Below are positions 1 to 52,133 of a stretch of DNA of 52,133 nt, piece by piece (the first letter of the stretch is position 1; each line of letters begins with the position of its first letter). Below the pieces are notes generated by a model. That model saw only the letters and a list, made by a program, of their open reading frames with translations. It ran no database searches and had not been told where the DNA came from. Source of the DNA: a virus; the IMG/VR virus record IMGVR_UViG_3300036791_000029, positions 1-52,133 of that record; one strand, written 5' to 3'. The position numbers were made by a program, and so were the translations under genes.

Positions 1-127
1 CGGCTGCACCTCCATATATGGCTATGTCAGCACTAGTAGACAAGAATTGTTCTTGTGGTCCAGGCTGCGGACCAATATCATTTTTAGTATCATCAAATCC
101 ATCATACATATTATGCCGCCTCCCCAT
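1..127 (-). CDS. terL: Terminase large subunit, N-terminal fragment (cut by window start)
   Basis: This is the start of a second terL allele; the gene runs off the left edge. Its 42 visible codons match the N-terminus of the complete terL at 49912-51321, ending just before the Walker A glycines. It has one extra Lys codon (DDTKND against DDTND) and an Arg for Lys near the start, and stays in frame. The ATG at 127 overlaps the end of terS, as in the complete copy; an in-frame TTG lies at 130. The in-frame indel suggests a functional allele, not sequencing noise. Confidence 0.85.
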   Translation of the reverse strand, partial: MGRRHNMYDGFDDTKNDIGPQPGPQEQFLSTSADIAIYGGAA

Positions 128-428
128 CAATAATCTTGACGGGAGTATTCATGCGGCCATTGTCTGGTAAATATACTTTGACCCTACTAGAACTTTGGTT
201 CGCACTAGTATCGTCATTAATATACACTGTTTGGCGTGGCTTGCCATAAGCGCGATTAGACACAAACTCCATTAGACGAATGCGATCACCATGCGACATA
301 GATGGATCAGCAAACATCTCGTCAACTTGACGTAGGATCGTAGGTGTACGTTGACGACATTCAGTCATCATTTCGCGCAAGGTATAAATGCGCGCTAGCT
401 CAGTGTGTGGGTCGAAACCATCAGGCAT
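111..428 (-). CDS. terS: Terminase small subunit-like protein, left allele
   Basis: Small protein of 105 residues directly upstream of terL and overlapping its start by 17 bases, the usual place of the DNA-recognition subunit of the packaging motor. The call rests on position, size and charge; no diagnostic motif is visible. The N-terminal part (ELARIYTLREMMTE) should be helical and could hold the DNA-binding fold; the C-terminus is short and probably binds TerL. The protein is identical to that at 51305-51622 although the DNA differs at several third positions, so the sequence is under strong purifying selection. Confidence 0.75.
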   Translation of the reverse strand: MPDGFDPHTELARIYTLREMMTECRQRTPTILRQVDEMFADPSMSHGDRIRLMEFVSNRAYGKPRQTVYINDDTSANQSSSRVKVYLPDNGRMNTPVKIIDGEAA

Positions 429-536
429 TACATTGTGACGTCCACCAGATATACATTACGTACAAGAGACGTTAGCGCGTATATACTAATACATCTACCG
501 CGTAAAGAGAGAAAATAAAACATTACGAAGATTTAA

Positions 537-785
537 TTAGTTTTTGTTTCGTAAATATCCTAATCCTATCCATCGACGAATATACAAAGAAATACCAACT
601 GATTTTATACTTTGCTGTAGATCATAATCATCTAAATACTCCACCAAATCCATTTCTTTAATCTGTTCAGCAATTTGTTTTATTGTATAAGCATCATATT
701 TATATGGTTCTATTCCATCATCTCGCAAATATTCAATAGCCAATTCAATCATTCCGTTTACAGTTTGTGGATGATCATTATACAT
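537..785 (-). CDS. Hypothetical protein, 82 residues
   Basis: Not recognised. It is acidic in the first half (DDGIEPYKYD, EMDLVEYLDDYD) and basic at the end (YIRRWIGLGYLRNKN), and is probably helical. The ATG at 785 overlaps the stop of the upstream nuclease gene and follows CAGGAG at a good distance, so it should be translated by coupling. It has no counterpart in the right terminal repeat, where the interval between nuclease and terS is shorter and unrelated. It is therefore an accessory gene present in only one of the two alleles in this window. Confidence 0.65.
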   Translation of the reverse strand: MYNDHPQTVNGMIELAIEYLRDDGIEPYKYDAYTIKQIAEQIKEMDLVEYLDDYDLQQSIKSVGISLYIRRWIGLGYLRNKN

Positions 786-1239
786 TTGCTACTCCTGACG
801 CTGCTCTTGTAGCCTGCGGAACAAACAAATCTTTAAACCAGTCATATATCTCCCATTTATCTTCTGTGAACTTTACAAGCTGTTCAATTTTGATTGGATG
901 CTTAGGCACACTTAACCATGTTGACCAATTACCACAACGCAATACTCCAAACTTTGTTATCTCATCGCGATAATCATAAAAGCCAAGAAACAAAAAGCAA
1001 AATCCTCCTGATCGTTGCCATTTAGCTAACCAAGCAGCTTGATCAGCCGTTAGTTCTGAAACTCTAAATGTAGAAGCACCAAACTTATATTGTATAACCT
1101 TTAGTTCAAACCACACAATACGCGAGTTGTTGATTTGTATGCCTTTATCTGGCCAGCCGGCAAGGCGGTCGCTGGGCGTCCAGATTTGATATTCCTTGAA
1201 CATATCATTAAAATGTTTGGCTAATGTCTTCTCAAGCAT
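778..1239 (-). CDS. PD-(D/E)XK nuclease (VRR-NUC / resolvase-like)
   Basis: Predicted Mg2+-dependent nuclease of 153 residues. Visible signature: GWPDKGI near residue 28 supplies the catalytic Asp, FELKV near residue 45 supplies the E-x-K pair, and an LTADQ..WL..W..SGG segment follows, as in phage VRR-NUC and Holliday-junction-resolvase-like nucleases. Next to terS and terL it may trim branched DNA before packaging, or take part in recombination. The ATG at 1239 follows CGCCAGGAG by only one base, so a later start is possible. A second, partial allele lies at 51771-52133 with a different C-terminal tail. Confidence 0.75.
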   Translation of the reverse strand: MLEKTLAKHFNDMFKEYQIWTPSDRLAGWPDKGIQINNSRIVWFELKVIQYKFGASTFRVSELTADQAAWLAKWQRSGGFCFLFLGFYDYRDEITKFGVLRCGNWSTWLSVPKHPIKIEQLVKFTEDKWEIYDWFKDLFVPQATRAASGVANV

Positions 1240-1274
1240 ACTCCTGGCGCCCTCTCATATATCGTTACGCAGTC

Positions 1275-1304
1275 AAACCTAACTAACCTAAACCTAACTA
1301 ACCG
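1275..1304. repeat. Two tandem 15-bp repeats (AAACCTAACTAACC core)
   Basis: Two adjacent copies of AAACCTAACTAACC(T/G) lie 35-65 bases upstream of the nuclease gene. The core CCTAACTAAC also occurs at 1452-1461 and at about 12231, both next to a 16-bp palindrome. The intergenic stretch 1240-1487 holds no gene; it contains these repeats, the palindrome at 1465 and a possible minus-strand promoter. A binding site for a regulator is a reasonable guess. Confidence 0.6.
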
Positions 1305-1362
1305 TCGTTTCTCCCTATATCTACTCTAGAAAAAAAGACCCCTCCCTTGGCGTTTTTTCTTT

Positions 1363-1391
1363 GTTATAATTATTACAGTTAAATAGGTTAA
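1363..1391 (-). promoter_or_regulatory. Possible promoter for nuclease-terS-terL
   Basis: On the minus strand TTAACC (1391-1386) is followed after 17 bases by TATAAC (1368-1363), a fair match to a sigma-70 promoter. It lies in the only intergenic gap between the helicase and nuclease genes and would read toward the terminase genes. Seen by eye only; AT-rich sequence gives such matches by chance. Confidence 0.3.
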
Positions 1392-1464
1392 TACGGTTAG
1401 CGAAATGAGAAAATCTAACGATTTCAGCGACTTACATATTCATTCCGCTAACCTAACTAACTAC

Positions 1465-1480
1465 ATATACGATCGTATAT
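1465..1480. promoter_or_regulatory. 16-bp perfect palindrome ATATACGATCGTATAT, copy 1
   Basis: The palindrome lies just beyond the helicase stop, between the helicase and nuclease genes, and is flanked by CCTAACTAAC. The identical 16-mer recurs at 12192-12207, again with CCTAACTAAC nearby. Such a pair could be a dimeric operator. Confidence 0.6.
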
Positions 1481-1487
1481 ACGTTGT

Positions 1488-3056
1488 CTATTTGTCCTTC
1501 CAGAACCACACTTTGCGTATCTTGCCATCAACCAGTCTAGCTTTATTGTCGTGTCTACTAAATCCATACTTAACAAGAGCAGCACCAAATGCTCTAGACT
1601 TCCTCATCAATTCTGGTTTCATCATATCCCAACTCGTTTGAGCGTGAGTATAAATCAAATCCAAATATACACCGCTCTCTTTACATATCTCTAATTGGTT
1701 AGCATCCTTAAAGAAATCACATACCAGTTCATATTCATCAGAAACAAATACAACATCACGTTCATTAACTTGGTCTCTTTGCAATTCAAATTCTGCAGCC
1801 AGAAGATAACAACTTATTCCTTGTCTATACATTCTAATTGCTTGAGCAAGTATCTTTGGATATTCCTTTGCAAATCCTTCCAAGTCCATAAACTCATTTT
1901 GCCCTAGTTCTGACCTCAAAGTAATTGCTCTAGTATCTCCACTTTCATCTCTACCAAGAAATTGCTTTTCATTAGTAGTCAGTATGATTATGTTACGTTT
2001 TGCATAATCAATTACATCATCAGATCGCATACGTCTAAATGTAGAATGAGTTTCAGTAACAACTCTTTTGAATAGGTTCTTTGACGCTCTATCAGTTCCT
2101 CCTAACTCAGCAAACTCTACTACAGCCTTATCATACGTTTGTCTATAGAATTCAACAATATCATCTCTTGCTGATAAAGCAGCACTTGAATACCAAAAGT
2201 TTGGCACTAATAATCTACATAGTTGAGTCTTTCCAATATTTTGTTCTCCCTCAATAGTGAAATAATAACGTTGGGGAAGGCCAGGGGAAAAGCATCGCCA
2301 CACAAGAGATAGCATTAATGTTCTAGACCATACAGCACTCCATTGTTCTTTAGGAGCGCCCATATATTTGACAGCAAAACAATTCTCCACACTAAATCTT
2401 TCTATTCCATCATCAGGATTTTCATTTTCAATATTAGTCATCCACAACTTATAAAAATCAATTTTGTTTCTCTTAGCAACATTTTGTTGAGCTTCCTTTA
2501 ATGCTCCCCAATTATGTTCTGATGGGAAACCATTTCTATTGAGCTTACGTTTTAATTCAGTTCCATGATACTCATTATGTTTATGATACTTTTGTGCTAT
2601 TCCAGGCAATTCAAATATAGGTTCATTGCTATCCCAGTCAATTACTGTGTAATATATGTTAGCTGACATTTCATCCCAAATGCATTTTATTCGTTTGGCC
2701 GCCAGAAGAATAAGATACAAATTGTCTTGTGTCGGAAATATACCAGTTTTGTTTAATGTTAGTTCATTCAATGGAACATCTGTAAACTCTTCAAATTTTG
2801 TTCTAATTTTTTCTTGCGATTTACCAAGAACATATTTATCAATTAAATCATCAATTGTTCCTTTGCGCTTAATGCCTCGAAATGTATCTGATATTCGGCC
2901 TTTTATATTTTCATATTCATATTGATCTGATATGTATAAATCAGCAAGATGGTTTAATAGCTCTTCATTTTGACCAAGTAAATATTCATATTTAGCATCA
3001 TACGAGTCAAGTTCATTTAATTGAAATATTACTTTATTGATTTCAGAATTGTCCAT
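1488..3056 (-). CDS. VirE-like P-loop helicase
   Basis: Predicted replicative ATPase of 522 residues resembling virulence-associated E (VirE) and D5-type phage helicases. Walker A is GEQNIGKT (about residues 270-277). A Walker B-like strand, VVEFAE, lies near 312-317, followed by an arginine-rich stretch and IIILTTNE (sensor-like). The N-terminal third is helical and unassigned. The ATG at 3056 is preferred over an upstream in-frame start at 3098 because AGAGGGG stands just before it and it overlaps the primase stop by 14 bases. With the primase upstream it forms a primase-helicase pair encoded far from the polymerase and on the other strand. Confidence 0.8.
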   Translation of the reverse strand: MDNSEINKVIFQLNELDSYDAKYEYLLGQNEELLNHLADLYISDQYEYENIKGRISDTFRGIKRKGTIDDLIDKYVLGKSQEKIRTKFEEFTDVPLNELTLNKTGIFPTQDNLYLILLAAKRIKCIWDEMSANIYYTVIDWDSNEPIFELPGIAQKYHKHNEYHGTELKRKLNRNGFPSEHNWGALKEAQQNVAKRNKIDFYKLWMTNIENENPDDGIERFSVENCFAVKYMGAPKEQWSAVWSRTLMLSLVWRCFSPGLPQRYYFTIEGEQNIGKTQLCRLLVPNFWYSSAALSARDDIVEFYRQTYDKAVVEFAELGGTDRASKNLFKRVVTETHSTFRRMRSDDVIDYAKRNIIILTTNEKQFLGRDESGDTRAITLRSELGQNEFMDLEGFAKEYPKILAQAIRMYRQGISCYLLAAEFELQRDQVNERDVVFVSDEYELVCDFFKDANQLEICKESGVYLDLIYTHAQTSWDMMKPELMRKSRAFGAALVKYGFSRHDNKARLVDGKIRKVWFWKDK

Positions 3057-4065
3057 TTCTGTTCCCCTCTGCATCATTGTAAGCGTCTTTGAAAGCATCT
3101 TCTATTGTATTTCTATCATTCTTAGCATTGCCGTGCCACCACATCATAGCAGCAGCAGCAAATTCATCTTTTATTATATCATCATCAAGTAATCCAGCAA
3201 TACAATACTTAGCTATCCAAACTGTATGCTTATACAACCATTTATGTCTTTCGCCATCATCAACATACTTCATTTCTCTAATAACTTTTTCCTTGGATGC
3301 TATAGCTTGCTTAAATGTAGCTGGATGATATTCTTGTTTGCTATCGTTATCAGTTATAATATGTCTTATATCTGTAAATTGACTTTCACCACCAATCCAT
3401 GTCCACCATTTACTACAAGGATCGCTACACCCTATAAATCTAGGACGCGCGGTATAGATAGGCTGGACCGGCCCAAATAACGCTGTATCTACAACATCTT
3501 TCGCACCAGCAAAATGTTTCTTAAGCGCAATACAACTAACCTTCACACTATTCCACAAAAACAGCCTGATATGAATACCAGGCTTTCGCAAATAACCAGC
3601 ACTAGGAATAGCAAAGGCTTCCACACCACTCAAATTGAGCGCCAGGAGCACACGAGTAGCATCATCCTTCAGATCACCAGATGACACCCCATATCCATCA
3701 ATATCTAATGCGAACCAATTTTGGTTCTGTTCAATAATGGTTGCGCGATCACCCGTCGCACGATCATCATGGAACAATCGTCTCTGCCGCACAGCATTGT
3801 CATCAATAGCAGTGCCGCGTATAACACAGCATTGTGGACGCGCCAGGAGATACTTGATTAGTTCAAACAAATCCTGTAGATGATATACAGGACGATTGAA
3901 GAAATTGTAGTATTTGACATTATCATAAGCAACTTCAGAGGTAGGATATATTGTTTTGCATAATACAAATCTACTACTGTATGACTTACACACAGTAATA
4001 TTATTAGGAGTTATAAAATCACTTGTAGATTTTTCGCCGTCGTTACTATATATAGGGTCCGACAT
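3043..4065 (-). CDS. Archaeo-eukaryotic-type primase (AEP) domain protein
   Basis: Predicted RNA or DNA primer synthase, 340 residues. WFALDIDGYG (about 117-126) supplies the D-x-D metal pair. SAGYLRKPGIHIR (about 155-167) fits the strand with the catalytic His of AEP primases found beside VirE or D5 helicases. The C-terminal third (KWLYKHTVWIAKYC...) looks like a small helical domain that could contact the helicase. The ATG at 4065 follows GGGGAGGAAACACG, a strong ribosome site; the reading frame extends 32 codons upstream through a hairpin without a good site. The gene is translationally coupled to the helicase. Confidence 0.75.
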   Translation of the reverse strand: MSDPIYSNDGEKSTSDFITPNNITVCKSYSSRFVLCKTIYPTSEVAYDNVKYYNFFNRPVYHLQDLFELIKYLLARPQCCVIRGTAIDDNAVRQRRLFHDDRATGDRATIIEQNQNWFALDIDGYGVSSGDLKDDATRVLLALNLSGVEAFAIPSAGYLRKPGIHIRLFLWNSVKVSCIALKKHFAGAKDVVDTALFGPVQPIYTARPRFIGCSDPCSKWWTWIGGESQFTDIRHIITDNDSKQEYHPATFKQAIASKEKVIREMKYVDDGERHKWLYKHTVWIAKYCIAGLLDDDIIKDEFAAAAMMWWHGNAKNDRNTIEDAFKDAYNDAEGNRNGQF

Positions 4066-4095
4066 CGTGTTTCCTCCCCGAAAGGATTGATGTCC

Positions 4096-4151
4096 GCTGC
4101 CTGGTAACAACTCAATACTCAGCAAAGTATTGGTTATCAGGCAGCGTTTTT
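4096..4151 (+). terminator. Long hairpin with T-tract in the primase leader
   Basis: GCTGCCTGGTAAC (4096-4108) pairs with GTTATCAGGCAGC (4133-4145), and inside it CAATACT (4113-4119) pairs with AGTATTG (4126-4132). TTTTT follows on the plus strand. Read rightwards this is a typical rho-independent terminator, yet no plus-strand gene lies before it. On the minus strand it is a 5' leader hairpin about 30 bases before the primase start. It could block antisense transcription or regulate primase. Confidence 0.65.
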
Positions 4152-4218
4152 CTTCAAACAACGTAAACGAACCGTAATACTACTCCCGCGCGTCGCCCGC
4201 GTAAAGCCTTATTTCGCT

Positions 4219-4500
4219 ATGCTTAGATCACATAGTAAATCCATAACAGCAATTGATCGTGCTGTATACTTATGGATGCTGTGCACTATTGAATGGATGC
4301 ACGAAAACAATCAACTAATATCAAATAACAATCTCACAAGAATATTTGGAGAAGAAACAAAGAAGCGTTTCAACTTCTATCGTGAAATAGCCATTGATAA
4401 TCATGACTTAACGCCAGGAGGAATAATCCTTACACCCAAAGGACAAAGGATCGTTGACTCCTGGCGCCGGCATCAAGAACGCATATTCAGTATTGATTAG
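4219..4500 (+). CDS. Possible small winged-helix protein, lone plus-strand gene
   Basis: An open frame of 93 residues on the plus strand inside the minus-strand block. The sequence looks protein-like: a helical start (ITAIDRAVYLWMLCTIEWMH), a basic middle (GEETKKRFNFYRE), and GGIILTPKGQRIVDSW, which resembles the wing and last helix of winged-helix proteins. The start has no clear Shine-Dalgarno site. Its stop overlaps the stop of the minus-strand gene at 4497. A regulator of the flanking operons is possible; a chance frame cannot be excluded. Confidence 0.5.
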   Translation: MLRSHSKSITAIDRAVYLWMLCTIEWMHENNQLISNNNLTRIFGEETKKRFNFYREIAIDNHDLTPGGIILTPKGQRIVDSWRRHQERIFSID

Positions 4501-4700
4501 TCTGTTATCTCAGTATGATCGACAGACTCCAATTCTATATTATCCAAATATTTGCAGTCAACCATCATCTTATCTGTTAGTTGTTTCTCTGCCAATTGAT
4601 AGACTAGTTCCTCAATTTCATCTTCTGGTGTATCATCGTCAATATCCACATCAACTTCTGTAGTAAATGTTCCGTTGATGTCAACACTATACTTTGCCAT
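4497..4700 (-). CDS. Small acidic hypothetical protein
   Basis: Not recognised. A 67-residue protein with a short beta-like start (AKYSVDINGTFTTEVDVDI), an acidic turn (DDDTPEDEIEE) and a helix, like the many small acidic accessory proteins of phages. The ATG at 4700 follows AGGAGAG at good spacing and was chosen over an upstream in-frame start at 4751 that lies inside a GC-rich hairpin. It follows the 316-residue gene on the same strand, separated by two hairpins. Confidence 0.6.
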   Translation of the reverse strand: MAKYSVDINGTFTTEVDVDIDDDTPEDEIEELVYQLAEKQLTDKMMVDCKYLDNIELESVDHTEITD

Positions 4701-4730
4701 TGTTACTCTCCTATCAAGTGACACAGTAAC

Positions 4731-4753
4731 GAGTGGGGGAGCCACCCCCACTC
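4731..4753. terminator. GC-rich 9-bp hairpin without T-tract
   Basis: GAGTGGGGG (4731-4739) and CCCCCACTC (4745-4753) pair perfectly around a five-base loop. A second, weaker hairpin (CGTTCC / GGAACG) lies to the right at about 4765-4785. Together they fill the gap between the 316-residue gene and the small acidic gene, and could cause partial termination or protect the mRNA. Confidence 0.55.
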
Positions 4754-4820
4754 GGCAGCAGCTATCGTTCCTTTATGGAACGGTAACACCTGGATTGGCT
4801 ATTTCCAGCACTGCTACTCG

Positions 4821-5771
4821 TTAGCGAGGATTATTGTTGACAGCCCAATACTTTGGATTTGGACTGCCATCCTCTAAGGTTTCATTCTCACCCTCATGGT
4901 ACAGAGCAATATAGCCATGGTTCAAGTCCCAATTCCAGTGGTCTAGTCTTGGGCCATTAAACTTTGAACCACTTCTGACGGATGTTGCCTCTGGGTAGTC
5001 CTTGGTTCCGATATACTCAGAATAGTTCATACCATCCCTGTATATATCCCAAGCATAGTAACCCATCACACCTTCAGCACGTGGGTTCTTGTCCACCATT
5101 TTCCTAAGCCGCAAGTCATTGGTCCATTTTGTGGACCGCCTTGGGCCAGGAGCGCGTGGCTCACCATTAATCTTTGTGGACTTTTGCTTTACAGACTTCT
5201 CACCTTTACTGGTTCCCTTAGCATAGAGATACATACCAATTTCGGTGAGCTTAAGGCCCACAATGGTCTTGGGTTCACCACCATACTCGGCAACAGCAAG
5301 ACCGCGCTGAAGGATGTTGCGTTCCGTCCCAACGTCAAAGAAACCTTTCTTGATTTCTTCTGGGATATGATCGAGCGGAATAACAACATCCGTCACACTA
5401 TCAGCAGACTTCAAGATATCCAAACTTAGAAGAATGCCAATAGCTTGCTTCTCACGTTCAGACAAACGACGCGGACCAGTTACGCGTTCTGCGCGTTTGA
5501 CCCGTTCCTTTGCTTCTGCTTCCTCCTGTGCTTTGTGAGTAGCCTCATCAGTCACTTTTGATTCTGGATACTCTGCACCTTCCTTGGGTTGCTCTTCACC
5601 AATTTGGACTGCATAATCCTCATTGGCTTCTGGCGCAGACCCAACTGCATCATGTTCTGCAGTGGGATCTTGGGCGCCAGGAGAATGCCCCGGATTGTAC
5701 GGCACAGGTTGCACGACATGTTCACTCACTGGTTTATTCCTCAGAGTATGTTTACGTGCCCGTTGTGACAT
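4821..5771 (-). CDS. Hypothetical protein, 316 residues, disordered N-terminus
   Basis: Not recognised. The first third is rich in Pro, Glu, Ala and Lys and is probably disordered (residues 1-100, including QEEAEAKERVKRAERV). The middle (SEREKQAIGILLSLDIL...) could be a small helical domain with a beta strand. The C-terminus is rich in Trp, Tyr and Asp (YYAWDIYRDGMNYSEY, DHWNWDLNHGY). It is the first minus-strand gene left of the divergent promoter region at 5772-6127, so it is probably expressed early. No catalytic motif is visible. Confidence 0.6.
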   Translation of the reverse strand: MSQRARKHTLRNKPVSEHVVQPVPYNPGHSPGAQDPTAEHDAVGSAPEANEDYAVQIGEEQPKEGAEYPESKVTDEATHKAQEEAEAKERVKRAERVTGPRRLSEREKQAIGILLSLDILKSADSVTDVVIPLDHIPEEIKKGFFDVGTERNILQRGLAVAEYGGEPKTIVGLKLTEIGMYLYAKGTSKGEKSVKQKSTKINGEPRAPGPRRSTKWTNDLRLRKMVDKNPRAEGVMGYYAWDIYRDGMNYSEYIGTKDYPEATSVRSGSKFNGPRLDHWNWDLNHGYIALYHEGENETLEDGSPNPKYWAVNNNPR

Positions 5772-5983
5772 ACTATGTTCCCTATGTTATTGTCAAAGAT
5801 CAATGTGAGAGGTATGGCAGTTCCAACTCACCCGAGTAGTCTACTCCACCTCGTGGCCGAGGTCTAGCCCACGACCCAGAAAGATATGCATCAGTAACAA
5901 TTGTGGTATATACGTTTATATATTGATTGATATATGCAATTGATTGATGAAACTAATCGTAACAAATTTGTTTCTTTGGTGGA

Positions 5984-6013
5984 CTAGACGTGTAACTCGA
6001 AATAGGCTATACT
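5984..6013 (+). promoter_or_regulatory. Candidate early promoter CTAGAC-N18-TATACT, copy 1
   Basis: CTAGAC (5984-5989) and TATACT (6008-6013) are separated by 18 bases, upstream of the first plus-strand gene. The same two boxes at the same distance recur at 10916-10945. The interval 5772-6127 between divergent genes holds no other gene; it contains this element and AT-rich repeats (TTGATTGATATATGCAATTG). Confidence 0.4.
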
Positions 6014-6127
6014 TAGGGACGATGGAACAGAAGCCGTCGGCCTACCCAAGATTGCCTGCTGCAAGAGAAATAACTATATGGTTTGTGATCTTGGTGATCT
6101 TTGTAAACTGTGAATAGGAGACTAAAG

Positions 6128-6877
6128 ATGACACCAAAACTATCGGTTGTCTCTGACAATACGAGTATGCCTCTGTATACAAATATGTGCAAGGCAATAC
6201 TTGAATGTCGTCGTGTAGATGAAGTTGCTAAACTACAAGACGATGTCAAGCGGCAATTGTATGGTCAGCAAGTAAAAGATGGCAATACAATGAAAGCTGC
6301 GCTCAATGAAATATACATTCGCGCTGAGCGCCAGCTAGGTGAATTATTGGCTGCTTTACCAAGAGCACCAACAAGGAGTCGTTACGATACCGGATTAGGT
6401 CGCGACACGCGACTTAATCCGGAGTCAAAACAAAAGGTTATGGCTGACAATGGCATTACTAAAGACAGAGCATCAAAAGCAGAACGCATTGCAAGAATAC
6501 CAAAAGCCGAATTTGAACAAGAAGTAGTTAAGCCCAAAGCCAGTATTAGAAGGTTGGCTGACTATGCAAGAAGCAAAGAACCACCAAAGCCCAAAAAGCC
6601 TGAGCCGAAGTGGTATGATCCTCATCTTGATTCCAAAGTGAGACTTACTGAGGGCCTTGAACGCATAGAACAAGGCCTGAAGATGGCTATACTGGGATTA
6701 AAGATTAAGGATTTGATCCTAGCGCGTATGCAAGACCAGGGCACAGAATTGCCTGAAGTAATGCATAGACTCAATAGGATCAGAAAACATATGGAAGCAC
6801 TGACTTTCATATGTCCTTGCCCATTACGAAATCAGAAGGCAATAACTCAACAAGTCAAGGAGACAATTGATGCCTGA
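6128..6877 (+). CDS. Conserved phage protein of the ERRLGELLA / GISKDxSS type
   Basis: A 249-residue protein whose N-terminal half (ALNEIYIRAERQLGELLAALP, then GITKDRASKAERIARIPKAEFEQEV) follows a pattern known from many phage and prophage proteins, sometimes found with DNA methyltransferase or ParB-like domains. The function is not established. A basic Pro-Lys linker (EPPKPKKPEPKW) leads to a helical C-terminus ending in CPCP. No methyltransferase motif is present. The ATG at 6128 follows TAGGAGACTAAAG, an ideal ribosome site. It is first in a two-gene unit and probably an early regulator or DNA-binding protein. Confidence 0.6.
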   Translation: MTPKLSVVSDNTSMPLYTNMCKAILECRRVDEVAKLQDDVKRQLYGQQVKDGNTMKAALNEIYIRAERQLGELLAALPRAPTRSRYDTGLGRDTRLNPESKQKVMADNGITKDRASKAERIARIPKAEFEQEVVKPKASIRRLADYARSKEPPKPKKPEPKWYDPHLDSKVRLTEGLERIEQGLKMAILGLKIKDLILARMQDQGTELPEVMHRLNRIRKHMEALTFICPCPLRNQKAITQQVKETIDA

Positions 6878-7376
6878 GTACAATCCATATCGCAAAGTCA
6901 TAGACATGCTTATGCCCAAAATCCAGAATGGAGTTCTGTATCTGGATGAACTTGAAGAGACAATGATGGAGGTTGGGATACTACCATCAGACTACAAGAA
7001 GTATGATGGTATTCCCAAAAGACTTGTAGGCGCAATTGAACGTGATCATGATGAAACGTTCAAAAGAGCTTATGAGTCCTGGAAAAGACATCTCCATCAT
7101 TTTGAGCTTGTCTGTATTGGTGAACGGGCCAGTAGGTTCAAAACTAGGATAGCCTTGAGTTTTGAACCTCTGAAAGAGAATACTCAAGAGAAACAAAGAG
7201 ATGCTGGTGACAAGTATCTCAAAGCATTTCAAAGGCGAGCCAAGGTCATTTCTAGCACCTCAACATTTAATGAAGAGGATGCCAAGGAATTAGACGATTG
7301 GCATAAGCATGCGAAGATTGTACAAGAGAAAGCACAGCAACTAAGAGTCAGATACAATAGACGTAAAATCCAATAG
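6870..7376 (+). CDS. Hypothetical protein, 168 residues
   Basis: Not recognised. Mostly helical and charged, with a basic C-terminus (AQQLRVRYNRRKIQ). The ATG at 6870 overlaps the previous stop by eight bases and follows AAGGAG, so the two genes are co-translated. It ends 14 bases before a perfect hairpin that probably ends the transcript. Confidence 0.6.
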   Translation: MPEYNPYRKVIDMLMPKIQNGVLYLDELEETMMEVGILPSDYKKYDGIPKRLVGAIERDHDETFKRAYESWKRHLHHFELVCIGERASRFKTRIALSFEPLKENTQEKQRDAGDKYLKAFQRRAKVISSTSTFNEEDAKELDDWHKHAKIVQEKAQQLRVRYNRRKIQ

Positions 7377-7390
7377 GGTCTCAAACTAGG

Positions 7391-7416
7391 CTCCTGGCGC
7401 CCAAAAGCGCCAGGAG
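7391..7416 (+). terminator. Perfect 10-bp hairpin built from the dispersed motif
   Basis: CTCCTGGCGC (7391-7400) and GCGCCAGGAG (7407-7416) are exact inverted copies around CCAAAA. It stands just after the two-gene early unit and looks like a terminator stem, but only a short T/C-rich run follows. Pairs of uptake or Chi-like motifs often double as terminators in the same way. Confidence 0.65.
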
Positions 7417-7539
7417 TATCCTTCCAGGATCAAAACCATCAATCATTTAAAAGAGAACATATCCAGAACTACCAATCAGTAGCCTGCGTTACAGATTAAC
7501 AAATGTTTAGCATTTTTGGCCCATAACCCATTGAAATCA

Positions 7540-8335
7540 TTGAGCAGAACGTAACGGGAACAAGCAGGGTACAAACGCGAACGATTGCAGGGGCACTAGG
7601 GTAGTGCTGGGTCAACCCCTAGCGCACGCCTAGCACACATCCTAGGCTCGGGAAAGGGCAGGTCTCAAAAGGTAGCCTAGTCGGCCTGTTTGACCCGCCA
7701 AGGACTGCCGTCTAAAAACAAAGATCCGTCTAAAAATGAAGTCTTTCCCCAAGGACCAAATTGTGTTACCCTAATCCCTAGATCGGTGGACGACAGGAAG
7801 GCCCGATCGACTAGCGTAACAAAATCCTCCCGCGATCTTAGACAGGAGAATAGGACATCTCGGGAAGCCGGAAGGCCCACGCTAGGGCACTTCTAGGCGT
7901 CCCCTAGGCGCGTCTAGGCACCTCCCGATAGGGTAGGCACTAGGCTAGCGTCTAGGCTCTAAGCGCCCATAGGAGAGGCTTCTAAGCCTCTCCGCCAGGG
8001 TAGTCAGGGAAGCGATAAGGGCAGGTGACCGTCAAGGTTGCCTGGCGCGGGAATAGTAGCGAAAGCGAATGGATTTACCCGCCAGCTCAGACCAACTAGT
8101 TGGGTCGCGCTTAGAGCGTTTTGAACCTTGACCTCCAACGCTCACACGTTGAAACGGTATATCAGAAAGCATACGGGAAGCCACTAGAGTGGGCAGGATA
8201 TGCGCCCCTAGTTCGCGCAAGCCGGTATGTGAGTATGGTATATAGTGAATCAGGACTAATCCTTTCAAGGCTGAATACCTGGCGTAGATACGTTTATATC
8301 TACGCTGGCAAAACAGCGCACTGAAAGGATGATCC
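7540..8335 (+). ncRNA. Probable large structured non-coding RNA
   Basis: About 800 bases with no credible gene but many helices. Examples: GCACTA 7593-7598 / TAGTGC 7602-7607; GCCTAG 7628-7633 / CTAGGC 7642-7647; nested GTTAC 7765-7769 / GTAAC 7816-7820 enclosing GATCGG 7781-7786 / CCGATC 7803-7808; GGAGAGGC 7972-7979 / GCCTCTCC 7986-7993. The outer stem GTCAAGGTT 8031-8039 / AACCTTGAC 8124-8132 encloses CTGGCGCGGG 8042-8051 / CCCGCCAG 8078-8085, capped by GC-GAAA-GC (8059-8066), a GNRA tetraloop. CAACG 8136-8140 / CGTTG 8147-8151 follows. Size and phage setting recall GOLLD and ROOL RNAs, but no family match can be claimed. The strand is inferred from the neighbours. A replication origin is the main alternative. 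Confidence 0.55.
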
Positions 8336-8425
8336 GTTGTTCCTTTCTAGGGGCAACGATGTATGTAGCCTCTGGCGGGATTGTACATCGTTGTTAATGC
8401 GGCCACGTATATGCATTTGTATATA
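8285..8425 (+). promoter_or_regulatory. Three hairpins in the leader of the 8487 gene
   Basis: GCGTAGAT...ATCTACGC (about 8283-8304), CAACGATGTA...TACATCGTTG (about 8353-8392) and CGTATAT...ATATACG (about 8405-8426) form successive hairpins, with GAAAGGATGATCC between the first two. The arrangement resembles the two-hairpin leaders further right but in longer form. It may be the 3' part of the structured RNA or the leader of the next gene. Confidence 0.45.
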
Positions 8426-8486
8426 CGCGCTGGTGGGAAGCCCAGAAAACAAAACGCAGACCCAAACCCTAGTAAGGACACTTCAA

Positions 8487-8990
8487 ATGGCTAAGTTGAC
8501 TGCTTCCAAGGTTGCCTCTTTGCGTTCCTCCACAGCGCTGGCTACGCCAGTGTTTCACGTCTATGTTGTGGAGAACACTACTGATGGTGGCCGTTATGTG
8601 TCGGTGCGGAAGAACATTTCCGCCACGGCATTTTGGTCGTTGCTTTGTGTGGGTGCGCGCGATCCTAACTTTGATCAGCCTATCCACAACAGCATCCGTG
8701 TGATGGGTGATCAGAACTCATACCTTGAGGATTCACACCACAAGATCACTCGCGTCGCAACCTATACCTCCAAGACTGAGGCGCAGGTTGTTGCGGCCAA
8801 GATGATCGAGAACAACGCTATGAAGGCACGTGCCTACAACGCTACTCGGCCCAGCGCTGGGGCTTCCGCAGATTTTGAGTGGAAGTCAGAGGCTGAGTCA
8901 GCAGCGATGGTCAAGGCCGCAAAGGCCAAGACCCGCGCGCGCAAGAGCGCAAAGGTGACAGTTCCTGCTACCACAGAGGCTGTTGCCTAA
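8487..8990 (+). CDS. Hypothetical protein with Ala/Lys-rich basic tail
   Basis: A 167-residue protein, not recognised. The body (residues 20-120) looks like a mixed alpha/beta domain. The last 35 residues are rich in Ala, Lys and Arg (KAAKAKTRARKSAKVTVP), like histone-type nucleic-acid-binding tails. Its codons are visibly more GC-rich and regular than those of its neighbours, suggesting high expression or separate origin. The ATG at 8487 follows AAGGAC seven bases upstream; the frame extends further left through leader hairpins but without a ribosome site. A DNA- or RNA-binding early protein is likely. Confidence 0.65.
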   Translation: MAKLTASKVASLRSSTALATPVFHVYVVENTTDGGRYVSVRKNISATAFWSLLCVGARDPNFDQPIHNSIRVMGDQNSYLEDSHHKITRVATYTSKTEAQVVAAKMIENNAMKARAYNATRPSAGASADFEWKSEAESAAMVKAAKAKTRARKSAKVTVPATTEAVA

Positions 8991-8998
8991 GTCTACAA

Positions 8999-9106
8999 GT
9001 TGGGCGCCAGGAGTATATACGCTTCTGGCGCCCAGCGCCGTAGTGCGATGTGTGTCGCACCCGATGATTCCAAAAGGATGAAACGGCACTAGAAAGGAAT
9101 GGAACA
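8999..9106 (+). promoter_or_regulatory. Two-hairpin leader module 1
   Basis: TGGGCGCCAGGAG (9001-9013) pairs with CTTCTGGCGCCCA (9022-9034). A second hairpin follows, GTGCGA 9043-9048 / TCGCAC 9055-9060. The common tail CTAGAAAGGAATGGAACA runs directly into the next ATG and carries the ribosome site (AAAGGA). Confidence 0.75.
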
Positions 9107-9280
9107 ATGGAATACAACATAAAGCTATCTTGGCCGTCATACCAAGATACGCCCATCAAGGCAATAGACGAAATTGCCGATGCCTTCGCTGCCTTTCTCA
9201 AAGGACAATTCAGTATTGAATCCGAATTTGGTTTAACGGCAGAAGGAATCATCTTCACAATCTTGAAGGATGATGTTTGA
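9107..9280 (+). CDS. Hypothetical protein, 57 residues
   Basis: A small protein starting at the ATG right after leader module 1. It reads MEYNIKLSWPSYQD and goes on with DEIADAFAAFLKGQ and EGIIFTILKDDV: a strand, a helix and two strands, as in small phage early proteins. No function is known. Its stop TGA overlaps the next start (TGATG), so the zinc-ribbon gene that follows is coupled to it. Confidence 0.65.
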   Translation: MEYNIKLSWPSYQDTPIKAIDEIADAFAAFLKGQFSIESEFGLTAEGIIFTILKDDV

Positions 9281-9498
9281 TGGGATATGTTTTGGCAACG
9301 GGACATTGCATTTGCTGTGGACAAATCTTTAGCTTCAATCCACATCGAGTGCCGTCCACTTCAGCAATTACTGGTTCTCGCGAACCAGTATGTCTGAACT
9401 GCATGACCATCGTCAACCAGAAGCGAATTGCTGCTGGCGTCGCGCCTCATCCGATATACGATGATGCGTATGAGGCCATCAATGAGGATGAGTTGTAA
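9280..9498 (+). CDS. Small zinc-ribbon protein
   Basis: A 72-residue protein with two CxxC knuckles: CICC near residue 10 and CLNC near residue 39, between them GQIFSFNPHRVPS. The pattern, with C-terminal HPIYDDAYEAINEDEL, is typical of a small zinc-ribbon family common in actinobacteria, their phages and other phages; its role is unknown. Zn2+ binding and contact with nucleic acid or protein are inferred. The start overlaps the previous stop. Confidence 0.7.
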   Translation: MGYVLATGHCICCGQIFSFNPHRVPSTSAITGSREPVCLNCMTIVNQKRIAAGVAPHPIYDDAYEAINEDEL

Positions 9499-9507
9499 GC
9501 AACCTTA

Positions 9508-9586
9508 ACGGAATGAGCGCCAGGAGTAACAAGCTTCTGGCGGCTCATTCCGCTAGCGTTGTGCTAGTCTAGAAAGGAATGGAACA
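9508..9586 (+). promoter_or_regulatory. Two-hairpin leader module 2
   Basis: GGAATGAGCGCCAGGAG (9510-9526) pairs with CTTCTGGCGGCTCATTCC (9534-9551) along nearly its full length. The second hairpin is CTAGC 9553-9557 / GCTAG 9563-9567, where most other modules have CCAGC / GCTGG, a compensated change. TCTAGAAAGGAATGGAACA leads into the ATG. Confidence 0.8.
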
Positions 9587-10594
9587 ATGGAAAACTACAG
9601 TCTCACAGACTTGAGTAATGTTTCGTTGGCAAAGATTACGCCAGCAAAATTTCGTGAGATGGCTCTAGCCAAGATGCTGAGTTCTGGACCAGGAATGGAC
9701 ATCAACTATATGCCAACTACAAAAGAGTTGGATGTTATGGTAGATATGCTTGCCACAGCTGTTGCTGCCGGTAGGTTTATTGATTTTGGTTTCTGGCCTA
9801 ACGAATTCATCATAAAGAGCAGCGAAAGGGCATCAAACCTATACTATGAGGGTGCTCTTGGTCATCCGTTTTCGCAACCTTGGGTATTCTTCCATACTTG
9901 GAGCGATCCAAAATTGGATGCTGCCTTTGGTCGTGATCACGACGCTGTTTCTATATACTTGGTGAATCCTTTCCCAGTCGATGGAAAGGCTGTTGCTTGT
10001 GACTTTGAGATCACAGCAATCGAGCCAATGAATGTCCTTGGAAAGCCAATGCTATGTGTTGGTGATCGTGGTGCGCTCTATTGCAAAATGGATCGCCCGC
10101 CTGGAGCGAAGTATGCTTGCTCGATAATTCCGGTCCAGTTTCGTTTTCCTATGCATTTCTGGAATGCATATGCAGACGAAATGGGTAAGGAACATGGAGC
10201 GCAAGCTGCCTTACAAGCGGCAGGTGCTAACATAATGGAGCCTGCGTTCTTGGCGCTTCAAATGCTCAATACTAGAGGCATACCTAAAGAGACGATGCGT
10301 GTTGATGATAGGTTAAATCGGGCACGTATCAAGAACAAAAAGCCACCGATACCACCTTACACAAAAGTGTCGAGCGAGGAATACATCACGACGTTTATGC
10401 GTTCTCCAACAGAGCGTCGTGCTAGCCAAGGTGGAACGCATGCTAGTCCAGTTGCCCATATCCGTATGGGTCATTGGCGGCATTATCAGAGCGGTGAACG
10501 AACGTTCATCAATGATACTCTAGTGAATGCTGATGAGAGTATGCGTAAAATCTTCAAGTCTAATCGTGCTGGGTATATAGTAAAGCAAGGTTGA
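9587..10594 (+). CDS. Conserved phage protein of unknown function, 335 residues
   Basis: Not assigned. The body is a mixed alpha/beta protein with many aromatic residues (FIDFGFWPNEF, PWVFFHTWSDP). Near the C-terminus RMGHWRHYQSGERTFINDTLV (about residues 298-318) resembles a short motif, H-x-R-x-x-x-S-G-x-x-x-x-V, seen at the ends of many unassigned phage proteins. It stands alone behind its own two-hairpin leader in the early region, so its product is probably made in quantity soon after infection. A host-takeover role is only a guess. Confidence 0.6.
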   Translation: MENYSLTDLSNVSLAKITPAKFREMALAKMLSSGPGMDINYMPTTKELDVMVDMLATAVAAGRFIDFGFWPNEFIIKSSERASNLYYEGALGHPFSQPWVFFHTWSDPKLDAAFGRDHDAVSIYLVNPFPVDGKAVACDFEITAIEPMNVLGKPMLCVGDRGALYCKMDRPPGAKYACSIIPVQFRFPMHFWNAYADEMGKEHGAQAALQAAGANIMEPAFLALQMLNTRGIPKETMRVDDRLNRARIKNKKPPIPPYTKVSSEEYITTFMRSPTERRASQGGTHASPVAHIRMGHWRHYQSGERTFINDTLVNADESMRKIFKSNRAGYIVKQG

Positions 10595-10672
10595 CGGAAT
10601 GAGCGCCAGGAGTAATGACCTGGTTGCTCATTCCGCCAGCGATTATTGCTGGGTCTAGAAAGGAATGGAACA
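10595..10672 (+). promoter_or_regulatory. Two-hairpin leader module 3
   Basis: GGAATGAGC (10596-10604) pairs with GCTCATTCC (10626-10634), with CCAGG / CCTGG inside. The second hairpin is CCAGC 10636-10640 / GCTGG 10648-10652. The tail TCTAGAAAGGAATGGAACA precedes the ATG. The module begins inside the stop codon region of the previous gene. Confidence 0.8.
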
Positions 10673-10861
10673 ATGGAGGATTTGCGGTATCACAAATGTG
10701 ATAAAGCAGAACAATTTGCACTAATAGATGCTCGTGGTATCTTTTGTTGCTATGTTTGCGATAAATGCAAAGCAGCAAAGATGACCAAGTATCGTCCAGA
10801 AATATTTACTGATCCGAACTATTGGCACGATGAGCCAATAGATATAGATGATGAAACGTAG
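10673..10861 (+). CDS. Small zinc-finger-like protein (FTDPNYW family)
   Basis: A 62-residue protein with His/Cys ligands: HKCDK near the start and CCYVCDKCK in the middle, then KYRPEIFTDPNYWHDEPID. Small proteins with this FTDPNYW.DEPI ending are widespread in proteobacteria and their phages; their function is unknown. Zn2+ binding is likely. The ATG follows leader module 3; the frame is open 27 bases upstream, but the module tail fixes the start. Confidence 0.7.
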   Translation: MEDLRYHKCDKAEQFALIDARGIFCCYVCDKCKAAKMTKYRPEIFTDPNYWHDEPIDIDDET

Positions 10862-10915
10862 ACACACATCTATAATGTTCCGATAACAAGATAATCTGTT
10901 TGAAGAAACAAGGAA

Positions 10916-10945
10916 CTAGACCAAAAGCCTAGGACGCGCTATACT
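10916..10945 (+). promoter_or_regulatory. Candidate early promoter CTAGAC-N18-TATACT, copy 2
   Basis: CTAGAC (10916-10921) and TATACT (10940-10945) repeat the boxes and the 18-base spacing found at 5984-6013. It lies in a 170-base gap, just before leader module 4, where transcription could restart. Confidence 0.4.
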
Positions 10946-10953
10946 ATCGCTTA

Positions 10954-11029
10954 CGGAATGGGCGCCAGGAGTAACATTCTGGTAGCCTATTCCGCCAGCA
11001 ATAGTGCTGGGCTAGAAAGGAATGGAACA
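10954..11029 (+). promoter_or_regulatory. Two-hairpin leader module 4
   Basis: GGAATGGGCGCCAGGAG (from 10955) pairs imperfectly with CTGGTAGCCTATTCC (to 10993). The second hairpin is CCAGC 10995-10999 / GCTGG 11006-11010. GCTAGAAAGGAATGGAACA leads into the ATG. Confidence 0.75.
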
Positions 11030-11233
11030 ATGGAAAGAAACAATATTGATGCTGCTGAAAGAATCATGCGCGAAAAGCGGTGTAGAATACATTCGTTTTT
11101 TGCAAGTGGTATTGCTCAATACGCGGTCAAAAAGGATCAATTGAGTATATCGCCAAGCTTCCGCAGTATTAAAGAACTGTGTGATTGGGTTGTTCTACAC
11201 CAAAATGCTATTGGAATGGAGGACCCAGAGTAA
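11030..11233 (+). CDS. Hypothetical protein, 67 residues
   Basis: Not recognised; a small helical protein (DAAERIMREKRCRIHSFF, then SIKELCDWVVLHQN). The ATG at 11030 is fixed by leader module 4; the frame is open upstream only because the module has no stop. The stop TAA overlaps the next ATG (TAATG), so it is the first gene of a three-gene coupled unit with those at 11233 and 11568. Confidence 0.6.
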   Translation: MERNNIDAAERIMREKRCRIHSFFASGIAQYAVKKDQLSISPSFRSIKELCDWVVLHQNAIGMEDPE

Positions 11234-11571
11234 TGGCGATCATAAAGATCAGTAAGCATCGCAAGTATCAAGGACCCAATGTTGTTGGTGTGAATGTTCC
11301 CAAGACCTGGCAAGGATTAGACAATATATTCTTGCATAGGTCCCAGGTAAAAATCGGCCTGCGACTAGTCAACTATGGCCGACTATACCACGGAACATTG
11401 TGGGAAGTTGTGGAAATCAAAACAGTATCTACTGGCGGCAGAGTGACTAAGGTTGATTCTGTGAAACGTTCAAATGATATTGTTGTATTACTGCGAGTTG
11501 GCAGTAATGAGACAACACAGCTGGGCTTTATCTACTTGTCCTATAGTGCAATATGGAGGACAACTGAGTGA
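11233..11571 (+). CDS. Hypothetical beta-rich protein, 112 residues
   Basis: Not recognised. Alternating hydrophobic and charged residues (NVVGVNVPKTW, VKIGLRLVNYGRLYHGTLWEVVEI) suggest a small beta barrel, perhaps SH3-like. The start ATG overlaps the previous stop and follows GGAGG. It has no leader of its own, so its expression depends on module 4. Confidence 0.6.
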   Translation: MAIIKISKHRKYQGPNVVGVNVPKTWQGLDNIFLHRSQVKIGLRLVNYGRLYHGTLWEVVEIKTVSTGGRVTKVDSVKRSNDIVVLLRVGSNETTQLGFIYLSYSAIWRTTE

Positions 11572-11753
11572 AGAAACCACAGAAGAGACCACCAACATTA
11601 TCAGAGAGATTGAAGAGACTTGAGAGTATTGTCAAGAAACAAGATCGAAAAATCAAAGAATTAGAGAAGAAAGTTGAACACGTATTGGATGAGGATGTAT
11701 CTGCGATACCCAATAATGATAAGTTGAACAGACCTACACAGCATCCTGAATAG
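11568..11753 (+). CDS. Short coiled-coil protein
   Basis: A 61-residue basic protein. Residues 10-45 (LSERLKRLESIVKKQDRKIKELEKKVEHV) show a clear heptad pattern, so a dimeric or trimeric coiled coil is likely; the C-terminus is polar and disordered. The start is GTG at 11568, overlapping the previous stop and preceded by GGAGGA. The partner is unknown. Confidence 0.65.
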   Translation: MKKPQKRPPTLSERLKRLESIVKKQDRKIKELEKKVEHVLDEDVSAIPNNDKLNRPTQHPE

Positions 11754-11756
11754 CAG

Positions 11757-11841
11757 CCTTGACGGATGGGCGCCAGAAGAACAATACTCCTGGCCGCCTA
11801 TCCGCCAGCGCTGTTGCTGGAACTAGAAAGGAAAAGGAACA
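11757..11841 (+). promoter_or_regulatory. Two-hairpin leader module 5
   Basis: GGATGGGCGCCAG (from 11764) pairs with CTGGCCGCCTATCC (to 11802). Here the right arm carries CTCCTGG and the left arm CCAGAAG, the reverse of the other modules, so the motif has swapped sides. The second hairpin is CCAGC 11805-11809 / GCTGG 11816-11820. ACTAGAAAGGAAAAGGAACA precedes the ATG. Confidence 0.75.
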
Positions 11842-12153
11842 ATGGCAATTGTATGGATACCTATGCATCCACGAGCGCATCCTGATATGCTTGGTTATCT
11901 CCCAACATTCTTACTTGAAAATGATCCTAGACCGGCCAAAGAACAATTCCAAGAAAGATATGTATTTGGTGGCTGGAGTTCATTTGCAGGTTTTGAATTA
12001 ATAGCAAATGACAAATTAAAGTATCCAGGTGATCCACCAATATTGCCGATCTATAGAACATATTTGCGTGATGAAGAAATAACGATGTATGAACATGCGT
12101 GGGTAATGATAAGACAAAAAGATGGAACTTGGGAAGTATCCAGAATGGATTAG
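11842..12153 (+). CDS. Hypothetical protein, 103 residues
   Basis: Not recognised. It is rich in aromatic residues and Pro (IPMHPRAHPDMLGYLPTFL, YVFGGWSSFAGFEL) and ends in two likely strands (AWVMIRQKDGTWEVSR), suggesting a compact alpha/beta fold. It is a single gene behind leader module 5, whose tail sets the ATG. A TTG-led frame in another register overlaps it but lacks a ribosome site. Confidence 0.6.
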   Translation: MAIVWIPMHPRAHPDMLGYLPTFLLENDPRPAKEQFQERYVFGGWSSFAGFELIANDKLKYPGDPPILPIYRTYLRDEEITMYEHAWVMIRQKDGTWEVSRMD

Positions 12154-12159
12154 CAGTAT

Positions 12160-12262
12160 TGATGGAATATACGAACGTATCTACGTCGCGTATATACGAT
12201 CGTATATTCCACCAGCGCTGCGCTGGAAAGCCTAACTAACTCTGTCTAGAAAGGATGGAACA
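12160..12262 (+). promoter_or_regulatory. Two-hairpin leader module 6 (divergent arms)
   Basis: The first stem is different in sequence but preserved in form: GGAATATACGA (12164-12174) pairs with TCGTATATTCC (12200-12210). The right arm is part of the 16-bp palindrome ATATACGATCGTATAT (12192-12207), identical to that at 1465. The second hairpin is CCAGC / GCTGG (about 12212-12225). CCTAACTAAC and TCTAGAAAGGATGGAACA follow. Confidence 0.7.
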
Positions 12263-12505
12263 ATGGACGAAAAGTTCACTTTGATTGTGGAAGGCAAGAT
12301 GTCTCATGACATTACTGCCATAGCACCCCACGATCTAGAGTTGAATGGCCTTACTTGGCACAATGATTCGCCTCCAGATATTGTGGTCATGCATGATCTT
12401 ATACTTGTCAAAGTAGGCAAGTATACTTCGCATGAAAATAGATACCAATACAGGATAGCTGATGTTGCTCATCTTATTGGTGGTAGACTGGAGGCAGTGA
12501 GATGA
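12263..12505 (+). CDS. Hypothetical protein, 80 residues
   Basis: Not recognised. It has a mixed strand-helix pattern (FTLIVEGKMSHDIT, DIVVMHDLILVKVGKY), ending in a short helix. The ATG at 12263 follows leader module 6. The stop overlaps the next ATG (ATGA), coupling it to the zinc-ribbon gene. Confidence 0.6.
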   Translation: MDEKFTLIVEGKMSHDITAIAPHDLELNGLTWHNDSPPDIVVMHDLILVKVGKYTSHENRYQYRIADVAHLIGGRLEAVR

Positions 12506-12696
12506 GATGGAGAGAAACCCAGAAGGTGCCATTTAGATTAATACAAACACAATGCTGTGGAACTCAACTCTGTTGGGTAAATCCACGGCTGCCTATGCAT
12601 TGTCCTGAATGTGGTAAGTTTTGTTATCCAGCAGTAAAAGGCTGGGTAACAAATACATTTAACAATGCAATGCTTGTGTATGATGTAGAAAGATAG
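12502..12696 (+). CDS. Small zinc-ribbon protein
   Basis: A 64-residue protein with CCG near residue 18, C near 24 and HCPECGKFCY near 33-42, a likely zinc ribbon. It overlaps the upstream stop by four bases. It is the third small Cys-rich protein in this early region, all of unknown role; such proteins often bind host RNA polymerase or nucleic acid, but nothing here shows a target. Confidence 0.6.
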   Translation: MRWRETQKVPFRLIQTQCCGTQLCWVNPRLPMHCPECGKFCYPAVKGWVTNTFNNAMLVYDVER

Positions 12697-12703
12697 CAGT
12701 ATT

Positions 12704-12780
12704 GACGGAATGGGCGCCAGGAGCAAATACTTCTGGCCGCCTATTCAGCCAGCACTGCGCTGGTGAAAGGAAAAGGAACA
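12704..12780 (+). promoter_or_regulatory. Two-hairpin leader module 7
   Basis: GGAATGGGCGCCAGGAG (from 12707) pairs with CTTCTGGCCGCCTATTC (to 12746). The second hairpin is CCAGC 12749-12753 / GCTGG 12759-12763. The shortened tail GTGAAAGGAAAAGGAACA leads into the ATG. Confidence 0.75.
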
Positions 12781-13248
12781 ATGGAAAAGAATTATATGGG
12801 ATATGTATATGCATCAGCAGAACGCCATAAAGATACATTTAAGCGATATGAGGCTGGTGAATCTATAGAATCAATTGCCAAGAGTTATGGAGTGGTTCCT
12901 CAAACTATTCAACACCATCTCAAAAATATGGGTATCAAAACTAATTCAGAAACAAAAAGGCGATTGGTTGTATTAGCAAAGCAAAATGGTATTGATGTCG
13001 ATAGATGGCTAAGTATTTTACCAGAGAATATTGCATGGCAACAAATCTATTGGGAACGTCATCAATGCATGTTTAGAGCTGTGAATTTAGGCTTGCCTAT
13101 TAAAACAATTGAACATATATTCAATATATCTAGAGCACGTCTTTATCAACTAAGATTAGAACGTGAAAAAGGATATAGAAAACGACATCAGTCACCTGCT
13201 GAAAGATGGTTTTCATCTAGAAGATATTTGACTGATTTTGTGTCTTGA
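12781..13248 (+). CDS. Helix-turn-helix DNA-binding protein
   Basis: A 155-residue protein with two helix-turn-helix signatures. ESIESIAKSYGVVPQTIQHHLKNMG (about residues 24-48) is a resolvase or sigma-region-4-like unit. LPIKTIEHIFNISRARLYQLRLERE (about 106-130) is a second. The C-terminus is basic. It closes the early block just before the DNA metabolism genes, so it may regulate their transcription. The ATG after leader module 7 is preferred to an upstream GTG in the module tail. Confidence 0.7.
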   Translation: MEKNYMGYVYASAERHKDTFKRYEAGESIESIAKSYGVVPQTIQHHLKNMGIKTNSETKRRLVVLAKQNGIDVDRWLSILPENIAWQQIYWERHQCMFRAVNLGLPIKTIEHIFNISRARLYQLRLEREKGYRKRHQSPAERWFSSRRYLTDFVS

Positions 13249-13275
13249 GAGAAAAACAACAGTAAAAACACCCTC

Positions 13276-13303
13276 TTTACTTCCCCGCGCGATCCGCTAT
13301 ACT
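13276..13303 (+). promoter_or_regulatory. Possible promoter of the DNA metabolism operon
   Basis: TTTACT and TATACT are separated by 16 bases in the 165-base gap after the HTH gene. A hairpin, CGCTCGA / TCGAGCG, follows at about 13310-13326. The -10 box is the same TATACT as in the two CTAGAC elements, but the -35 box differs. No gene is seen in 13249-13413. Confidence 0.35.
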
Positions 13304-13413
13304 CGCGTTTCGCTCGATGTCGAGCGAGTGCTCGTGTTTGTTCCCAGGGAGGTGGGCCTGGCAGGGTCCATCTCCCGTTACTGGAGGTTAACAATCAAAT
13401 AACAGGAGTAGAA

Positions 13414-13914
13414 ATGTCAGACAGTATACAAAATATAGTCAAACTAGCAGAAGAAATGGTAAAGATTGAAAGGCAAATAGAATCATTAAAGTCAGAATTA
13501 CAAGTTAAACAAGACCAGTTCAAACAAATATCCTCCATTGATCTCCCGACAATGATGGCCAGTATTGGCCTCAATAAGTTCTCATTGTCGAGTGGCTTTG
13601 ATATTGTAGTCAAGCCTGTCCTTATACTTAATAGACCACCACCAGAACGTATGGAGTTAGCCGATCAATGGCTAACGAAACACGGTCATGAAGGCATGGT
13701 CAAGACTACAATTGATATTTCGTTAGGTAAAGGATCAAGACGCATACCAGAGATCAAATATGTATTGGATAATTTGAAGATACAATATTTAGTCAAAAAG
13801 GATATCAATTACCAAACTCTCAATGCCTGGGGAAAGGAAATGGAAAGGGAAAACAAAGTAATACCTGAAGACATCTTCTCTGTACACAGATACAACATAA
13901 CGGTCATAGAATAG
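13414..13914 (+). CDS. Hypothetical protein with N-terminal coiled coil
   Basis: Not recognised with certainty; 166 residues. Residues 1-45 form a coiled coil (KLAEEMVKIERQIESLKSELQVKQDQFKQI), followed by an alpha/beta domain with KTTIDISLGKGSRRIPEIKYVL. The shape recalls small phage proteins encoded next to ssDNA-binding proteins, including Gam-like nuclease inhibitors, but no motif supports that. The ATG follows CAGGAG at good spacing. It is the first gene of the DNA metabolism unit, ten bases before the putative ssDNA-binding gene. Confidence 0.55.
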   Translation: MSDSIQNIVKLAEEMVKIERQIESLKSELQVKQDQFKQISSIDLPTMMASIGLNKFSLSSGFDIVVKPVLILNRPPPERMELADQWLTKHGHEGMVKTTIDISLGKGSRRIPEIKYVLDNLKIQYLVKKDINYQTLNAWGKEMERENKVIPEDIFSVHRYNITVIE

Positions 13915-13923
13915 GAGAACACA

Positions 13924-14772
13924 ATGGCAAAGCGTGTAATACGGCAAGACAGCGTGACTGAGAACCTTCCTGCTACTCTCACAGCAGAAGAGGAAATGCT
14001 GGCCAAGCTGGCACAAAAGAATACAGTATTTGATCGTAATGAACAAGTTGTTCCGCGTCTCAAGATACTACAGCCACTTAATCCTGAAGTTCAGGAAGGT
14101 GGCAGTGCCTATGTTCCTGGTGCGAAAGCAGGTATGTTTTATAATACCGCAAGTAACAAGTTGACTCCTGGCCAGGAGGGGATGATCATTTGTGTTATTG
14201 GTCATCAAAAACAGACTATTGAATGGGCAAGTAACAATCCTGGTTCTGGTCTCATAAAGATTTGGGGATCAGATGAAGGTTGGAAAGCATTGTGCGAACC
14301 AGCTCAGCGTGATGCTCTTAATCCTTTGACCAGGGAAGGTCATTATATAGATAAGCAGAGATCATTTCTTATCTTGGATATCAATACTCAGACTGGAGAG
14401 ACTGATCCTAGTTTCTTCAATCTGAGAAGCACAGGTAATCGTGTGGCTAATCTCCTGGCCACGATGTTGACACAAACCAGGATGAAGATGAGTAATGGTC
14501 AGACTATTACTCCACCATTCTATTACTTCACATACAAGATGACATTAGACTTGGTGCGTAATATTCAAGGTCAATCTTGGTGGTCTCCCAAGATCGTAAA
14601 GAATACCAATAAGGATAATATGCATGTAAAGACACAAGATATGCCGAAAGGTGATGCTATCTTTAAGCAGGCTATACTACTACAGGAACATTTCCTGGAA
14701 GGTGGTATTCAACAGAGCGATTGGGAACAGCCCAATGCTGATTTGGGTGGTGATAATATTCCTTCATTCTAA
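13924..14772 (+). CDS. Probable single-stranded DNA-binding or recombination protein
   Basis: A 282-residue protein with a central beta-rich domain (KLTPGQEGMIICVIGHQKQTIEW, RSFLILDINTQTGETDPSFFNLRSTG) and an acidic, disordered C-terminus ending in DNIPSF. A phage protein of this length and layout near a polymerase often coats ssDNA, and an acidic tail with a terminal Phe is the hallmark of SSB-type proteins. This is inference from layout; no OB-fold signature is certain. CTCCTGGCCAGGAG, a perfect palindrome of the dispersed motif, lies in its coding sequence at 14165-14178. Confidence 0.5.
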   Translation: MAKRVIRQDSVTENLPATLTAEEEMLAKLAQKNTVFDRNEQVVPRLKILQPLNPEVQEGGSAYVPGAKAGMFYNTASNKLTPGQEGMIICVIGHQKQTIEWASNNPGSGLIKIWGSDEGWKALCEPAQRDALNPLTREGHYIDKQRSFLILDINTQTGETDPSFFNLRSTGNRVANLLATMLTQTRMKMSNGQTITPPFYYFTYKMTLDLVRNIQGQSWWSPKIVKNTNKDNMHVKTQDMPKGDAIFKQAILLQEHFLEGGIQQSDWEQPNADLGGDNIPSF

Positions 14773-15000
14773 CGAGTAGAGGTTCCAGGCGGGTCTCCTT
14801 TCACATGATGGGCGCACATGGCGACATGACCATTCTCCCTAACAATAATGGGCCTCAATGGATTCACCCCTGTTATTGTATGGGTAAACTGTGCCTGGGT
14901 AAAGCGAAGACAGAAAGATTGGTCGCGGTATAGTATTGGGCAAACTATACAGGATGGCCTCCACCCATCCTCCCAATGCCCACTAATATAGGAGAGCAAA

Positions 15001-15489
15001 ATGAACAACACTTATATTCCTCTCAATCTAGCCAAAGAACTATTGGACAGATTGGATAGATACGAAACAAAATTAAACGTGATGGCAAAACAAATTGATA
15101 CAATATATCATGATGATTATGAACAATCATCAAATGTACAAGATATTCCAGATGAAGAATTGCCAATGGAAGAAAAGATCAAGAGGCTTGGACAGAAGAT
15201 ACCATATAATTTGATTAGTGACCCCATTGAAGTAATGAGATTCAAAGATTTTCTATATGAAGCCAAAAAGAAAGGTAGTCAGCTCAGTCAAATTGAACGA
15301 GACTTACTTGACATTGCTGATAAGAACTTTAATGATATTAGACTATCAAGTAAACATCTAAGTGTTTTGAAAAGCATATATCAGAGACTATATGGAAAGC
15401 AATGGCCTTTCAAGTATCAGCAAGGATACATGTATAAGTTGGAAGGCTATCAACCAGAATGGGAATTTTTTGAGGATCAGAGATCATGA
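15001..15489 (+). CDS. Hypothetical helical protein, 162 residues
   Basis: Not recognised. Charged and helical: an N-terminal coiled-coil-like helix (LAKELLDRLDRYETKLNVMAKQ), an acidic linker, and a helical C-terminus with Trp and Tyr. The ATG follows TAGGAGAGC. Its stop overlaps the FAD protein start (ATGA). The 228 bases before it (14773-15000) hold no gene but are GC-richer and contain a GGATGG / CCATCC-type inverted repeat. Confidence 0.55.
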   Translation: MNNTYIPLNLAKELLDRLDRYETKLNVMAKQIDTIYHDDYEQSSNVQDIPDEELPMEEKIKRLGQKIPYNLISDPIEVMRFKDFLYEAKKKGSQLSQIERDLLDIADKNFNDIRLSSKHLSVLKSIYQRLYGKQWPFKYQQGYMYKLEGYQPEWEFFEDQRS

Positions 15490-16427
15490 TTATTATAGGA
15501 GCAGGATTAGCTGGACTCCTGGCGGCCAGGAGATTAGCACATCATGACCCTATAGTATATGAACAGCAAGGATCGTTACCAAATAATCATAGTGCCTTGT
15601 TACGTTTTCGATCATCTATAGTTGGAGATGCTATAGGCATTCCATTTAAGCAAGTAACAGTATACAAAGGGGTTTTACTTGAAGATGAAACAATCACAAA
15701 TACTCCAACTATCAGAGAATTCAATTCTTATTCTATCAAATCAACTGGAGGTATCTATCAACGATCTATTGTTGATGTACACCCGGTTACACGCTTTATT
15801 GCACCAAACGACTTCGTGTACACCTGTAGTATTGGATCTACAATTCTATTCGCCCATGATGCTAAAGATTGTCTCTGCGGAATTGATAAAAAAGAACCTA
15901 TCATCTCAACAATCTCAATGCCCATCTTAATGAAGATAATCAATTATCCAGGTTGGTCGGAGTTTAATTTCCATACCAAAAAGATATGGACTATCAATTG
16001 TGATCTGGAAGATGTTGATGTATATCAAACACTATATGTTCCATATGGTGTTGATGAACCTTATAGAGTTAGCATTACTGGTAACAGAATGACATTAGAG
16101 TTTACTTTTAATCCTGCTGGAATAGGATCAAAAGATTTTATTGATCAATATCTTGACATTCTATTTGCTAATCATGGTATCATAGCTACCAACATAGTTC
16201 AAAAGGAACAAGACTATGGCAAGATTGTTCCAATAGACGAATATGAGCGCCAGAAGTTTATACTGTGGGCCACTGATAATTGGAACATCTATTCACTGGG
16301 ACGATACGCTACATGGAGACAAATACTACTTGATGATGTAATGAAAGACATAGGAGTAATAACCAAATTCATCGAACAACGCAACAACTATGCGCGACTG
16401 ATCAAAATAGGAGATAAAAATGCCTAA
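15486..16427 (+). CDS. FAD/NAD(P)-binding Rossmann-fold protein
   Basis: A 313-residue protein beginning with a dinucleotide-binding motif, IIIGAGLAGLLAARRL (GxGxxG at residues 5-10), then a strand ending in an acidic residue (VYEQQ). This is the N-terminus of flavin-dependent oxidoreductases of the amine oxidase / UDP-galactopyranose mutase class. The C-terminal ATDNWNIYSLGRYATWRQ resembles the second FAD contact of this class (G-R-x-A at its core). The substrate is unknown. It lies just upstream of ThyX and pyrophosphatases, so a nucleotide or DNA-modification role is plausible. An inverted pair, CTCCTGGCGGCCAGGAG, sits in its first codons (15516-15532). Confidence 0.7.
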   Translation: MIIIGAGLAGLLAARRLAHHDPIVYEQQGSLPNNHSALLRFRSSIVGDAIGIPFKQVTVYKGVLLEDETITNTPTIREFNSYSIKSTGGIYQRSIVDVHPVTRFIAPNDFVYTCSIGSTILFAHDAKDCLCGIDKKEPIISTISMPILMKIINYPGWSEFNFHTKKIWTINCDLEDVDVYQTLYVPYGVDEPYRVSITGNRMTLEFTFNPAGIGSKDFIDQYLDILFANHGIIATNIVQKEQDYGKIVPIDEYERQKFILWATDNWNIYSLGRYATWRQILLDDVMKDIGVITKFIEQRNNYARLIKIGDKNA

Positions 16428-16776
16428 AGTAAACTGGGCTGAACTATACTATCATGCTAAAAGATCAAGTGAAGAATTGAAGACTAGAGAAGGATTTAGT
16501 GATGGTATACAACATTTAGATGCATTCACAAATACTATTGAGAAGGATATTAATTCTGCTCTAAATAATCACAGCAATGTTACCAAAAATGAGATTAAAC
16601 ATAAACGAGCAAAGTCTAATTTCAATCCAAAACCGTGCAAGAATTGCGGTAAAATATTTCAACCTACTGGTAGTAGACATCTATGGTGTGAAAATTGTGA
16701 AACTCCATCCGATCAAAGACAAAAATTAATTGCTGAACTAATGAAGGATAATACTAAAGGAGGATACAATGCCTAA
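16420..16776 (+). CDS. Zinc-ribbon protein, 118 residues
   Basis: A hydrophilic N-terminal region precedes a Cys4 zinc ribbon: PCKNCGKIF (about 69-77) and WCENCE (about 89-94), twelve residues apart. This kind is common in phage and bacterial DNA-binding proteins. It overlaps the FAD gene by eight bases and ThyX by eight bases. Function unknown. Confidence 0.65.
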   Translation: MPKVNWAELYYHAKRSSEELKTREGFSDGIQHLDAFTNTIEKDINSALNNHSNVTKNEIKHKRAKSNFNPKPCKNCGKIFQPTGSRHLWCENCETPSDQRQKLIAELMKDNTKGGYNA

Positions 16777-17515
16777 TGTAACACTACTGCATGCTACGCC
16801 AGAAGCCATCGAACTACTGATCTTCACCAAGAATACTAGGCTCAATATGGGCCCAAAAGGAATGGATGAGATATGCTCCTGGCCCATGGAGCGCAAGATG
16901 GAAGAACTCAGATATATGTCTACAACTATTCCTAGCAGTTGGGAGTTCGTTGATCTGATCTTTTGTATTGAGGGAGTATCAAGAGCATTTACTCATCAAT
17001 TAGTAAGAACAAGAACAGCAAGCTATGCGCAACAAGCTATGCGTATAGTTGATATGACTGGATTTGATTATCATGTTGGCCCTTCAATTAAAGGTAATCA
17101 TAAAGCAGAAGCGCGATATGAAGATGCTATGCACGATATTTCGGACACGTATCGTGAACTAATTGAGATGGGCGTCAAACCTGAAGATGCTCGTGGAGTA
17201 TTGCCCACAGATATACTCACCAATATTTGTATGAAGATTAACTTGCGTAATTTTTCTGATCTTGTCAAGAAACGTATGACACCACGAGTGCAAGATGAAT
17301 ATGCTGAAGTATTGACGCAAATGATTACTGTTGTTCTTATAGAATGGCCTTGGTCAGCACTATTCATTATGCCCCGTAATGTAGATGCTCATAAAAAACT
17401 AGCAGCATATCTCAAAGAACAACTAGACAAAGAGGTCAAATCAACAGGTAAATCCCAGAACGAAACAGAAGCTTGGGCAGCAATGAAGTATCTCGACATA
17501 CTGCGCCAGGAGTAA
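16769..17515 (+). CDS. thyX: FAD-dependent thymidylate synthase (ThyX)
   Basis: Makes dTMP from dUMP with methylene-tetrahydrofolate, FAD and NADPH. The 248-residue protein carries SRAFTHQLVRTRTASYAQQAMR; the ThyX motif RHRxxSxNxxSxR appears as RTRTASYAQQAMR at residues 80-92. The Arg and first Ser positions are kept, while His, Asn and the second Ser are Thr, Ala and Ala, so it is a diverged member. Length fits the family. It lies in an unbroken chain of overlapping genes with the FAD protein and MazG-like enzyme, giving the phage its own thymidine supply or a variant pyrimidine. Confidence 0.85.
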   Translation: MPNVTLLHATPEAIELLIFTKNTRLNMGPKGMDEICSWPMERKMEELRYMSTTIPSSWEFVDLIFCIEGVSRAFTHQLVRTRTASYAQQAMRIVDMTGFDYHVGPSIKGNHKAEARYEDAMHDISDTYRELIEMGVKPEDARGVLPTDILTNICMKINLRNFSDLVKKRMTPRVQDEYAEVLTQMITVVLIEWPWSALFIMPRNVDAHKKLAAYLKEQLDKEVKSTGKSQNETEAWAAMKYLDILRQE

Positions 17516-17518
17516 TAA

Positions 17519-17836
17519 ATGTCAGACGAAACAATACGTCGAATGGCAGAAAACATCACTAAGACTTTAGCCAATGAAGGTAAACTACTAGAAGCAGGTT
17601 GGCAAACATATCGTTTGTTATGCTTGAAGAAAGGATTTCATGACCCTGCGGATGATTTACATGAAGCATTTGTTGCTGGAGCCGAACATCTATTTTCATC
17701 AATAATGAATATGCTTGATCCTGGACTAGAGGAAACTGATGGTGATATGCAACGAATGAATAATATTGCTAATGAAATAGAACCAATTAGAAAAATGTTA
17801 CAGCTTAAGTATGGTTTAGCAAAAGGGAGAGCGTGA
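17519..17836 (+). CDS. Hypothetical protein, 105 residues
   Basis: Not recognised; a helical protein (EAGWQTYRLLCLKKGF, DDLHEAFVAGAEHLFSSIMNML). CGCCAGGAG stands about ten bases before its ATG and is its ribosome site. Its stop overlaps the MazG-like gene by four bases. Such small helical proteins are common in nucleotide-metabolism operons of phages; no role can be assigned. Confidence 0.6.
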   Translation: MSDETIRRMAENITKTLANEGKLLEAGWQTYRLLCLKKGFHDPADDLHEAFVAGAEHLFSSIMNMLDPGLEETDGDMQRMNNIANEIEPIRKMLQLKYGLAKGRA

Positions 17837-18234
17837 TGCTCACAGATACAGATACCAATGGTTTTGTGATTACTGTAGATACATACTACAAGATGGGAGT
17901 AATGATCGAACAACTAGTAGCACAATGTCATGGAGCAGCAAGAGCAAATCATTGGTGGGATAAGGAACGCAATGTAGGAGAACTATTGTGCCTTATACAT
18001 AGTGAGATCAGTGAAGCAATGGAAGGGCATCGTAAAGATGCTAATGATGAACATATAAAGCTACAGAAATCAATTACAGTAGAATTGGCTGATGCTCTCA
18101 TACGCATATTTGATTTGGCAGGAGGATTGCGACTTAATTTGGGAACTTGTTTCGCAGAGAAATTCTATTACAATCAAGTAAGAGCAGATCATAAGATTGA
18201 ACACCGTATGGCGCCAGGAGGGAAGAAATACTGA
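17833..18234 (+). CDS. MazG-like nucleoside triphosphate pyrophosphohydrolase
   Basis: An all-alpha NTP pyrophosphatase of 133 residues. The two metal-binding helices are visible: HSEISEAMEG with E57 and E60 (ExxE), and VELADALIRIFDLAG with E83 and D86 (ExxD). These enzymes split (d)NTPs to NMP and pyrophosphate; in phages they may clear unwanted nucleotides or lower alarmones. Between the ThyX block and the DUF1599-like gene it fits a role in shaping the dNTP pool. The C-terminus includes GGK, where a CGCCAGGAG motif overlaps the codons. Confidence 0.8.
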   Translation: MMLTDTDTNGFVITVDTYYKMGVMIEQLVAQCHGAARANHWWDKERNVGELLCLIHSEISEAMEGHRKDANDEHIKLQKSITVELADALIRIFDLAGGLRLNLGTCFAEKFYYNQVRADHKIEHRMAPGGKKY

Positions 18235-18524
18235 TGAGACCCAGCGAACAACTAGCACAACTAGCAAATCTATATGAAGAAAGAAACAAACAGTATGGAG
18301 ACAGTTACAAGGAAGCAGGAGCAGTATTAGGATCATTGTTTCCTAAAGGTGTCAACCTATCTGAGCATATTGACTTCAATAGGTTCTGTATTATAGTTCA
18401 TATGATAACAAAGCTATCCCGATACTGTAATAACTTTGAACATCCTAATCACGATGACCATCTCAAAGACATAGCTGTTTATGCAACTATGTTACTTGAA
18501 CTTGATGGAGTAAAAGAACAATGA
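18234..18524 (+). CDS. DUF1599-like nucleotide-modification-associated protein
   Basis: A 96-residue protein with the pattern YEERNKQYGDSY at the start and VHMITKLSRYCN...DDHLKDIAVYATML at the end. This is typical of the DUF1599 family, which often occurs near phage nucleotide-modification and pyrophosphatase genes. The exact activity is unknown. It overlaps its neighbours by one and four bases, so it is made together with the MazG-like enzyme and exonuclease. Confidence 0.65.
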   Translation: MRPSEQLAQLANLYEERNKQYGDSYKEAGAVLGSLFPKGVNLSEHIDFNRFCIIVHMITKLSRYCNNFEHPNHDDHLKDIAVYATMLLELDGVKEQ

Positions 18525-19069
18525 TCATCTTCATGGATACAGAAACAACCTCACTCCTGGCGATCGAAGCTGCAGACCTTGCACACCAGCCTCACATCAT
18601 TGAGATTGCTTGCGTAAAGACTGATTATGATTTTAACATTACTGACATATATACTACATTAATTAAACCACCAATACGAATACCATTAGAGGTAATTAAC
18701 ATTCATGGTATTACTGATGAAGAGGTATCTGGCCAGAAGCCATTTGCTGGATACTATAGACAACTCTCTTCATTCTTTATTGGAGTAACACATCTCATAG
18801 GACACAATCTTCAATTTGATAAACGAATGTTAGAGAATGAATTGAAACGTATTAACAGAGTAACAAATTTTCCCTGGCCTCCCAAAAACATTTGTACTGT
18901 TGAAGAAATAATGAAGATCAAAGGGCATCGTATGTCTCTTAGTGATCTCCATTTTGAGTTGTTTGGTCAAGGATTTGAGGAAGCACATAGAGCAGAATCA
19001 GACACAATGGCATTAGTTAGTGTTTACAAAACTATGATCTATAGGAAAATGGTGGAGTTCAAACAATGA
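18521..19069 (+). CDS. DnaQ-like DEDDh 3'-5' exonuclease
   Basis: A proofreading-type exonuclease of 182 residues. All DEDDh residues are visible: D6 and E8 in FMDTETT, D100 in GHNLQFD, and H156 and D161 in HRAESDT. INIHGITDEEV (about 59-69) is a classic DnaQ segment. It is encoded just before the DnaE-type polymerase, so it most likely supplies proofreading in trans, as epsilon does for bacterial alpha. A CTCCTGGCG motif lies in its early codons as Leu-Leu-Ala. Confidence 0.85.
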   Translation: MIIFMDTETTSLLAIEAADLAHQPHIIEIACVKTDYDFNITDIYTTLIKPPIRIPLEVINIHGITDEEVSGQKPFAGYYRQLSSFFIGVTHLIGHNLQFDKRMLENELKRINRVTNFPWPPKNICTVEEIMKIKGHRMSLSDLHFELFGQGFEEAHRAESDTMALVSVYKTMIYRKMVEFKQ

Positions 19070-19407
19070 AAGCACCTACAACTATGGCAGAATTAGCACA
19101 GCACCGCCAAGAGCGTTATGAACATCGTAGGAGAGCAAGAATATTAGGTATGGCAATAGATCAAACTATACAAGGACTCAAAAACATAGCGGTGTATTCC
19201 AATCCCAAATTTTGGGAAGTAGATGATGAAGGATTAATGGATGTACAGAAATGGAAATCTATTCAATCTGATGCTGAAATAATATTAAATGATACAATAA
19301 GACTTGAGGAAAAATTGAGAACAATGGCTGACATCTATGCAAGTATGATGCCAACAAATAAAGAACTGGACATGTATCGTGATTACACAATTACAGATAA
19401 GGACTGA
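19066..19407 (+). CDS. Hypothetical helical protein, 113 residues
   Basis: Not recognised. Basic and helical at the N-terminus (LAQHRQERYEHRRRARILGMAIDQ), with a second long helix (SDAEIILNDTIRLEEKLRTMADIYASMM). It sits between exonuclease and polymerase, overlapping the first by four bases and the polymerase start by 29. A small subunit bridging the two is possible, but only position supports this. Confidence 0.55.
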   Translation: MKAPTTMAELAQHRQERYEHRRRARILGMAIDQTIQGLKNIAVYSNPKFWEVDDEGLMDVQKWKSIQSDAEIILNDTIRLEEKLRTMADIYASMMPTNKELDMYRDYTITDKD

Positions 19408-22282
19408 GTTTTCATTTGGGTGGGCATATGGGCCCATTCCCAAGGTCATAAGTAGACTACAAGAATTAGAATGTCAATCCGCCGCCATTACAGATCGCAA
19501 CTCTACCTTTGGTCATGTTCAATGGAGCAAGCAGTGTAAGACTGCGGGCATTAAGCCTCTATTTGGAATTGAGCTAGCTTTTGTTAAAGATGTCAACATT
19601 AGAGAACGTCGCCAAAACATATTTTGGATACCATTAATTGCAAGAACTAATGCAGGTCTCAAAGAGATATACTCTGCTGTTGAGGAAGCATCACGCAACT
19701 TTTACTTTGTTCCTAGATTACCCTTCATTAGACTTAATGGCTTCAGTAAAGACATCATAATTCTCAGCGGTAGTTCAGGACTAGGAGATGGACCTAGGCT
19801 CGGGTCACGTGTATTCCGGTCGGGTCATCCATCTACTAGGAGCTCAATTCTAGATGGAAAGGTTGTTGCTATATCTGATAATTATATGATTACTGCTAAT
19901 GATCGCTCCGCATATGAAATACTAGCTAGGAAATTCCGCAATGATCGACCATCCCCTATGTACATTATGGATGAATGGGGATTGCGTAACGAGATGGATA
20001 TTGCTGATGGAGCCTTTCTCCTGGCGGACAGGCTCGCAGAAGAATGTAATGCTACTATACAAACAGCAACCAATATCAAATATCAATCGGATAAATCATT
20101 ACGAGACATGTGCATATTGGGCGCCAGGAGCCGTGGTCTAGAATTAAACCAAATATACAATGATCGACTAGACTATGAACTCAAGCTCATCAATGATAAA
20201 GGATATGATGATTACTTCTATGTCATAACAGATATGGTGCGCTATGCTAAAGCTAACATGCTCGTTGGACCTGCTCGCGGAAGTAGCTGTGGTTCTCTTG
20301 TTTGTTATTTATTGGGTATTACTGATATTGATCCTCTCCCGCATGGTCTTATTTTTGAAAGATTTATTGATGTTACTCGTTATGACTTGCCCGACATAGA
20401 CATTGACTTTCAAGACAATAAGAGAGAAATGGTATTTGAGTATATCCAAGCCAAATATGGCCAGGAGAATGTGGCTAGACTTGGTACAGTTCTAAGATAC
20501 AAACCTAAATCCGCTATTGGAGAAACAGCGAAAGCACTAAAGATACCTGATGAAGATACTATAGCACTCAAAGACTCAATGCTCAAGAGATCAAGTGGAG
20601 ACTCAAGAGCAGGACTATGTATTCTTGATACGTTCAAAGAATTAGAAATTGGACAAAGATTTATTGAACAATATCCTGCTATGGTAATAGCTGGAGAAAT
20701 AGAGAATCATGCTCATACTACTGGAAAGCATGCAGCAGGCGTCATTATAACCAATGAGCCTCTCATCAATTATGTAGCCAAGGATGTCAGAACAAATACT
20801 GTTCACATTGATAAATATGATGCTGAGTTGATCAACCTAATGAAGATAGATGCATTAGGTCTCAAGACACTTACCATTATCAGCGATTGTCTAGATGCTA
20901 TTGGTTGGACATACGATCAATTGCTCAAGCATCCATTAGATGATGACAAAGCCTTTGAAGTATTGCGCAAGTTCCAGTTCTGTGGTATATTTCAGTTTGA
21001 AGGTCAAGCGTTACAAACTCTGGCCAGGAGACTAACTGTAGATCGTTTTGACGACATAGCTTGTCTAACAGCATTAGCTAGACCAGGACCATTTGCTTCT
21101 GGCGCCAGTGCCGAGTGGGTCCAATGTCGTATGGGCAAGAAACAAATTGAATACATTCATCCATCTATGGAACGTTATACCAAAGATACATATGGCGTCA
21201 TAGTCTATCAAGAACAAGTTATGAATTGTGTTCGCGAGATTGGCTTGCTATCATGGGAAGATACCTCAACATTACGCAAGGCTATGTCCAAGTCTTTTGG
21301 CATTGAATACTTTGATCGTTTCTGGCAACGGTTCAGGGAAGGTGCCATGTCACAAGGCATTGATGAGACCACGGCCAGGAGGATATGGGATAGTGTCAAT
21401 AAGATGGGGTCGTGGGCATTCAATAAGAGTCATGCAGTTGCTTACGGTATGCTGTCATATTTCTGCTGCGTATTGAAGGCTCATCATCCTATTGAGTTTG
21501 CTCTAGCCAATATTCGTAACACTAATTTTGAGGATAGCATTAAACGTTACTTGCGTGAACTTGATCGTGCTGGTTATACCTTCAAACCATATGATTTAGA
21601 CCATAGCAAAGTTACTTGGAGCTATGAAGATGGAGCATTTCTAGGAGGTCTCACAAACATTAAAGGTATTGGATTACGCAAAGCCAATGATATACTCCTG
21701 GCGCGCCGTGCTGGAGCACAATATAAATGGCCAAAGGAAATAACAACTCCATTTGATAACATATTTGAAGGCAGAGAACGTTTTGGTGAAGTAATTTTGA
21801 ATCCAAAGAAGTATAACATCATTCATATACCTCGCAGAGACTTAATTGATTTGCCTGATGACTATGAAGGTCCAATAACACTAATGGCAAAGATAGTGCA
21901 TCGAAACGAAAGGTCACTCAATGAAACTATGTTCTTAGTGCAACGAAACAATGTAATGGTTCCGATGGACACGTGGCTCAATCTATTGATTGAAGATGAT
22001 ACTGCAACTGCTTACGCGACAATATCAAGATTCAAATATCCATCATTGGGACTACAATTGATTAACGATTACAGCATTGGTGATTGGTTTATATTTGGTG
22101 GTATGGCACGCAATGGACGCAGAGTTTATGTTGATAGATTTAGGTTTCTAGGAGAGGGAACAAGAACACAAACAGAGAAATCTAACATGGGAACAAGATT
22201 GAATTATACAAGAAACAAGGCACAAGAGAATCATGCAATAGGGTCCGTCGGCTCTCCCGCGCGCGCGCTCGCGGCGGAGTAA
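19379..22282 (+). CDS. dnaE: DNA polymerase III alpha subunit-like (DnaE, family C)
   Basis: A family C replicative polymerase of 967 residues. It starts with a PHP-type domain (ITDRNSTFGHVQWSKQCKTAGIKPLFGIEL, about 38-65) whose usual His-rich metal motif is replaced (LQIRTEFSFGW), so the PHP active site looks dead. The palm carries PARGSSCGSLVCYLLGITDIDPLPHGLIFERF and the catalytic PDIDIDF (about 338-344); the third Asp is probably in KIDALGL. Finger and HhH-type regions follow. Bacterial alpha is about 1,160 residues, so the C-terminus is short. The start is GTG. The last codons (SPARALAAE) are unusually GC-rich. An exonuclease gene lies nearby. Confidence 0.88.
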   Translation: MITQLQIRTEFSFGWAYGPIPKVISRLQELECQSAAITDRNSTFGHVQWSKQCKTAGIKPLFGIELAFVKDVNIRERRQNIFWIPLIARTNAGLKEIYSAVEEASRNFYFVPRLPFIRLNGFSKDIIILSGSSGLGDGPRLGSRVFRSGHPSTRSSILDGKVVAISDNYMITANDRSAYEILARKFRNDRPSPMYIMDEWGLRNEMDIADGAFLLADRLAEECNATIQTATNIKYQSDKSLRDMCILGARSRGLELNQIYNDRLDYELKLINDKGYDDYFYVITDMVRYAKANMLVGPARGSSCGSLVCYLLGITDIDPLPHGLIFERFIDVTRYDLPDIDIDFQDNKREMVFEYIQAKYGQENVARLGTVLRYKPKSAIGETAKALKIPDEDTIALKDSMLKRSSGDSRAGLCILDTFKELEIGQRFIEQYPAMVIAGEIENHAHTTGKHAAGVIITNEPLINYVAKDVRTNTVHIDKYDAELINLMKIDALGLKTLTIISDCLDAIGWTYDQLLKHPLDDDKAFEVLRKFQFCGIFQFEGQALQTLARRLTVDRFDDIACLTALARPGPFASGASAEWVQCRMGKKQIEYIHPSMERYTKDTYGVIVYQEQVMNCVREIGLLSWEDTSTLRKAMSKSFGIEYFDRFWQRFREGAMSQGIDETTARRIWDSVNKMGSWAFNKSHAVAYGMLSYFCCVLKAHHPIEFALANIRNTNFEDSIKRYLRELDRAGYTFKPYDLDHSKVTWSYEDGAFLGGLTNIKGIGLRKANDILLARRAGAQYKWPKEITTPFDNIFEGRERFGEVILNPKKYNIIHIPRRDLIDLPDDYEGPITLMAKIVHRNERSLNETMFLVQRNNVMVPMDTWLNLLIEDDTATAYATISRFKYPSLGLQLINDYSIGDWFIFGGMARNGRRVYVDRFRFLGEGTRTQTEKSNMGTRLNYTRNKAQENHAIGSVGSPARALAAE

Positions 22283-22359
22283 ACATAGGCTTTCCCGCTC
22301 TTTCTACAGGTGCTAGGCGGCGCGTATAGGGGTAGTCGGTAGGGGAGTAGCGGGGTATA

Positions 22360-22390
22360 AATTACCGCTCTAGAAAGGCTTCTAAATCGA
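22360..22390 (+). promoter_or_regulatory. Leader hairpin before the SNF2 gene
   Basis: The 137-base gap 22283-22419 holds no gene. AGCGG...CCGCT forms a small hairpin around TATAAATTA, followed by CTCTAGAAAGGCTTC, which recalls the CTAGAAAGG tail of the two-hairpin leaders. TATAAA could be a -10 box, but no clear -35 box is seen. Confidence 0.3.
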
Positions 22391-22419
22391 AAGTAGTAAC
22401 GGAAACGAGAGGCAATAGA

Positions 22420-23889
22420 ATGGACAGCATCAATGATCTAGTAATGTATACTGATCCCTATGATCATCAATTGGAGGCTCTACAACTAGCATGGGGTAAG
22501 ATAGGCTTCGCACTATTTCTAGAAATGGGAACTGGGAAGAGCAAAATAATTGTAGATGAAATAGTAAATCTGATTGAAAGAGATTTGATCAACTGTGCTA
22601 TCATCATAGCTCCAAACAATGTACATGTGAATTGGAAATCAGAATTTATAAAGCATGCCCCTCCAAATTATGATAAATGGGCGATACAAATATGGCGCTC
22701 TGGAGGTTCACTTGAAAAGAAAGAGGCAGAAACAAGATCAATACTAGCAACGAACAAAGTTCTAATATTCCTTATGAATATTGAAGCTTTATCAGTTGGT
22801 GGTGGCAAGGACTATGTGAAGCGAATACTCCTGGCGCGGCGCATGACCTATATGGCAGTAGACGAAAGCCACAAGATTAAAAATCCTACTGCTCAAAGAA
22901 CAAAAGCAATAATGGAACTAGGAGCATATGCAAAGATCAGACGGATTGCTACAGGGACAGAAGCAGAGGAAGGTCTTGAGGGTCTATACTCACAATTCAA
23001 ATTTCTTAATGAGAACATTATTGGATTACGTTCCTATACAGCATTCAAGAATATGTTTTGTATAGAAGATAGGAGACAAGTTGCGAGTGGTCAAATCTTC
23101 AAACAAATAGTTGGCTATCGTAATGAAGAATTGTTAGCTTCTAGGATCGCTCCATTTGCCTACCAGAAGCGCAAGAAGGATTGTCTAGACTTACCTGACA
23201 AAGTTTATGTCACTCATGAAATAGCTATGACCAAGGAACAAGAGCATATCTACAATAAGCTACAACAAGAGCTATTGTATGAACTAAAGACTGGTGAACT
23301 TGTAGATGCGACTATGGCAATAACAAAGATGATGCGATTGCAGCAAGTATTGTGCGGTCATGTGAATACATCCGATGATCCTAGAGCCACAGAGATCATA
23401 CCATCTCATAGAGCTGATTTTGTTTCAGAATTAGTTGAAGATGCTTCTGGTAAAGTAATCATATTCTGTCGCTTTATAATGGATGTAAACCTTATAGTTT
23501 CAGAACTAGCTAACGCGAACATCCGGGCAATAGGCGTCTCATCTGGAAGCGATGGGCCTAATAGGTTCTTGAATATAGACAAATGGCGCCAGGAGAAAGA
23601 TTGTAAAGCATTAGTAATCACAGTTGCTTCTGGCGGGACTGGGCTTACATTGAATGAAGCCTCAACCACAATATTCTATAGCAATACATGGTCATCAACA
23701 GATCGTATACAGGCTGAGGATCGCAATCATAGAATTGGCCAGGAGAATAAAGTGACATATCACGACATAATCGTGCCCAAAACAATAGATCATCGTTTGT
23801 TAAATGAATTGAAGAATAAACAGACCAAGTCACAATGGTTCCGTAGTCTAACAGATATACAAAGGTTCTTGACTGATCCTATTCAATAA
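22420..23889 (+). CDS. SNF2-family (SF2) DNA helicase/translocase
   Basis: An ATP-driven dsDNA translocase of 489 residues. Motif I is EMGTGKS (about 35-41), motif II DESH (148-151), and motif III lies in RRIATGTEAEEG. The C-terminal lobe has KVIIFCRFIMDVNLI, SGGTGLTLNEASTTIFYSNTWS and motif VI DRIQAEDRNHRIGQ with the arginine finger. Phage SNF2 proteins occur with DnaE or DnaB systems and may remodel forks or remove bound host proteins. It is the last gene of the rightward unit and overlaps the convergent lysis gene by 11 bases. Two Gln-Glu codon pairs (RQEK, GQEN) are written with the dispersed motif. Confidence 0.88.
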   Translation: MDSINDLVMYTDPYDHQLEALQLAWGKIGFALFLEMGTGKSKIIVDEIVNLIERDLINCAIIIAPNNVHVNWKSEFIKHAPPNYDKWAIQIWRSGGSLEKKEAETRSILATNKVLIFLMNIEALSVGGGKDYVKRILLARRMTYMAVDESHKIKNPTAQRTKAIMELGAYAKIRRIATGTEAEEGLEGLYSQFKFLNENIIGLRSYTAFKNMFCIEDRRQVASGQIFKQIVGYRNEELLASRIAPFAYQKRKKDCLDLPDKVYVTHEIAMTKEQEHIYNKLQQELLYELKTGELVDATMAITKMMRLQQVLCGHVNTSDDPRATEIIPSHRADFVSELVEDASGKVIIFCRFIMDVNLIVSELANANIRAIGVSSGSDGPNRFLNIDKWRQEKDCKALVITVASGGTGLTLNEASTTIFYSNTWSSTDRIQAEDRNHRIGQENKVTYHDIIVPKTIDHRLLNELKNKQTKSQWFRSLTDIQRFLTDPIQ

Positions 23890-24244
23890 CATAATATTGA
23901 TCACCATCATTAGCAGCAGAGCCTTTGCCATCACGAAACCATATTGTTCTTATGGAGACTGGATTGCCTATCCATTGATCATACACAATTAGACCTTCAG
24001 GCGTTTGGCCTAAATATACAGCACAATGACTAGCGCCATCTGTTCTATTCTCATATACACCATCTTTAGAGAATGTAGCTATGCATGTGCCTTTAGGTAT
24101 GCTGGTATTGTCTTTAACCTTTGCGCCTCGTTTCCATGAAACAGTAATAGGTAAATCTCCTGCTTCTTGCAAGAAACGAACACAATGACCATTATCTATT
24201 ATTTGATCTTCATGTTCTTCAACATTATCCACTATGTAGCTCAT
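23879..24244 (-). CDS. Probable endolysin, BPSL0067-type NlpC/P60-like peptidase
   Basis: A 121-residue Cys-His peptidase or amidase. NGHCVRF (C21) supplies the nucleophile and DGASHCAVYLG (H73) the His. The pattern of GTCIATF...DG.Y.N.TDG.SH.AVYL...G..V.DQW matches the BPSL0067 family, related to NlpC/P60 and CHAP peptidoglycan hydrolases. It is the last gene of the late operon, as expected for the lysis enzyme. No signal peptide is seen, so a holin is needed. Its start overlaps the stop of the upstream gene (ATGA). Confidence 0.75.
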   Translation of the reverse strand: MSYIVDNVEEHEDQIIDNGHCVRFLQEAGDLPITVSWKRGAKVKDNTSIPKGTCIATFSKDGVYENRTDGASHCAVYLGQTPEGLIVYDQWIGNPVSIRTIWFRDGKGSAANDGDQYYVIE

Positions 24245-26367
24245 TCTACTGGCCCCGCTATTGCTCTGTTGCCGTCCATCTCTACACCATTCTCTGTTGC
24301 TGTAAGGATGGCATCCATTAGCCTAGTCAATGACTCTTCATTCTCTGTACAACCAGCTTGCCAAGCTATACTCATACCAGCACTCATATGAGTAAAGTAA
24401 TCAATTTCACCAGCACTAGGAACTGGGACCTGATCACTATATGGCCCCATAGTTCCAGTATTGCCATCCCAGCAAGCGCCCCATGAGGAATAGGCTGGTT
24501 GATTTTCAGCCGGAGCTACCTTTATGAAGTATGGTGCTGGAACGCTGAGCGACCACCCACTATTAGGATCAAGTCTAGCCATTGTTTGTTTGGCGTGCCA
24601 GTGTACAACTTCATCCCATTTAGTGCCAGGATGTAGTAATGATATCCAAGCTAATCCGCCATGAGCAATATCCTCTTGGTATCCTTGTATACTCGTTTCT
24701 GTGCCATCATCGCCGACAGCATAACTAGATGATACTAGATTCAATATTGCTCGATGATTACCAGTATTACCAACAGTTTCTTTGTAGAAGAATTTCTCAA
24801 CCCAATCATTGATTGCTTGTATATAAATGCTCCTAGGCAATAACCAAGATGGTGGGTCCTCTGGCGATACTTTAGCGCATGCTGCTAATGTTCTTGCTGA
24901 CCAGCCGCAAGCCCGAGGTTGAGCAACTCCATAAGAACGAACAGGCGCAGATGGGTTCTCCATAATGATAAATGAGACTTGTCGTTGTAGGTTCTCTAAA
25001 TGATATGGGTCTCCAGTAAGCAAAAATGGCAAATAAGAACAAGCAGGCATATGGGCAGTATCAAGTGTGATGCCGCTACCTGGAGTGTATGTGCCTTCAG
25101 TAATAGCGGCAACAACCTCTATCATAGTATTGCCGTTATTATCAAGTACAGTTGCATCGCCATATGCAGGTTCATTACTACCCAATAATTCAAATGTAGA
25201 GGTAACGGACCCATCAGCACCAATAGTCAAATCAACAGGAATGCGATACTGCTGATTGTTTCTATCCATTAAATAATTCCATGCTGGTGGAGAACCATCA
25301 GGAGACAATACTGTATTAGGAGGTCCAAAAATTGTTGCTTGAACATATGAGGCGCCAGGAGCATAAGTAATGAATGGATTACCTGCTGATGAACTATATT
25401 GTGTTGCTTGTGGATATTGACTAAGCGGATCAATCACAGCATTAGTATCTTTGTCACAGAAATCCCAAGTAAAGGTTCCTGCGGCTTCGCCTTGAGCTAA
25501 TACTGTGGCCAATGATTGTTCATCATCCTCATGACAAACATACCATCCTTGCCAACTAGTAAGATGGCCAATATCTCCACGCCCACCAGTTTGTGGCATG
25601 TAACCAGTAAAGCCAGCTAGACCCATAGGTGTATAGGTCTGATATCCATAATTGATTACATGACCTCGTGGCAATATTGGATTATAACGAGGCAATAGTT
25701 TCTTGTCATATAGTTCAGACATCTTGCGAATAGGCAATGGCCAATCTCCAGAAAGCCATCGTGTACGTTGATAAGCAGAATGTGATGGCACAGTCAATAA
25801 TTCTGGTTTACTTAATTCATCACCACTAATAGTTGCAGTATATTCTGGCAGATTGACATGATTTGTATTTTGCCAGAAACCTTGGCCAAATACTACACTA
25901 GTGCGTCCTTCCATACGCCTAAAGTCACAGCGTATTGGACAATCATCTCTTGTTACTCTAGTGCATCGTTCACTAAATCTACCATCTGGGTCTTGATATA
26001 TTCCAATATCAATACCATCAACCTCATTATAAACATATTGCTGACCACTCAACATTACTAATACTTGTAGTGTACCTGTTGGTGGAGGCTCTACAGGCTC
26101 AGGAGGAACTTCAATATCAGGTGGTTGCTCTGGTGGAATAACAATAGGATGCTCAGGTTGAGCATCTACTGGCGGCTGTTCAATTGGTGGTTGCTCTGGT
26201 GGAATAACAATAGGATGTTCTGGTTGAGCGTCTATTGGTGGTCTCTCTTGGCCAGGAGGTTTGCCGCCTTGCCCTGGCGGAGTTCCACCGTGACCTGGTG
26301 GTGTTCCTGGTGGCTTACGTTCACTCATAACAATCTCCACTGTTACTTTGATCGACTCAATATTCAT
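24241..26367 (-). CDS. Large tail-tip protein, possible glycan-processing toroid
   Basis: A 708-residue protein. Residues 15-95 are Pro-rich with Gly and an imperfect repeat (DAQPEHPIVIPPEQPP twice). The rest has LDTAHMPACSYLPFLLTGDPYHLENLQ (about 430-456) and CGWSARTLAACA, which resemble alpha/alpha-toroid proteins related to carbohydrate-active enzymes in bacteria and phages. The substrate is unknown. Placed after the fibre and before the endolysin, it may bind or cut the host surface polysaccharide. The ATG at 26367 follows CCAGGAGCG and overlaps the upstream stop; a second ATG at 26328 also has a good site (GGAGA). Confidence 0.6.
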   Translation of the reverse strand: MNIESIKVTVEIVMSERKPPGTPPGHGGTPPGQGGKPPGQERPPIDAQPEHPIVIPPEQPPIEQPPVDAQPEHPIVIPPEQPPDIEVPPEPVEPPPTGTLQVLVMLSGQQYVYNEVDGIDIGIYQDPDGRFSERCTRVTRDDCPIRCDFRRMEGRTSVVFGQGFWQNTNHVNLPEYTATISGDELSKPELLTVPSHSAYQRTRWLSGDWPLPIRKMSELYDKKLLPRYNPILPRGHVINYGYQTYTPMGLAGFTGYMPQTGGRGDIGHLTSWQGWYVCHEDDEQSLATVLAQGEAAGTFTWDFCDKDTNAVIDPLSQYPQATQYSSSAGNPFITYAPGASYVQATIFGPPNTVLSPDGSPPAWNYLMDRNNQQYRIPVDLTIGADGSVTSTFELLGSNEPAYGDATVLDNNGNTMIEVVAAITEGTYTPGSGITLDTAHMPACSYLPFLLTGDPYHLENLQRQVSFIIMENPSAPVRSYGVAQPRACGWSARTLAACAKVSPEDPPSWLLPRSIYIQAINDWVEKFFYKETVGNTGNHRAILNLVSSSYAVGDDGTETSIQGYQEDIAHGGLAWISLLHPGTKWDEVVHWHAKQTMARLDPNSGWSLSVPAPYFIKVAPAENQPAYSSWGACWDGNTGTMGPYSDQVPVPSAGEIDYFTHMSAGMSIAWQAGCTENEESLTRLMDAILTATENGVEMDGNRAIAGPVE

Positions 26368-26582
26368 GTCGCTCCTGGCGGCTTACGTGCTGCTATTAGC
26401 ACAGCAATAGCAGTAATCAATTCCAAGGTTACTTGTCCTATATTAGTTGGTCTTGTACATAATGTTTCTACTTTCAATACACATCCTGCAAATATCATTA
26501 GATTGGTTAATGCAATTAGACATATCAATCCGGCAATAAGTAAGAATGCGCCTCTGAGCGGATCGAATGGCTCCTTGTTCAT
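26364..26582 (-). CDS. Two-span membrane protein, holin candidate
   Basis: A 72-residue protein with two hydrophobic segments, GAFLLIAGLICLIALTNLMIF (about 11-31) and TLELITAIAVLIAA (about 52-65), joined by a short loop with two Cys, and a charged tail. Size, topology and position in the distal late operon near the endolysin fit a holin, though no family match is claimed. It overlaps the next gene by four bases. Confidence 0.55.
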   Translation of the reverse strand: MNKEPFDPLRGAFLLIAGLICLIALTNLMIFAGCVLKVETLCTRPTNIGQVTLELITAIAVLIAARKPPGAT

Positions 26583-26593
26583 TTACCATTGCC

Positions 26594-28312
26594 TTATCCT
26601 TTCTCAACTTTAGACAAACGATCATTCAATTCTTTTATAGCATTGATCATAGTAACAAGGATTGGAGTATCGCATAGAGACAATATATCTTGGAACTCAC
26701 TTTCTTCCGGCAAGCCTTGCAATATAGACACAGCCTCAGGTATGGCCTTCCGAACCTCATCAGCAATTAGACCTATTTGCAATCTATCATTATCTTGACC
26801 AATATCTGTGCGCCGGAAACGACGTGGTTGTAGTTGTATAATTCTAGACAATCCACCATCATAATCATCAATATCAGATTTAAGTCGAATATCAGAAGCC
26901 TGATTTACTACACCTCTAACCCAAAAATCACCAGCAGCATTTGACTCCCAATTTAATGTTGGATTGTTCCAGTAATATCTCAGAGTAGCGGCTGCTTGGG
27001 AATATTCAATCTCTACCGTTGCACTTTGAAAATTAACGCCACGACCGCTATTTGCGGGATTTACATTGAGATAGAAATCACCTATGGATGGCCAACCAGC
27101 ATATAGCACGTTACAATAAGCACCACCACACGTCATATTACCACCAGCAGAAAGACCTCTAGCTGCAGCTATATCTTGAGCAGCATTAATATTGGCATTT
27201 GATGTTAATTGAGCAGCTGTAACTGTTCCACTACTAGCCCAAATGTTTCCAGTAGCTTGAACAGTAGCTCCAGTAATAGTTGCAGATGCATTAATGTTGC
27301 CGTTAGATGTTATACCATTAGCAACAACTGTATTGCCAGATAATTGAGCACCAGCAGAAATATTGGTTTTAGTCCATAAACTACCACCTCTCAATGTCAT
27401 AAGATATTCGGCGCCAGCACCAACATTACCTGCCCAATAACGGTCACCTGATGACTCTTGATATAGATCATACCAATCACTGCCGCCATGATATACAATC
27501 TGGTTCCCACCACCACGAACCATAGTGAATGGCGAGCCAGGGCCACCAATAAATAAACTGCCACCAACATAAATAGGACCAAGAGCATTCATATAACCAT
27601 TGGCAGTCATATTGCGGCTAGCATTAACATCCAGAGCACTAACCACGCTAGAAATATAAATGTTTTGTGCACTCATATTCCTACTGGCAACGACATCAAG
27701 ATCAGCATTTACGTTTCCAGTAGAATGAATAGTTGCAGCAGTAACAGTTCCAGCTGTAGCATTAATGTTACCACTAGCATTTAGTGTTACACCAGAAATT
27801 GTGCGACCAGCAGAAATGTCAAGGCCAGATGAGACGCTATTGGTTGCATAGACACTATTGCTGGCACCAAGGTTTAGACAGTTCATAGCATTGCCAGCAC
27901 TAATATTGCGCGTGGCACTTACATCTCTTTGAGATACTAAATCAAGAACAGAAGTAATAGTTTGAGCAGTAAGATTGCCTTTGAATGTTCCTCCACTTTG
28001 CCAAGCTAAATTGCCACGAGCATAAATTGTTCCGTCATTAGGAGCTTCAAACAAGAAACGAATTGATTTGAGTAACAATAATGGATCGTTCTCCACCATT
28101 GTATAATGAGCAGCAGTTATAACACCATTTAACTGGCCCCAAAGCCAATTGTCCTTTTGATCCCACCATGCGTGAACACTATTAAACTGTTCAACAGTTG
28201 GTGGGGCCTGTCCAATATAATCCCAACCAACAGCTGCTTGTGCTGGCGTAGGATCATCGAGAGGGCCAGAAGATGCCCAACTTTGATTGAATCGGTCCCA
28301 CCAAGCTGACAT
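26594..28312 (-). CDS. Tail fibre with C-terminal S74 self-cleaving chaperone
   Basis: A 572-residue fibre. The N-terminus (WWDRFNQSWASSGPLDDPTPAQAAVGW) probably attaches to the baseplate. The middle is made of short repeats with ISAG, NASG and VTAA steps, typical of trimeric beta-helix shafts. The C-terminal 100 residues hold an intramolecular chaperone of the peptidase S74 type: SDIRLKSDI with the Ser-Asp cleavage region, then RRFRR and LIADEVRKAIPEAV, ending in a coiled coil. After trimerisation this domain cuts itself off. It is the second S74 fibre protein here. Confidence 0.8.
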   Translation of the reverse strand: MSAWWDRFNQSWASSGPLDDPTPAQAAVGWDYIGQAPPTVEQFNSVHAWWDQKDNWLWGQLNGVITAAHYTMVENDPLLLLKSIRFLFEAPNDGTIYARGNLAWQSGGTFKGNLTAQTITSVLDLVSQRDVSATRNISAGNAMNCLNLGASNSVYATNSVSSGLDISAGRTISGVTLNASGNINATAGTVTAATIHSTGNVNADLDVVASRNMSAQNIYISSVVSALDVNASRNMTANGYMNALGPIYVGGSLFIGGPGSPFTMVRGGGNQIVYHGGSDWYDLYQESSGDRYWAGNVGAGAEYLMTLRGGSLWTKTNISAGAQLSGNTVVANGITSNGNINASATITGATVQATGNIWASSGTVTAAQLTSNANINAAQDIAAARGLSAGGNMTCGGAYCNVLYAGWPSIGDFYLNVNPANSGRGVNFQSATVEIEYSQAAATLRYYWNNPTLNWESNAAGDFWVRGVVNQASDIRLKSDIDDYDGGLSRIIQLQPRRFRRTDIGQDNDRLQIGLIADEVRKAIPEAVSILQGLPEESEFQDILSLCDTPILVTMINAIKELNDRLSKVEKG

Positions 28313-28314
28313 AA

Positions 28315-28512
28315 TTAGTTATTACCTCCTGGCGCATGAAGCTCACCATTGGCCTTCATTTGAGGCATTGGTGGCTGCTGTTGCTGCTGCATTTGTGGAA
28401 CAAGTTGTTGCTGTAGGTTTTGGATAAGTGGAGCCACTCTCTTGTATGGATAATCAGCAAGTATTTCCAGCACTTTGATCCAGTCATCCTGAACCATATT
28501 AACAGTAAGCAT
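28315..28512 (-). CDS. Gln-rich hypothetical protein, 65 residues
   Basis: Not recognised. A helical N-terminus (DDWIKVLEILADYPYKRVAPLIQNL) is followed by a Gln/Pro/Met-rich stretch and APGGNN at the end. It lies between the DUF2612-type baseplate gene and the fibre gene with no gap, so a role in fibre attachment or assembly is possible. Confidence 0.55.
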   Translation of the reverse strand: MLTVNMVQDDWIKVLEILADYPYKRVAPLIQNLQQQLVPQMQQQQQPPMPQMKANGELHAPGGNN

Positions 28513-29133
28513 TTAGACCTCCTGGGTTGCGGGTGGATCAGGTAACGTTTGTATATTGAGTTTAACGCCAGCTGCTTTTGGTATCATATAGTTATACAAC
28601 TGAGACCTAGGATCATTCTCAGGAATATAATCATTTATGACAACATTAGCATTTGCATTGCCAGCATCATTGACTATTGTTCCTTGTACATTCAAAGTCA
28701 AATTATACACAGCCATTATTTCCTCAGCAGTGCCATGTCCATTATTCAAAGCTATCTTGAGTCTGATTATAGTTCTATACTCAGCATCTGCTAGAACAGA
28801 ACTCTTTGACCATGGCTCACCTTTGTGTCGCATTCTTGCTACTCCAAATGCTCGACCAGCTATTTGAGTAGCAAATCCAAAGAATGCTAAATAAACTGAA
28901 CCTTGAATAACTCGTGATATGCCTACAATATAACCAATACCATTAAGTTGTTCTCCAGTTGCAGTATCAATCCATCTCTTAGCATACAAATCCCATAATG
29001 CTTGATCAAGTATATTGAGTGGAGGATAAAATGATGTAACAAAATTCTCTGTATTGATCTTGTCGAAATGCTGGGCAAGAAAATGCCCCCAAGCAATCGC
29101 AGCATGATCATTAGGAAATAATGTATCGCTCAT
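28513..29133 (-). CDS. DUF2612-type baseplate protein
   Basis: A 206-residue protein with YRTIIRLKIALNNGHGTAEEIMAVYNL (about 125-151), the core pattern of DUF2612, which takes the place of gpI-type fibre-connector proteins in many myophages. The N-terminal LAQHFDKINTENF...LNILDQALWDLYAKRWIDTATGEQLNGIG is also typical. It follows the J-like gene with a four-base overlap and probably links wedges to fibres. Confidence 0.72.
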   Translation of the reverse strand: MSDTLFPNDHAAIAWGHFLAQHFDKINTENFVTSFYPPLNILDQALWDLYAKRWIDTATGEQLNGIGYIVGISRVIQGSVYLAFFGFATQIAGRAFGVARMRHKGEPWSKSSVLADAEYRTIIRLKIALNNGHGTAEEIMAVYNLTLNVQGTIVNDAGNANANVVINDYIPENDPRSQLYNYMIPKAAGVKLNIQTLPDPPATQEV

Positions 29134-30596
29134 GCGTTTGTCGTCACTGTAATATGGGCCTCAGTAAAGGATGATAATTCTCTTGGTGATATAGGAATAT
29201 TATTAGCAGTATAATCTCCTGGCGCTGGAACTGTATCTGGATCATCAACTCTAGCAACAGTAATATCCATCTTGCCTATACCATCTACATCTGCATATAT
29301 TGGACCGTATAAACGTTGTACAATTACATCTTTGCCAATACCAAAAGAATTACCAGTATTAGCAACAATTGACTGAATAAGTTGACCACCATTATCTGGG
29401 AAGGTTTCCTCATCATATAATGTTACTTGAATATCAACCCAAATATAAACTGGAGTTGCTCTACTGAAATTAATAGCATGTATAGTGCCTATACTGTCTG
29501 TTACTGGAACAGTTATAGAACCAAATGTATCAATACCTGCTGCTTTGTATAACCATATTTGATTAGCTATGTCTTGTGGATTGCCGCCTTGAGCAATTAT
29601 TTCAATACTATGTGGTGGGCGGCCATCAGCATCAACAGTATCTTCTTGGTTCTCATATACTTGAACAGCAGTTATTCCTTGAACATTTTGCTGAATGTTA
29701 GCGCGTATGGCCTCTAATGTAGTAGCACCAAGTCTAAATACACCAAGATCATATCTCAGTCTAAGTTCATCATCAGTTTCTAAATTGCGTCCTAATTGTC
29801 CATCTACAATATTATTGACACCAGTCCAACCAGTTTGAGTAGAAACAATCATAGTCAAATGATTAGCCAATACATCAATTGGTCCGAAATACTCCGCAGT
29901 AAAATTACCCAGCGATCCTATCTGGTTTATTTGTATGTTAGTGGATATCTGAAGAGCAAATTGAACAGCTTCAATACTATACATGCGAAGGAAATTAACA
30001 TCAAGTTCAACAGTCAATGGTGTATTCAGTAATTGATTATACAAAGCCAATGCAATAGAAGCAGTTGTATCTCCCGCAATACAAGTATAAGTAAATGTAA
30101 CAGCATTAATTTGTATCCAATATTGATTCCCTACTACAGCATCCATTACTGATAAGTTTACATCAATTGTATTTTGTCTAGAGATCGTTACATCTTTGTC
30201 TAATATCAAATTGTCTTGAGTATTGTTGTTGCGTATAATGGCACCAGCAGGAATGGGTGTAGTTTCTATTCCATAACATGCACACCAAGCAGTAGATCGT
30301 TCAGCAAATAGTCTACGGACACCAGCAAACGCAACTGAGTTGTCTAAACTAATGCCAGTAGCAGTGTTAGGATACATAGCATGATAGACTGCTTCTGCTA
30401 GTTCCCACATTGTAGCTTCACGTTCTGCAAAAGTATCAATGAATTGACCTGTGATTGAATCAGTTCTAGTTTCAAATGTAAGGCCAGTTTTAGCTTGAAG
30501 AGTATCAATGATTTGTTGTCTAATTTCTGGAAAGCGCATACGCGAAAATCCAGTAGACAGCAAACCATAATCAGCAGGATTGATCGTATCAGACAC
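29130..30596 (-). CDS. Baseplate J-like protein
   Basis: A baseplate wedge component of 488 residues. The N-terminus (RMRFPEIRQQIIDTLQAKTGLTFETRTDSITGQFIDTFAEREATMWELAEAVYH) and the central ETDDELRLRYDLGVFRLGATTLEAIRANIQQ are hallmarks of J-like / gp47-like proteins of contractile tails. It lies between the gp25-like and DUF2612 genes, the usual wedge order. It overlaps both neighbours. Confidence 0.85.
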   Translation of the reverse strand: MSDTINPADYGLLSTGFSRMRFPEIRQQIIDTLQAKTGLTFETRTDSITGQFIDTFAEREATMWELAEAVYHAMYPNTATGISLDNSVAFAGVRRLFAERSTAWCACYGIETTPIPAGAIIRNNNTQDNLILDKDVTISRQNTIDVNLSVMDAVVGNQYWIQINAVTFTYTCIAGDTTASIALALYNQLLNTPLTVELDVNFLRMYSIEAVQFALQISTNIQINQIGSLGNFTAEYFGPIDVLANHLTMIVSTQTGWTGVNNIVDGQLGRNLETDDELRLRYDLGVFRLGATTLEAIRANIQQNVQGITAVQVYENQEDTVDADGRPPHSIEIIAQGGNPQDIANQIWLYKAAGIDTFGSITVPVTDSIGTIHAINFSRATPVYIWVDIQVTLYDEETFPDNGGQLIQSIVANTGNSFGIGKDVIVQRLYGPIYADVDGIGKMDITVARVDDPDTVPAPGDYTANNIPISPRELSSFTEAHITVTTNA

Positions 30597-31014
30597 GCGG
30601 AAACACCTCCAACTTTACACTTTCTTGGATTGGCCCCAAATCAGTATCGCAGGCAAATTCCACAGAAAGAGTGCGCTTCTGGCGGTCCCAACCAAGACCA
30701 AAACTAGTGATGCGTATAACGTTAGGCACAGAAGAAATATGATTCCTAAGTATAGTTTCAACACTTGCCATGCGAGGGTTCTTAATGAGTATTTCCTCAA
30801 GGTATGGAACGCCCAGGGTGCTGTCAAGAAACCATTCTCCTAAGAATGTTAGTAGATTAATTTTTATTTGTTGAGCAACTTTATCTGCACCTTCAATTAA
30901 CCATATCTCATACTTTTGCACTACAACAGACAAAGGATTAACCATCAATACTTGTGGTATGGGATGCCACATCAAATCATGATCTACTCTATTGAGTGCT
31001 AGATCATCTGCCAT
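30589..31014 (-). CDS. gp25-like baseplate wedge protein (lysozyme-like fold family)
   Basis: A 141-residue homologue of T4 gp25 / P2 W. QQIKINLLTFLGEWFLDSTLGVPYLEEIL (about 47-75) is the conserved segment with EWF, and IRNHIS..P.V..I..F near 90-105 fits the family (RNHISSVPNVIRITSF). It starts sheath assembly on the baseplate. Its stop overlaps the J-like gene start by eight bases. Confidence 0.82.
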   Translation of the reverse strand: MADDLALNRVDHDLMWHPIPQVLMVNPLSVVVQKYEIWLIEGADKVAQQIKINLLTFLGEWFLDSTLGVPYLEEILIKNPRMASVETILRNHISSVPNVIRITSFGLGWDRQKRTLSVEFACDTDLGPIQESVKLEVFPRV

Positions 31015-31197
31015 TTACCAATATCCCCACCAGCCATATCTAGGTCCAGCAAATATAGCCAACAGCAACATTATAATGATGATGACAAATAAGATACCTA
31101 CAGGACTATACGGGTTATATGGTGTGGGTCCTGACCTATAGTAGTAGCCTCCACCGAATAGGAGGAATATGATTAATAGTATAAGTATGAGTGTCAT
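31015..31197 (-). CDS. Small two-span membrane protein
   Basis: A 60-residue protein with two strongly hydrophobic segments (LILILLIIFLLFGGGYYY at the start, VGILFVIIIIMLLLAIFAG near the end) separated by a Pro/Tyr turn, and the ending RYGWWGYW. Similar small membrane proteins occur in bacteria (DUF3309 type) and phages. In the middle of the baseplate genes it may be a second holin or a membrane-contact protein; nothing proves either. Confidence 0.6.
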   Translation of the reverse strand: MTLILILLIIFLLFGGGYYYRSGPTPYNPYSPVGILFVIIIIMLLLAIFAGPRYGWWGYW

Positions 31198-31205
31198 AGT
31201 CTACC

Positions 31206-31529
31206 TCACATTGACATTTGGCCATTATCTAGTGCAGCTAGATAAGGCTGAGCAGTTGCCCAGAAAGCATCCCAAGCTTGAGCTAGACTATCCATAGCAT
31301 AGGAGTATTCAGTGCCCTTCTGGCCAGGAGCATCTGGATTAGCAGTAATACCAAAATTGTTATTCATGCCTTCAAATTGAGTGCCAGGAGTTCCTTCATA
31401 TCCAGAAGATGCTGTGGCAATTGCCTCTTTGAGTCTAATCATATTTGTATTGTTACTAATCAAACTAGCAACAACGCGATTTGTCATACCTCCAAAAGCA
31501 GTATGGTTAGGAATTTGAATTGAAGACAT
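31206..31529 (-). CDS. Hypothetical tail-region protein, 107 residues
   Basis: Not recognised. It is polar, with Asn, Gly and Ala, a helical C-terminus (YAMDSLAQAWDAFWATAQPYLAALDNG), and no motif. It directly follows the spike gene and precedes the small membrane protein, so it is probably a minor baseplate or fibre-assembly protein. Confidence 0.55.
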   Translation of the reverse strand: MSSIQIPNHTAFGGMTNRVVASLISNNTNMIRLKEAIATASSGYEGTPGTQFEGMNNNFGITANPDAPGQKGTEYSYAMDSLAQAWDAFWATAQPYLAALDNGQMSM

Positions 31530-31538
31530 ATTGTTCTC

Positions 31539-34355
31539 CTAGTGAATGGTTGGACGTTCTAGTTCTGCTACTCTAGCAGACAGTTCCTTTACTGCATTAA
31601 CTAGAGCAGCAATAATTGGAGTTGTAGCAACACCAAGTGATGGCTCTTCATCTTCTATTTCATCACGACCCAAAGTCATACCGAATGGTGATACTGCCTC
31701 AGGCAATACATCACGTATTTGCTGAGCACCAAAACCTATTTCAATTTTATCTAGTCCCTTCAGCCTGCGGAACTTGATTGGATTAATTTTCATAATTTCT
31801 TTCAGTCCGACATCTGATGATTCAATATCAAATTTAGAACGTTCATCAGAATAGTCTTGATACGGTCCATATCCTCCAACAGTTCCAAGACCATTATAAA
31901 CGCGATTCATAGTAACATCCATCATCCACAAACTGCCATTCGGAGTTATCCAATTTAGATTACCATTACTAGCATTCCAATTCCAATACCAGTTGCCAGC
32001 AAATTGCATAATGCGACCAGCACCACCAGAACCAATAACCATGCTATCATCTGACCATAGATACATAATATTGCCGCGTGCATAGATGGGACCATATGAC
32101 AAGACGTAAGTGCTAGCTTGAATGACGCCTCCAAATATATTTCCCCTGGCTGTTATGGTGCCAGCAGTATCAATAGTAAAATTGATAGTGCCATTCTCAA
32201 CAAATCGCCAGTATCCATCAGCACTGCTGCGACCCATGTAGTAGTTGCCATTATCAGCCACATACATGATGCCTGTGACATTCATAATGCTGTTGGTAGC
32301 GCGTATCCGCCCAGCCGTCATGCCGCCGCTGGCGTTGCTGTCGCCGTCCGCTTGTATGCTACCTGTCGAATGAATATATGCACCTGTCAATGTATTAACA
32401 GAAGTAATATTTCCATAAACCCATAAATTACACGAACCATCTAATGTCATATTCTGACCATTATTAGCGCAATACCAACCACGTAGACCGTCTGAGATAC
32501 GCCACCAATCATACCAACCAGCTTGCCAATTGAAATAGCGGTTGCTGGCATCAGCACTTAATCCAAAGTCAGTGCGGCCCATAGCATAGACGCCAAGACC
32601 GCCAAGTATATTACTGGCAACAGTTAAAACAGAACTAACTGTTAAACTTTGACCAATCGTTACTAATCCAGAAGCTCGATTAATTGATATTGGAGCACCA
32701 AGATAATTACTGGCATCATCATACCTATTAATATTAAAATTGGAACCAGCGTTGCTTCCACTTTCAGCAACACTATCGCCAATTTCAACATCCCAACGCA
32801 AACTAGAGCCAGTATAACTTAAAATTCTCCTGCCATTTCCAGAAGCACTTTGCATTTGAAAAGTAGCAAAACCAGATGTAGCATTGGCGACAAAAGTTGC
32901 ACTAACCGCACTGACGTTAACATTACCACTTAATACACCACCAGTCAAAGGCAAATAAGGACCACCAAGAGGCTGATGGTTATCTACATATTGCTTAGTC
33001 ACAGCCATCAATGCAGAAGTAGGATCAGCATTAAGTAATAATGGTCCTGTTAAAGTTCCACCAGCTAACAATAATACTCTTTGCCACGCAGCATTATAAC
33101 GACCATAAGCAAAACTATCTAATGGTGCTTCTGGAACTTCTCCTGGCGCGCCTTGTGGGCCAACTGGGCCTTGCGGTCCAGTATTACCAACATCACCTTT
33201 TATACCTTGTGGTCCTTGTTGTCCTTGAGGACCAGTATTACCTATTGGTCCTTGCGGTCCAATTGGTCCAACATTACCTTGTGGACCTTGCGGTCCGATT
33301 GGTCCTGGCACTGTGCTGTCTGCGCCTGTAGCACCAATTGGGCCTTGTGGTCCAACATCACCTTGTGGACCTGTAGGACCAGTATTACCTATTGGTCCTT
33401 GCGGTCCAGTATCACCAGTATTACCTATTGGTCCTTGCGGTCCAGTATTACCTGTAGCACCAATTGGACCTTGTGGACCGGATGGGCCCATAGGACCAAC
33501 ATCACCTTGAGCACCAGTATTACCTCTTGGGCCTTGCGGTCCAGTTGGTCCGACTGGACCAGGAACTGTACTTGCCGCACCAGTATCACCTTTTGGTCCT
33601 TGCGGGCCTGGTGGACCTACATCGCCTTGTGGTCCCTGTGGACCAGTTGGGCCTGGTGGTCCTTGAACTCCACTACTAGCTACACTATCAACATAAGTTT
33701 TGGTTGTTGCCTCCATTGGAGAAACAGGAGGTTGCGTTAGCATTAAATGAGATGCTGCAGTAATAATTCCAGGAGCGCGTGCTGAACCTCCTAAAGTAAT
33801 TGATGGAGAGTCAACAGTAAATGCTTGCTGTGCTTGCTGGACTATATTACCATTCTGATCTATAGTTACAGTGCTCTTATCATTACCAGTAACAATATTG
33901 TTATCTTTAGTTATCGTCAAATGAGACTTGTCAAACTTCATTACTACATCGTCAGAATTGCCCACAATACCAGTAGGTTGGCATCCAGGTATAAACACAC
34001 TATCAGAAAGGTCGAACTGTCGAGGATCATCAGGCATTTCGTTTTTGCCATCAAGCCAACCTTCCAAAGATCGTTGCTGAACAGCAAGCATTCCTCCATC
34101 ACCAGGTTGAAGAGGAAATGTCATACTAGCTTTACCACCACCAGAAGCAGTAAAGATAACTGGCACTTCTACAATTTGTGGTGGTTCTAATGGCTCCTCA
34201 CTAGACAACCTTTTAGGCAATACTGGTTTTACAACAGCACGATTTGTTTGTGCATTATAACTAACAATAGTGGCAGGCAAATTGGTATTTAGAGTATTAC
34301 CAAGTTGGACCTCTATTTGCTGTTCGATTAGTTCAGTGAGATCAATTCTAAGCAT
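31539..34355 (-). CDS. Baseplate spike-fibre fusion: Gp138-like, collagen-like and S74 domains
   Basis: A 938-residue modular protein. Residues 1-130 look like the Gp138 N-terminal OB-type domain of baseplate spikes ([46 protein letters not shown]). A linker holds [10 protein letters not shown]. From about 231 to 405 come Gly-X-Y collagen-like repeats rich in GPQGP and GPIGNTGP. A shaft with repeated TKQYVDN- and NGNI-type segments follows. The last 100 residues form an S74 chaperone ([32 protein letters not shown]). Having the spike base, flexible collagen stalk and self-cleaving tip in one chain is unusual. The start overlaps the hub stop (TAATG). Confidence 0.8.
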
Positions 34356-35332
34356 TAGACAAACCCCGCATCTTCCTCAGCAACATCAACTTCAGTCGTT
34401 CTATTTGCGACACCACCTTTAGATTTCTTAGCATCCAAAGGTTTCCTGGGATCAACAACTCTCAAATCTGATTGCCAATTGCCAGAAGCATCACTATCAC
34501 CTTCATGCTTTACTTGCTCTATTCTATACACACCAGTAACAAATTGTCCTTCCAATCTAATTCTATCACCAGGATTAAGCATAGGCATCAACAATGATTT
34601 GACTCTCCATCCATCATAGTCTGGTTCAATTTGAGCCTGTCCAGTTTCACCGCCAGGAGTTTTACTTTGCTTATGTGTATGAGCTTTAGCAAGACGTTCC
34701 CGTTCTGGAGAACCAATCATTCCACTATCTTGTGTAATCAATATGCCTTGTCTAGTTGTTACCATACCATGTTCAATTACTTGTAGATTGCCATTCTGTA
34801 TTGACCATTCTAGTCCAGTTCCCTTTGTTACTTTATCAAGTAAAGTTCTAGCAGGTCCATGAAATGATAGACCATTATTCCAAACTCTACTTGGAGCATT
34901 ACTTGGCAATGTTAACGGCAATCCCATTTTCTTCGATACATCATTAAGCACTTGCGTTGATTTAACACCTTTGCTATAGCCCACTGATATTGTCGTATCA
35001 CGTATTTCTGTAGCGCCATCTCCAAGCTCAAATTCCGTAATGATGTCCGCTCCATCTTTCTTTGACCAGGCATAACTAACATCACCTTGAAATATTAATA
35101 ATGCTCCTGCATCATCTTTATAACCAGCATATAACACTACTCTCGTATTGGGTTTTTCCACTTCTGCTCTTGTTTCTTTCCTCATATTATAAACTTCAAT
35201 CTTGCTCTTGTTTGGGTTTTTCTTAGCAGTCTTTTCAATTTCAAATTTAATGCGCAACGAATCAGTAATCTCTATTCCTTGAGATTGTCCTTTCTTTCCT
35301 ATCAACAAACGATATGTCCGATCATATAACAA
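34355..35332 (-). CDS. Baseplate hub protein (gp27/gpD-like)
   Basis: A 325-residue hub protein. The order of segments ([60 protein letters not shown], then [14 protein letters not shown], then IENGNLQ-type [10 protein letters not shown] and [29 protein letters not shown]) is typical of gp27/D-type hubs of contractile tails. It forms the trimer between tail tube and spike. It lies next to the spike gene, as expected. Confidence 0.8.
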
Positions 35333-35693
35333 TTGGTGATGTCTCGCCGTATTCAGGCATTACATTTAGAGCAACTAAATCAGCATATTCTTGATAGACT
35401 AATTGATATATGCCGCTACTAAATCCATCGCGAGGCACAGGACCACTTCTATAATATTCAGACAATACTTGTAATTCTCCTGGCGGCATGTCCTCATATC
35501 TATATTGCCAAGTCAAAGGATAATTAGCAGATACTGATATACCAGAGATCAAAGTTTGATATGCTGAATTGCGGATACTCATAGTCCAATAGCCTCCACT
35601 ATCGTTCCAATTTAGAATTATGTAAAAAATAATACCATCTAGTTCAGCTTCAAGAGATTGACTGTTTAAGTCTTGCACTGGAATAACAAACAT
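35322..35693 (-). CDS. Baseplate plug-like protein
   Basis: A 123-residue protein with IPVQDLNSQSLEAELDGIIFYIILNWNDSGGYWTMSI at the start. This pattern, a target loop followed by LxWN...G.W.m.I, matches small baseplate plug proteins next to the hub in several myophages, such as cyanophage Pam3 type. The ATG at 35693 was chosen because it lies next to the upstream stop with AAAGG before it; the frame extends 17 codons into the previous gene. Confidence 0.65.
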   Translation of the reverse strand: MFVIPVQDLNSQSLEAELDGIIFYIILNWNDSGGYWTMSIRNSAYQTLISGISVSANYPLTWQYRYEDMPPGELQVLSEYYRSGPVPRDGFSSGIYQLVYQEYADLVALNVMPEYGETSPIVI

Positions 35694-35694
35694 A

Positions 35695-36312
35695 TCAAAA
35701 ACCTTTATACGGCCCAACAGTTGTTTGCTGTCCAATTTTAGCATCTATATTATGGCCGGCATTATAAGCCACACTCCCGCCAGGAGTAGTTGTATCTGTA
35801 GACTTACTAACCTTTTGTTCTGTCTTTCCTGTCTTGCCTTTTGTATTAGCATTAGCATTATCTGGTAGATCAGTAGTTTTGAGCGTAACCTTTATGATCT
35901 TTCTAAGTCCAGCATTGATCGTTAGCCATTGTCCTCCAGTAGTAGCATTATTTGATCTCTCAATTGAAAGATCAGTAAATGCCATATCTTCATATTTGCC
36001 TAATCCGGTAATGATTGTTACAGTTGTTCTTTCCTTATGCATCTTACGCAATTGGTCTATAGCATCAATCAGCTTAGAATAACAAAGTGGACCGAACTCC
36101 ATTCCAAAACTAGATGATGAAGAAATCATCCCTGATATCTTGAGTTCTTCATTATGTGCTGTTATATGATCAGTAAAATCTCCACTTCCATCTTCAATAG
36201 GATACTTTGTTACATCACTCGGCAAGCTGAGACTTTCCGTCACTAGAACGTCTAGCGCCAGATAGCTTATATAACTTTGCGGTGCGCTCTGGAACAATCC
36301 GAATAGTGCCAT
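35695..36312 (-). CDS. Dit-like tail protein
   Basis: A 205-residue protein. The N-terminal half (LDVLVTESLSLPSDVTKYPIEDGSGDFTDHITAHNEELKISGMISS) matches the N-terminal domain of Dit-like tail proteins of contractile phages. The C-terminal part is rich in Lys, Thr and Asn and likely disordered (NANANTKGKTGKTEQKVSKSTDTTTPGG). It comes after the tape measure gene and before hub genes, where the distal tail ring is encoded. It overlaps a small Cys-rich gene by 98 bases. Confidence 0.7.
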   Translation of the reverse strand: MALFGLFQSAPQSYISYLALDVLVTESLSLPSDVTKYPIEDGSGDFTDHITAHNEELKISGMISSSSSFGMEFGPLCYSKLIDAIDQLRKMHKERTTVTIITGLGKYEDMAFTDLSIERSNNATTGGQWLTINAGLRKIIKVTLKTTDLPDNANANTKGKTGKTEQKVSKSTDTTTPGGSVAYNAGHNIDAKIGQQTTVGPYKGF

Positions 36313-36475
36313 CTACAAACTCACATATTGTAGTTTGTTTCTCAATACATTCTCTACAATTACCTCCATTATAATAGTTGCCATGTCTTATACAATAGTT
36401 ACTGAGTCGCTGCTTCTGTTCTTGGACTGGAGCGTCCCAAGTCGCGCGCGATACCACTGAACATCTCCCCAGCAT
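36215..36475 (-). CDS. Small Cys/His-rich protein overlapping tape measure and Dit genes
   Basis: A frame of about 86 residues. CIRHGNYYNGGNCREC holds a probable zinc-binding C-x2-H...C-x2-C set, followed by a strand-rich part and a basic tail. The zinc part falls in the gap between tape measure stop (36399) and Dit start (36312), where no other gene is possible, which supports it. The exact start is unclear: ATG 36475 or GTG 36481 would overlap tape measure by about 80 bases. The last 98 bases overlap Dit. Translation by coupling or frameshift is possible. Confidence 0.5.
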   Translation of the reverse strand: MLGRCSVVSRATWDAPVQEQKQRLSNYCIRHGNYYNGGNCRECIEKQTTICEFVDGTIRIVPERTAKLYKLSGARRSSDGKSQLAE

Positions 36476-38444
36476 AGTCACCCATTGCTTTACCTATTCT
36501 AGCAGCAAGACCACTATCATCTTGCACTTGTACATTCACAGAATTAGACTGATTGAATGTTATTTGTTTATTATCATTATTAGTTGTGGGTCCAGGCACA
36601 GTTGGTCCTAATGCTCCTGGCGCTACATATGGCTGTACTCCTAATCCACCACCGCCGGGAGTTCCAAACAAACCAGTTTTAGGATCAACTCTCGCACCAC
36701 CATAAGATGGATTTAGATATTCACCAGCAGCACCCATACCAGGAGTAAGATATGAAAGTTTATCCTTAAGCCATTTAATACCACCTTCAGTTGCTCTACC
36801 TAGACCACCAAACGCAGATGGCGTTTCACCAGGATGCGCTTTATTCCATTCTTCTCTTTTCCTTTTGGCTTCATCTATTTGTGGTTGCTGATCTTCAGTA
36901 GCATCACCAGGACCAGTTAGATTTCCAATTACTGCTTTTCCTAATTCATAAGCAATCCAGGCTTTACCTAACCATCCTAAAACACCAGCAGTTCTTCCAC
37001 CTTTAGCAGCAGTAGCACCAGCGCCAGCAGCACCTGCTGCACCAGCACCGACAGCAGCACCAGCTTTGCCTTTTTCTACAGCAGCAACAGCAACTTCTGC
37101 TTCTACTGCTGCTGTCTTTACTCCACGAATAGCATTTATCAAACCTCTAATAGCACCAATGATGCCACTAAACTTAAGTAAATTCCAACCAACAAATGCT
37201 GCTGTTACAAGAGCAATTGTGGCACTTAATTCTAATACAATAGCTTGTGTATTTGTTAGAGCAATCCCTAAATCTGCGATTGCTTTCTTCCAATCACCTT
37301 TCATCAAATCATCAAAGACACGAAAGCCAGCAAATATATCTAGATTGGCAAAGTTAGATTTTAGATCTTTGAACGAACCAACCCAAGTTCCAATTAGACT
37401 TGGCTTGCCTTGTATCCAATATACTAGGTCTTGTATTGCTATAGCTACAGCTGCAACAGCAGCAGCCATTGCTATCCATGGAGCCACAGCAGCCCAATTA
37501 GCTGCAGTAAATCTCCACATCCATGCTACCATGTCGATTAGATATGCTAGCATTCTTGGCCCTAATACTAGAGCCATTGCTATACCTAATACTTCAATAG
37601 CATTCTTCAATCCGCCAATAGCTTGGAAGAATGACTTGAACATATTGACTATTAGATCAGTCAATCGCTTAAGTGCTGTACCAAATATAATGGAAAGTCT
37701 TGTTACCTTTAAGAATTCAGCAGCAGCTAACACCAATTGATTACGAGCATAAATCCATGCTCGACCAACAGTCCAAGGAACCTTAGCAAACTTAGCTTCT
37801 AGGTCTGGACTTACTGTGCCTAGTGCTTTAGTGAATTCTTCAAATGTAATTTTACCTGCTTTTGCTAATGCTCTTAAGCCATCTTCATCTGTTTTGAAAT
37901 ATTGTTCTAACAATCTCAAAGATGAGATTGATGTATTCTGTAACATGCCAATCATACGTGGACTGGCTTTACCTATTACATCAACACGATTTATAATAGC
38001 AAATAAACGGTCTTGTTGTTCTTGAGTTGCTCTGTCTACCTTTAATGCTTTGAATACATTTTCAGTAACACCTAGCAATTCTTCTTGTGATATCTTAGCA
38101 TCTTTAGATGATTGTAGAAACTCTCTAAATGTATCTGCTACTCCAGTATAAGCAACACCGATTTCTTGCGCGATATCAAAAGTGCGATCCATTGCCGCAT
38201 TGACATCATCCATTGGGCGCGCAACGTTCTCAATTTGCGCCCTAATCTTTTTGATTTCTGCGCCACTCTCAAGTAGACCATCAATAAACTCACCAATCTT
38301 TTCTACTGAGAAAACAATACCAATAGCGCCAGCAGCCTCAAGAGCAATATCCTTTATTCTACCAATACCACGTTCGTATTCTTGTACACCTTTCGGGTCA
38401 AATTCAGTTCCAAGTATAGTGATGAGTTCACGAACAACAGCCAA
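36399..38444 (-). CDS. Tail tape measure protein
   Basis: A 681-residue protein that sets tail length. The N-terminal third has the tape-measure domain pattern (DPKGVQEYERGIGRIKD; IGVAYTGVADTFREFLQSS; RMIGMLQNTSISSLRLLEQYF; ALAKAGKITFEEFTKALG). The centre has several hydrophobic segments (IEVLGIAMALVLGPRMLAYLIDMV, AVAAVAIAIQ). A Gly/Ala-rich part (about 450-490) and a disordered C-terminus follow. The start is probably TTG at 38444, with CAGGAG of the dispersed motif as ribosome site. At 681 residues the tail should be short to medium. Confidence 0.85.
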   Translation of the reverse strand: MAVVRELITILGTEFDPKGVQEYERGIGRIKDIALEAAGAIGIVFSVEKIGEFIDGLLESGAEIKKIRAQIENVARPMDDVNAAMDRTFDIAQEIGVAYTGVADTFREFLQSSKDAKISQEELLGVTENVFKALKVDRATQEQQDRLFAIINRVDVIGKASPRMIGMLQNTSISSLRLLEQYFKTDEDGLRALAKAGKITFEEFTKALGTVSPDLEAKFAKVPWTVGRAWIYARNQLVLAAAEFLKVTRLSIIFGTALKRLTDLIVNMFKSFFQAIGGLKNAIEVLGIAMALVLGPRMLAYLIDMVAWMWRFTAANWAAVAPWIAMAAAVAAVAIAIQDLVYWIQGKPSLIGTWVGSFKDLKSNFANLDIFAGFRVFDDLMKGDWKKAIADLGIALTNTQAIVLELSATIALVTAAFVGWNLLKFSGIIGAIRGLINAIRGVKTAAVEAEVAVAAVEKGKAGAAVGAGAAGAAGAGATAAKGGRTAGVLGWLGKAWIAYELGKAVIGNLTGPGDATEDQQPQIDEAKRKREEWNKAHPGETPSAFGGLGRATEGGIKWLKDKLSYLTPGMGAAGEYLNPSYGGARVDPKTGLFGTPGGGGLGVQPYVAPGALGPTVPGPTTNNDNKQITFNQSNSVNVQVQDDSGLAARIGKAMGDYAGEMFSGIARDLGRSSPRTEAATQ

Positions 38445-38461
38445 TTATATTACTCCTGGCG

Positions 38462-38596
38462 CTATTTGCGCTTACGAGCAGGCAAATGTTTAGTGCCTCG
38501 TTTCTTATCTGCTTTGTGCCATTCCTTTGCCCATTTAGATCCTTGTTTTGCTTTCATAGCAACAAATCTAGCCTGAGCTTTACTGTGACTTGGCAT
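38462..38596 (-). CDS. Small basic protein (DUF3008-like), 44 residues
   Basis: A very basic protein beginning MPSHSKAQARFVAMK and ending KHLPARKRK. Short proteins of this SKAQ-R-x-M style occur between tail chaperone and tape measure genes and elsewhere in phages; the function is unknown. The ATG at 38596 overlaps the end of the upstream frame. It ends 17 bases before the tape measure start. Confidence 0.6.
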   Translation of the reverse strand: MPSHSKAQARFVAMKAKQGSKWAKEWHKADKKRGTKHLPARKRK

Positions 38597-38827
38597 TGTT
38601 TTCCATTGCCCTTTGTTCTAGAGCAGATTTCATATCAAGCAAAGCATTCAACTTCAGCAAATCTATTATGTCTACATATCCTGTTTTTACTTCTGCTATT
38701 GTAACCAAACCTTCCATTATTGGTCTCCAGATAATTAGTTCGCCTGCCAAATCATCTCGCAGAACACCTATTGGGCTGCCATACTCTCTCGGGCCTGTCC
38801 AAAAAGGGTTCTGCCTTTCGTAAAAAG
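38580..38827 (-). CDS. Tail chaperone second frame (-1 extension or separate 45-residue protein)
   Basis: The -1 frame stays open from just after a TGA at about 38828 to TAA at 38580. It reads FYERQNPFWTGPREYGSP and then EGLVTIAEVKTGYVDIIDLLKLNALLDMK, which looks like real protein. Tail assembly chaperones usually have such a second frame, reached by -1 slippage. Two possible slip sites, C-CTT-TTT, lie at 38822-38828 and 38801-38807, but neither is a canonical XXXYYYZ heptamer. Alternatively an ATG at 38717, after GGAGA, starts a separate 45-residue protein. Confidence 0.55.
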
Positions 38828-39211
38828 GTCAGTATAGTTATACTTCAAAACCTCCACAACTAGAGCAATAACATCAGACACATCATTAATGGCAAGATTC
38901 AACATACCTTCATCAAACTTTTCTGGCTCATGACCTTCAACTACCACAGTAACAAATTCAGGGTGACATACTTTCTTGACTAAATCAACGAGTAAATCGC
39001 CATCCAAATTACGTGATAGTTTATCTACAGCGTCGCCAAAATGATCAATGCCATTAGCTGGTTGGTCACGGTTCTCTATCATTTGAACAAATGGAGCCAG
39101 AAATCGTTTCTGAATTTCTCCAAGTATCTTCAATGATAGAAAGGCATCATATCGTCGTATGAGGAATTTGTTTCCATTGTCCAATACAAATTCATATCTA
39201 GTAACAGCCAT
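38768..39211 (-). CDS. Tail assembly chaperone
   Basis: A 147-residue protein between tail tube and tape measure genes. The pattern (RRYDAFLSLKILGEIQKRFLAPFVQMI, then LSRNLDGDLLVDLVKKVCHPEF) fits the helical chaperones that bind the tape measure before tube assembly in myophages. An overlapping -1 frame downstream suggests the usual longer frameshift product. Confidence 0.7.
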   Translation of the reverse strand: MAVTRYEFVLDNGNKFLIRRYDAFLSLKILGEIQKRFLAPFVQMIENRDQPANGIDHFGDAVDKLSRNLDGDLLVDLVKKVCHPEFVTVVVEGHEPEKFDEGMLNLAINDVSDVIALVVEVLKYNYTDLFTKGRTLFGQARESMAAQ

Positions 39212-39218
39212 AATTCAC

Positions 39219-39659
39219 CTATGAGTTAAGGACACTACCACCAATGTTATAAGTTGCTGGCGCTCCTGTATGAATAGCCCATGCTCTAGTCAAAATCTCT
39301 TTACCGAATTCAGCATCAGCTGGCTTAACAATCCAGGCTTCTGATGCTGCAAATAGAGTTGTTCCGCACAAATCTTGAACTAGGATCGGACCAACTCGCC
39401 CACCACAAGTAAGAACATCAATGCTAAACATAGTAGAAAGAAAGTCATTTGCCGGCGATGTCTGCTGAAGAGTAACAGTAACGGTGCAACGCCGATCAGT
39501 ATTAACAGCGCGAGCAATTTCGCCATCAGCGCCCACTTGTGTTGTAATACCGTCATTCTGCATTACAATACCCACAAATGTTCCGTCGGCAAATCCAGTA
39601 AGTTGGAAGCCATCAAAGATAACTATAACCTTAGAAGAATTATAGGACCGCATTGCCAT
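39219..39659 (-). CDS. Tail tube protein (DUF3277-type)
   Basis: A 146-residue protein. SSKVIVIFDGFQLTGFADGTFVGIVMQNDGITTQVGADGEIARAVNTDRRCTVTVTLQQTSPANDFLS is the standard core of DUF3277 tube proteins, which form the inner tube of contractile tails. It lies between sheath and chaperone genes. High expression is expected; it is preceded by its own spacer and a usable ribosome site. Confidence 0.85.
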   Translation of the reverse strand: MAMRSYNSSKVIVIFDGFQLTGFADGTFVGIVMQNDGITTQVGADGEIARAVNTDRRCTVTVTLQQTSPANDFLSTMFSIDVLTCGGRVGPILVQDLCGTTLFAASEAWIVKPADAEFGKEILTRAWAIHTGAPATYNIGGSVLNS

Positions 39660-39671
39660 TGAACTTTACTC

Positions 39672-40844
39672 CTATGCCCGAACGTTATTGCGATTAGCCA
39701 TACGCGCGCGTCTCTGTTGTTCAGCTACCATTGCCACATTTACTGCGCTAGTAGGAGTAGCAATAGGCAATGATTCATAAGTCAGAACACCTTGTATTTG
39801 CACAACATGGATTGCACCAGCGAGCCTTGCAGTAAAGTATACATCTCGCAAGATACGATTTGCTTTATCATTAACAGAAACTGATTGAGAAAGAGGAACA
39901 TCAATAGTATAGCTAGGAACCAAATTACCATCCGTATCAACTTCAGCCGGAGCAATACCACCTCTAGTGACTCCAAAGTCAAGAGCCTGTTGTACTCTTG
40001 TGCGGATAATCGCAATACCAGGATCAGTGTAAGGAATACGATTATCAACCATTTGAAGGAATACACGCGTCTTGATTTCTTCGCAGAGCCAATCTCTAAA
40101 CCTAATTACATCAATCCATTCTCCACCAGCAACTTTACCATTCTGGGTAATAGCAATATTGCGGAATGGCTCGAATGTATTACCGTTCTTAGCAAAGAGA
40201 TTGTTGAATGTTGTTTCATTAATGTAGTTATAATCAACATTACTCAAACGCTGATTAGCCCATGTCTCCTGGCCAGGATATTTGGTGAAGCTTTTGGACG
40301 CAATAGCAACATCAGGAAAGTTTTGAATGTTAGGATCATACCACCAAGCAGTTCTAAACAATTGGGCTTGCATAAGACTATGAGCTACAGATGTGGTATC
40401 GCCAGCAGCAGGTGTAGTATTATCAATATCACTCAACACAGTAATGAAAAGTTTCTCTTGGGATTCAATCCAGGTGCCAATGTCCAATGCTCTATTCTCA
40501 TCGTGAGTTGAATCACACAATGCCCACCAATCACTATTCTCGTCATTAATAGCGGACAGATCATCATCAACGTTAGCAGCACCGCTATCAAAACCAATAT
40601 ACAATTGTGGAGGATGCGGTATCTGACTAAAGAATACTTGGGCAGCTAGATACATAGCATCTGTTGCTTGGCAACCATAAGTATCTAACAGTTCATCTGG
40701 ATCAGTAATAATGTATACATTTGCTGTATCTGTGCTAGGTTTTACAAATGTTCCAAACAACAACAGATCACTGAATGTTGCTTGAGTAATACCAGCAGTT
40801 CGCAGAGAGATAGATACTTGAACGATACGGTCGATGTTTGCCAT
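39672..40844 (-). CDS. Tail sheath protein (DUF3383-type)
   Basis: A 390-residue protein. The VQVSISLRTAGITQATFSDLLLFGTF start, YTDPGIAIIRTRVQQALDFGVTRGGIAPAEVDTDGNLVPSYTIDVPLSQSVSVNDKANRILRDVYFTARLAGAIHVVQIQGVLTY end and internal repeats are characteristic of DUF3383 sheath subunits. The gene is the clearest proof of a contractile tail. It is followed by the tube gene, the usual order. Confidence 0.88.
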   Translation of the reverse strand: MANIDRIVQVSISLRTAGITQATFSDLLLFGTFVKPSTDTANVYIITDPDELLDTYGCQATDAMYLAAQVFFSQIPHPPQLYIGFDSGAANVDDDLSAINDENSDWWALCDSTHDENRALDIGTWIESQEKLFITVLSDIDNTTPAAGDTTSVAHSLMQAQLFRTAWWYDPNIQNFPDVAIASKSFTKYPGQETWANQRLSNVDYNYINETTFNNLFAKNGNTFEPFRNIAITQNGKVAGGEWIDVIRFRDWLCEEIKTRVFLQMVDNRIPYTDPGIAIIRTRVQQALDFGVTRGGIAPAEVDTDGNLVPSYTIDVPLSQSVSVNDKANRILRDVYFTARLAGAIHVVQIQGVLTYESLPIATPTSAVNVAMVAEQQRRARMANRNNVRA

Positions 40845-40988
40845 TTACTCTGCCCCTCTAGTTGTTCCCAAGTTAGCTGTAACCATTCTAGTAACAGCAG
40901 CTTCTAGTGCTGCTACTCTATCTTGTAGATTAGTAATTTCATCCGATGCTGTTTGAAAGTTAGCACGCACATCAGCAGTCTTTGCCAT
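40845..40988 (-). CDS. Short coiled-coil protein before the sheath gene
   Basis: About 47 residues, with a heptad pattern (TASDEITNLQDRVAALEAAVTRMV). It lies between neck and sheath genes and its stop is one base from the sheath ATG. The start is uncertain: ATG at 40988 has AGAAGGA too close for an ideal site, and a GTG nine codons upstream or a start inside the neck gene is possible. It may be a small connector or sheath-assembly factor. Confidence 0.5.
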   Translation of the reverse strand: MAKTADVRANFQTASDEITNLQDRVAALEAAVTRMVTANLGTTRGAE

Positions 40989-41016
40989 TCCTTCTGGTGG
41001 AATAGTCACATCTATA

Positions 41017-41664
41017 TTACTGGGCACCAGTGTAATCCCATACTGTTTGACCATTATCCCAGCCTGTATTCCAGTCATCCCAATTGGTTAATTCTTCCAA
41101 TATAATTAGTTCTTCACAGGATTGTTCGGTCAAAGAACCAAGATATGTTCCTTTAATATCTACAGTAGCAATCCAACTTATCCATTCTTCAAACTCTTCT
41201 GTATAGTAAAAGTCAAATTGATATATGGCTCTCTCTTCAAATTGAGAGGTATTAAGCATGGCAGGCATACGTGAAAGAAACAGCCTATTACCAACAGATA
41301 CATTTAGTTCTGTTTCTTTCTGTAATACTCTTTCACTAGAGAACATAGATGCTAGCCAACTAGCTATCTTCAAAGAGTCAGTGCCACAATAAAATTGCAT
41401 GTCTACTGTGGCTTTTCTCCAAGATGATATCTTTCTAAATCCAGGAACATCAACTTCGCTATAGTATTCATGATCCGGTATATCGTTTGTTGTATAGTCT
41501 AATACAATATATGGCTTGCCTATTCTGGCAGCATTTTGATATGACCAGATAACATCTATAGTGTTCGGATTTACTATTGGCTGAGTAGGAGTAGGATTGT
41601 CAGGAATGCCCAATCTTACAGCATTGATAGTATAGTCTGTCAATTCCCACAGACCTGGTATCAA
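41017..41664 (-). CDS. Neck/tail terminator-like protein (gp12-like)
   Basis: A 215-residue protein. It has WSYQNAARIGKPYIVLDYT and a later FEERAIYQFDFYYTEEFEE segment, which fits the phage neck terminator (gp12-like) family in myophages with DUF3383 sheaths. It would cap the tube and receive the head. Its start overlaps the upstream stop by four bases. Confidence 0.62.
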   Translation of the reverse strand: MIPGLWELTDYTINAVRLGIPDNPTPTQPIVNPNTIDVIWSYQNAARIGKPYIVLDYTTNDIPDHEYYSEVDVPGFRKISSWRKATVDMQFYCGTDSLKIASWLASMFSSERVLQKETELNVSVGNRLFLSRMPAMLNTSQFEERAIYQFDFYYTEEFEEWISWIATVDIKGTYLGSLTEQSCEELIILEELTNWDDWNTGWDNGQTVWDYTGAQ

Positions 41665-42074
41665 GCTACATTCTCCATTCCAAATCCTTCAATCAATTCG
41701 CAAGCATAATAACGATAATGTGATACTTGTGTATGTCTTGTTTGACTAAGCATAGTAAAATCGGCTTCACCAAATAACAAATATTGCGATCCATCGTAAC
41801 AAACTATGTCACCAGGATACGTTTGTCTCATTCCCTCTATTGTTTGATTTACACACCGCAATCTAGTCTCTGTGTATATTTTGATGTATCTAGCTGCTCT
41901 TTTACCCCAAGGCATCAATTCTATTTTCATCATGTCGCCAGTAGAAGGCTGCTGTATAGTCATCATTACTTGCTGTTCAATACCTACATTATCAGAAGGA
42001 TGATATACACCCTCCTGCCAATAGCCCATTTCGCGCTTTATGACTTTGAAAGCTTTACGAAACGATGTGCTCAT
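41661..42074 (-). CDS. Head-tail connector-region protein, 137 residues
   Basis: Not clearly assigned. A beta-rich protein (QQVMMTIQQPSTGDMMKIELMP; YIKIYTETRLRCVNQ; PGDIVCYDGSQYLLFGEADF) placed between the HK97 gp10-like and neck terminator genes, where a stopper or adaptor is expected. The pattern around PGD-x-V-x-Y-D-G-x-x-Y-x-V resembles head-tail joining proteins. It overlaps both neighbours by four bases. Confidence 0.58.
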   Translation of the reverse strand: MSTSFRKAFKVIKREMGYWQEGVYHPSDNVGIEQQVMMTIQQPSTGDMMKIELMPWGKRAARYIKIYTETRLRCVNQTIEGMRQTYPGDIVCYDGSQYLLFGEADFTMLSQTRHTQVSHYRYYACELIEGFGMENVA

Positions 42075-42532
42075 TCAACTTCATACCTTACAGAACCCAC
42101 CATTCTTCCAGTATCTATCAACGGTGAACTTGATCCTTTTGCTTTTATAGTTGCTGGATTATTAGGAACAGCCCATTCCTTCGCATTACGAATAGTCATC
42201 TGGACTTTAGCCTGATACCAAGCGCCAAGTCTTGCCAACATAGTGTCTACATTATATTTGCGATCAATTACATTTCCTATCATTACTTCAGCGATCTTAA
42301 CTACTGCAACTCTATTCTGATCTGCTGTAGTAGCCATAAATGGCCGAGCAGGTATACCTCTGCTAGTTCCAAATTCATTGTATATAGCATAGTCAACTAC
42401 TGAGGTTCCTTCCACACTTTCGTTTCCCATAATACCAATTTTGACCCTGCGTCCTTTGAGTTGTTTGATGTTCAATTCTATTTGTTGCCATCCCATATCT
42501 TTATCTTTGAATGCTACCATATTGGATACCAA
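42071..42532 (-). CDS. HK97 gp10-like tail completion / neck protein
   Basis: A protein of about 149-153 residues with VKIGIMGN, then YAIYNEFGTSRGIPARPFMATT (about 65-86), the diagnostic EFGT..IPARPF motif of the HK97 gp10 / neck family, and LIDTGRMVGSVRYEV at the end. It acts at the head-tail joint. The start is ATG at 42532 or 42520; both lie inside the end of the upstream gene and neither has a strong ribosome site, so coupling is likely. Confidence 0.78.
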   Translation of the reverse strand: MVSNMVAFKDKDMGWQQIELNIKQLKGRRVKIGIMGNESVEGTSVVDYAIYNEFGTSRGIPARPFMATTADQNRVAVVKIAEVMIGNVIDRKYNVDTMLARLGAWYQAKVQMTIRNAKEWAVPNNPATIKAKGSSSPLIDTGRMVGSVRYEVE

Positions 42533-43026
42533 ACATTCAAAGCTAATGGGTTAATGTAGTTTGTTAGAGCAATTCCAGACTTGCAAGGATCACCAAATCT
42601 AGTTACAATAGCTCCAGCAGCACATCGCATATACAATCTATTCCAAGTATCCCAAGCATCAGATGGTGGGCGTTTAGACATAGTTGATACATTCGCAGAT
42701 GTAGAAGCTGCATACGTTACAGATATATCACCTTCCTTTTCTGATTGTATAGGACCAATTGTAGGCACTTGAGTTGTGCCAGATGAAGTCTCATTACGCA
42801 AAGAAACAAGATATGCAGTAAAGGCTGCTTGTGCTAAGTCTTGCTGGCCAGAAGGTAGACACCAAGGTCTTGTTTCTTCCGCAAGAGTAGCAAGTTGAAT
42901 TAGAATGTTTGAATCGACGTATTGTGGACTATTAGGATCAAAGAATTGTGGATAAAACAACATCAACAGAGCCTGAACCTCAGTCCAGTGCTCAGGCTCT
43001 GTTGGTGATGTCCGAACGTCAGACAA
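42514..43026 (-). CDS. Head-tail adaptor (DUF4054-like)
   Basis: A 170-residue protein. FDPNSPQYVDSNILIQLATLAEETRPWC near the start and CAAGAIVTRFGDP near the end fit connector proteins (DUF4054 type) that bind the portal ring. It starts one base after the stop of the PEP-CTERM gene. It is the first gene of the connector block. Confidence 0.6.
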   Translation of the reverse strand: MSDVRTSPTEPEHWTEVQALLMLFYPQFFDPNSPQYVDSNILIQLATLAEETRPWCLPSGQQDLAQAAFTAYLVSLRNETSSGTTQVPTIGPIQSEKEGDISVTYAASTSANVSTMSKRPPSDAWDTWNRLYMRCAAGAIVTRFGDPCKSGIALTNYINPLALNVWYPIW

Positions 43027-43027
43027 T

Positions 43028-43690
43028 TTAGGCTACCATCTCCTGGCTGGGCTTGCCCCGATACTTGATCGCGCCAAGAAGAATAATGCCCAAACCAATT
43101 ATGGCGAGGCCAGCAGGCTCAGATGCTGGAACTGCATTAGAGGATGCATTACCAGCTACAGTCGCAGTAAAACTATTAATAGTTGAGCCTGCGATAGTGA
43201 TAGGCGGAGATACGTTCGTCAAGCCAAACGTCAAAGCAGAAGGATTGACCAACTGTGATGCTGGGATCACAGAAGATGTCAAGTTGAGAGTATCAGGTGG
43301 AGCACCGATAGCAAGAGTAAGTGCCTGGCCTACTCCAAGAGCGGCATCAGTAAACGATCCTGACAGCAAGTTAGTTCCACCACCACCAGCAGCAGAGGTG
43401 ATAGAGAATGTTCCACTATAATGCTGAAGTGCGCCCGTCCCTACAGGAACAGCAGCATCAACACTAGTAGCATTAATGTTGAAGAACTCAGAACCAAGAA
43501 TACCACACAGACACTGAGTTACATCAACAGCAATGTTACTGCCAGAGATGGTTGTGGCTGTATCAGATCCATTTGCTGTAGCAGTAATGGTATTACTACC
43601 ACTAGTCTGAGCAAACTGGATTATCGGTACAGCATAGGCAGCAATAGGAAAGAACAAGGCGCCGACAACAAGAGCCATTAGTTTCTTCAT
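43028..43690 (-). CDS. PEP-CTERM domain protein (secreted, exosortase substrate-like)
   Basis: A 220-residue protein. It begins with a signal peptide (MKKLMALVVGALFFPIAAYA) and ends with a PEP-CTERM-like sorting signal: VPASEPAGL, a hydrophobic span (IIGLGIILLGAI) and basic KYRGK. The body (TISGSNIAV, YSGTFSITSAAGGGGTNLLSGSFTD, NVSPPITI) has the strand-rich, Ser/Thr-rich style of bacterial PEP-CTERM proteins. These are exported and processed by exosortase in EPS-producing Gram-negative bacteria. The gene is embedded between capsid and connector genes, with its own ribosome site (GGAGA) and a hairpin upstream. It may alter the surface of the infected host. Confidence 0.75.
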   Translation of the reverse strand: MKKLMALVVGALFFPIAAYAVPIIQFAQTSGSNTITATANGSDTATTISGSNIAVDVTQCLCGILGSEFFNINATSVDAAVPVGTGALQHYSGTFSITSAAGGGGTNLLSGSFTDAALGVGQALTLAIGAPPDTLNLTSSVIPASQLVNPSALTFGLTNVSPPITIAGSTINSFTATVAGNASSNAVPASEPAGLAIIGLGIILLGAIKYRGKPSQEMVA

Positions 43691-43716
43691 AACTATCTCC
43701 AGGTTACAGTGGTAGG

Positions 43717-43744
43717 CTAGTCCGTGGGCCTATCTCTAGACCCA
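43717..43744 (-). promoter_or_regulatory. Hairpin upstream of the PEP-CTERM gene
   Basis: CCGTGGG and CCCACGG pair around TCTAGAGATAGG in the 69-base gap 43691-43759. This is one of the few intergenic gaps in the late operon, so it may be a partial terminator or processing site that separates expression of the PEP-CTERM gene from the capsid genes. Confidence 0.5.
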
Positions 43745-43759
43745 CGGTGTAGTATTGTA

Positions 43760-44344
43760 TTATCGTTTAGTCTGCTGCTGTGGAGTAGGCTGACCACCTG
43801 GCTCTGTTGGATGACCGGGCTGCCCACCAGGATCAATAGGATTAGCAGGCCGATTACCTGAACCACCGCCAGGAGCAATTGGATGGGATGGATGACCAGG
43901 TAAAGGCATACCAACATCAAGACTAGGATCAACTACTGTGTAGCCAATTACCTTAAGCCCACCAGCAGCACTTGCCGCAACTATAGCAACCAAGAATTTT
44001 TGACTTGGCAATCCTTGACCTGGACGGCCAGGTTGACTCGGCAAACCTTGATCTGGATGCGGTTGACTACCAGGCAAATCTTGATTTGGTCTTCCAGGTT
44101 GACTTGGCAAAGTATTATCAAGTACAGGCGGCCAAATAGAACCTGGAGGCATTGGATAACCTGGAGGCAATTGTACTGGTGGCCAAATACCAACAGGTGG
44201 TGGCCAAATGCCAGGAGGTGGTGGAGGCAAAGTATTATCTACAAATGGTGGAGCACCTCCCCAAATGCCTGGAGGCATTCCAGGCAAACTATTATCAGGT
44301 CCACCACCACTAGTAATAATCATAGCAGGTGTGCTTACAGCCAT
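43760..44344 (-). CDS. Pro/Gly-rich head-region protein
   Basis: A 194-residue protein made mostly of Pro-rich repeats: PPGIWPP, DNTLP, LPSQPGRP and DPGGQPGHP types. A short ordered strand segment, QKFLVAIVAAS...KVIGYTVVDPSLDVG, sits near residues 115-145. Similar Pro-rich proteins with a VVDPSL segment are found near capsid genes of phages of proteobacteria; they may be flexible head decorations. The start overlaps the previous stop (TAATG) and follows AAAAGGAC. Confidence 0.6.
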   Translation of the reverse strand: MAVSTPAMIITSGGGPDNSLPGMPPGIWGGAPPFVDNTLPPPPPGIWPPPVGIWPPVQLPPGYPMPPGSIWPPVLDNTLPSQPGRPNQDLPGSQPHPDQGLPSQPGRPGQGLPSQKFLVAIVAASAAGGLKVIGYTVVDPSLDVGMPLPGHPSHPIAPGGGSGNRPANPIDPGGQPGHPTEPGGQPTPQQQTKR

Positions 44345-44538
44345 TACGCATTGTCCTTTTCTGTCTGATCTTCAACAATGACGAGAACAGGCACGTTACG
44401 TTCAGTCACATCTTTCATTATGCGCTGAACACCAGGATGATTTAGATAATCATCCTCTACCTCAGTAGGCTGGCCAGGAGTAAGCATAGTATCAATGAGC
44501 GTTATTACTCGCTCACTGTTGTTGACCATTAGCACCAT
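44344..44538 (-). CDS. Small hypothetical protein after the capsid gene
   Basis: A 64-residue protein, not recognised, with an acidic tail. It has a likely helix (SERVITLIDTM) and a strand (VPVLVIVEDQ). It starts right at the capsid stop and overlaps the Pro-rich gene stop to start. A minor head protein or assembly factor is possible. Confidence 0.55.
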   Translation of the reverse strand: MVLMVNNSERVITLIDTMLTPGQPTEVEDDYLNHPGVQRIMKDVTERNVPVLVIVEDQTEKDNA

Positions 44539-45531
44539 TTAGGTTGTATAACCTTTCAGCAGAGCTAATGGGTAATACACTGTAACACCTGCGCTCCTGG
44601 CCAGGCAATCCACAACGATCTCAAGATTGCGAGCATCAGGAGGAAGCTGCGAGAATGGCATTACGTATTCATGAGCGAGGTTATTGATGTTACGCTCATA
44701 GAGCAGAGCCACATCCTTACCTGCATTTGCGCCTTGGCCAGCACCAGTGCATTCCCAGATATTCTCTACAGTCAAGCCTGGGTAATTAGACAGAAACAAA
44801 CCCAAAGCAGAAATGGGCAATCCACCAGGCCCAGTAACAAACTGAGTCGTGGCTGCCACATATGCTTTAGTTGACAATTCTAGATGGTCTGCTGTATGAA
44901 CCCCAAGGTTCTGCGTAATGTAAGCAGAAACCATTCCGACTAGATTGGCATAGATTTGAGCGCCAGTAAGAGTTGACCAATCACCAGGATTAGGAAACAC
45001 ATATTCTGGAACGTTTGGATGAGTAAACAATCCATACAATCCAAAATCAGGATCACCTTTCAACTTAATGCTGGCGATCTTAAGATCCATTGCGCGTCTA
45101 GCAGCATCTGCTTTTCGCGTATCCAGACCAATTCCAGTCGCTCTACTGGCCCGCAATTCGTTTACATTGTAACCGTAACTGTTGCCAAGTGTCTTAACTT
45201 GGACTGTTTTACCAGCACCAGTCACATCCGCGCGCGGGAGATCATCAGCATAGTTGGCAATTACCTTAGCCATTCCAACTGCATCGAACATTCGGATTGT
45301 AATAGTCTCAACCCATTCCGGCACCGAAGTGTCATCAGGAACAAGACGATCAGCGTTTATTCCTGGCAGCAAACGATCGTATGTTTGCGCTTTAATAAAG
45401 TTGAGTTGCTGTGCTAGCCAAATGCCAGTAGTGGTGGTTGGCAATTGATCTTCACGCAAATTTCGTTCAACAAAGTCCATGACAGGACCAATGTCGGCCT
45501 CATCATAGGTAGCTTGATTATCAAGTAGCAT
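44539..45531 (-). CDS. Major capsid protein (DUF2184-type)
   Basis: A 330-residue protein of the HK97 fold. Patterns typical for DUF2184 capsids: TYDRLLPGINADRLVPDDTSVPEWVETITIRMFDAVGMAKVI, VKTLGNSYGYNVNELRAS, and at the end AHEYVMPFSQLPPDARNLEIVVDCLARSAGVTVYYPLALL. It follows the protease and decoration genes, as expected. Phages with this capsid usually have DUF1073 portals and DUF2213 proteases, as here. Confidence 0.85.
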   Translation of the reverse strand: MLLDNQATYDEADIGPVMDFVERNLREDQLPTTTTGIWLAQQLNFIKAQTYDRLLPGINADRLVPDDTSVPEWVETITIRMFDAVGMAKVIANYADDLPRADVTGAGKTVQVKTLGNSYGYNVNELRASRATGIGLDTRKADAARRAMDLKIASIKLKGDPDFGLYGLFTHPNVPEYVFPNPGDWSTLTGAQIYANLVGMVSAYITQNLGVHTADHLELSTKAYVAATTQFVTGPGGLPISALGLFLSNYPGLTVENIWECTGAGQGANAGKDVALLYERNINNLAHEYVMPFSQLPPDARNLEIVVDCLARSAGVTVYYPLALLKGYTT

Positions 45532-45558
45532 GATCCTGTCCCCTATTCTGTATTTGTA

Positions 45559-46098
45559 TTACACCAAAGGATAGTGGAGTTCAATTTCAGCAATATTGAC
45601 TGTTGTGCCATCAATATAGCTGTAGAAGCCAGTCATTACTCCACGGAATACAGCGTGGGGAATAGCGGTGCCAGTTGAGTTAACCTTGCCATTACCAACA
45701 GCAGGATTAAAACAAGCCGGAACACCTTCAGCAATACCAGCACCAGCACCATCAACTGCACACCAGATACGACCACGAGTCATTACTGATACAGCTGATC
45801 CTGCTATATAATGACCATACGTAGCAGCAATATGATCATGTACAGCAATACCAGCAACAGCGCCAGCACCACCAGAAGAAACAACCAAAGCACCAGTTCC
45901 AGCGCTACTGATACCTTTAGTTACTACTGTGCCGAAATCACATTCAGCACCTGCTGGCCAGGACTCAACATTGTCGTCCATGGCCGTTGCCTTCATACCT
46001 GGGAAGGCAGGAGAGAGAAATGTTAGTGAGCTATACGGTCCATAGACCAATTGCTCAGGGCCAGTATCACCAGGCTTTTGTTCTGGAGTATCACTCAT
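45559..46098 (-). CDS. Head decoration / structural cement protein
   Basis: A 179-residue protein rich in Gly, Ala and Val with beta strands. AVAGIAVHDHIAATYGHYIAGSAVSVMTRGRIWCAV is the pattern of DUF2190 or gp24-like cement proteins that bind between capsid hexamers. It lies between protease and capsid genes. A clear ribosome site (GAAAGGA) precedes the ATG. Confidence 0.7.
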   Translation of the reverse strand: MSDTPEQKPGDTGPEQLVYGPYSSLTFLSPAFPGMKATAMDDNVESWPAGAECDFGTVVTKGISSAGTGALVVSSGGAGAVAGIAVHDHIAATYGHYIAGSAVSVMTRGRIWCAVDGAGAGIAEGVPACFNPAVGNGKVNSTGTAIPHAVFRGVMTGFYSYIDGTTVNIAEIELHYPLV

Positions 46099-46124
46099 TT
46101 GCTTATCCTTTCACGAAATGTTAT

Positions 46125-47201
46125 TTACGCAGCAGTCTTGTCGTCAACCTTTTCGCCACGCAAACGAGCAATGTATTTCTGCCTAGCAATAGCAGATGAA
46201 CTCTGAGGTATAGTCTCTACATTGTCGCCAGAACGATCAAACCTAGAAAGTTGATTTGTTACTTTCTTGGTCTTGTCTTTCTGCGCCTCAATAGTCAGAT
46301 CGAAAGCAGAATCAATATAATCTTCTGACTTCCCATCCAACTTTAGTTCTGGACGTAACTTGCTCAGAATATTGGTCTTGATTACTTGGTCAGCATCATC
46401 ATCGTCAAACTTGACCTTGTGCTGTCTAGCAACATCTTCTAGGTCAAGTCTAACTTTGACCACCGCTCTCCCAGCTTCTCGCGCAGCCTTGAGTTCTTTG
46501 TCGAAATTAACAGTAGTATTCTTGAGCGTATCACGCTCAGCCTCTACAGTATCAAATCGTTTCTGTAGAGCGACTAAAGCATCTTGTGCTTTAGTCAAAG
46601 CATTATTGACTTCAGGTGAGGCTTGATAGTCAATGCCATCCAGCCTTACAGTAACAAGCTTAGTCTCAGTCATTTCGTTCTCCAGTTCAAACGATCCATG
46701 GACGGCATCAGTAGAGTCAAGCCTAAGTCGGGCATTACCAGCACGACCTTTTTTAACAACGGCAAGATGATTATATCGTATGTTCTTTTGTATAGAATCA
46801 TATCGTTTGCCGTCAATTTCTCCCGGTGTGTTATCAACGTCACATTCGTAGCCAAGTGATAGTTCCCGTTTGTCTCCAAGTCTTGAAGGATTATGGATGA
46901 TAACATCTGCTACTACATTCGTTTCATCTTGTGTACCTGGACTAGTAACGGTGCCAACAATACCATCAACATTTGAACTATTAACCAAGCCACGATGGCT
47001 ATCAGTAATAGGTATCCCAGCAGCACTAGAAAGACTTTCAGCCGCGAATACTTCACTGTCTGGTCTATATTCTCTTGTTACTTTACCATTCACATCTCGA
47101 TATTCAAAGATGCCTGACCGAGTAATGACTGGACGATCACGTATCCATCCTTCCTTTGATATTGCTGCTTTAATTTCTATTACATCATATCTAGTTGTCA
47201 T
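46125..47201 (-). CDS. Prohead protease with scaffold-like C-terminus (DUF2213-type)
   Basis: A 358-residue protein. Residues 20-140 (ITRSGIFEYRD..GKVTREYRP.SEVFAAESLSSAAGIPITDSHRG) are the hallmark of DUF2213 capsid proteases. His in DSHRG and a later Ser (about ELSLGYECDV) could be catalytic. The C-terminal half holds a long coiled coil (LTKAQDALVALQKRFDTVEAERDTL) and charged segments, typical of an attached scaffold that is removed during maturation. The ATG overlaps the upstream stop. Confidence 0.8.
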   Translation of the reverse strand: MTTRYDVIEIKAAISKEGWIRDRPVITRSGIFEYRDVNGKVTREYRPDSEVFAAESLSSAAGIPITDSHRGLVNSSNVDGIVGTVTSPGTQDETNVVADVIIHNPSRLGDKRELSLGYECDVDNTPGEIDGKRYDSIQKNIRYNHLAVVKKGRAGNARLRLDSTDAVHGSFELENEMTETKLVTVRLDGIDYQASPEVNNALTKAQDALVALQKRFDTVEAERDTLKNTTVNFDKELKAAREAGRAVVKVRLDLEDVARQHKVKFDDDDADQVIKTNILSKLRPELKLDGKSEDYIDSAFDLTIEAQKDKTKKVTNQLSRFDRSGDNVETIPQSSSAIARQKYIARLRGEKVDDKTAA

Positions 47202-47377
47202 TGATTTCGTCCTATTTGTCTAACAGCATTCCAAAATTTCTGCGCAGCCTCAGTCAAAGTCAAATCATCTGGTATATTTACTTCACCAGTTTTCATATTA
47301 ATTTGAATGCCACTACCACCAAATGTCAACCATGACATATCGGTTATTGCTACTAAACCAGTAGATTCATGCGTCAT
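47198..47377 (-). CDS. Small hypothetical protein, 59 residues
   Basis: A short protein starting MTHESTGLVAITDMSW, with GGSGIQINMKTGEVNIPDDLTLTEAAQKFWNAV after it: a beta hairpin and an amphipathic helix. Its stop overlaps the protease start (ATGA), and its start lies 11 bases inside the preceding small gene, so all are coupled. It fits the late operon and leaves no gap. No family known. Confidence 0.6.
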   Translation of the reverse strand: MTHESTGLVAITDMSWLTFGGSGIQINMKTGEVNIPDDLTLTEAAQKFWNAVRQIGRNQ

Positions 47378-47543
47378 TTATAAATGTCCTCATTTCTTCA
47401 TCAGTAACAGGCAATCCTTTATCTCTCTTTTCCCAATCATGCATAGCGATATAGAATGGCATATTCAATTTAGATGCACACTCCAGCTTTAACCATCCAC
47501 TAGGCCATTTCTCTAATGGAATATTTGAAGGATGTCTAAGCAT
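47367..47543 (-). CDS. Small hypothetical protein, 58 residues
   Basis: A short protein (MLRHPSNIPLEKWPSGWLKL, CASKLNMPFYIAMHDWEKR, LPVTDEEMRTFIND). It overlaps the end of the SPP1 gp7-like gene by eight bases and the next small gene by 11. The Trp-rich helices look natural. It may be a head-assembly factor; no motif is seen. Confidence 0.58.
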   Translation of the reverse strand: MLRHPSNIPLEKWPSGWLKLECASKLNMPFYIAMHDWEKRDKGLPVTDEEMRTFINDA

Positions 47544-48390
47544 CTTCCGTTTCCATTAGACTAGCTTCAACACCAATAGCCTCAGGCAATACTGGTTCTG
47601 CCCAACAACGACATTGATAGTCTTCACCAGGTTCATTAAAGTCAGTATCTCCTGGCGGATTACCCCATTGGAATGTTTGCCCATCTACCTCTGCGTGAGT
47701 TTCTCTAACGCGCTCATCTCCTACTGTGCGCCATACATAACTATCAACACCAATATCTTGTTGTCTTTCACTAGTAAGTTTGCCATTCAATTTAGCAACT
47801 TGATCTCTAGCAATAAGGTCACATCTACTATCAGTAACATCTAGTCTTTCATCAAATACATCGTATATGTCTGAGGATAAATCCTCCTGAGTTTGACCAC
47901 TCATTAATGCCTCTCTGGTCATATCAGATATTTGTCGTAACGTCTTTGCTGGTATATCTTTTATGAGCGCAGCATTATTGAATGACCAATGATCCAATAG
48001 ATCACGATAAGCAGCAGGGTCTTCAGCAGTAGGATTAACACCATATTGCGATCGTATCAGTTTCGTCCATTCTGATTTATTGTATTGATTTACGCGCGGA
48101 CCAATTGCACTCATACGCTTAATAGTTGCGTTAGTAGGCTTAACCATATCCTTGGCTATATCAGTCAAAGCTTTATTCAAATCATCTTGCCAAGCATCTT
48201 GCCTAATATGTCCACCCGCAGGATGAGATGTATCAGTAATTTCTTTGGTAGCATCTTCAACAATTGGATGTAGATAATGTTTGACAGCCTTCCGCATTTG
48301 GGCATTAAGCCAACGCAGATTGCGCCGATACTCATATTCCACTCCTATGGGATACTTCATAGGAACAATCTTTTTGCGTTTGCGTGGCAT
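47536..48390 (-). CDS. Minor head protein (SPP1 gp7 / Mu F-like)
   Basis: A 284-residue protein. The C-terminal VWRTVGDERVRETHAEVDGQTFQWGNPPG...PGEDYQCRCWAEPV is diagnostic for the phage head morphogenesis family (SPP1 gp7, Mu gpF), whose Cys and His residues may bind metal. The N-terminus is basic and helical. It follows the portal, as usual. The ATG at 48390 overlaps the stop of the tiny membrane peptide gene (TGATG); an in-frame TTG lies one codon upstream. Confidence 0.82.
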   Translation of the reverse strand: MPRKRKKIVPMKYPIGVEYEYRRNLRWLNAQMRKAVKHYLHPIVEDATKEITDTSHPAGGHIRQDAWQDDLNKALTDIAKDMVKPTNATIKRMSAIGPRVNQYNKSEWTKLIRSQYGVNPTAEDPAAYRDLLDHWSFNNAALIKDIPAKTLRQISDMTREALMSGQTQEDLSSDIYDVFDERLDVTDSRCDLIARDQVAKLNGKLTSERQQDIGVDSYVWRTVGDERVRETHAEVDGQTFQWGNPPGDTDFNEPGEDYQCRCWAEPVLPEAIGVEASLMETEDA

Positions 48391-48482
48391 CAATGATAAA
48401 CTTTAGTTGTTACTACACAAAGCCAAACAGCAAAGACGCCGATCGCTATACCTCCAATAATTGATAAAGCATACCACATCAT
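48390..48482 (-). CDS. Tiny single-span membrane peptide, 30 residues
   Basis: Between portal and minor head genes, a 30-codon frame begins ATGATG overlapping the portal stop (ATGA) and ends TGATG overlapping the next start. It encodes MMWYALSIIGGIAIGVFAVW, one transmembrane span, and a short tail TTKVYH. The exact fit of both overlaps supports that it is translated. Its role is unknown; a membrane anchor for head assembly or a small inhibitor is possible. Confidence 0.6.
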   Translation of the reverse strand: MMWYALSIIGGIAIGVFAVWLCVVTTKVYH

Positions 48483-49915
48483 TTTACTGGAACTTGTAGA
48501 GTTGTAGTATTTACTCCTGGCGGCTGTGACGGATCAGTTGGAACATCCATCTGTGTTACATCTACATTAGCACTATAGTTCAGTTCCTCTGGGAATGTAG
48601 GCAACTCAGGATCAAACTCATACTCAGCATACATATCCTCTACAACAATCTGTCTAACCTCTTCTGGAGACAATATTTGATTATCCATAAATGCTACTAG
48701 TGTTTGCTGTCTAAAGTTATCAGCTTGCTCTTCAACTAAGTCTTTGTCTGCTTCCTCTTTGGCTGTCGGCACCCACAATGGATTAAATGTAATGTGCCAA
48801 TCATCAGGTATGCTATTCTTGAGCTCTTTCTGAAGCCACAATATAGATGTTAGCTTTTCCAAAGGTGGTCTAACAATTACCTCTTGAATATGAGCGACCA
48901 TTACATAATGAGACTCAAGATCACCAGCATTAGTTTGATTAAGTCCTTTTGTTGACTTACCAAATAACATGTTCTCTTGGAAGCCAGTAGATGCTGCTAA
49001 TGCTGTTTGGAACTCTTGTAGAGCAGCTTGTATACCATCAATACCTGGACTTTGTACTGCGTAAGTATCATCTTTATCTACAACCACAGAGTTCAAATTA
49101 CCTCTGACCTGGTCTACCATATTGATACGTTTAATGGCCATAGCATCATCACCATTAGCCAACATTTCACCTAGACCAGACATATTGTATACTGCTTGTT
49201 GTTTCCTTTCCAACAGACGTTCTGTCCAATCTAGAGCGCGCTCATATCGTCCAATATCTTTGGCACAGCTTTCTAATACTGATCTACCAGCCCATGGGAT
49301 ACGATTATACTTCATCATATTGGGTGGCATAGGCTCACCAGGCACTGGTATTAGTCTAGTTTCATGTATCTCAAAAGTTTGTCCTTCTGATGGCGTAATC
49401 TGATAGAACTCTGGTTTCCCAAATGTATCAGGATCATTTTGATCTGTATAGTATTTCTCTGTGCCATGTATACTTGTTATATCATACACTCTAATTTCAT
49501 TAATTGTATCTAGATTGTCTGTATTAAGCGGATCAGTAAAGTCACCACCATCTTGGGCAATAAGGATTAGAGCAGCACCACCGTATAGACGCGACCATCT
49601 AATAGCATCAGCCATTCTTGTTAGTACAGACAAACGATCATATTCATCTTGCATTACTTCATCTTCATCATTCTCTATTTCAATGCCGCGCTGAAACGAG
49701 TCATCAGCAGGCTTATCAACTATCTTTTGTGCTAATCCACTAGTGATATATAGATTTGTTAGTTCAAATACTGACCATCGCAAAGACCAATAACGAGATA
49801 GTCCACGCCCCAACCAATTGCTTGTTTGGAACGTTGTAGATGTTCTATCAAGACTTGGAACACCAAGTCCAGACAATAGATTAGCATAGCCATCTTGGCG
49901 TCTAATAGCATTCAT
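48479..49915 (-). CDS. Portal protein (DUF1073-type)
   Basis: A 478-residue protein. The patterns LYITSGLAQKIVDKPADDSFQRGIEIE, RLYGGAALILIAQDG, GRSVLESCAKDIGRYERALDWTERLLERKQQAVYNMSGL and FGKSTKGLNQTNAGDLESHYVMVAHIQE are characteristic of DUF1073 portals. The dodecameric ring is the DNA entry port. It overlaps terL (ATGA) and is followed by head genes. The C-terminus is Pro-rich. Confidence 0.85.
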   Translation of the reverse strand: MNAIRRQDGYANLLSGLGVPSLDRTSTTFQTSNWLGRGLSRYWSLRWSVFELTNLYITSGLAQKIVDKPADDSFQRGIEIENDEDEVMQDEYDRLSVLTRMADAIRWSRLYGGAALILIAQDGGDFTDPLNTDNLDTINEIRVYDITSIHGTEKYYTDQNDPDTFGKPEFYQITPSEGQTFEIHETRLIPVPGEPMPPNMMKYNRIPWAGRSVLESCAKDIGRYERALDWTERLLERKQQAVYNMSGLGEMLANGDDAMAIKRINMVDQVRGNLNSVVVDKDDTYAVQSPGIDGIQAALQEFQTALAASTGFQENMLFGKSTKGLNQTNAGDLESHYVMVAHIQEVIVRPPLEKLTSILWLQKELKNSIPDDWHITFNPLWVPTAKEEADKDLVEEQADNFRQQTLVAFMDNQILSPEEVRQIVVEDMYAEYEFDPELPTFPEELNYSANVDVTQMDVPTDPSQPPGVNTTTLQVPVK

Positions 49916-51321
49916 GACGATAATGCCAAGTAACGTTCATATTGCGATACACCAGCGATACATTCTAGATAGGCACCACTACTGGCGTCAATATAATCAT
50001 CATGATCACCCTCAGGAAAAACAGCCATTTCCTTCAAGTAATCATTCACCCACTGGCCTTCAACTATGTCAATATTACCAGCTTGCCATTGCGCAGATAG
50101 TGGTTCTGCCCTCGTTTCTTTTGGTCCAGTTTCTCTTACTGACTTAGCCTTGAAGCCGGCAAGATGAGAGATGAGACTTGCTGATTGATCCTTTCCAGCC
50201 TGTCCTGGATCTTGTGGCACGACCGTTGTAACTCGTTTATACTTGTTACGATCCTGCCAAGCAGTATTAAGCAATATATCACGAACAATAGAAGCATTAT
50301 GTCTAATGCTAATACCATCAGCAATACATATGCGGCCATTCTCTCTGCGACCCATTAATACTGAAGCTGTAGCACTAGGCGAAGGATTAACTTCACTAGG
50401 TTCTGTGGCAGCCAAATCCCAGCGACGCACCCACATCTTCACATCAGTAGGAACAGCAGGAATAATCTTGGCCATTACTTGAGGGAAATAAGAACCAGCA
50501 CTAGGTCTAATCTTCCAATTACCATGTAACAGACGTTCACGCTCAACTCTAGTCATCATCTCTAGGTTGGCACGATAGTCTGGGTCTTGTTCGTTCAGAA
50601 TAACATTATCTTCTAATGTTGCCGGAATGAATGTAAATGACTTAGGCAACGACGCAGGGAATTTATTGAGTAACTCCTGGCGCGTGTCAGCCCAAAACAT
50701 TTTATCATCAAATCTGACAAAGTAACGAATAATGCCACTTCGTTCTAATATTGGGTAACCAGTATCTTGATCAATCCACCAAGAGACTAGATCAGCAACC
50801 CAAGAGTCAGCATCAGGATTGCAAGTAGCACGTATATACGGTCTAACACCACACATCGAACGATTACGAGACAGCATATACCAAAATTGCTTCTCGGTGA
50901 AGTGAGTAAGCTCATCATATCCAATGAGTGGTATCTGCGAGCCTTGCCAATCCAGCACATCCTTTTCTTGGTTGAGATGGCCAAACGTTATTGTCGATCC
51001 ACTAGGGAAAGACCATGAACGATATGGACTTTGTTTTGGTATACCATCTATACGCACATATATGCCGAAACTTGTATCAAACAAACCACCTTCTGAGGTT
51101 ATTTGTACAGCTTCACGACGGAATATGACTGCTCCAAAGTCACTATTGTCGAGGTGTCGGCATGGTTCTAACAGTAATGCGTATGTTTTGCCGCCTCCGG
51201 CTGCACCTCCATATATGGCTATGTCAGCACTAGTAGACAAGAATTGTTCTTGTGGTCCAGGTTGCGGACCAATATCATTAGTATCATCAAATCCATCATA
51301 CATATTATGCCGCTTCCCCAT
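49912..51321 (-). CDS. terL: Terminase large subunit
   Basis: The ATPase-nuclease that packages DNA, 469 residues. Walker A is GGAAGGGKT (about 39-47), Walker B lies in LIGYDELTHF, followed by LSRNRS. The RNase H-like nuclease domain has RRWDLAATE (first Asp), VVPQDPGQAGKDQ and HDDYIDASSGAY (last Asp). Length fits the family. The ATG at 51321 overlaps terS; TTG at 51324 or ATG at 51303 are alternatives. A diverged allele of its start is at 1-127. Confidence 0.88.
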   Translation of the reverse strand: MGKRHNMYDGFDDTNDIGPQPGPQEQFLSTSADIAIYGGAAGGGKTYALLLEPCRHLDNSDFGAVIFRREAVQITSEGGLFDTSFGIYVRIDGIPKQSPYRSWSFPSGSTITFGHLNQEKDVLDWQGSQIPLIGYDELTHFTEKQFWYMLSRNRSMCGVRPYIRATCNPDADSWVADLVSWWIDQDTGYPILERSGIIRYFVRFDDKMFWADTRQELLNKFPASLPKSFTFIPATLEDNVILNEQDPDYRANLEMMTRVERERLLHGNWKIRPSAGSYFPQVMAKIIPAVPTDVKMWVRRWDLAATEPSEVNPSPSATASVLMGRRENGRICIADGISIRHNASIVRDILLNTAWQDRNKYKRVTTVVPQDPGQAGKDQSASLISHLAGFKAKSVRETGPKETRAEPLSAQWQAGNIDIVEGQWVNDYLKEMAVFPEGDHDDYIDASSGAYLECIAGVSQYERYLALSS

Positions 51322-51622
51322 CAATAATTTTGACAGGAGTATTCATGCGGCCATTGTCTGGTAAATATACTTTGACCCTACTAGAACTTTGGTTCGCACT
51401 AGTATCGTCATTAATGTACACTGTTTGACGTGGCTTGCCATATGCGCGATTAGACACAAACTCCATTAGACGAATGCGATCACCATGTGACATAGATGGA
51501 TCAGCAAACATCTCGTCAACTTGGCGAAGGATTGTGGGTGTGCGTTGACGACATTCAGTCATCATTTCGCGCAAGGTATAAATGCGCGCTAGCTCAGTGT
51601 GAGGATCGAAACCATCAGGCAT
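51305..51622 (-). CDS. terS: Terminase small subunit-like protein, right allele
   Basis: A 105-residue protein identical in sequence to that at 111-428, encoded by DNA that differs at several third codon positions. It is coupled to the complete terL downstream. GGTGGA lies about 12 bases before the ATG. The gap to the nuclease allele (51623-51770) holds no gene; it is AT-rich and contains an ACGTAG / CTACGT inverted repeat near its end. Confidence 0.75.
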   Translation of the reverse strand: MPDGFDPHTELARIYTLREMMTECRQRTPTILRQVDEMFADPSMSHGDRIRLMEFVSNRAYGKPRQTVYINDDTSANQSSSRVKVYLPDNGRMNTPVKIIDGEAA

Positions 51623-51770
51623 TACATTGTGACGTCCACCAGAATAACATTACGTACAAGAGACGTTAGCGCGTATATACCATCGTAGTTGCGCAGTCTA
51701 GTCACTAACTTTATTCTCGCGATAAGTTTACCTATTCCTAATTCGTTCTCTATAGTTACTGACGAAACTA

Positions 51771-52133
51771 TCACGTAGATACGTTCGTAGCTACGTTGTT
51801 TTTAGCCTGCGGAACAAACAAATCCTTAAACCAGTCATATATCTCCCATTTATCTTCTGTGAACTTTACAAGTTGTTCAATTTTTATTGGATGCTTAGGC
51901 ACACTTAACCATGTTGACCAATTACCACAACGCAATACTCCAAACTTTGTTATCTCATCGCGATAATCATAAAAGCCAAGAAACAAAAAACAAAAGCCTC
52001 CTGATCGTTGCCACTTAGCTAACCAAGCAGCTTGATCAGCTGTTAGTTCTGAAACTCTAAATGTTGTAGCTCTAAATCTATGTTCTATAACTTTGAGTTC
52101 AAACCATACAATACGCGAGTTGTTGATTTGTAT
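51771..52133 (-). CDS. PD-(D/E)XK nuclease, C-terminal part, second allele (cut by window end)
   Basis: The start lies beyond the window. The visible 120 codons cover the ExK motif (FELKV) to the end and are close to residues 35-153 of the left copy, with changes such as VIEHRFRATTF for VIQYKFGASTF. The C-terminus differs fully after FVPQA (KNNVATNVST against TRAASGVANV), where the left allele leads into the 82-codon gene. This marks the recombination or deletion boundary. Confidence 0.8.
   Translation of the reverse strand: MQINNSRIVWFELKVIEHRFRATTFRVSELTADQAAWLAKWQRSGGFCFLFLGFYDYRDEITKFGVLRCGNWSTWLSVPKHPIKIEQLVKFTEDKWEIYDWFKDLFVPQAKNNVATNVST

Follow-up and report, generated by a model that had tools for sequence, protein, structure and literature searches.

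The usual view of lagging-strand priming is that its positions are loosely set by very short signals. Short words spread over whole genomes are known in HIP1 and the DNA-uptake sequences, but these belong to cellular genomes and are not specific to a phage clade. The primase-polymerase of phage NrS-1 needs a template site of 8 nt, 5'-TTTGGTTA-3', for which the portions of the reports cited give only two copies, mid-genome and possibly origins, and the enzyme also initiates at GTG (PMC8718748, PMC7102993). RSF1010 RepB', composed of an AEP domain and a helix bundle, reads a hairpin-bearing ssi site which, in the cited part of that work, is a strand-specific start site of 40 nt, one per strand, serving a leading-strand mode only (PMC4434180). 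Chi, an asymmetric octamer read by the host and linked to DNA metabolism, is enriched in lambdoid phages that have no recombinase, the cited section giving a density of about 0.2/kb and a median excess of 3.1-fold (PMC3784561). In L5-like mycobacteriophages tens of dispersed, asymmetric 13-bp stoperators are read by a phage protein and, in the cited account, lie in promoters and short intergenic gaps and are oriented with transcription (PMC9283540).

The DNA studied here (the window) is a whole stretch of 52,133 nt from a virus. Like NrS-1, this phage encodes an AEP-like enzyme with a helix bundle and a helicase, and it carries an octamer, GCCAGGAG, that we propose to be read on the template; unlike the NrS-1 site with its two copies, this octamer is dispersed, with 38-65 copies in each contig of the lineage longer than 50 kb. 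With RepB' the enzyme would share the AEP domain plus helix bundle, and some GCCAGGAG sites stand in inverted pairs. The octamer resembles Chi in being over-represented and asymmetric, but is specific to a phage clade and reaches about 1/kb, and like stoperators it comes in tens of dispersed copies. No description of such a phage-bound genome-wide signal was found in the literature searched. We suggest, with about an even chance of being right, that the phage's own replication proteins recognise GCCAGGAG in the template, most probably as the priming site of an AEP-type primase.

Abundance of the octamer

The preliminary description of this DNA had singled out a 9-mer, CTCCTGGCG, with at least 35 exact copies where less than one was expected. 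We counted 36, 18 per strand, the first at 1241 and the last at 50674-50682, and the expectation of about one shows the claim to have been roughly right; the pattern in backward reading had no copies in the window. The real unit, however, is shorter than the 9-mer by one base: it is the octamer CTCCTGGC/GCCAGGAG, with 55 copies (30 on the plus strand and 25 on the minus strand, 1.05/kb; Table 1). Its neighbours at one mismatch have 0-4 copies each; only changes at position 6 are commoner, to A in 17 copies, to T in 11 and to C in 7, giving the consensus GCCAG[G>A,T,C]AG.

A trinucleotide model predicts 1.4 copies in the window, an excess of about 40-fold, and the 420 letter permutations of GCCAGGAG have a mean of 0.77. 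Since some copies code for Pro-Gly in late genes, chance, codon use or peptide repeats might be held responsible; yet in 200 shuffles that preserved amino acids and codon use the mean was 3.33 and the maximum 8 for the octamer, and 1.18 and 4 for the 9-mer. These numbers, together with the conservation of sites in a relative (G012, below), refute an explanation that retains next to no probability.

Table 1. Replication genes and octamer sites of the window
Feature	Position	Strand	Remark
AEP-like primase (catalytic domain + C-terminal helix bundle)	3043..4065	-	proposed octamer reader
VapE-like helicase	1488..3098	-	proposed primase partner
DnaE-type replicative DNA polymerase	19379..22282	+	
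DNA polymerase exonuclease subunit	18521..19069	+	
ThyX-type thymidylate synthase	16769..17515	+	part of shared replication block
SNF2-type helicase	22420..23889	+	
Possible RecU-like resolvase	778..1239	-	weak, below Pfam cut-off
GCCAGGAG site	3641..3648	+	
GCCAGGAG site	3842..3849	+	
GCCAGGAG site	4413..4420	+	paired with 4458-4465
GCCAGGAG site	5145..5152	+	
GCCAGGAG site	5676..5683	+	
GCCAGGAG site	7409..7416	+	hairpin pair with 7391-7398
GCCAGGAG site	9006..9013	+	within intergenic inverted repeat
GCCAGGAG site	9519..9526	+	within intergenic inverted repeat
GCCAGGAG site	10605..10612	+	within intergenic inverted repeat
GCCAGGAG site	10964..10971	+	within intergenic inverted repeat
GCCAGGAG site	12716..12723	+	within intergenic inverted repeat
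GCCAGGAG site	14171..14178	+	member of overlapping inverted pair
GCCAGGAG site	15525..15532	+	inverted pair with 15516-15523
GCCAGGAG site	17505..17512	+	
GCCAGGAG site	18213..18220	+	
GCCAGGAG site	20123..20130	+	
GCCAGGAG site	20460..20467	+	
GCCAGGAG site	21023..21030	+	
GCCAGGAG site	21374..21381	+	
GCCAGGAG site	23588..23595	+	
GCCAGGAG site	23738..23745	+	
GCCAGGAG site	25354..25361	+	
GCCAGGAG site	26251..26258	+	
GCCAGGAG site	31323..31330	+	
GCCAGGAG site	31383..31390	+	
GCCAGGAG site	34652..34659	+	
GCCAGGAG site	35779..35786	+	
GCCAGGAG site	43868..43875	+	
GCCAGGAG site	44210..44217	+	
GCCAGGAG site	44473..44480	+	
GCCAGGAG site	1241..1248	-	evenly spaced late-strand set
GCCAGGAG site	4458..4465	-	late-strand set
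GCCAGGAG site	7391..7398	-	late-strand set
GCCAGGAG site	11787..11794	-	late-strand set; within intergenic inverted repeat
GCCAGGAG site	14165..14172	-	late-strand set
GCCAGGAG site	14452..14459	-	late-strand set
GCCAGGAG site	15516..15523	-	late-strand set
GCCAGGAG site	16876..16883	-	late-strand set
GCCAGGAG site	18554..18561	-	late-strand set
GCCAGGAG site	20018..20025	-	late-strand set
GCCAGGAG site	21695..21702	-	late-strand set
GCCAGGAG site	22828..22835	-	late-strand set
GCCAGGAG site	26372..26379	-	late-strand set
GCCAGGAG site	28326..28333	-	late-strand set
GCCAGGAG site	29216..29223	-	late-strand set
GCCAGGAG site	33140..33147	-	late-strand set
GCCAGGAG site	35477..35484	-	late-strand set
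GCCAGGAG site	36614..36621	-	late-strand set
GCCAGGAG site	38453..38460	-	late-strand set
GCCAGGAG site	40266..40273	-	late-strand set
GCCAGGAG site	43040..43047	-	late-strand set
GCCAGGAG site	44594..44601	-	late-strand set
GCCAGGAG site	47649..47656	-	late-strand set
GCCAGGAG site	48514..48521	-	late-strand set
GCCAGGAG site	50674..50681	-	late-strand set

Reading frames and orientation

Against 68 open frames of the window, largely non-overlapping, 44 of the 55 copies were found to lie wholly within genes, 23 sense and 21 antisense, and as their phases are 6/8/9 in sense and 8/12/1 in antisense, five of the six frames are well used. By transcription block, 31 copies are sense and 24 antisense. 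Since sites are conserved, many frames are used and the transcribed strand is not favoured, selection acts on the DNA, as had been proposed when the 9-mer was reported in both orientations and in different frames. As a general explanation, a Shine-Dalgarno sequence (AGGAG) was rejected because, by block, 24 of the 55 copies are antisense. No tRNA genes were found in the window.

A short asymmetric site in tens of copies, specific to a phage lineage and often in inverted pairs, might also be bound by another phage protein, such as a stoperator-like repressor or a genome-organising or packaging factor, and the L5-type stoperators are a real parallel. Stoperators, as far as the cited account goes, keep to promoters and short gaps and to the direction of transcription (PMC9283540), whereas the copies of GCCAGGAG are mixed in orientation and mostly inside genes, and both orientations are kept in G016, G017, G019 and G020, in which early and late genes share one strand. 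We consider such a protein an unlikely reader. A methyltransferase may also be the reader of the octamer.

Conservation and restriction to a phage lineage

Relatives share the enrichment, and it is restricted to a phage lineage. When G012 was compared with the window, 36 of 48 aligned GCCAGGAG sites were identical, whereas the share of identical octamers was 18.2% over the whole alignment and 13.2% among flanking ones. Of 23 lineage entries, 21 rank GCCAGGAG first among over-represented octamers; it comes third in the short contig G003 and does not occur in L017, where CCCAGGAG takes its place. Where GCCAGGAG is present in the lineage, its excess over the trinucleotide model is 27- to 137-fold. 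Among relatives with 35-59% terminase identity, 22 of 27 are without any copy, and in the 80 loci of a pattern scan high density at a G+C content of 46% or less was confined to this lineage. Some short G+C-rich loci (e.g. L131, L115, L118, L106) have 2-5 copies. An excess of GAGCGGGA in L024 was dropped as a local repeat: of its 22 copies, 21 share a strand and lie within positions 755-3054. Megablast of positions 10000-34999 of the window, the sole stretch searched, gave no match to named phages. In a host search, 13 lineage terminases aligned against genome contigs gave at least 518 relatives, the best 80 of which had identities of up to 58% (Acetobacterium and others), compared with 65-87% inside the alignment.

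Phages with a DnaE-type polymerase and other primase-helicases were found to carry mostly other dispersed words, namely AGCGGAA, CCGCGGA, AGCGCCCG and GCCGCGC, the first being common to Vibrio phages and Cronobacter phages. AGCGGA or CGCGGA was in excess of at least 3.8-fold in 7 of 10 phages with a VA-RY-3-type primase (matching phrog_3022), the exceptions G031, G035 and G037 reaching at most 1.8-, 2.3- and 1.7-fold, and in 0 of 11 DnaE phages with other primases (highest value 1.6). G027, which has a Prim-Pol/VapE fusion, holds 54 copies of AGCGCCCG, and the E. coli phage TH32, with a RepB-type primase and VapE, has 53 copies of GCCGCGC where 9.8 are expected. PB1 shows a modest excess of GCCGCGA (65 against 27.5), the word of G035 is weak, and the DnaE phages G037 and G038 have no clear word. 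Words thus tend to change together with the primase, a correlative link that is confounded because primase, polymerase and genome share descent.

The preliminary description had left host and phage undecided as the source. Since enrichment follows the phage lineage and other words go with other replication genes, since AGCGGAA is common to phages of Vibrio and Cronobacter, and since the TH32 word shows no enrichment in a 40-kb piece of E. coli K-12 (15 seen, 16.0 expected), the evidence points to the phage, and host-imposed signals of the Chi, DNA-uptake or HIP1 kind are disfavoured. The same piece is rich in GCTGGTGG (14 against 3.6). The preliminary description had set the motif apart from its known parallels, and the octamer is neither E. 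coli Chi nor HIP1; differing from its reverse complement, it is not palindromic, unlike HIP1.

One form of host influence would be a word that the host's genome or DNA modification forces on the phage, whether HIP1-like, uptake-related or methylation-linked. The core of the octamer, CCAGG, a Dcm-type pentamer, is in excess in the window (147 against 102), but the 55 octamers alone explain this excess, CCAGG is missing from the words of related phages, a single word spans different hosts, and the lineage-bound density in the 80-locus scan likewise speaks against this reading, which we regard as improbable. A Chi-like signal, at which the octamer would halt a RecBCD/AddAB-type nuclease of the host, or a phage equivalent, and so protect ends or steer recombination, would suit an asymmetric octamer found genome-wide, with one evenly spaced orientation fit for the protection of concatemer ends; the enrichment of Chi in lambdoid phages is a precedent (PMC3784561). 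The density and excess in the window are nonetheless far above the values cited for Chi, the words follow phage clades across hosts, and the TH32 word is not enriched in the K-12 piece, which makes a Chi-like role rather unlikely.

Even spacing on the late-gene strand

On the late-gene strand the copies of GCCAGGAG are evenly spaced, with means of 1.5-3.0 kb, an observation that is new and absent from the preliminary description. Evenness was found at p <= 0.025 in all eight contigs longer than 50 kb; of the 15 contigs in all, 12 reached p < 0.05 on this strand and 2 on the other, and late-strand evenness was lacking in the fragments G004, G010 and G011. The other strand is uneven, with a largest gap of 8.4-11.3 kb in seven of the eight contigs longer than 50 kb and of 7.8 kb in G020. 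For the window p was 0.0002, and of 920 control hexamers in the window none had p <= 0.0025; in every contig the control hexamers were scored on the plus strand, whichever strand is late. With both strands taken together as 50 merged clusters, regularity was weak (CV 0.72 against 0.92 at random, p 0.04).

The split by late strand is post hoc, having been chosen after a first strand-resolved test of 15 genomes (11 of the lineage plus VA-RY-3, Ss1, G027 and G028), in which pooling over both strands left no significant evenness (combined z 1.15), the sites of the non-late strands being mostly clustered. Of the contigs new to the post hoc test, G020 and G024 conform, unlike G004 and G010. In G027 and G028 neither strand has its word evenly spaced. 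Close relatives have most late-strand coding sites in common with the window (15 of 17 in G012, 15 of 18 in G018), and the distant G016, G017, G019, G020 and G022 only 2-6 of 13-15; since these are evenly spaced all the same, the spacing persists while sites turn over.

That one strand is special recalls the localised single-strand nicks of T5, phiKMV-like phages and phage tf, where dispersed sites at a short consensus are known. In the cited part of that report, though, tf and its LUZ24-like relatives have 8-14 such sites on one strand only (PMC3517423), and GCCAGGAG stands on both, with 30 copies on plus and 25 on minus, so that nicking sites seem very improbable.

The putative primase and the priming reading

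We propose as reader the AEP-like primase with its adjacent VapE-like helicase and the DnaE-type polymerase. This primase family was found at 23 loci, each of which has 4-35 copies of GCCAGGAG, and at least 12 of these loci are in contigs counted before. In the primase, AEP motif I (hhhDhD/E) is present as W[FY]xLD[IV]D, in which D121 and D123 are unchanged in all 10 sequences, and the acidic residue of motif III, assigned by sequence order without superposition, is D193, also invariant in 10 of 10. The histidine of motif II (sxH) is kept in 3 of 10, with Arg in 6 and Asn in 1; as some AEP families are described, in the passage cited, as missing it (PMC5862659), the protein is named AEP-like. 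Residues 15-238 of the predicted model (pLDDT 80.7) match many AEP primases, if weakly (best 6zp9, Z 6.4, 142 aligned, rmsd 3.6), and the best Foldseek hit was likewise weak (LigD polymerase domain, E 6e-3). The primase had no match in Pfam, and its sequence none in the PDB up to E 10. The highest-ranking fold match, to a PCI domain (Z 7.6), and other matches of the helix bundle (246-333) were set aside as helical look-alikes, functionally uninformative.

Under the priming reading, the fork opens the duplex and the primase would make its primers at octamer sites, which would give lagging-strand fragments fixed starting points roughly 2 kb from one another. The evenly spaced strand would be the lagging template around the whole genome, as in a rolling-circle or concatemeric mode. 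A wider and more tentative proposal, which we would put somewhat short of even, is that many phages with a DnaE polymerase and an AEP primase-helicase carry a genome-wide priming code, a clade-specific word of 7-8 bases about every 2 kb per strand that would program Okazaki starts and be readable from the genome sequence, with the even strand as the lagging template of unidirectional (rolling-circle) replication. If true, phage replication would have programmed fragment starts, primase specificity could be predicted from genome text alone, and sequence-specific primases might be usable as tools; this is testable in an E. coli phage of the TH32 type with its word GCCGCGC. Even with another protein as reader, GCCAGGAG is a strong phage-bound genome-wide DNA signal. 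The window also has a high rate of inverted pairs of GCCAGGAG, a feature that the priming model does not require.

Octamer unit, placement and conservation

The preliminary description reported the 9-mer CTCCTGGCG as dispersed over the whole phage genome, and 36 copies, 18 on each strand, were indeed found in the window of 52,133 bases. Its enrichment was borne out, but not its length. The repeated unit proves to be the octamer GCCAGGAG (CTCCTGGC when read from the other strand), of which the window holds 55 copies (30 +, 25 -); the preceding C, found in 36 of the 55, is frequent and dispensable. One-base variants of GCCAGGAG occur in 0-4 copies each in the window, except at the sixth base, which is tolerant (A 17, T 11, C 7 copies). 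Checked against a background in which amino acids and codon use were kept fixed, the excess held, as 3.3 octamers are expected and the maximum in 200 shuffles was 8, versus 55 seen. The octamer is denser in noncoding (2.4 per kb) than in coding DNA (0.92 per kb). The different frames and both orientations described earlier were also seen, with five of the six reading frames well used and 31 copies sense and 24 antisense by transcription block, so that the transcribed strand is without preference. Copies in the orientation opposite to that of the late strand, the strand carrying the late genes (minus in the window), are more crowded in the early half.

It was also suggested that selection acts on the DNA or on a common RNA feature. 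In G012, a contig whose aligned parts are 77% identical to the window, 36 of 48 aligned octamer sites were intact, whereas the intact share was 18.2% among all aligned octamers and 13.2% among flanking ones. Intact sites in other relatives numbered 12/17 (G009), 12/25 (G011) and 11/17 (G004), with small sets in G010 (2/4), G003 (2/4), G002 (2/3) and G007 (3/4), and several altered copies had turned into GCCAGTAG or GCCAGAAG, which are commoner variants. These comparisons indicate that the octamer is under selection at the DNA level, in agreement with the first of the two options suggested earlier.

Distribution of the octamer among related phages

The window comes from a virus record. No close named phage was found for the stretch tried, the best named-phage match of the window terminase being 54% identical. 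When 42 terminase-related viral loci were compared, the octamer was present in 14 of the 15 with 68-87% terminase identity, the exception (L017) carrying 7 copies of CCCAGGAG instead, and among the 27 with 35-59% identity it was absent in 22 and had 1-4 copies in five. When IMG/VR was scanned for inverted pairs, 89 stretches matched, and 80 loci were listed and examined; 27 of these had at least 0.94 octamer copies per kb at no more than 46% G+C, of which 26 match window proteins directly and one (L079) through its contig G013. Lineage contigs longer than 50 kb have 38-65 copies (window 55, G012 57, G016 65, G017 60, G018 60, G019 56, G022 54, G020 38). Enrichment in related phages, proposed as a check, was therefore found, and the sequence data indicate that the octamer belongs to one phage lineage. 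A terminase-based search of genome contigs gave no host for the lineage among the matches listed. Alongside GCCAGGAG, ACTCGTTC and overlapping words were strongly enriched (13-27 copies) in L093, G015 (L250-L252) and L121.

Strand-specific even spacing

With the late strand assigned from six late proteins, late-strand octamers were more even than uniform placement in all eight contigs longer than 50 kb (p <0.0002 to 0.024) and, taking p < 0.05, in 12 of the 15 contigs overall, in tests that are non-independent, the genomes being related, and with a strand split picked post hoc, after a first look. The three contigs in which evenness was absent (G011, G004 and G010) are all fragments. Mean spacing on the late strand was 1.5-3.0 kb in the eight long contigs. 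On the opposite strand octamers were even in two of 15 contigs (G004, G013), and their largest gap was 7.8 kb in G020 and 8.4-11.3 kb in the other seven long contigs. Gene layout might be thought to account for this strand-specific spacing; it is no explanation, since the tested early genes share a strand with the late genes in G016, G017, G019 and G020. Control hexamers of similar number reached p <= 0.0025 in none of 920 cases in the window and, in each of the other seven genomes, in no more than 0.33%.

Late-strand coding sites common to the window and its close relatives were 15/17 in G012 and 15/18 in G018, and in distant members 5/15 (G016), 5/15 (G017), 5/13 (G019), 6/15 (G022) and 2/13 (G020); on the other strand they were 1/12, 1/13, 0/11, 7/14 and 2/11, respectively. 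Distant members thus share few sites yet stay evenly spaced, and therefore the spacing persists while sites turn over.

Dispersed words in phages with the same polymerase

The window phage encodes a DnaE-type polymerase, an exonuclease subunit, ThyX, an SNF2-type helicase, a VapE-like helicase and a primase-like protein. Named phages sharing the polymerase carry words that differ from the octamer.

Dispersed words in phages related by the DnaE-type polymerase (G-numbers, IMG/VR polymerase relatives)
Phage	Word	Copies	Expected
Vibrio phage VA-RY-3	AGCGGAA	48 (21+, 27-)	4.3
Cronobacter phage Ss1	AGCGGAA	35 (17+, 18-)	3.9
Vibrio phage PVA7	AGCGGAA	26	2.4
Vibrio phage PVA7	AGCGGAG	20	1.7
E. coli phage TH32	GCCGCGC	53 in 50 kb	9.8
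G028	CCGCGGA	45 in 40 kb	3.0
G027	AGCGCCCG	54 in 62.9 kb	
G029	CCCTAG	41	6.1
G030	CCGGGA	62	17.6
G033	TCCCGGA	45	7.3
G036	CACGGA	32	6.2

No clear dispersed word was found in the relatives G037 and G038, and a weak one in G035. AGCGGAA was even on both strands of VA-RY-3 (p 0.019 and 0.006) and almost so in Ss1 (p 0.053 and 0.004); the words of G027 and G028 were evenly spaced on neither strand. A 40-kb segment from E. coli K-12 showed no enrichment of the TH32 word (15 vs 16.0 expected) and an excess of the Chi octamer (14 vs 3.6). One word across host genera, together with a host piece that lacks the enrichment, speaks for a phage-encoded reader. No description of such dispersed phage words was found in the open-access literature searched. 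In PVA7 (L260) polymerase and primase are each broken into several open frames, possibly by sequencing error. Pam3 (L263), annotated with a DNA polymerase I, has an excess of CCCGAG (141 vs 44 expected) and CGATCCCG (39 vs 6.8).

A candidate reader of the octamer

The polymerase is common to these phages and the primase-helicases are variable: G027 has a Prim-Pol and VapE, G029 a Prim-Pol, and TH32 and PB1 a RepB-type primase with VapE. The VA-RY-3 protein, which matches phrog_3022, served to build a profile that detected further members in Ss1, G028, G031, G032, G034, G035 and G039, in pieces in PVA7 and as a short match in G037. AGCGGA or CGCGGA was at least 3.8-fold enriched in seven of ten phages with this type of protein (the level was not reached in G031, G035 and G037) versus none of 11 without it. 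Similarly, GCCAGGAG was present in each of the 23 loci in which the window's primase family was found, even where identity to the window primase falls to 32-34%.

The window primase has 340 residues, of which D121, D123 and D193 are invariant across ten sequences; the motif-II position in these is His in three, Arg in six and Asn in one. Its AlphaFold2 model (pLDDT 80.7) has a C-terminal four-helix bundle, and the model domain matched S-2L PrimPol (6zp9; Z 6.4, rmsd 3.6, 142 aligned) and the further AEP primases human Pri1 and PrimPol, all with middling scores. We propose that this primase is the reader of the octamer, on the basis of co-occurrence within related phages, the fold itself showing no function. 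The layout of the model resembles that of RepB' of RSF1010, whose catalytic domain and helix bundle, according to PMC4434180, bind a hairpin-bearing start site, and that of the NrS-1 polymerase, which according to PMC8718748 and PMC7102993 depends largely on a template octamer.

The primase would recognise the octamer on a single-stranded template and begin primers there, and the late-strand copies, on average about 2 kb apart (the window has 25 in 52 kb), would determine where lagging-strand fragments start, genome-wide. Such a set all round the genome would be expected were the same strand the lagging template throughout. Inverted pairs within 60 bases numbered 51 for CTCCTGGC-n-GCCAGGAG and 16 for the reverse order in ten genomes, and in 11 lineage genomes 13-48% of plus copies lay no more than 60 bases from a minus copy, versus 5-8% after shifting. 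It may be speculated that the clustered other-orientation copies and inverted pairs have roles at origins or as hairpin start sites.

Other features of the window

Coordinates of features in the window
Feature	Position	Strand	Remark
Terminal repeats	1-935, 51198-52133		stretches shared at 94-96% identity
Primase	3043-4065	-	AEP-like
TCTAGAAAGGAATGGAACAATGGA-like leader	9088, 9568, 10654, 11011, 12755		early region; weaker at 12755
Two genes	13414-14772	+	match gp33- and gp34-like families of cyanophage Pam3
Late protein	31539-34355	-	collagen-like Gly-X-Y stretch; generates many local repeats
Small protein	43028-43690	-	predicted secreted; no Pfam match

Because its ends repeat each other, the record may represent a genome of about 51.2 kb that is either circular or terminally redundant and was closed on a variant strain. 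A short distance upstream of several leader copies lies an intergenic inverted repeat that includes GCCAGGAG. A second word is seen as GTATATAC, with 8 copies in the window (1.15 expected), and as CGTATATA, with 24-28 copies in L112, L359 and L361 (14-21 kb). GCTGGTGG, which we take to be the E. coli Chi octamer, has 9 copies in the window (1.7 expected), possibly through coding bias. The C-terminal tail of the small protein, which we take to resemble PEP-CTERM, is a possible hint to the host cell type. In Pam3, gp33 is annotated as a host-nuclease inhibitor.

Follow-up and report, generated by a model that had tools for sequence, protein, structure and literature searches.

Does a long stretch of phage DNA without a credible gene encode a structured RNA, and what might such an RNA do at the head of an early operon? 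This question is raised by a noncoding gap in the window, the whole stretch of DNA that was analysed, which is a virus record of 52,133 bases. The window carries a contractile-tail gene set (sheath, baseplate, tape measure, portal, major head protein and large terminase), with structural genes running leftward at 24-52 kb and rightward genes at about 6-24 kb. Its two ends (1-1140 and 51198-52133) are alike over about 1 kb with 94-96% identity and one gap, which would fit a circular genome or a terminal repeat put together from variants. The gap extends from 7377 to 8486 and is flanked by open reading frames at 6867-7376 and 8487-8990, both on the + strand. An initial annotation had seen no credible gene in 7540-8335, which agrees with the absence of an open reading frame from the gap and with the gap lengths in the alignment of the window with its relative L133, mostly not multiples of three. 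Searches of the window found no tRNA and no Rfam family at gathering score.

Structure and extent of the noncoding RNA

The initial annotation had proposed a large structured RNA in 7540-8335, to be checked by folding against shuffled sequence and by looking for homologues with compensatory changes. The region folded more stably than all 20 dinucleotide shuffles on both strands, with a z-score of −5.27 on the + strand and −3.67 on the − strand. For the RNA body at about 7773-8395, z was −7.8 in the window and ranged from −2.6 to −9.9 over all 11 sequences available (see below), being more negative on the + than on the − strand in 10 of the 11. However, 12 coding controls of 600 nt from the same virus gave z-scores from +0.6 to −5.1, and folding energy alone is therefore not decisive; it is compensatory covariation that decides for a structured RNA.

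Relatives were collected by several routes. A twister-core pattern search brought in another viral contig, L002, in which the neighbouring genes are the same and the noncoding stretch is homologous to that of the window, with about 74% identity over 1 kb. Among 45 records selected for proteins in common (mostly terminase), a DNA search gave three matches, G001 (the same contig as L002), G018 and the distant G015. The 3' part of the window and of these three relatives (L002/G001, G018 and G015) contains an 18-mer, CCRTTGTTCCTTTCTAGG, and a search with it returned 15 contigs, 14 of which have a twister directly downstream; all 11 newly tested records were similar to the RNA of G015. Of the 15, three were known before (L002, L098 and L105), L103 was discarded as a chance match, and L101, L106, L107 and L109 are repeats that were not counted as distinct. 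Removal of duplicates left 11 distinct sequences including the window, that is, ten relatives, all of them viral contigs. A model of the terminal domain matched 3 of 49 records related mostly by terminase, many of which are fragments, and all three were already known. A collection of cultured phages held no DNA matching the RNA of the window or of L128 and no protein matching the first-gene product of L135, while host genomes gave no match to the twister-linked pattern and six to the bare 18-mer, none with a twister, so that no prophage copy was found.

Covariation was counted separately in two subgroups, the consensus folds of which are not identical, rather than over one model of 11 bodies; L127 and L132 were left out because of poor alignment. 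In the subgroup of the window (window, L133, L134, L131 and L129, 5 of the 11 sequences), the RNAalifold consensus holds 145 pairs, 50 of them with compensatory double changes, compared with 22.0 in shuffled and at most 10 in slid controls, and 92.3% of its cells are paired (at most 44.7% when slid). A fold predicted from the window body alone, used so that the structure is not derived from the alignment, showed double changes in 57 of 181 pairs (25.8 shuffled, at most 11 slid). The second subgroup (L126, L128, L130 and L135) showed them in 33 of 81 pairs, compared with 13.0 in shuffled controls. The observation of a large structured RNA is confirmed by these homologues, and its existence can be taken as virtually certain; the region that bears it is larger than had been described. 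The body and its best supported helices are as follows.

7773..8395, + strand: structured RNA body, recognised by covariation, with an inferred start and an end at the predicted twister cut
7862..7955, + strand: two conserved helices, 7862-7877/7887-7903 and 7904-7917/7940-7955, with double changes in 7 of 15 and 5 of 14 pairs
7972..7993, + strand: hairpin GGAGAGGC..GCCTCTCC, with double changes in 5 of 8 pairs
8020..8046, + strand: hairpin 8020-8030/8036-8046, containing the GTCAAGGTT segment, with double changes in 5 of 10 pairs
8259..8330, + strand: long hairpin 8259-8267/8322-8330 with inner helices, with double changes in 5 of 9 outer pairs

The multibranch unit named earlier did not survive this comparison. 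Its closing helix, GTCAAGGTT/AACCTTGAC (8031-8039/8124-8132), is present in the window, but four relatives keep only 2, 3, 2 and 1 of its 9 pairs; it is not among the conserved helices and was rejected, and GTCAAGGTT belongs instead to the covarying hairpin 8020-8030/8036-8046. As a separate observation, a hairpin motif UAGC-loop-GCGGGAUUA occurs in two copies in the RNAs of L128 (3138-3780) and L130 (1367-1945) and in one copy in most others, and looks like a reused internal-loop module.

Upstream of the body, the gap contains the following elements.

7391..7416, + strand: perfect hairpin CTCCTGGCGC..GCGCCAGGAG following the upstream gene; its sequence resembles a terminator or processing site, and L002 has it too
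7547..7582, + strand: GAAC direct repeats (GAAC-N7-GAAC, then another GAAC) upstream of the RNA, probably a DNA-binding site
7710..7736, + strand: two GTCTAAAAA repeats; most relatives keep GTCTAAAAA..AAGACT
7767..7772, + strand: site aligned with the −10 hexamer of the promoter-like pair of the relatives, weak in the window

The promoter-like hexamer pair has the top score at a common aligned place in 5 of the 11 sequences and is among the best five sites, at or within 5 nt of that place, in 8 of the 11. The stretch before it, with the GAAC and GTCTAAAAA repeats, folds in the window no better than shuffles (z = −0.18). Given this aligned pair and the chance-level folding that precedes it, we place the RNA at about 7773-8395, so that it probably spans some 620 nt; the start at about 7773 may be wrong, the promoter hexamers of the window itself being weak. 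The boundaries 7540-8335 are thus shifted at both ends: the part from about 7540 to 7772 is probably promoter or operator DNA rather than RNA, and the 3' module of the RNA reaches about 8395, with the ribozyme extending to 8467. The body has a G+C content of 0.536, compared with 0.413 for the window. The candidate binding site at 7547-7582, in which the GAAC repeats are spaced by 11, 11 and 10 in L133/L134, resembles an alphaproteobacterial LexA box. A rhizobial or other alphaproteobacterial soil bacterium may be guessed as host from the terminase relatives and the motifs. CTAGG/CCTAG words are frequent across the upstream block and the RNA body (window 7580-7980), and in L132 (643-1692) the GAAC-repeat block upstream of the RNA appears by eye to be inverted.

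The twister ribozyme at the 3' border

A search of 7300-8520 with all 4227 Rfam families at E <= 10 gave two matches, a twister-P1 at the 3' end and one chance match. None of the models for GOLLD, ROOL, OLE and HEARO, with which the initial annotation had suggested comparison, matched; assignment of the body to these or any other Rfam family was rejected, and the suggestion of a possible new class outside GOLLD and ROOL holds. The features at the 3' border are listed below.

8334..8351, + strand: conserved 18-mer CCGUUGUUCCUUUCUAGG, antisense to the ribosome-binding site and start codon of early genes
8342..8351, + strand: 5' strand of twister P1, CCUUUCUAGG; 97.3% of P1 cells paired in 11 sequences
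8354..8393, + strand: hairpin inserted between P1 and the cut site, variable in sequence among relatives
8391..8467, + strand: type-P1 twister ribozyme with a predicted cut at U8395/A8396, recognised by an Rfam model match and by covarying P2, P4 and T1
8468..8477, + strand: 3' strand of P1, CCTAGTAAGG, doubling as the first-gene Shine-Dalgarno; one P1 mismatch in the window
8487..8990, + strand: first early gene, 167 amino acids, conserved after the RNA in relatives

The twister match of the window (8391-8467) scored 25.4 bits, below the Rfam gathering score of 67.2 bits, with an E-value of 0.0081, or 0.00067 in another scan; it was seen in short scans and missed in longer ones, and the first-gene twisters of relatives scored 24.5-44.5 bits where found. 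The claim of a twister for this terminal copy rests on its core and on covariation, not on the Rfam score. All 11 sequences have the core (UAAUGC..GC, GGU..AAGCCC, GCAGA), with slight deviations in L132, L135 and some others. In an alignment of the 11 that was not fitted to the structure, P2 and T1 have 100% and P4 81.8% of their cells paired, all with double changes, and the T1 pseudoknot occurs as GGG/CCC, GGC/GCC, GAC/GUC, CUC/GAG and CCC/GGG. The whole-structure score was 0.315, compared with 0.101 for shuffled and at most 0.071 for slid controls, and none of 500 shuffles reached it. In the window T1 reads GGG/CCC, the Rfam consensus with its two sides exchanged; since pseudoknots are not scored as pairs by covariance models, this exchange may account for the low model score. 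The twister cleavage step is U-A, with P1 dispensable for cleavage, according to the part of the source consulted (PMC6154101), and the cut is therefore predicted between U8395 and A8396. The ribozyme lies directly before the first early gene in 11 of 11 sequences.

The core letters, P2, P4, T1 and the U-A step at the cut are those of known twisters (Rfam RF03160, type P1, and RF02684, type P5). By contrast, this copy falls below the P1 gathering cut-off, carries an extra hairpin between P1 and the cut site, is located at the end of a large RNA, and has a P1 that doubles as a Shine-Dalgarno/antisense helix. In this helix CCUUUCUAGG is paired with CCUAGNAAGG, which serves the next gene as its Shine-Dalgarno and in most sequences stands about 10 nt ahead of the ATG. 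The extra hairpin is present in ten sequences and absent in L135, where P1 abuts the twister core. We are highly confident that the twister stands at the 3' end of the RNA, and by analogy with its family the RNA is likely to be released as a separate molecule by self-cleavage. The protein of the first early gene gave one sub-threshold Pfam match and an AlphaFold2 model with a pLDDT of 80; it had no PHROG and no Foldseek match at E <= 0.001 (the best, at 0.24, being a 5hmC-specific endonuclease), and we take its motifs to recall GIY-YIG nucleases.

A conserved 18-mer, the early-gene leaders and models of function

The 18-mer, with the consensus CCRUUGUUCCUUUCUAGG, overlaps P1. Its complement is CCUAGAAAGGAACAAYGG, and in the window CUAGAAAGGAAUGGAACAAUGG or a close variant stands before early genes. 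When both strands of the 52-kb window were searched with RNAduplex, the seven best sites besides its own complement were the following seven early-gene starts.

9089..9109, + strand: early-gene leader CTAGAAAGGAATGGAACAATG, predicted 18-mer target
9569, 10655, 11012, 11823, 12246 and before 12779, + strand: further predicted 18-mer targets

These seven pair at −22.7 to −20.2 kcal/mol, and all other sites at −18.9 or weaker. Among gene starts picked by the analyst from the list of open reading frames, 7 of 12 early starts lie at or below −19 compared with 0 of 53 others; the five early starts without a site include the first gene and the downstream genes of close-packed pairs. No shuffled 18-mer out of 1000 gave seven early starts, the maximum being four. 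The leader core CTAGAAAGGA has exactly six copies on the + strand, only in 9089-12255, and its complement occurs once, within the RNA. In seven loci of relatives, with leaders judged by eye from the sequence letters and the own complement left out, the sites at or below −19 that are early leaders numbered 9 of 9 in L127, 7 of 7 in L129, 7 of 8 in L130, 10 of 12 in L131, 7 of 7 in L133, 7 of 10 in L134 and 8 of 8 in L135. By predicted pairing energy, the 18-mer is strongly and selectively complementary to early-gene starts. The targets are not independent tests, because the early leaders are nearly identical to one another, and no compensatory change between the 18-mer and the leaders was seen.

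The 18-mer is present in 4 of 4 sequences found without its use (window, L002, G018 and G015). A search by twister and Shine-Dalgarno letters, again without the 18-mer, gave 11 contigs, four of them chance and seven with a first-gene twister, all seven already known; the 18-mer is present in 7 of these 7. The other seven distinct 18-mers were collected via the 18-mer itself, and their identity is therefore no evidence. The first-gene leader is variable and offers no cis partner for the 5' part of the 18-mer, CCRUUGUU, so that P1 in cis alone does not explain the conservation. When the released RNA of the window is folded in silico, most of the 18-mer is predicted to be paired (mean unpaired 0.08), and its opening would cost 14.7 kcal/mol, leaving a net −7.4 with a leader; in the ten other RNAs it is predicted to be about as open as average (0.27-0.51), with net binding of −9.9 to −17.4. 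Whether the RNA pairs in trans with early leaders appears evenly balanced on the complementarity found.

From the features established here, namely a structured RNA that is conserved, bears a twister at its 3' border and is strongly and selectively complementary to early starts, we infer the following course of transcription, self-cleavage, release, trans pairing and repression. The RNA, a new family of about 620 nt, would be transcribed at the head of the phage early transcript, and the twister, the structure of which follows from covariation and its cleavage from its family, would cut it from the following mRNA. Before the cut, ten bases of the 18-mer and the first-gene Shine-Dalgarno would together form P1; afterwards the strands of P1 would lie on separate molecules, leaving the antisense free to pair with other early leaders. 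Such pairing would block ribosome entry and so damp or time early expression; that the net effect is repression is suggested with slightly less than even confidence by the position of the complementary sites. A self-released antisense regulator of early translation is the best explanation, with a probability of about 0.5.

The same helix would also fit a long 5' untranslated region acting in cis only, in which P1 masks the Shine-Dalgarno of the first gene, self-cleavage relieves the masking, and the match to other leaders arises only from a Shine-Dalgarno sequence common to all early genes. P1 does join the RNA end to that Shine-Dalgarno in 97.3% of cells, and the twister is found directly before the gene in all 11 sequences. 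However, the 18-mer reaches eight bases past P1 into the complement of GGAACAAUGG, which is absent from the first-gene leader and present in other early leaders, so that a cis-only leader accounts for ten of the eighteen conserved bases and not for the rest, and we consider it rather unlikely. That the body is far bigger than an antisense needs, and similar to GOLLD and ROOL in length and in the elaborateness of its fold, would suit a structural or cage RNA that works like them as a multimer or scaffold and in which the 3' module only makes the end; this is improbable, as there is no Rfam match to GOLLD, ROOL or OLE and no tRNA in the window, and the 18-mer would be left unexplained.

The position of the RNA at the head of the early operon raises another explanation, a put- or boxA-like leader that modifies RNA polymerase to pass the many hairpins of the operon. 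Most relatives have two conserved TCTTTGA motifs, which we take to resemble boxA, but these have diverged in the window and found no support from boxA literature or a sequence test, making antitermination still less probable than a scaffold. Conservation could instead reflect an origin, packaging or control site in DNA: in the 5' part (about 7540-7770) the GAAC repeats recur at near-helical spacing, this part folds in the window no better than shuffles, and L132 has a similar block that appears by eye to be inverted. The compensatory changes and the ribozyme in the rest of the region make this explanation extremely improbable for the locus.

Ribozymes along the early operon and comparison with known systems

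Each type of component of the antisense regulator (twister, antisense, ornate RNA) is already known. Lambda OOP and P22 sar are trans-acting antisense small RNAs and, like them, the present RNA has a short antisense segment over translation start sites; unlike them, it is a structured carrier of about 620 nt with a ribozyme-made 3' end and one antisense for about seven genes. We know of no comparable arrangement, and the RNA family matches nothing catalogued; among the open-licence papers listed by searches on phage ribozymes and large RNAs, no title or abstract opening describes such an RNA. With GOLLD, ROOL and OLE it shares the character of a large, elaborate RNA. The resemblance in style to GOLLD and ROOL noted earlier holds for size and goes no further: there is no sequence or covariance-model match, the neighbouring tRNAs often seen with GOLLD and ROOL are absent from the window, and this RNA ends in a ribozyme and carries an antisense to early-gene starts. 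The present RNA enlarges the small set of large structured RNA families found in phages. GOLLD and ROOL are phage-borne too, with functions given as unknown in the part of the source consulted (PMC12286853), whereas this RNA has a concrete predicted target set. A large noncoding structured RNA stands from the initial annotation, which had named the wrong multibranch unit and missed the twister, the 18-mer and an operon punctuated by ribozymes, the features that hint at function.

This punctuation is seen in the following features.

9037..9087, + strand: type-III hammerhead-like motif before the second early gene, identified by eye
L135:4396-4730, L127:4538-6883, L130:2461-4124 and L131:4483-7186, coding strand: ribozyme series in relatives
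9498-9568, 10584-10654, 10940-11011, 11752-11822, 12148-12245 and 12692-12765, window: repeated element

The motif at 9037-9087 has the core CCGATGA, not CTGATGA, which makes its activity doubtful, and a search of the window with RF00008 gave no match there; relatives carry a hammerhead at this place (31-36 bits, below the gathering score of 48.5). Before most genes of the relatives' operons lie hammerhead-III, Twister-P5 or twister-P1 ribozymes on the coding strand. In six loci (67 kb), cmscan detected 8 Twister-P5, each above gathering score, 11 twister-P1 and 2 hammerhead-III, all on the early-gene strand, plus one miRNA-like chance match. Over 11 whole records there were 8 Twister-P5 above cut-off in 5 records, 3 hammerheads in 3 records and 19 twister-P1 at E <= 0.001 in 9 records (two overlapping P5 matches), all 30 rows on the strand of the RNA, compared with none for both twister models and 2 hammerheads, neither above cut-off, in 14 control genomes.

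In relatives, these hammerhead and twister ribozymes would also cut the early transcript just upstream of leaders. Clustered prophage hammerheads flanking genes were proposed by Perreault et al. (2011) to process long transcripts (PMC3088659), and both systems have several self-cleaving ribozymes flanking genes. In contrast to what the consulted part of that source describes, the hammerheads here occur among twisters of types P1 and P5, downstream of a large RNA and ahead of a shared leader complementary to it; ribozyme punctuation itself is thus already known, and what appear new are the large RNA, the mixing of ribozyme types in one series, and the antisense link. A review, as far as consulted, treats the roles of prokaryotic hammerheads and related self-cleaving motifs as an open question with a persistent phage link (PMC6155905), and the locus offers a testable role for them: they would generate the ends both of a regulatory RNA and of its candidate mRNA partners. 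A bolder reading, which we hold tentatively and at somewhat below even odds, is a master RNA of phages that forms a new class, large and self-released; through one antisense tail it would govern how the early regulon as a whole is translated, while hammerheads, twisters of types P1 and P5 and perhaps another, uncharacterised class of self-cleaving ribozyme would divide the operon at each gene.

The repeated element of the window precedes six other early genes, directly upstream of the leader, and consists of a long hairpin opening YGG(A)AT.. followed by a short hairpin CCAGC-N-GCUGG. It matched no Rfam family; twister-sister (RF02681) was tried and not matched, and an extra pairing is not claimed (42 of 1000 in a refined test). 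The element occupies the position of the relatives' hammerhead or twister ribozymes and, by this analogy, may itself be a self-cleaving ribozyme of a further kind or mark a processing site.

Follow-up and report, generated by a model that had tools for sequence, protein, structure and literature searches.

The window (the whole stretch of DNA analysed, 52,133 nucleotides) belongs to an uncultured phage, and was compared with a set of about 12 related contigs. In this phage and its relatives, a folded RNA lies directly 5' of the ribosome-binding site at nearly every early gene (Table 1). Folded leaders stand upstream of the genes starting at 9107, 9587, 10673, 11030, 11842, 12263 and 12781, which a sequence-only reading had described as seven like two-hairpin modules. 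A leader was indeed present at all seven genes, and module 1 departs from that description in having a hammerhead fold. Modules 2 to 7 are copies of one shared element, and the leader of gene 8487 is of twister type. Neither this twister-like leader nor the outer helix P0 of modules 2 to 7 had been noticed previously. No DNA resembling the window was found among named phages, and no relative of gene 13924 was found among GTDB species.

Table 1 Leaders and genes of the array
Feature	Position	Strand	Description
Twister-type leader of gene 8487	8390..8469	+	UAAUGCGGCC, P3 hairpin, CUGG-UGGGAAG-CCCAG, GCAGACCC; read directly
Gene 8487	8487..8990	+	167 aa, no family match; first gene, after the first leader of the array; orthologues in relatives
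CGCCAGGAG hairpin	9001..9034	+	Directly 5' of the hammerhead
Module 1, type III hammerhead fold	9038..9086	+	GUA triplet, core CCGAUGA, GAAA, U.U at 10.1/11.1
Tail CTAGAAAGGAATGGAACA	9089..9106	+	Extended Shine-Dalgarno
Gene 9107	9107..9280	+	57 aa; after module 1
Module 2	9497..9567	+	P2 is CUAG/CUAG; 77.2 and 62.4 bits in two element models, both trained on module 2
Gene 9587	9587..10594	+	335 aa; after module 2
Module 3	10583..10652	+	Found by both element models; second 48.4 bits
Gene 10673	10673..10861	+	62 aa; after module 3
Module 4	10942..11010	+	P0 ACUAU/AUAGU; both element models; second 54.7 bits
Gene 11030	11030..11233	+	67 aa; after module 4
Module 5	11751..11820	+	Both element models; second 60 bits
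Gene 11842	11842..12153	+	103 aa; after module 5
Module 6	12151..12226	+	First P1 pair U-A; P1 of CGTATATACG-like repeats
Gene 12263	12263..12505	+	80 aa; after module 6
Module 7	12694..12763	+	Both element models; second 62.6 bits
Gene 12781	12781..13248	+	155 aa, helix-turn-helix-like; after module 7

The tail that follows module 1 is repeated at 9569-9586, 10655-10672 and 11012-11029, with variants before genes 11842, 12263 and 12781. The exact 17-nt string TAGAAAGGAATGGAACA occurs four times (0.25 expected in shuffles), while modules 5, 6 and 7 have shortened or altered versions. The tail is complementary to a 16S rRNA 3' end of the form ...CCUUUCUA. Four bacterial genomes carry the bare tail with no such leader structure, indicating that the tail by itself is a Shine-Dalgarno match. 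GCGCCAGGAG, previously taken as a motif of the modules, is unspecific to them, since no other 9-mer in the window is as common as CGCCAGGAG: its 36 copies, counting both strands, compare with an expectation of about 0.5.

Hammerhead-type and twister-type leaders

Module 1 displays three helices around a core, with stem III open, a GAAA at 9080-9083 and the NUH cleavage triplet GUA at 9040-9042. The arms GTGCGA/TCGCAC, earlier assigned to a second hairpin, are in fact stem I of this fold. All pairs are kept in the window and in six relatives. Across these seven hammerheads, 13 of 13 pairs are retained throughout, nine of them changed on both sides, and none of 500 shuffles reached the observed score; the fold energy of module 1 itself is unremarkable compared to shuffles (z = -1.2). 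The core at 9061-9067 reads CCGAUGA, with C9062 in place of the consensus U4 of CUGANGA, and the copies in the six relatives read CUGAUGA. As only the window core deviates, we regard module 1 as hammerhead-derived rather than as a certified member of the family. The C for U4 should slow cleavage, which is predicted between A9042 and G9043. The U10.1-U11.1 mismatch of module 1 is also found in known hammerheads, in which it is natural and active (PMC3088659).

The leader of gene 8487 resembles the Rfam twisters RF02684 and RF03160 in its conserved core (UAAUGC...AAG...GCAGA), its P2 and P4 helices and its T1 pseudoknot. It differs from them in having GGG/CCC as T1, a very short P1 and a score under the Rfam limits: it fell short of the gathering score, and the window gave no Rfam ribozyme match at gathering or at permissive thresholds. 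Leaders of the 8487 orthologues in three relatives (L005, L007 and L004) do match Rfam twister-P1, with E values of 1e-6 to 4e-4, also below gathering. The pseudoknot covaries within the clade, being GGG/CCC in the window, GGC/GCC in L007 and L097, CUC/GAG in L005 and GAC/GUC in L004. The predicted cut lies between U8395 and A8396.

The element of modules 2 to 7

Modules 2 to 7 are copies of an RNA element that has no Rfam entry; searches against 4227 Rfam models (E up to 5) returned only chance-level matches to unrelated families. From 5' to 3', the element consists of an outer helix P0, the strand YUNA, the hairpin P1, the strand CCAR flush with P1, the strand that completes P0, and finally a 3' CUGG able to pair with CCAR (P2). 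The P0 of these modules joins the 4-7 nt upstream of YTNA to the second hairpin's loop. The different first stem of module 6 and the changed hairpin motif of module 5, both pointed out in the sequence-only reading, were confirmed. Module 6, which lies outside both training sets, was found by both element models (42.1 bits; 39.6 bits, E 1.2e-8). The folds of all six modules are far more stable than those of shuffled sequences (z = -4.2 to -6.3).

Public collections were scanned for the element by pattern, and 46 copies were gathered, of which 41 are distinct. Since the search patterns partly demanded the core U, A and C, the invariance of these bases is overstated. Even phages whose DNA polymerases share 39% identity have YUNA, CCAR and the covarying CUGG in common. 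The distant phage L201 has ten copies, located between genes, and its array likewise gave only chance-level matches to unrelated Rfam families. A pattern search for the cores of modules 2 to 7 (CCGCCAGC/GCTGG) returned at least 120 stretches, and those analysed were chance-like. Scans of the phyla to which a Corynebacterium and a Bartonella MAG belong, some 400 genomes for each phylum, yielded no copy, a weak negative given that few candidates per genome were scored.

The earlier proposal of selected structure is supported by homologues and controls, as P0, P1 and P2 all covary. Of 40 non-redundant copies, 32 have a P0 of five or more pairs, a count above that of every permutation (mean 11.3, maximum 21; n = 2000); under a second scoring P0 obtained 183.4 against 141.6 +- 6.2 when permuted, a value equalled in 0 of 20000. 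In the cross-lineage alignment of the element, both sides are changed in 11 of 17 pairs, and in five of six within P0. The P2 complement was found in all seven copies with a CCAR strand other than CCAG, compared to 22 of 238 in the control. Compact conserved structure, covarying helices and conserved unpaired bases are features that the element has in common with ribozymes.

The unpaired flanks are equal on both sides in 34 of the 42 copies that have a P0 of four or more pairs, as expected if P0 encloses a nested internal loop, and in several copies the strands of P0 and P2 overlap or directly adjoin. These two observations make our first reading, P0 as a pseudoknot with P2, less likely than one in which P0 is nested and P2 forms as an alternative. 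Still, the element may form a permuted pistol-like pseudoknot. In pistol and pseudoknotted hammerhead ribozymes (PMC4604425, PMC11300833), a hairpin loop also pairs with an outside strand, but in the element the partner strand lies upstream. Modules 2 to 7 have neither a pistol nor a hammerhead core, and a permuted hammerhead (CUGANGA) was rejected because no core was found.

Exchange of ribozymes and probable processing of the early transcript

In relatives, the structure ahead of the same ribosome-binding tail is a twister-P5, a twister-P1, a hammerhead or a YUNA-CCAR element. Twister-P5 matches above the Rfam gathering score occupy the same leader position on the gene strand, and twister-P1 and Hammerhead_3 matches have E values of 1e-8 to 1e-2. 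Gene 11030 and its orthologues are preceded by the element in the window, G007, L122 and L078, by twister-P5 in G002 and G005, by twister-P1 in G006, and by a hammerhead in G004. Gene 11842 has the element in the window and twister leaders before its orthologues in L122 and L078, and orthologues of gene 9587, present in most relatives, usually follow the element. Among the leaders of G009, G004 and G010, some consist of a plain long hairpin or have an unrecognised fold.

Since bona fide ribozyme families hold the same position before orthologous genes, RNA cleavage 5' of each gene is the likeliest function, and RNA processing is the best supported of the options that had been listed for these modules. 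The sequences establish the structures, their covariation and their exchange with ribozymes, whereas the cutting, its site and its agent are inferred. We consider it fairly likely that the array consists of RNA-processing leaders, at which a long early transcript would be cut before each gene or short gene group; each message is probably cut from one long transcript. This rightward transcript would be cut once before each of genes 8487, 9107, 9587, 10673, 11030, 11842, 12263 and 12781. After the cut, the upstream RNA would carry a hairpin at its 3' end or close by, either P1 or the CGCCAGGAG hairpin, which just 5' of module 1 would cap that end. The downstream mRNA would begin with a hairpin (hammerhead stem I or CCAG...CUGG), with a strong ribosome-binding site a few bases on. 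In modules 2 to 7, the cut would fall at or adjoining the P1/CCAR junction: before cutting, P0 would pair around an internal loop of YUNA and CCAR, and afterwards CCAR would pair with CUGG to form the 5'-terminal hairpin.

As for the cutting agent in modules 2 to 7, self-cleavage is somewhat favoured over a host nuclease. As a new small self-cleaving ribozyme class, for which it is a credible though tentative candidate, the element would measure about 60-80 nt and have an A.C mismatch in a core of YUNA and CCAR, and phages would use it interchangeably with twister and hammerhead ribozymes to cut early transcripts before each gene. An unlikely but serious alternative is that modules 2 to 7 are sites for RNase III or another host nuclease, which would stand beside true ribozymes doing the identical job. 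They would then resemble the R sites between the early genes of T7, where RNase III cuts leave a hairpin on the upstream RNA; each module would form an irregular hairpin, some 24 pairs long and interrupted by an internal loop, that is cut once. P0, YU/AR and P1 do form a long irregular hairpin, a duplex of about two helical turns as found at RNase III sites, and the equal flanks fit the nested loop. The plain hairpins and unknown folds of relatives, with long plain hairpins at the leader position in G009 and G004, suit a host double-strand nuclease equally well. Yet RNase III has no need of YUNA, CCAR and a covarying CUGG, which are maintained even at the polymerase divergence given above. T7 sites require a host protein, whereas the relatives use self-cleaving RNAs and the core of the element is conserved in sequence.

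The P0-P1 and CCAG/CUGG pairings are both supported and compete during folding, and the overlap of P0 and P2 allows for alternatives rather than a single fold. A regulatory switch would also fit, in which the two folds set ribosome access or mRNA protection with no cutting, the Shine-Dalgarno sequence beginning a few bases past the end of the element. We consider such a translational or stability switch improbable, as the tail is unpaired with P0 or P2 and the orthologues have twister or hammerhead families at the same position. Least probable are put-like antitermination, for which we found no positive evidence, and transcription start or stop signals. Each module does have two hairpins, and by score modules 5 and 7 resemble sigma-70 sites; promoter-like matches, however, numbered 16, where shuffles gave 11.2 +- 3.3, and none of the modules has a terminator-like site on the + strand. 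Put is also unlike an array in which every gene has its own copy and as many as ten follow in series. TTGAC was rejected as a -35 box, being replaced by CTAAC or CTTAC in other copies.

The proposed processing leaders have a precedent in the hammerhead ribozymes clustered in prophages (Perreault et al. 2011, PMC3088659). Phage hammerheads lie at the borders of single genes or of small gene blocks, transcript processing has been proposed for them, and one mapped 5' end coincides with the cut site; in haloviruses HF1 and HF2, HHphage lies 13 nt upstream of a start codon (PMC3088659). That system comprises hammerheads only, whereas in the present phages a single leader design, with its common ribosome-binding tail, accommodates twister-P5, twister-P1, hammerhead and the unclassified element, which substitute for one another before orthologues. 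The SAS/ESAS of Cluster K mycobacteriophages (PMC3203893), suggested earlier as a loose parallel, likewise place an inverted repeat and a conserved start-proximal sequence before many small genes. The likeness ends with this arrangement: ESAS is a sequence-conserved 17-bp repeat and the element a covarying three-helix RNA with ribozyme substitutes, and the SAS 13-mer GGGATAGGAGCCC was not found just before the start codons, where the tail here is CTAGAAAGGAATGGAACA.

This array bears on the biological role that twister and hammerhead ribozymes have in bacteria and phages. Because several classes occupy one slot before orthologues and have a common tail, the function of the slot can be tested by swapping modules. 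The unclassified element, represented by 46 copies, offers a concrete candidate for a ribozyme class of its own and, even if it should be cut by a protein, would represent a conserved processing signal missing from Rfam.

The phage and the leaders of its early genes

The window is a viral contig of 52,133 bases whose genes, among them those for terminase, portal, tail sheath and DNA polymerase, are those of a phage with a contractile tail. A search of named phages returned no DNA similarity to any of them, and the large terminase has Rhizobium phages among its nearest named relatives (~52% identity). Its overlapping ends suggest that the contig closes on itself, the differences between them reflecting strain variation. 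A tail scan of IMG/VR collected about ten related contigs, whose early-gene orthologues are about 30-85% identical; the near copies G002, G005 and G008 were counted once.

As the sequence-only reading had proposed, a structured leader precedes each of seven early genes (modules 1-7). The ribosome-binding tail between leader and start codon is identical over 17 bases in four leaders (0.25 expected from shuffles), and modules 5-7 carry variants of this form. It can be read as an extended Shine-Dalgarno sequence that would pair with a 16S end ...UCCUUUCUA.

In relatives, the slot before the same tail is also held by ribozymes. Twelve twister-P5 matches exceed the Rfam gathering score, several stemming from near-identical contigs, while twister-P1 and type III hammerhead matches fall below it (E 1e-8 to 1e-2). 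The relative L078 carries six matches in a row, of which two are to twister-P5, three to twister-P1 and one to the hammerhead. The two-hairpin element of modules 2-7 likewise precedes this tail in relatives, and all their ribozyme and element leaders lie on the gene strand.

Module 1 can be aligned with six hammerheads from relatives. Pairing is standard at every pair in all sequences (n=7), and covarying pairs number 6/6 in stem I, 2/3 in stem II and 1/4 in stem III. All share a U.U mismatch at 10.1/11.1, a feature also seen among natural active hammerheads (PMC3088659). The window hammerhead may be slow or dead because of its CCGAUGA core, which differs from all other copies. The leader of gene 8487 has a twister core whose T1 pseudoknot is altered to GGG/CCC (GGC/GCC, CUC/GAG or GAC/GUC at the same place in relatives), which probably accounts for the Rfam twister model missing it.

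The YUNA-CCAR element

Searches by descriptor and with two covariance models gathered 46 copies of the element, 41 of them distinct. From 5' to 3' it comprises one strand of an outer helix (P0), 0-2 unpaired nucleotides, YUNA, the P1 hairpin, CCAR abutting P1 without a gap, usually an equal number of unpaired nucleotides, the P0 partner, CUGG (pairing with CCAR as P2) and the tail. The U, A and first C are invariant in the 41 copies, the search patterns having demanded U and A and favoured C; model R1, with no pattern demand, found the same core in L099 and L112.

P0, first recognised in this analysis, has at least five pairs in 32/40 non-redundant copies (mean 11.3, maximum 21 with loops swapped between copies), and under a second scoring 0/20,000 permutations reached the observed value. 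Its flanks are equal in length in at most 34/42 copies, an upper bound because ties were settled in favour of equal lengths. P2 occurs as CCAG/CUGG, CCAA/UUGG, CUAG/CUAG, CCUG/CAGG and CCAC/GUGG, the complement being present in 7/7 non-CCAG copies and 22/238 controls. When copies from the very distant contig L201, from L327 and from the window's clade were aligned, 99.1% of cells were paired and both sides had changed in 11/17 pairs (0/500 shuffles as high). The covariation claimed earlier is supported for modules 2-7, in P0 and P2, by these permutations, shuffles and control.

The tip of P1 is often the repeat CGCCAGGAG or CGTATATACG. CGCCAGGAG, the commonest 9-mer of the window (36 copies on both strands, 0.5 expected, about half within genes), is a dispersed repeat serving also as hairpin tips; clade members hold 11-45 copies and L201 none. 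GTATATACG is likewise repeated (11 copies).

Exchange and spread of leader classes

Genes directly behind leaders were clustered, and twister types were taken from Rfam matches. Script labels for twister and 'TTGA' are regular expressions; those contradicting Rfam or sequence (e.g. 'TTGA' at L078 4991, G009 and G001 2175) were settled by reading the sequence. Ahead of gene 11030 lies the element in the window as well as in G007, L122 and L078. Its orthologues in G002 and G005 have twister-P5 there, that in G006 has twister-P1, that in G004 a hammerhead, and that in G009 a long plain hairpin. For gene 11842 the window has the element and both L122 and L078 have twisters, and hammerhead and twister are exchanged in three further gene clusters.

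Ten element copies occur in L201 (IMGVR_UViG_3300017754_003785, 60% G+C), most of which lie directly between a gene and the ribosome-binding site of the one that follows. The window and L201 have only distant replication genes in common (DNA polymerase 39%, helicase 30%), and the L201 array gave no match in Rfam. One more copy, in L327/L328, has P0 GGGAGC/GCUCCC, equivalent to GGAAGC/GCUUCC in L201.

Coordinates of leaders and other features in the window and related contigs
Location	Strand	Feature
Window 1-1106 and 51198-52099		Contig ends, ~1 kb overlap at 94-96% identity
Window 8340-8410	minus	Leftward leader with tail CTAGAAAGGAACAA, opposite the twister leader; hairpin AACGATGTA/TACATCGTT around AATCCCGC...GCTACA; (A)ATCCCGC kept within differing stems in L095, L097, L098 and L112 counterparts; another unclassified structured RNA
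Window 8390-8469		Leader of 8487
Window 9038-9086		Module 1
Window 33149-33653	minus	Part of a 938-aa protein with collagen-like repeats of short period
Window 3640, 7408, 9005, 17504, 26380, 38461		Examples of CGCCAGGAG sites
L099:4829; L112:6304		Element copies found by model R1
L109:180-300; L109:1100-1200; L099:2050-2150		Leader type TGATCTAT-GGAGGG...CTCCCTGG-AGATCA, folding as a long, irregular hairpin and followed by the same tail
L104:12930-13005; L105:10166-10240 (minus)		Unclassified leader type CATTTGC[hairpin]GCTTTGCCCGATTAWGGGTG, possible outer stem
L093:860-945		Leader of 941, readable as a type I hammerhead from its CTGATGA, GAAAC and GTC
L093:2090-2180		Leader before 2175; CTGATGA in H-type pairing, fits no known permutation tried

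RNA cutting as the likely function

Hammerheads surrounding single prophage genes were described in 2011, together with one in haloviruses that lies 13 nt upstream of a start codon and for which a transcript end was mapped (PMC3088659). In gut phages, theta ribozymes occur in association with tRNAs (PMC10879173). No description of per-gene arrays of mixed ribozyme classes was found in the literature searched, which covered few subscription papers, nor of the YUNA-CCAR element, for which the motif lists covered were those of Rfam.

In the uncut element, P0 would be formed, with CCAR opposite YUNA. A cut is predicted at the P1/CCAR junction, leaving P1 and CCAG...CUGG; P0 would then come apart, freeing CCAR to pair with CUGG, and the proposed cut would explain why two pairings compete for CCAR. 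Cutting by RNase III is the main rival explanation, because the element folds, before any cut, into a long irregular duplex, and because plain long hairpins occupy the same place in some relatives. Self-cleavage is the favoured candidate mechanism, since the core is conserved across lineages.

For the slot as a whole, RNA cutting is the most likely function, because its known members cut RNA. Twister-P5 would cut immediately behind its P1 hairpin, and the hammerheads directly 3' of the CGCCAGGAG hairpin and 5' of stem I. For each leader type, one hairpin would come to lie near the newly formed 3' end and a second one at the newly formed 5' end.
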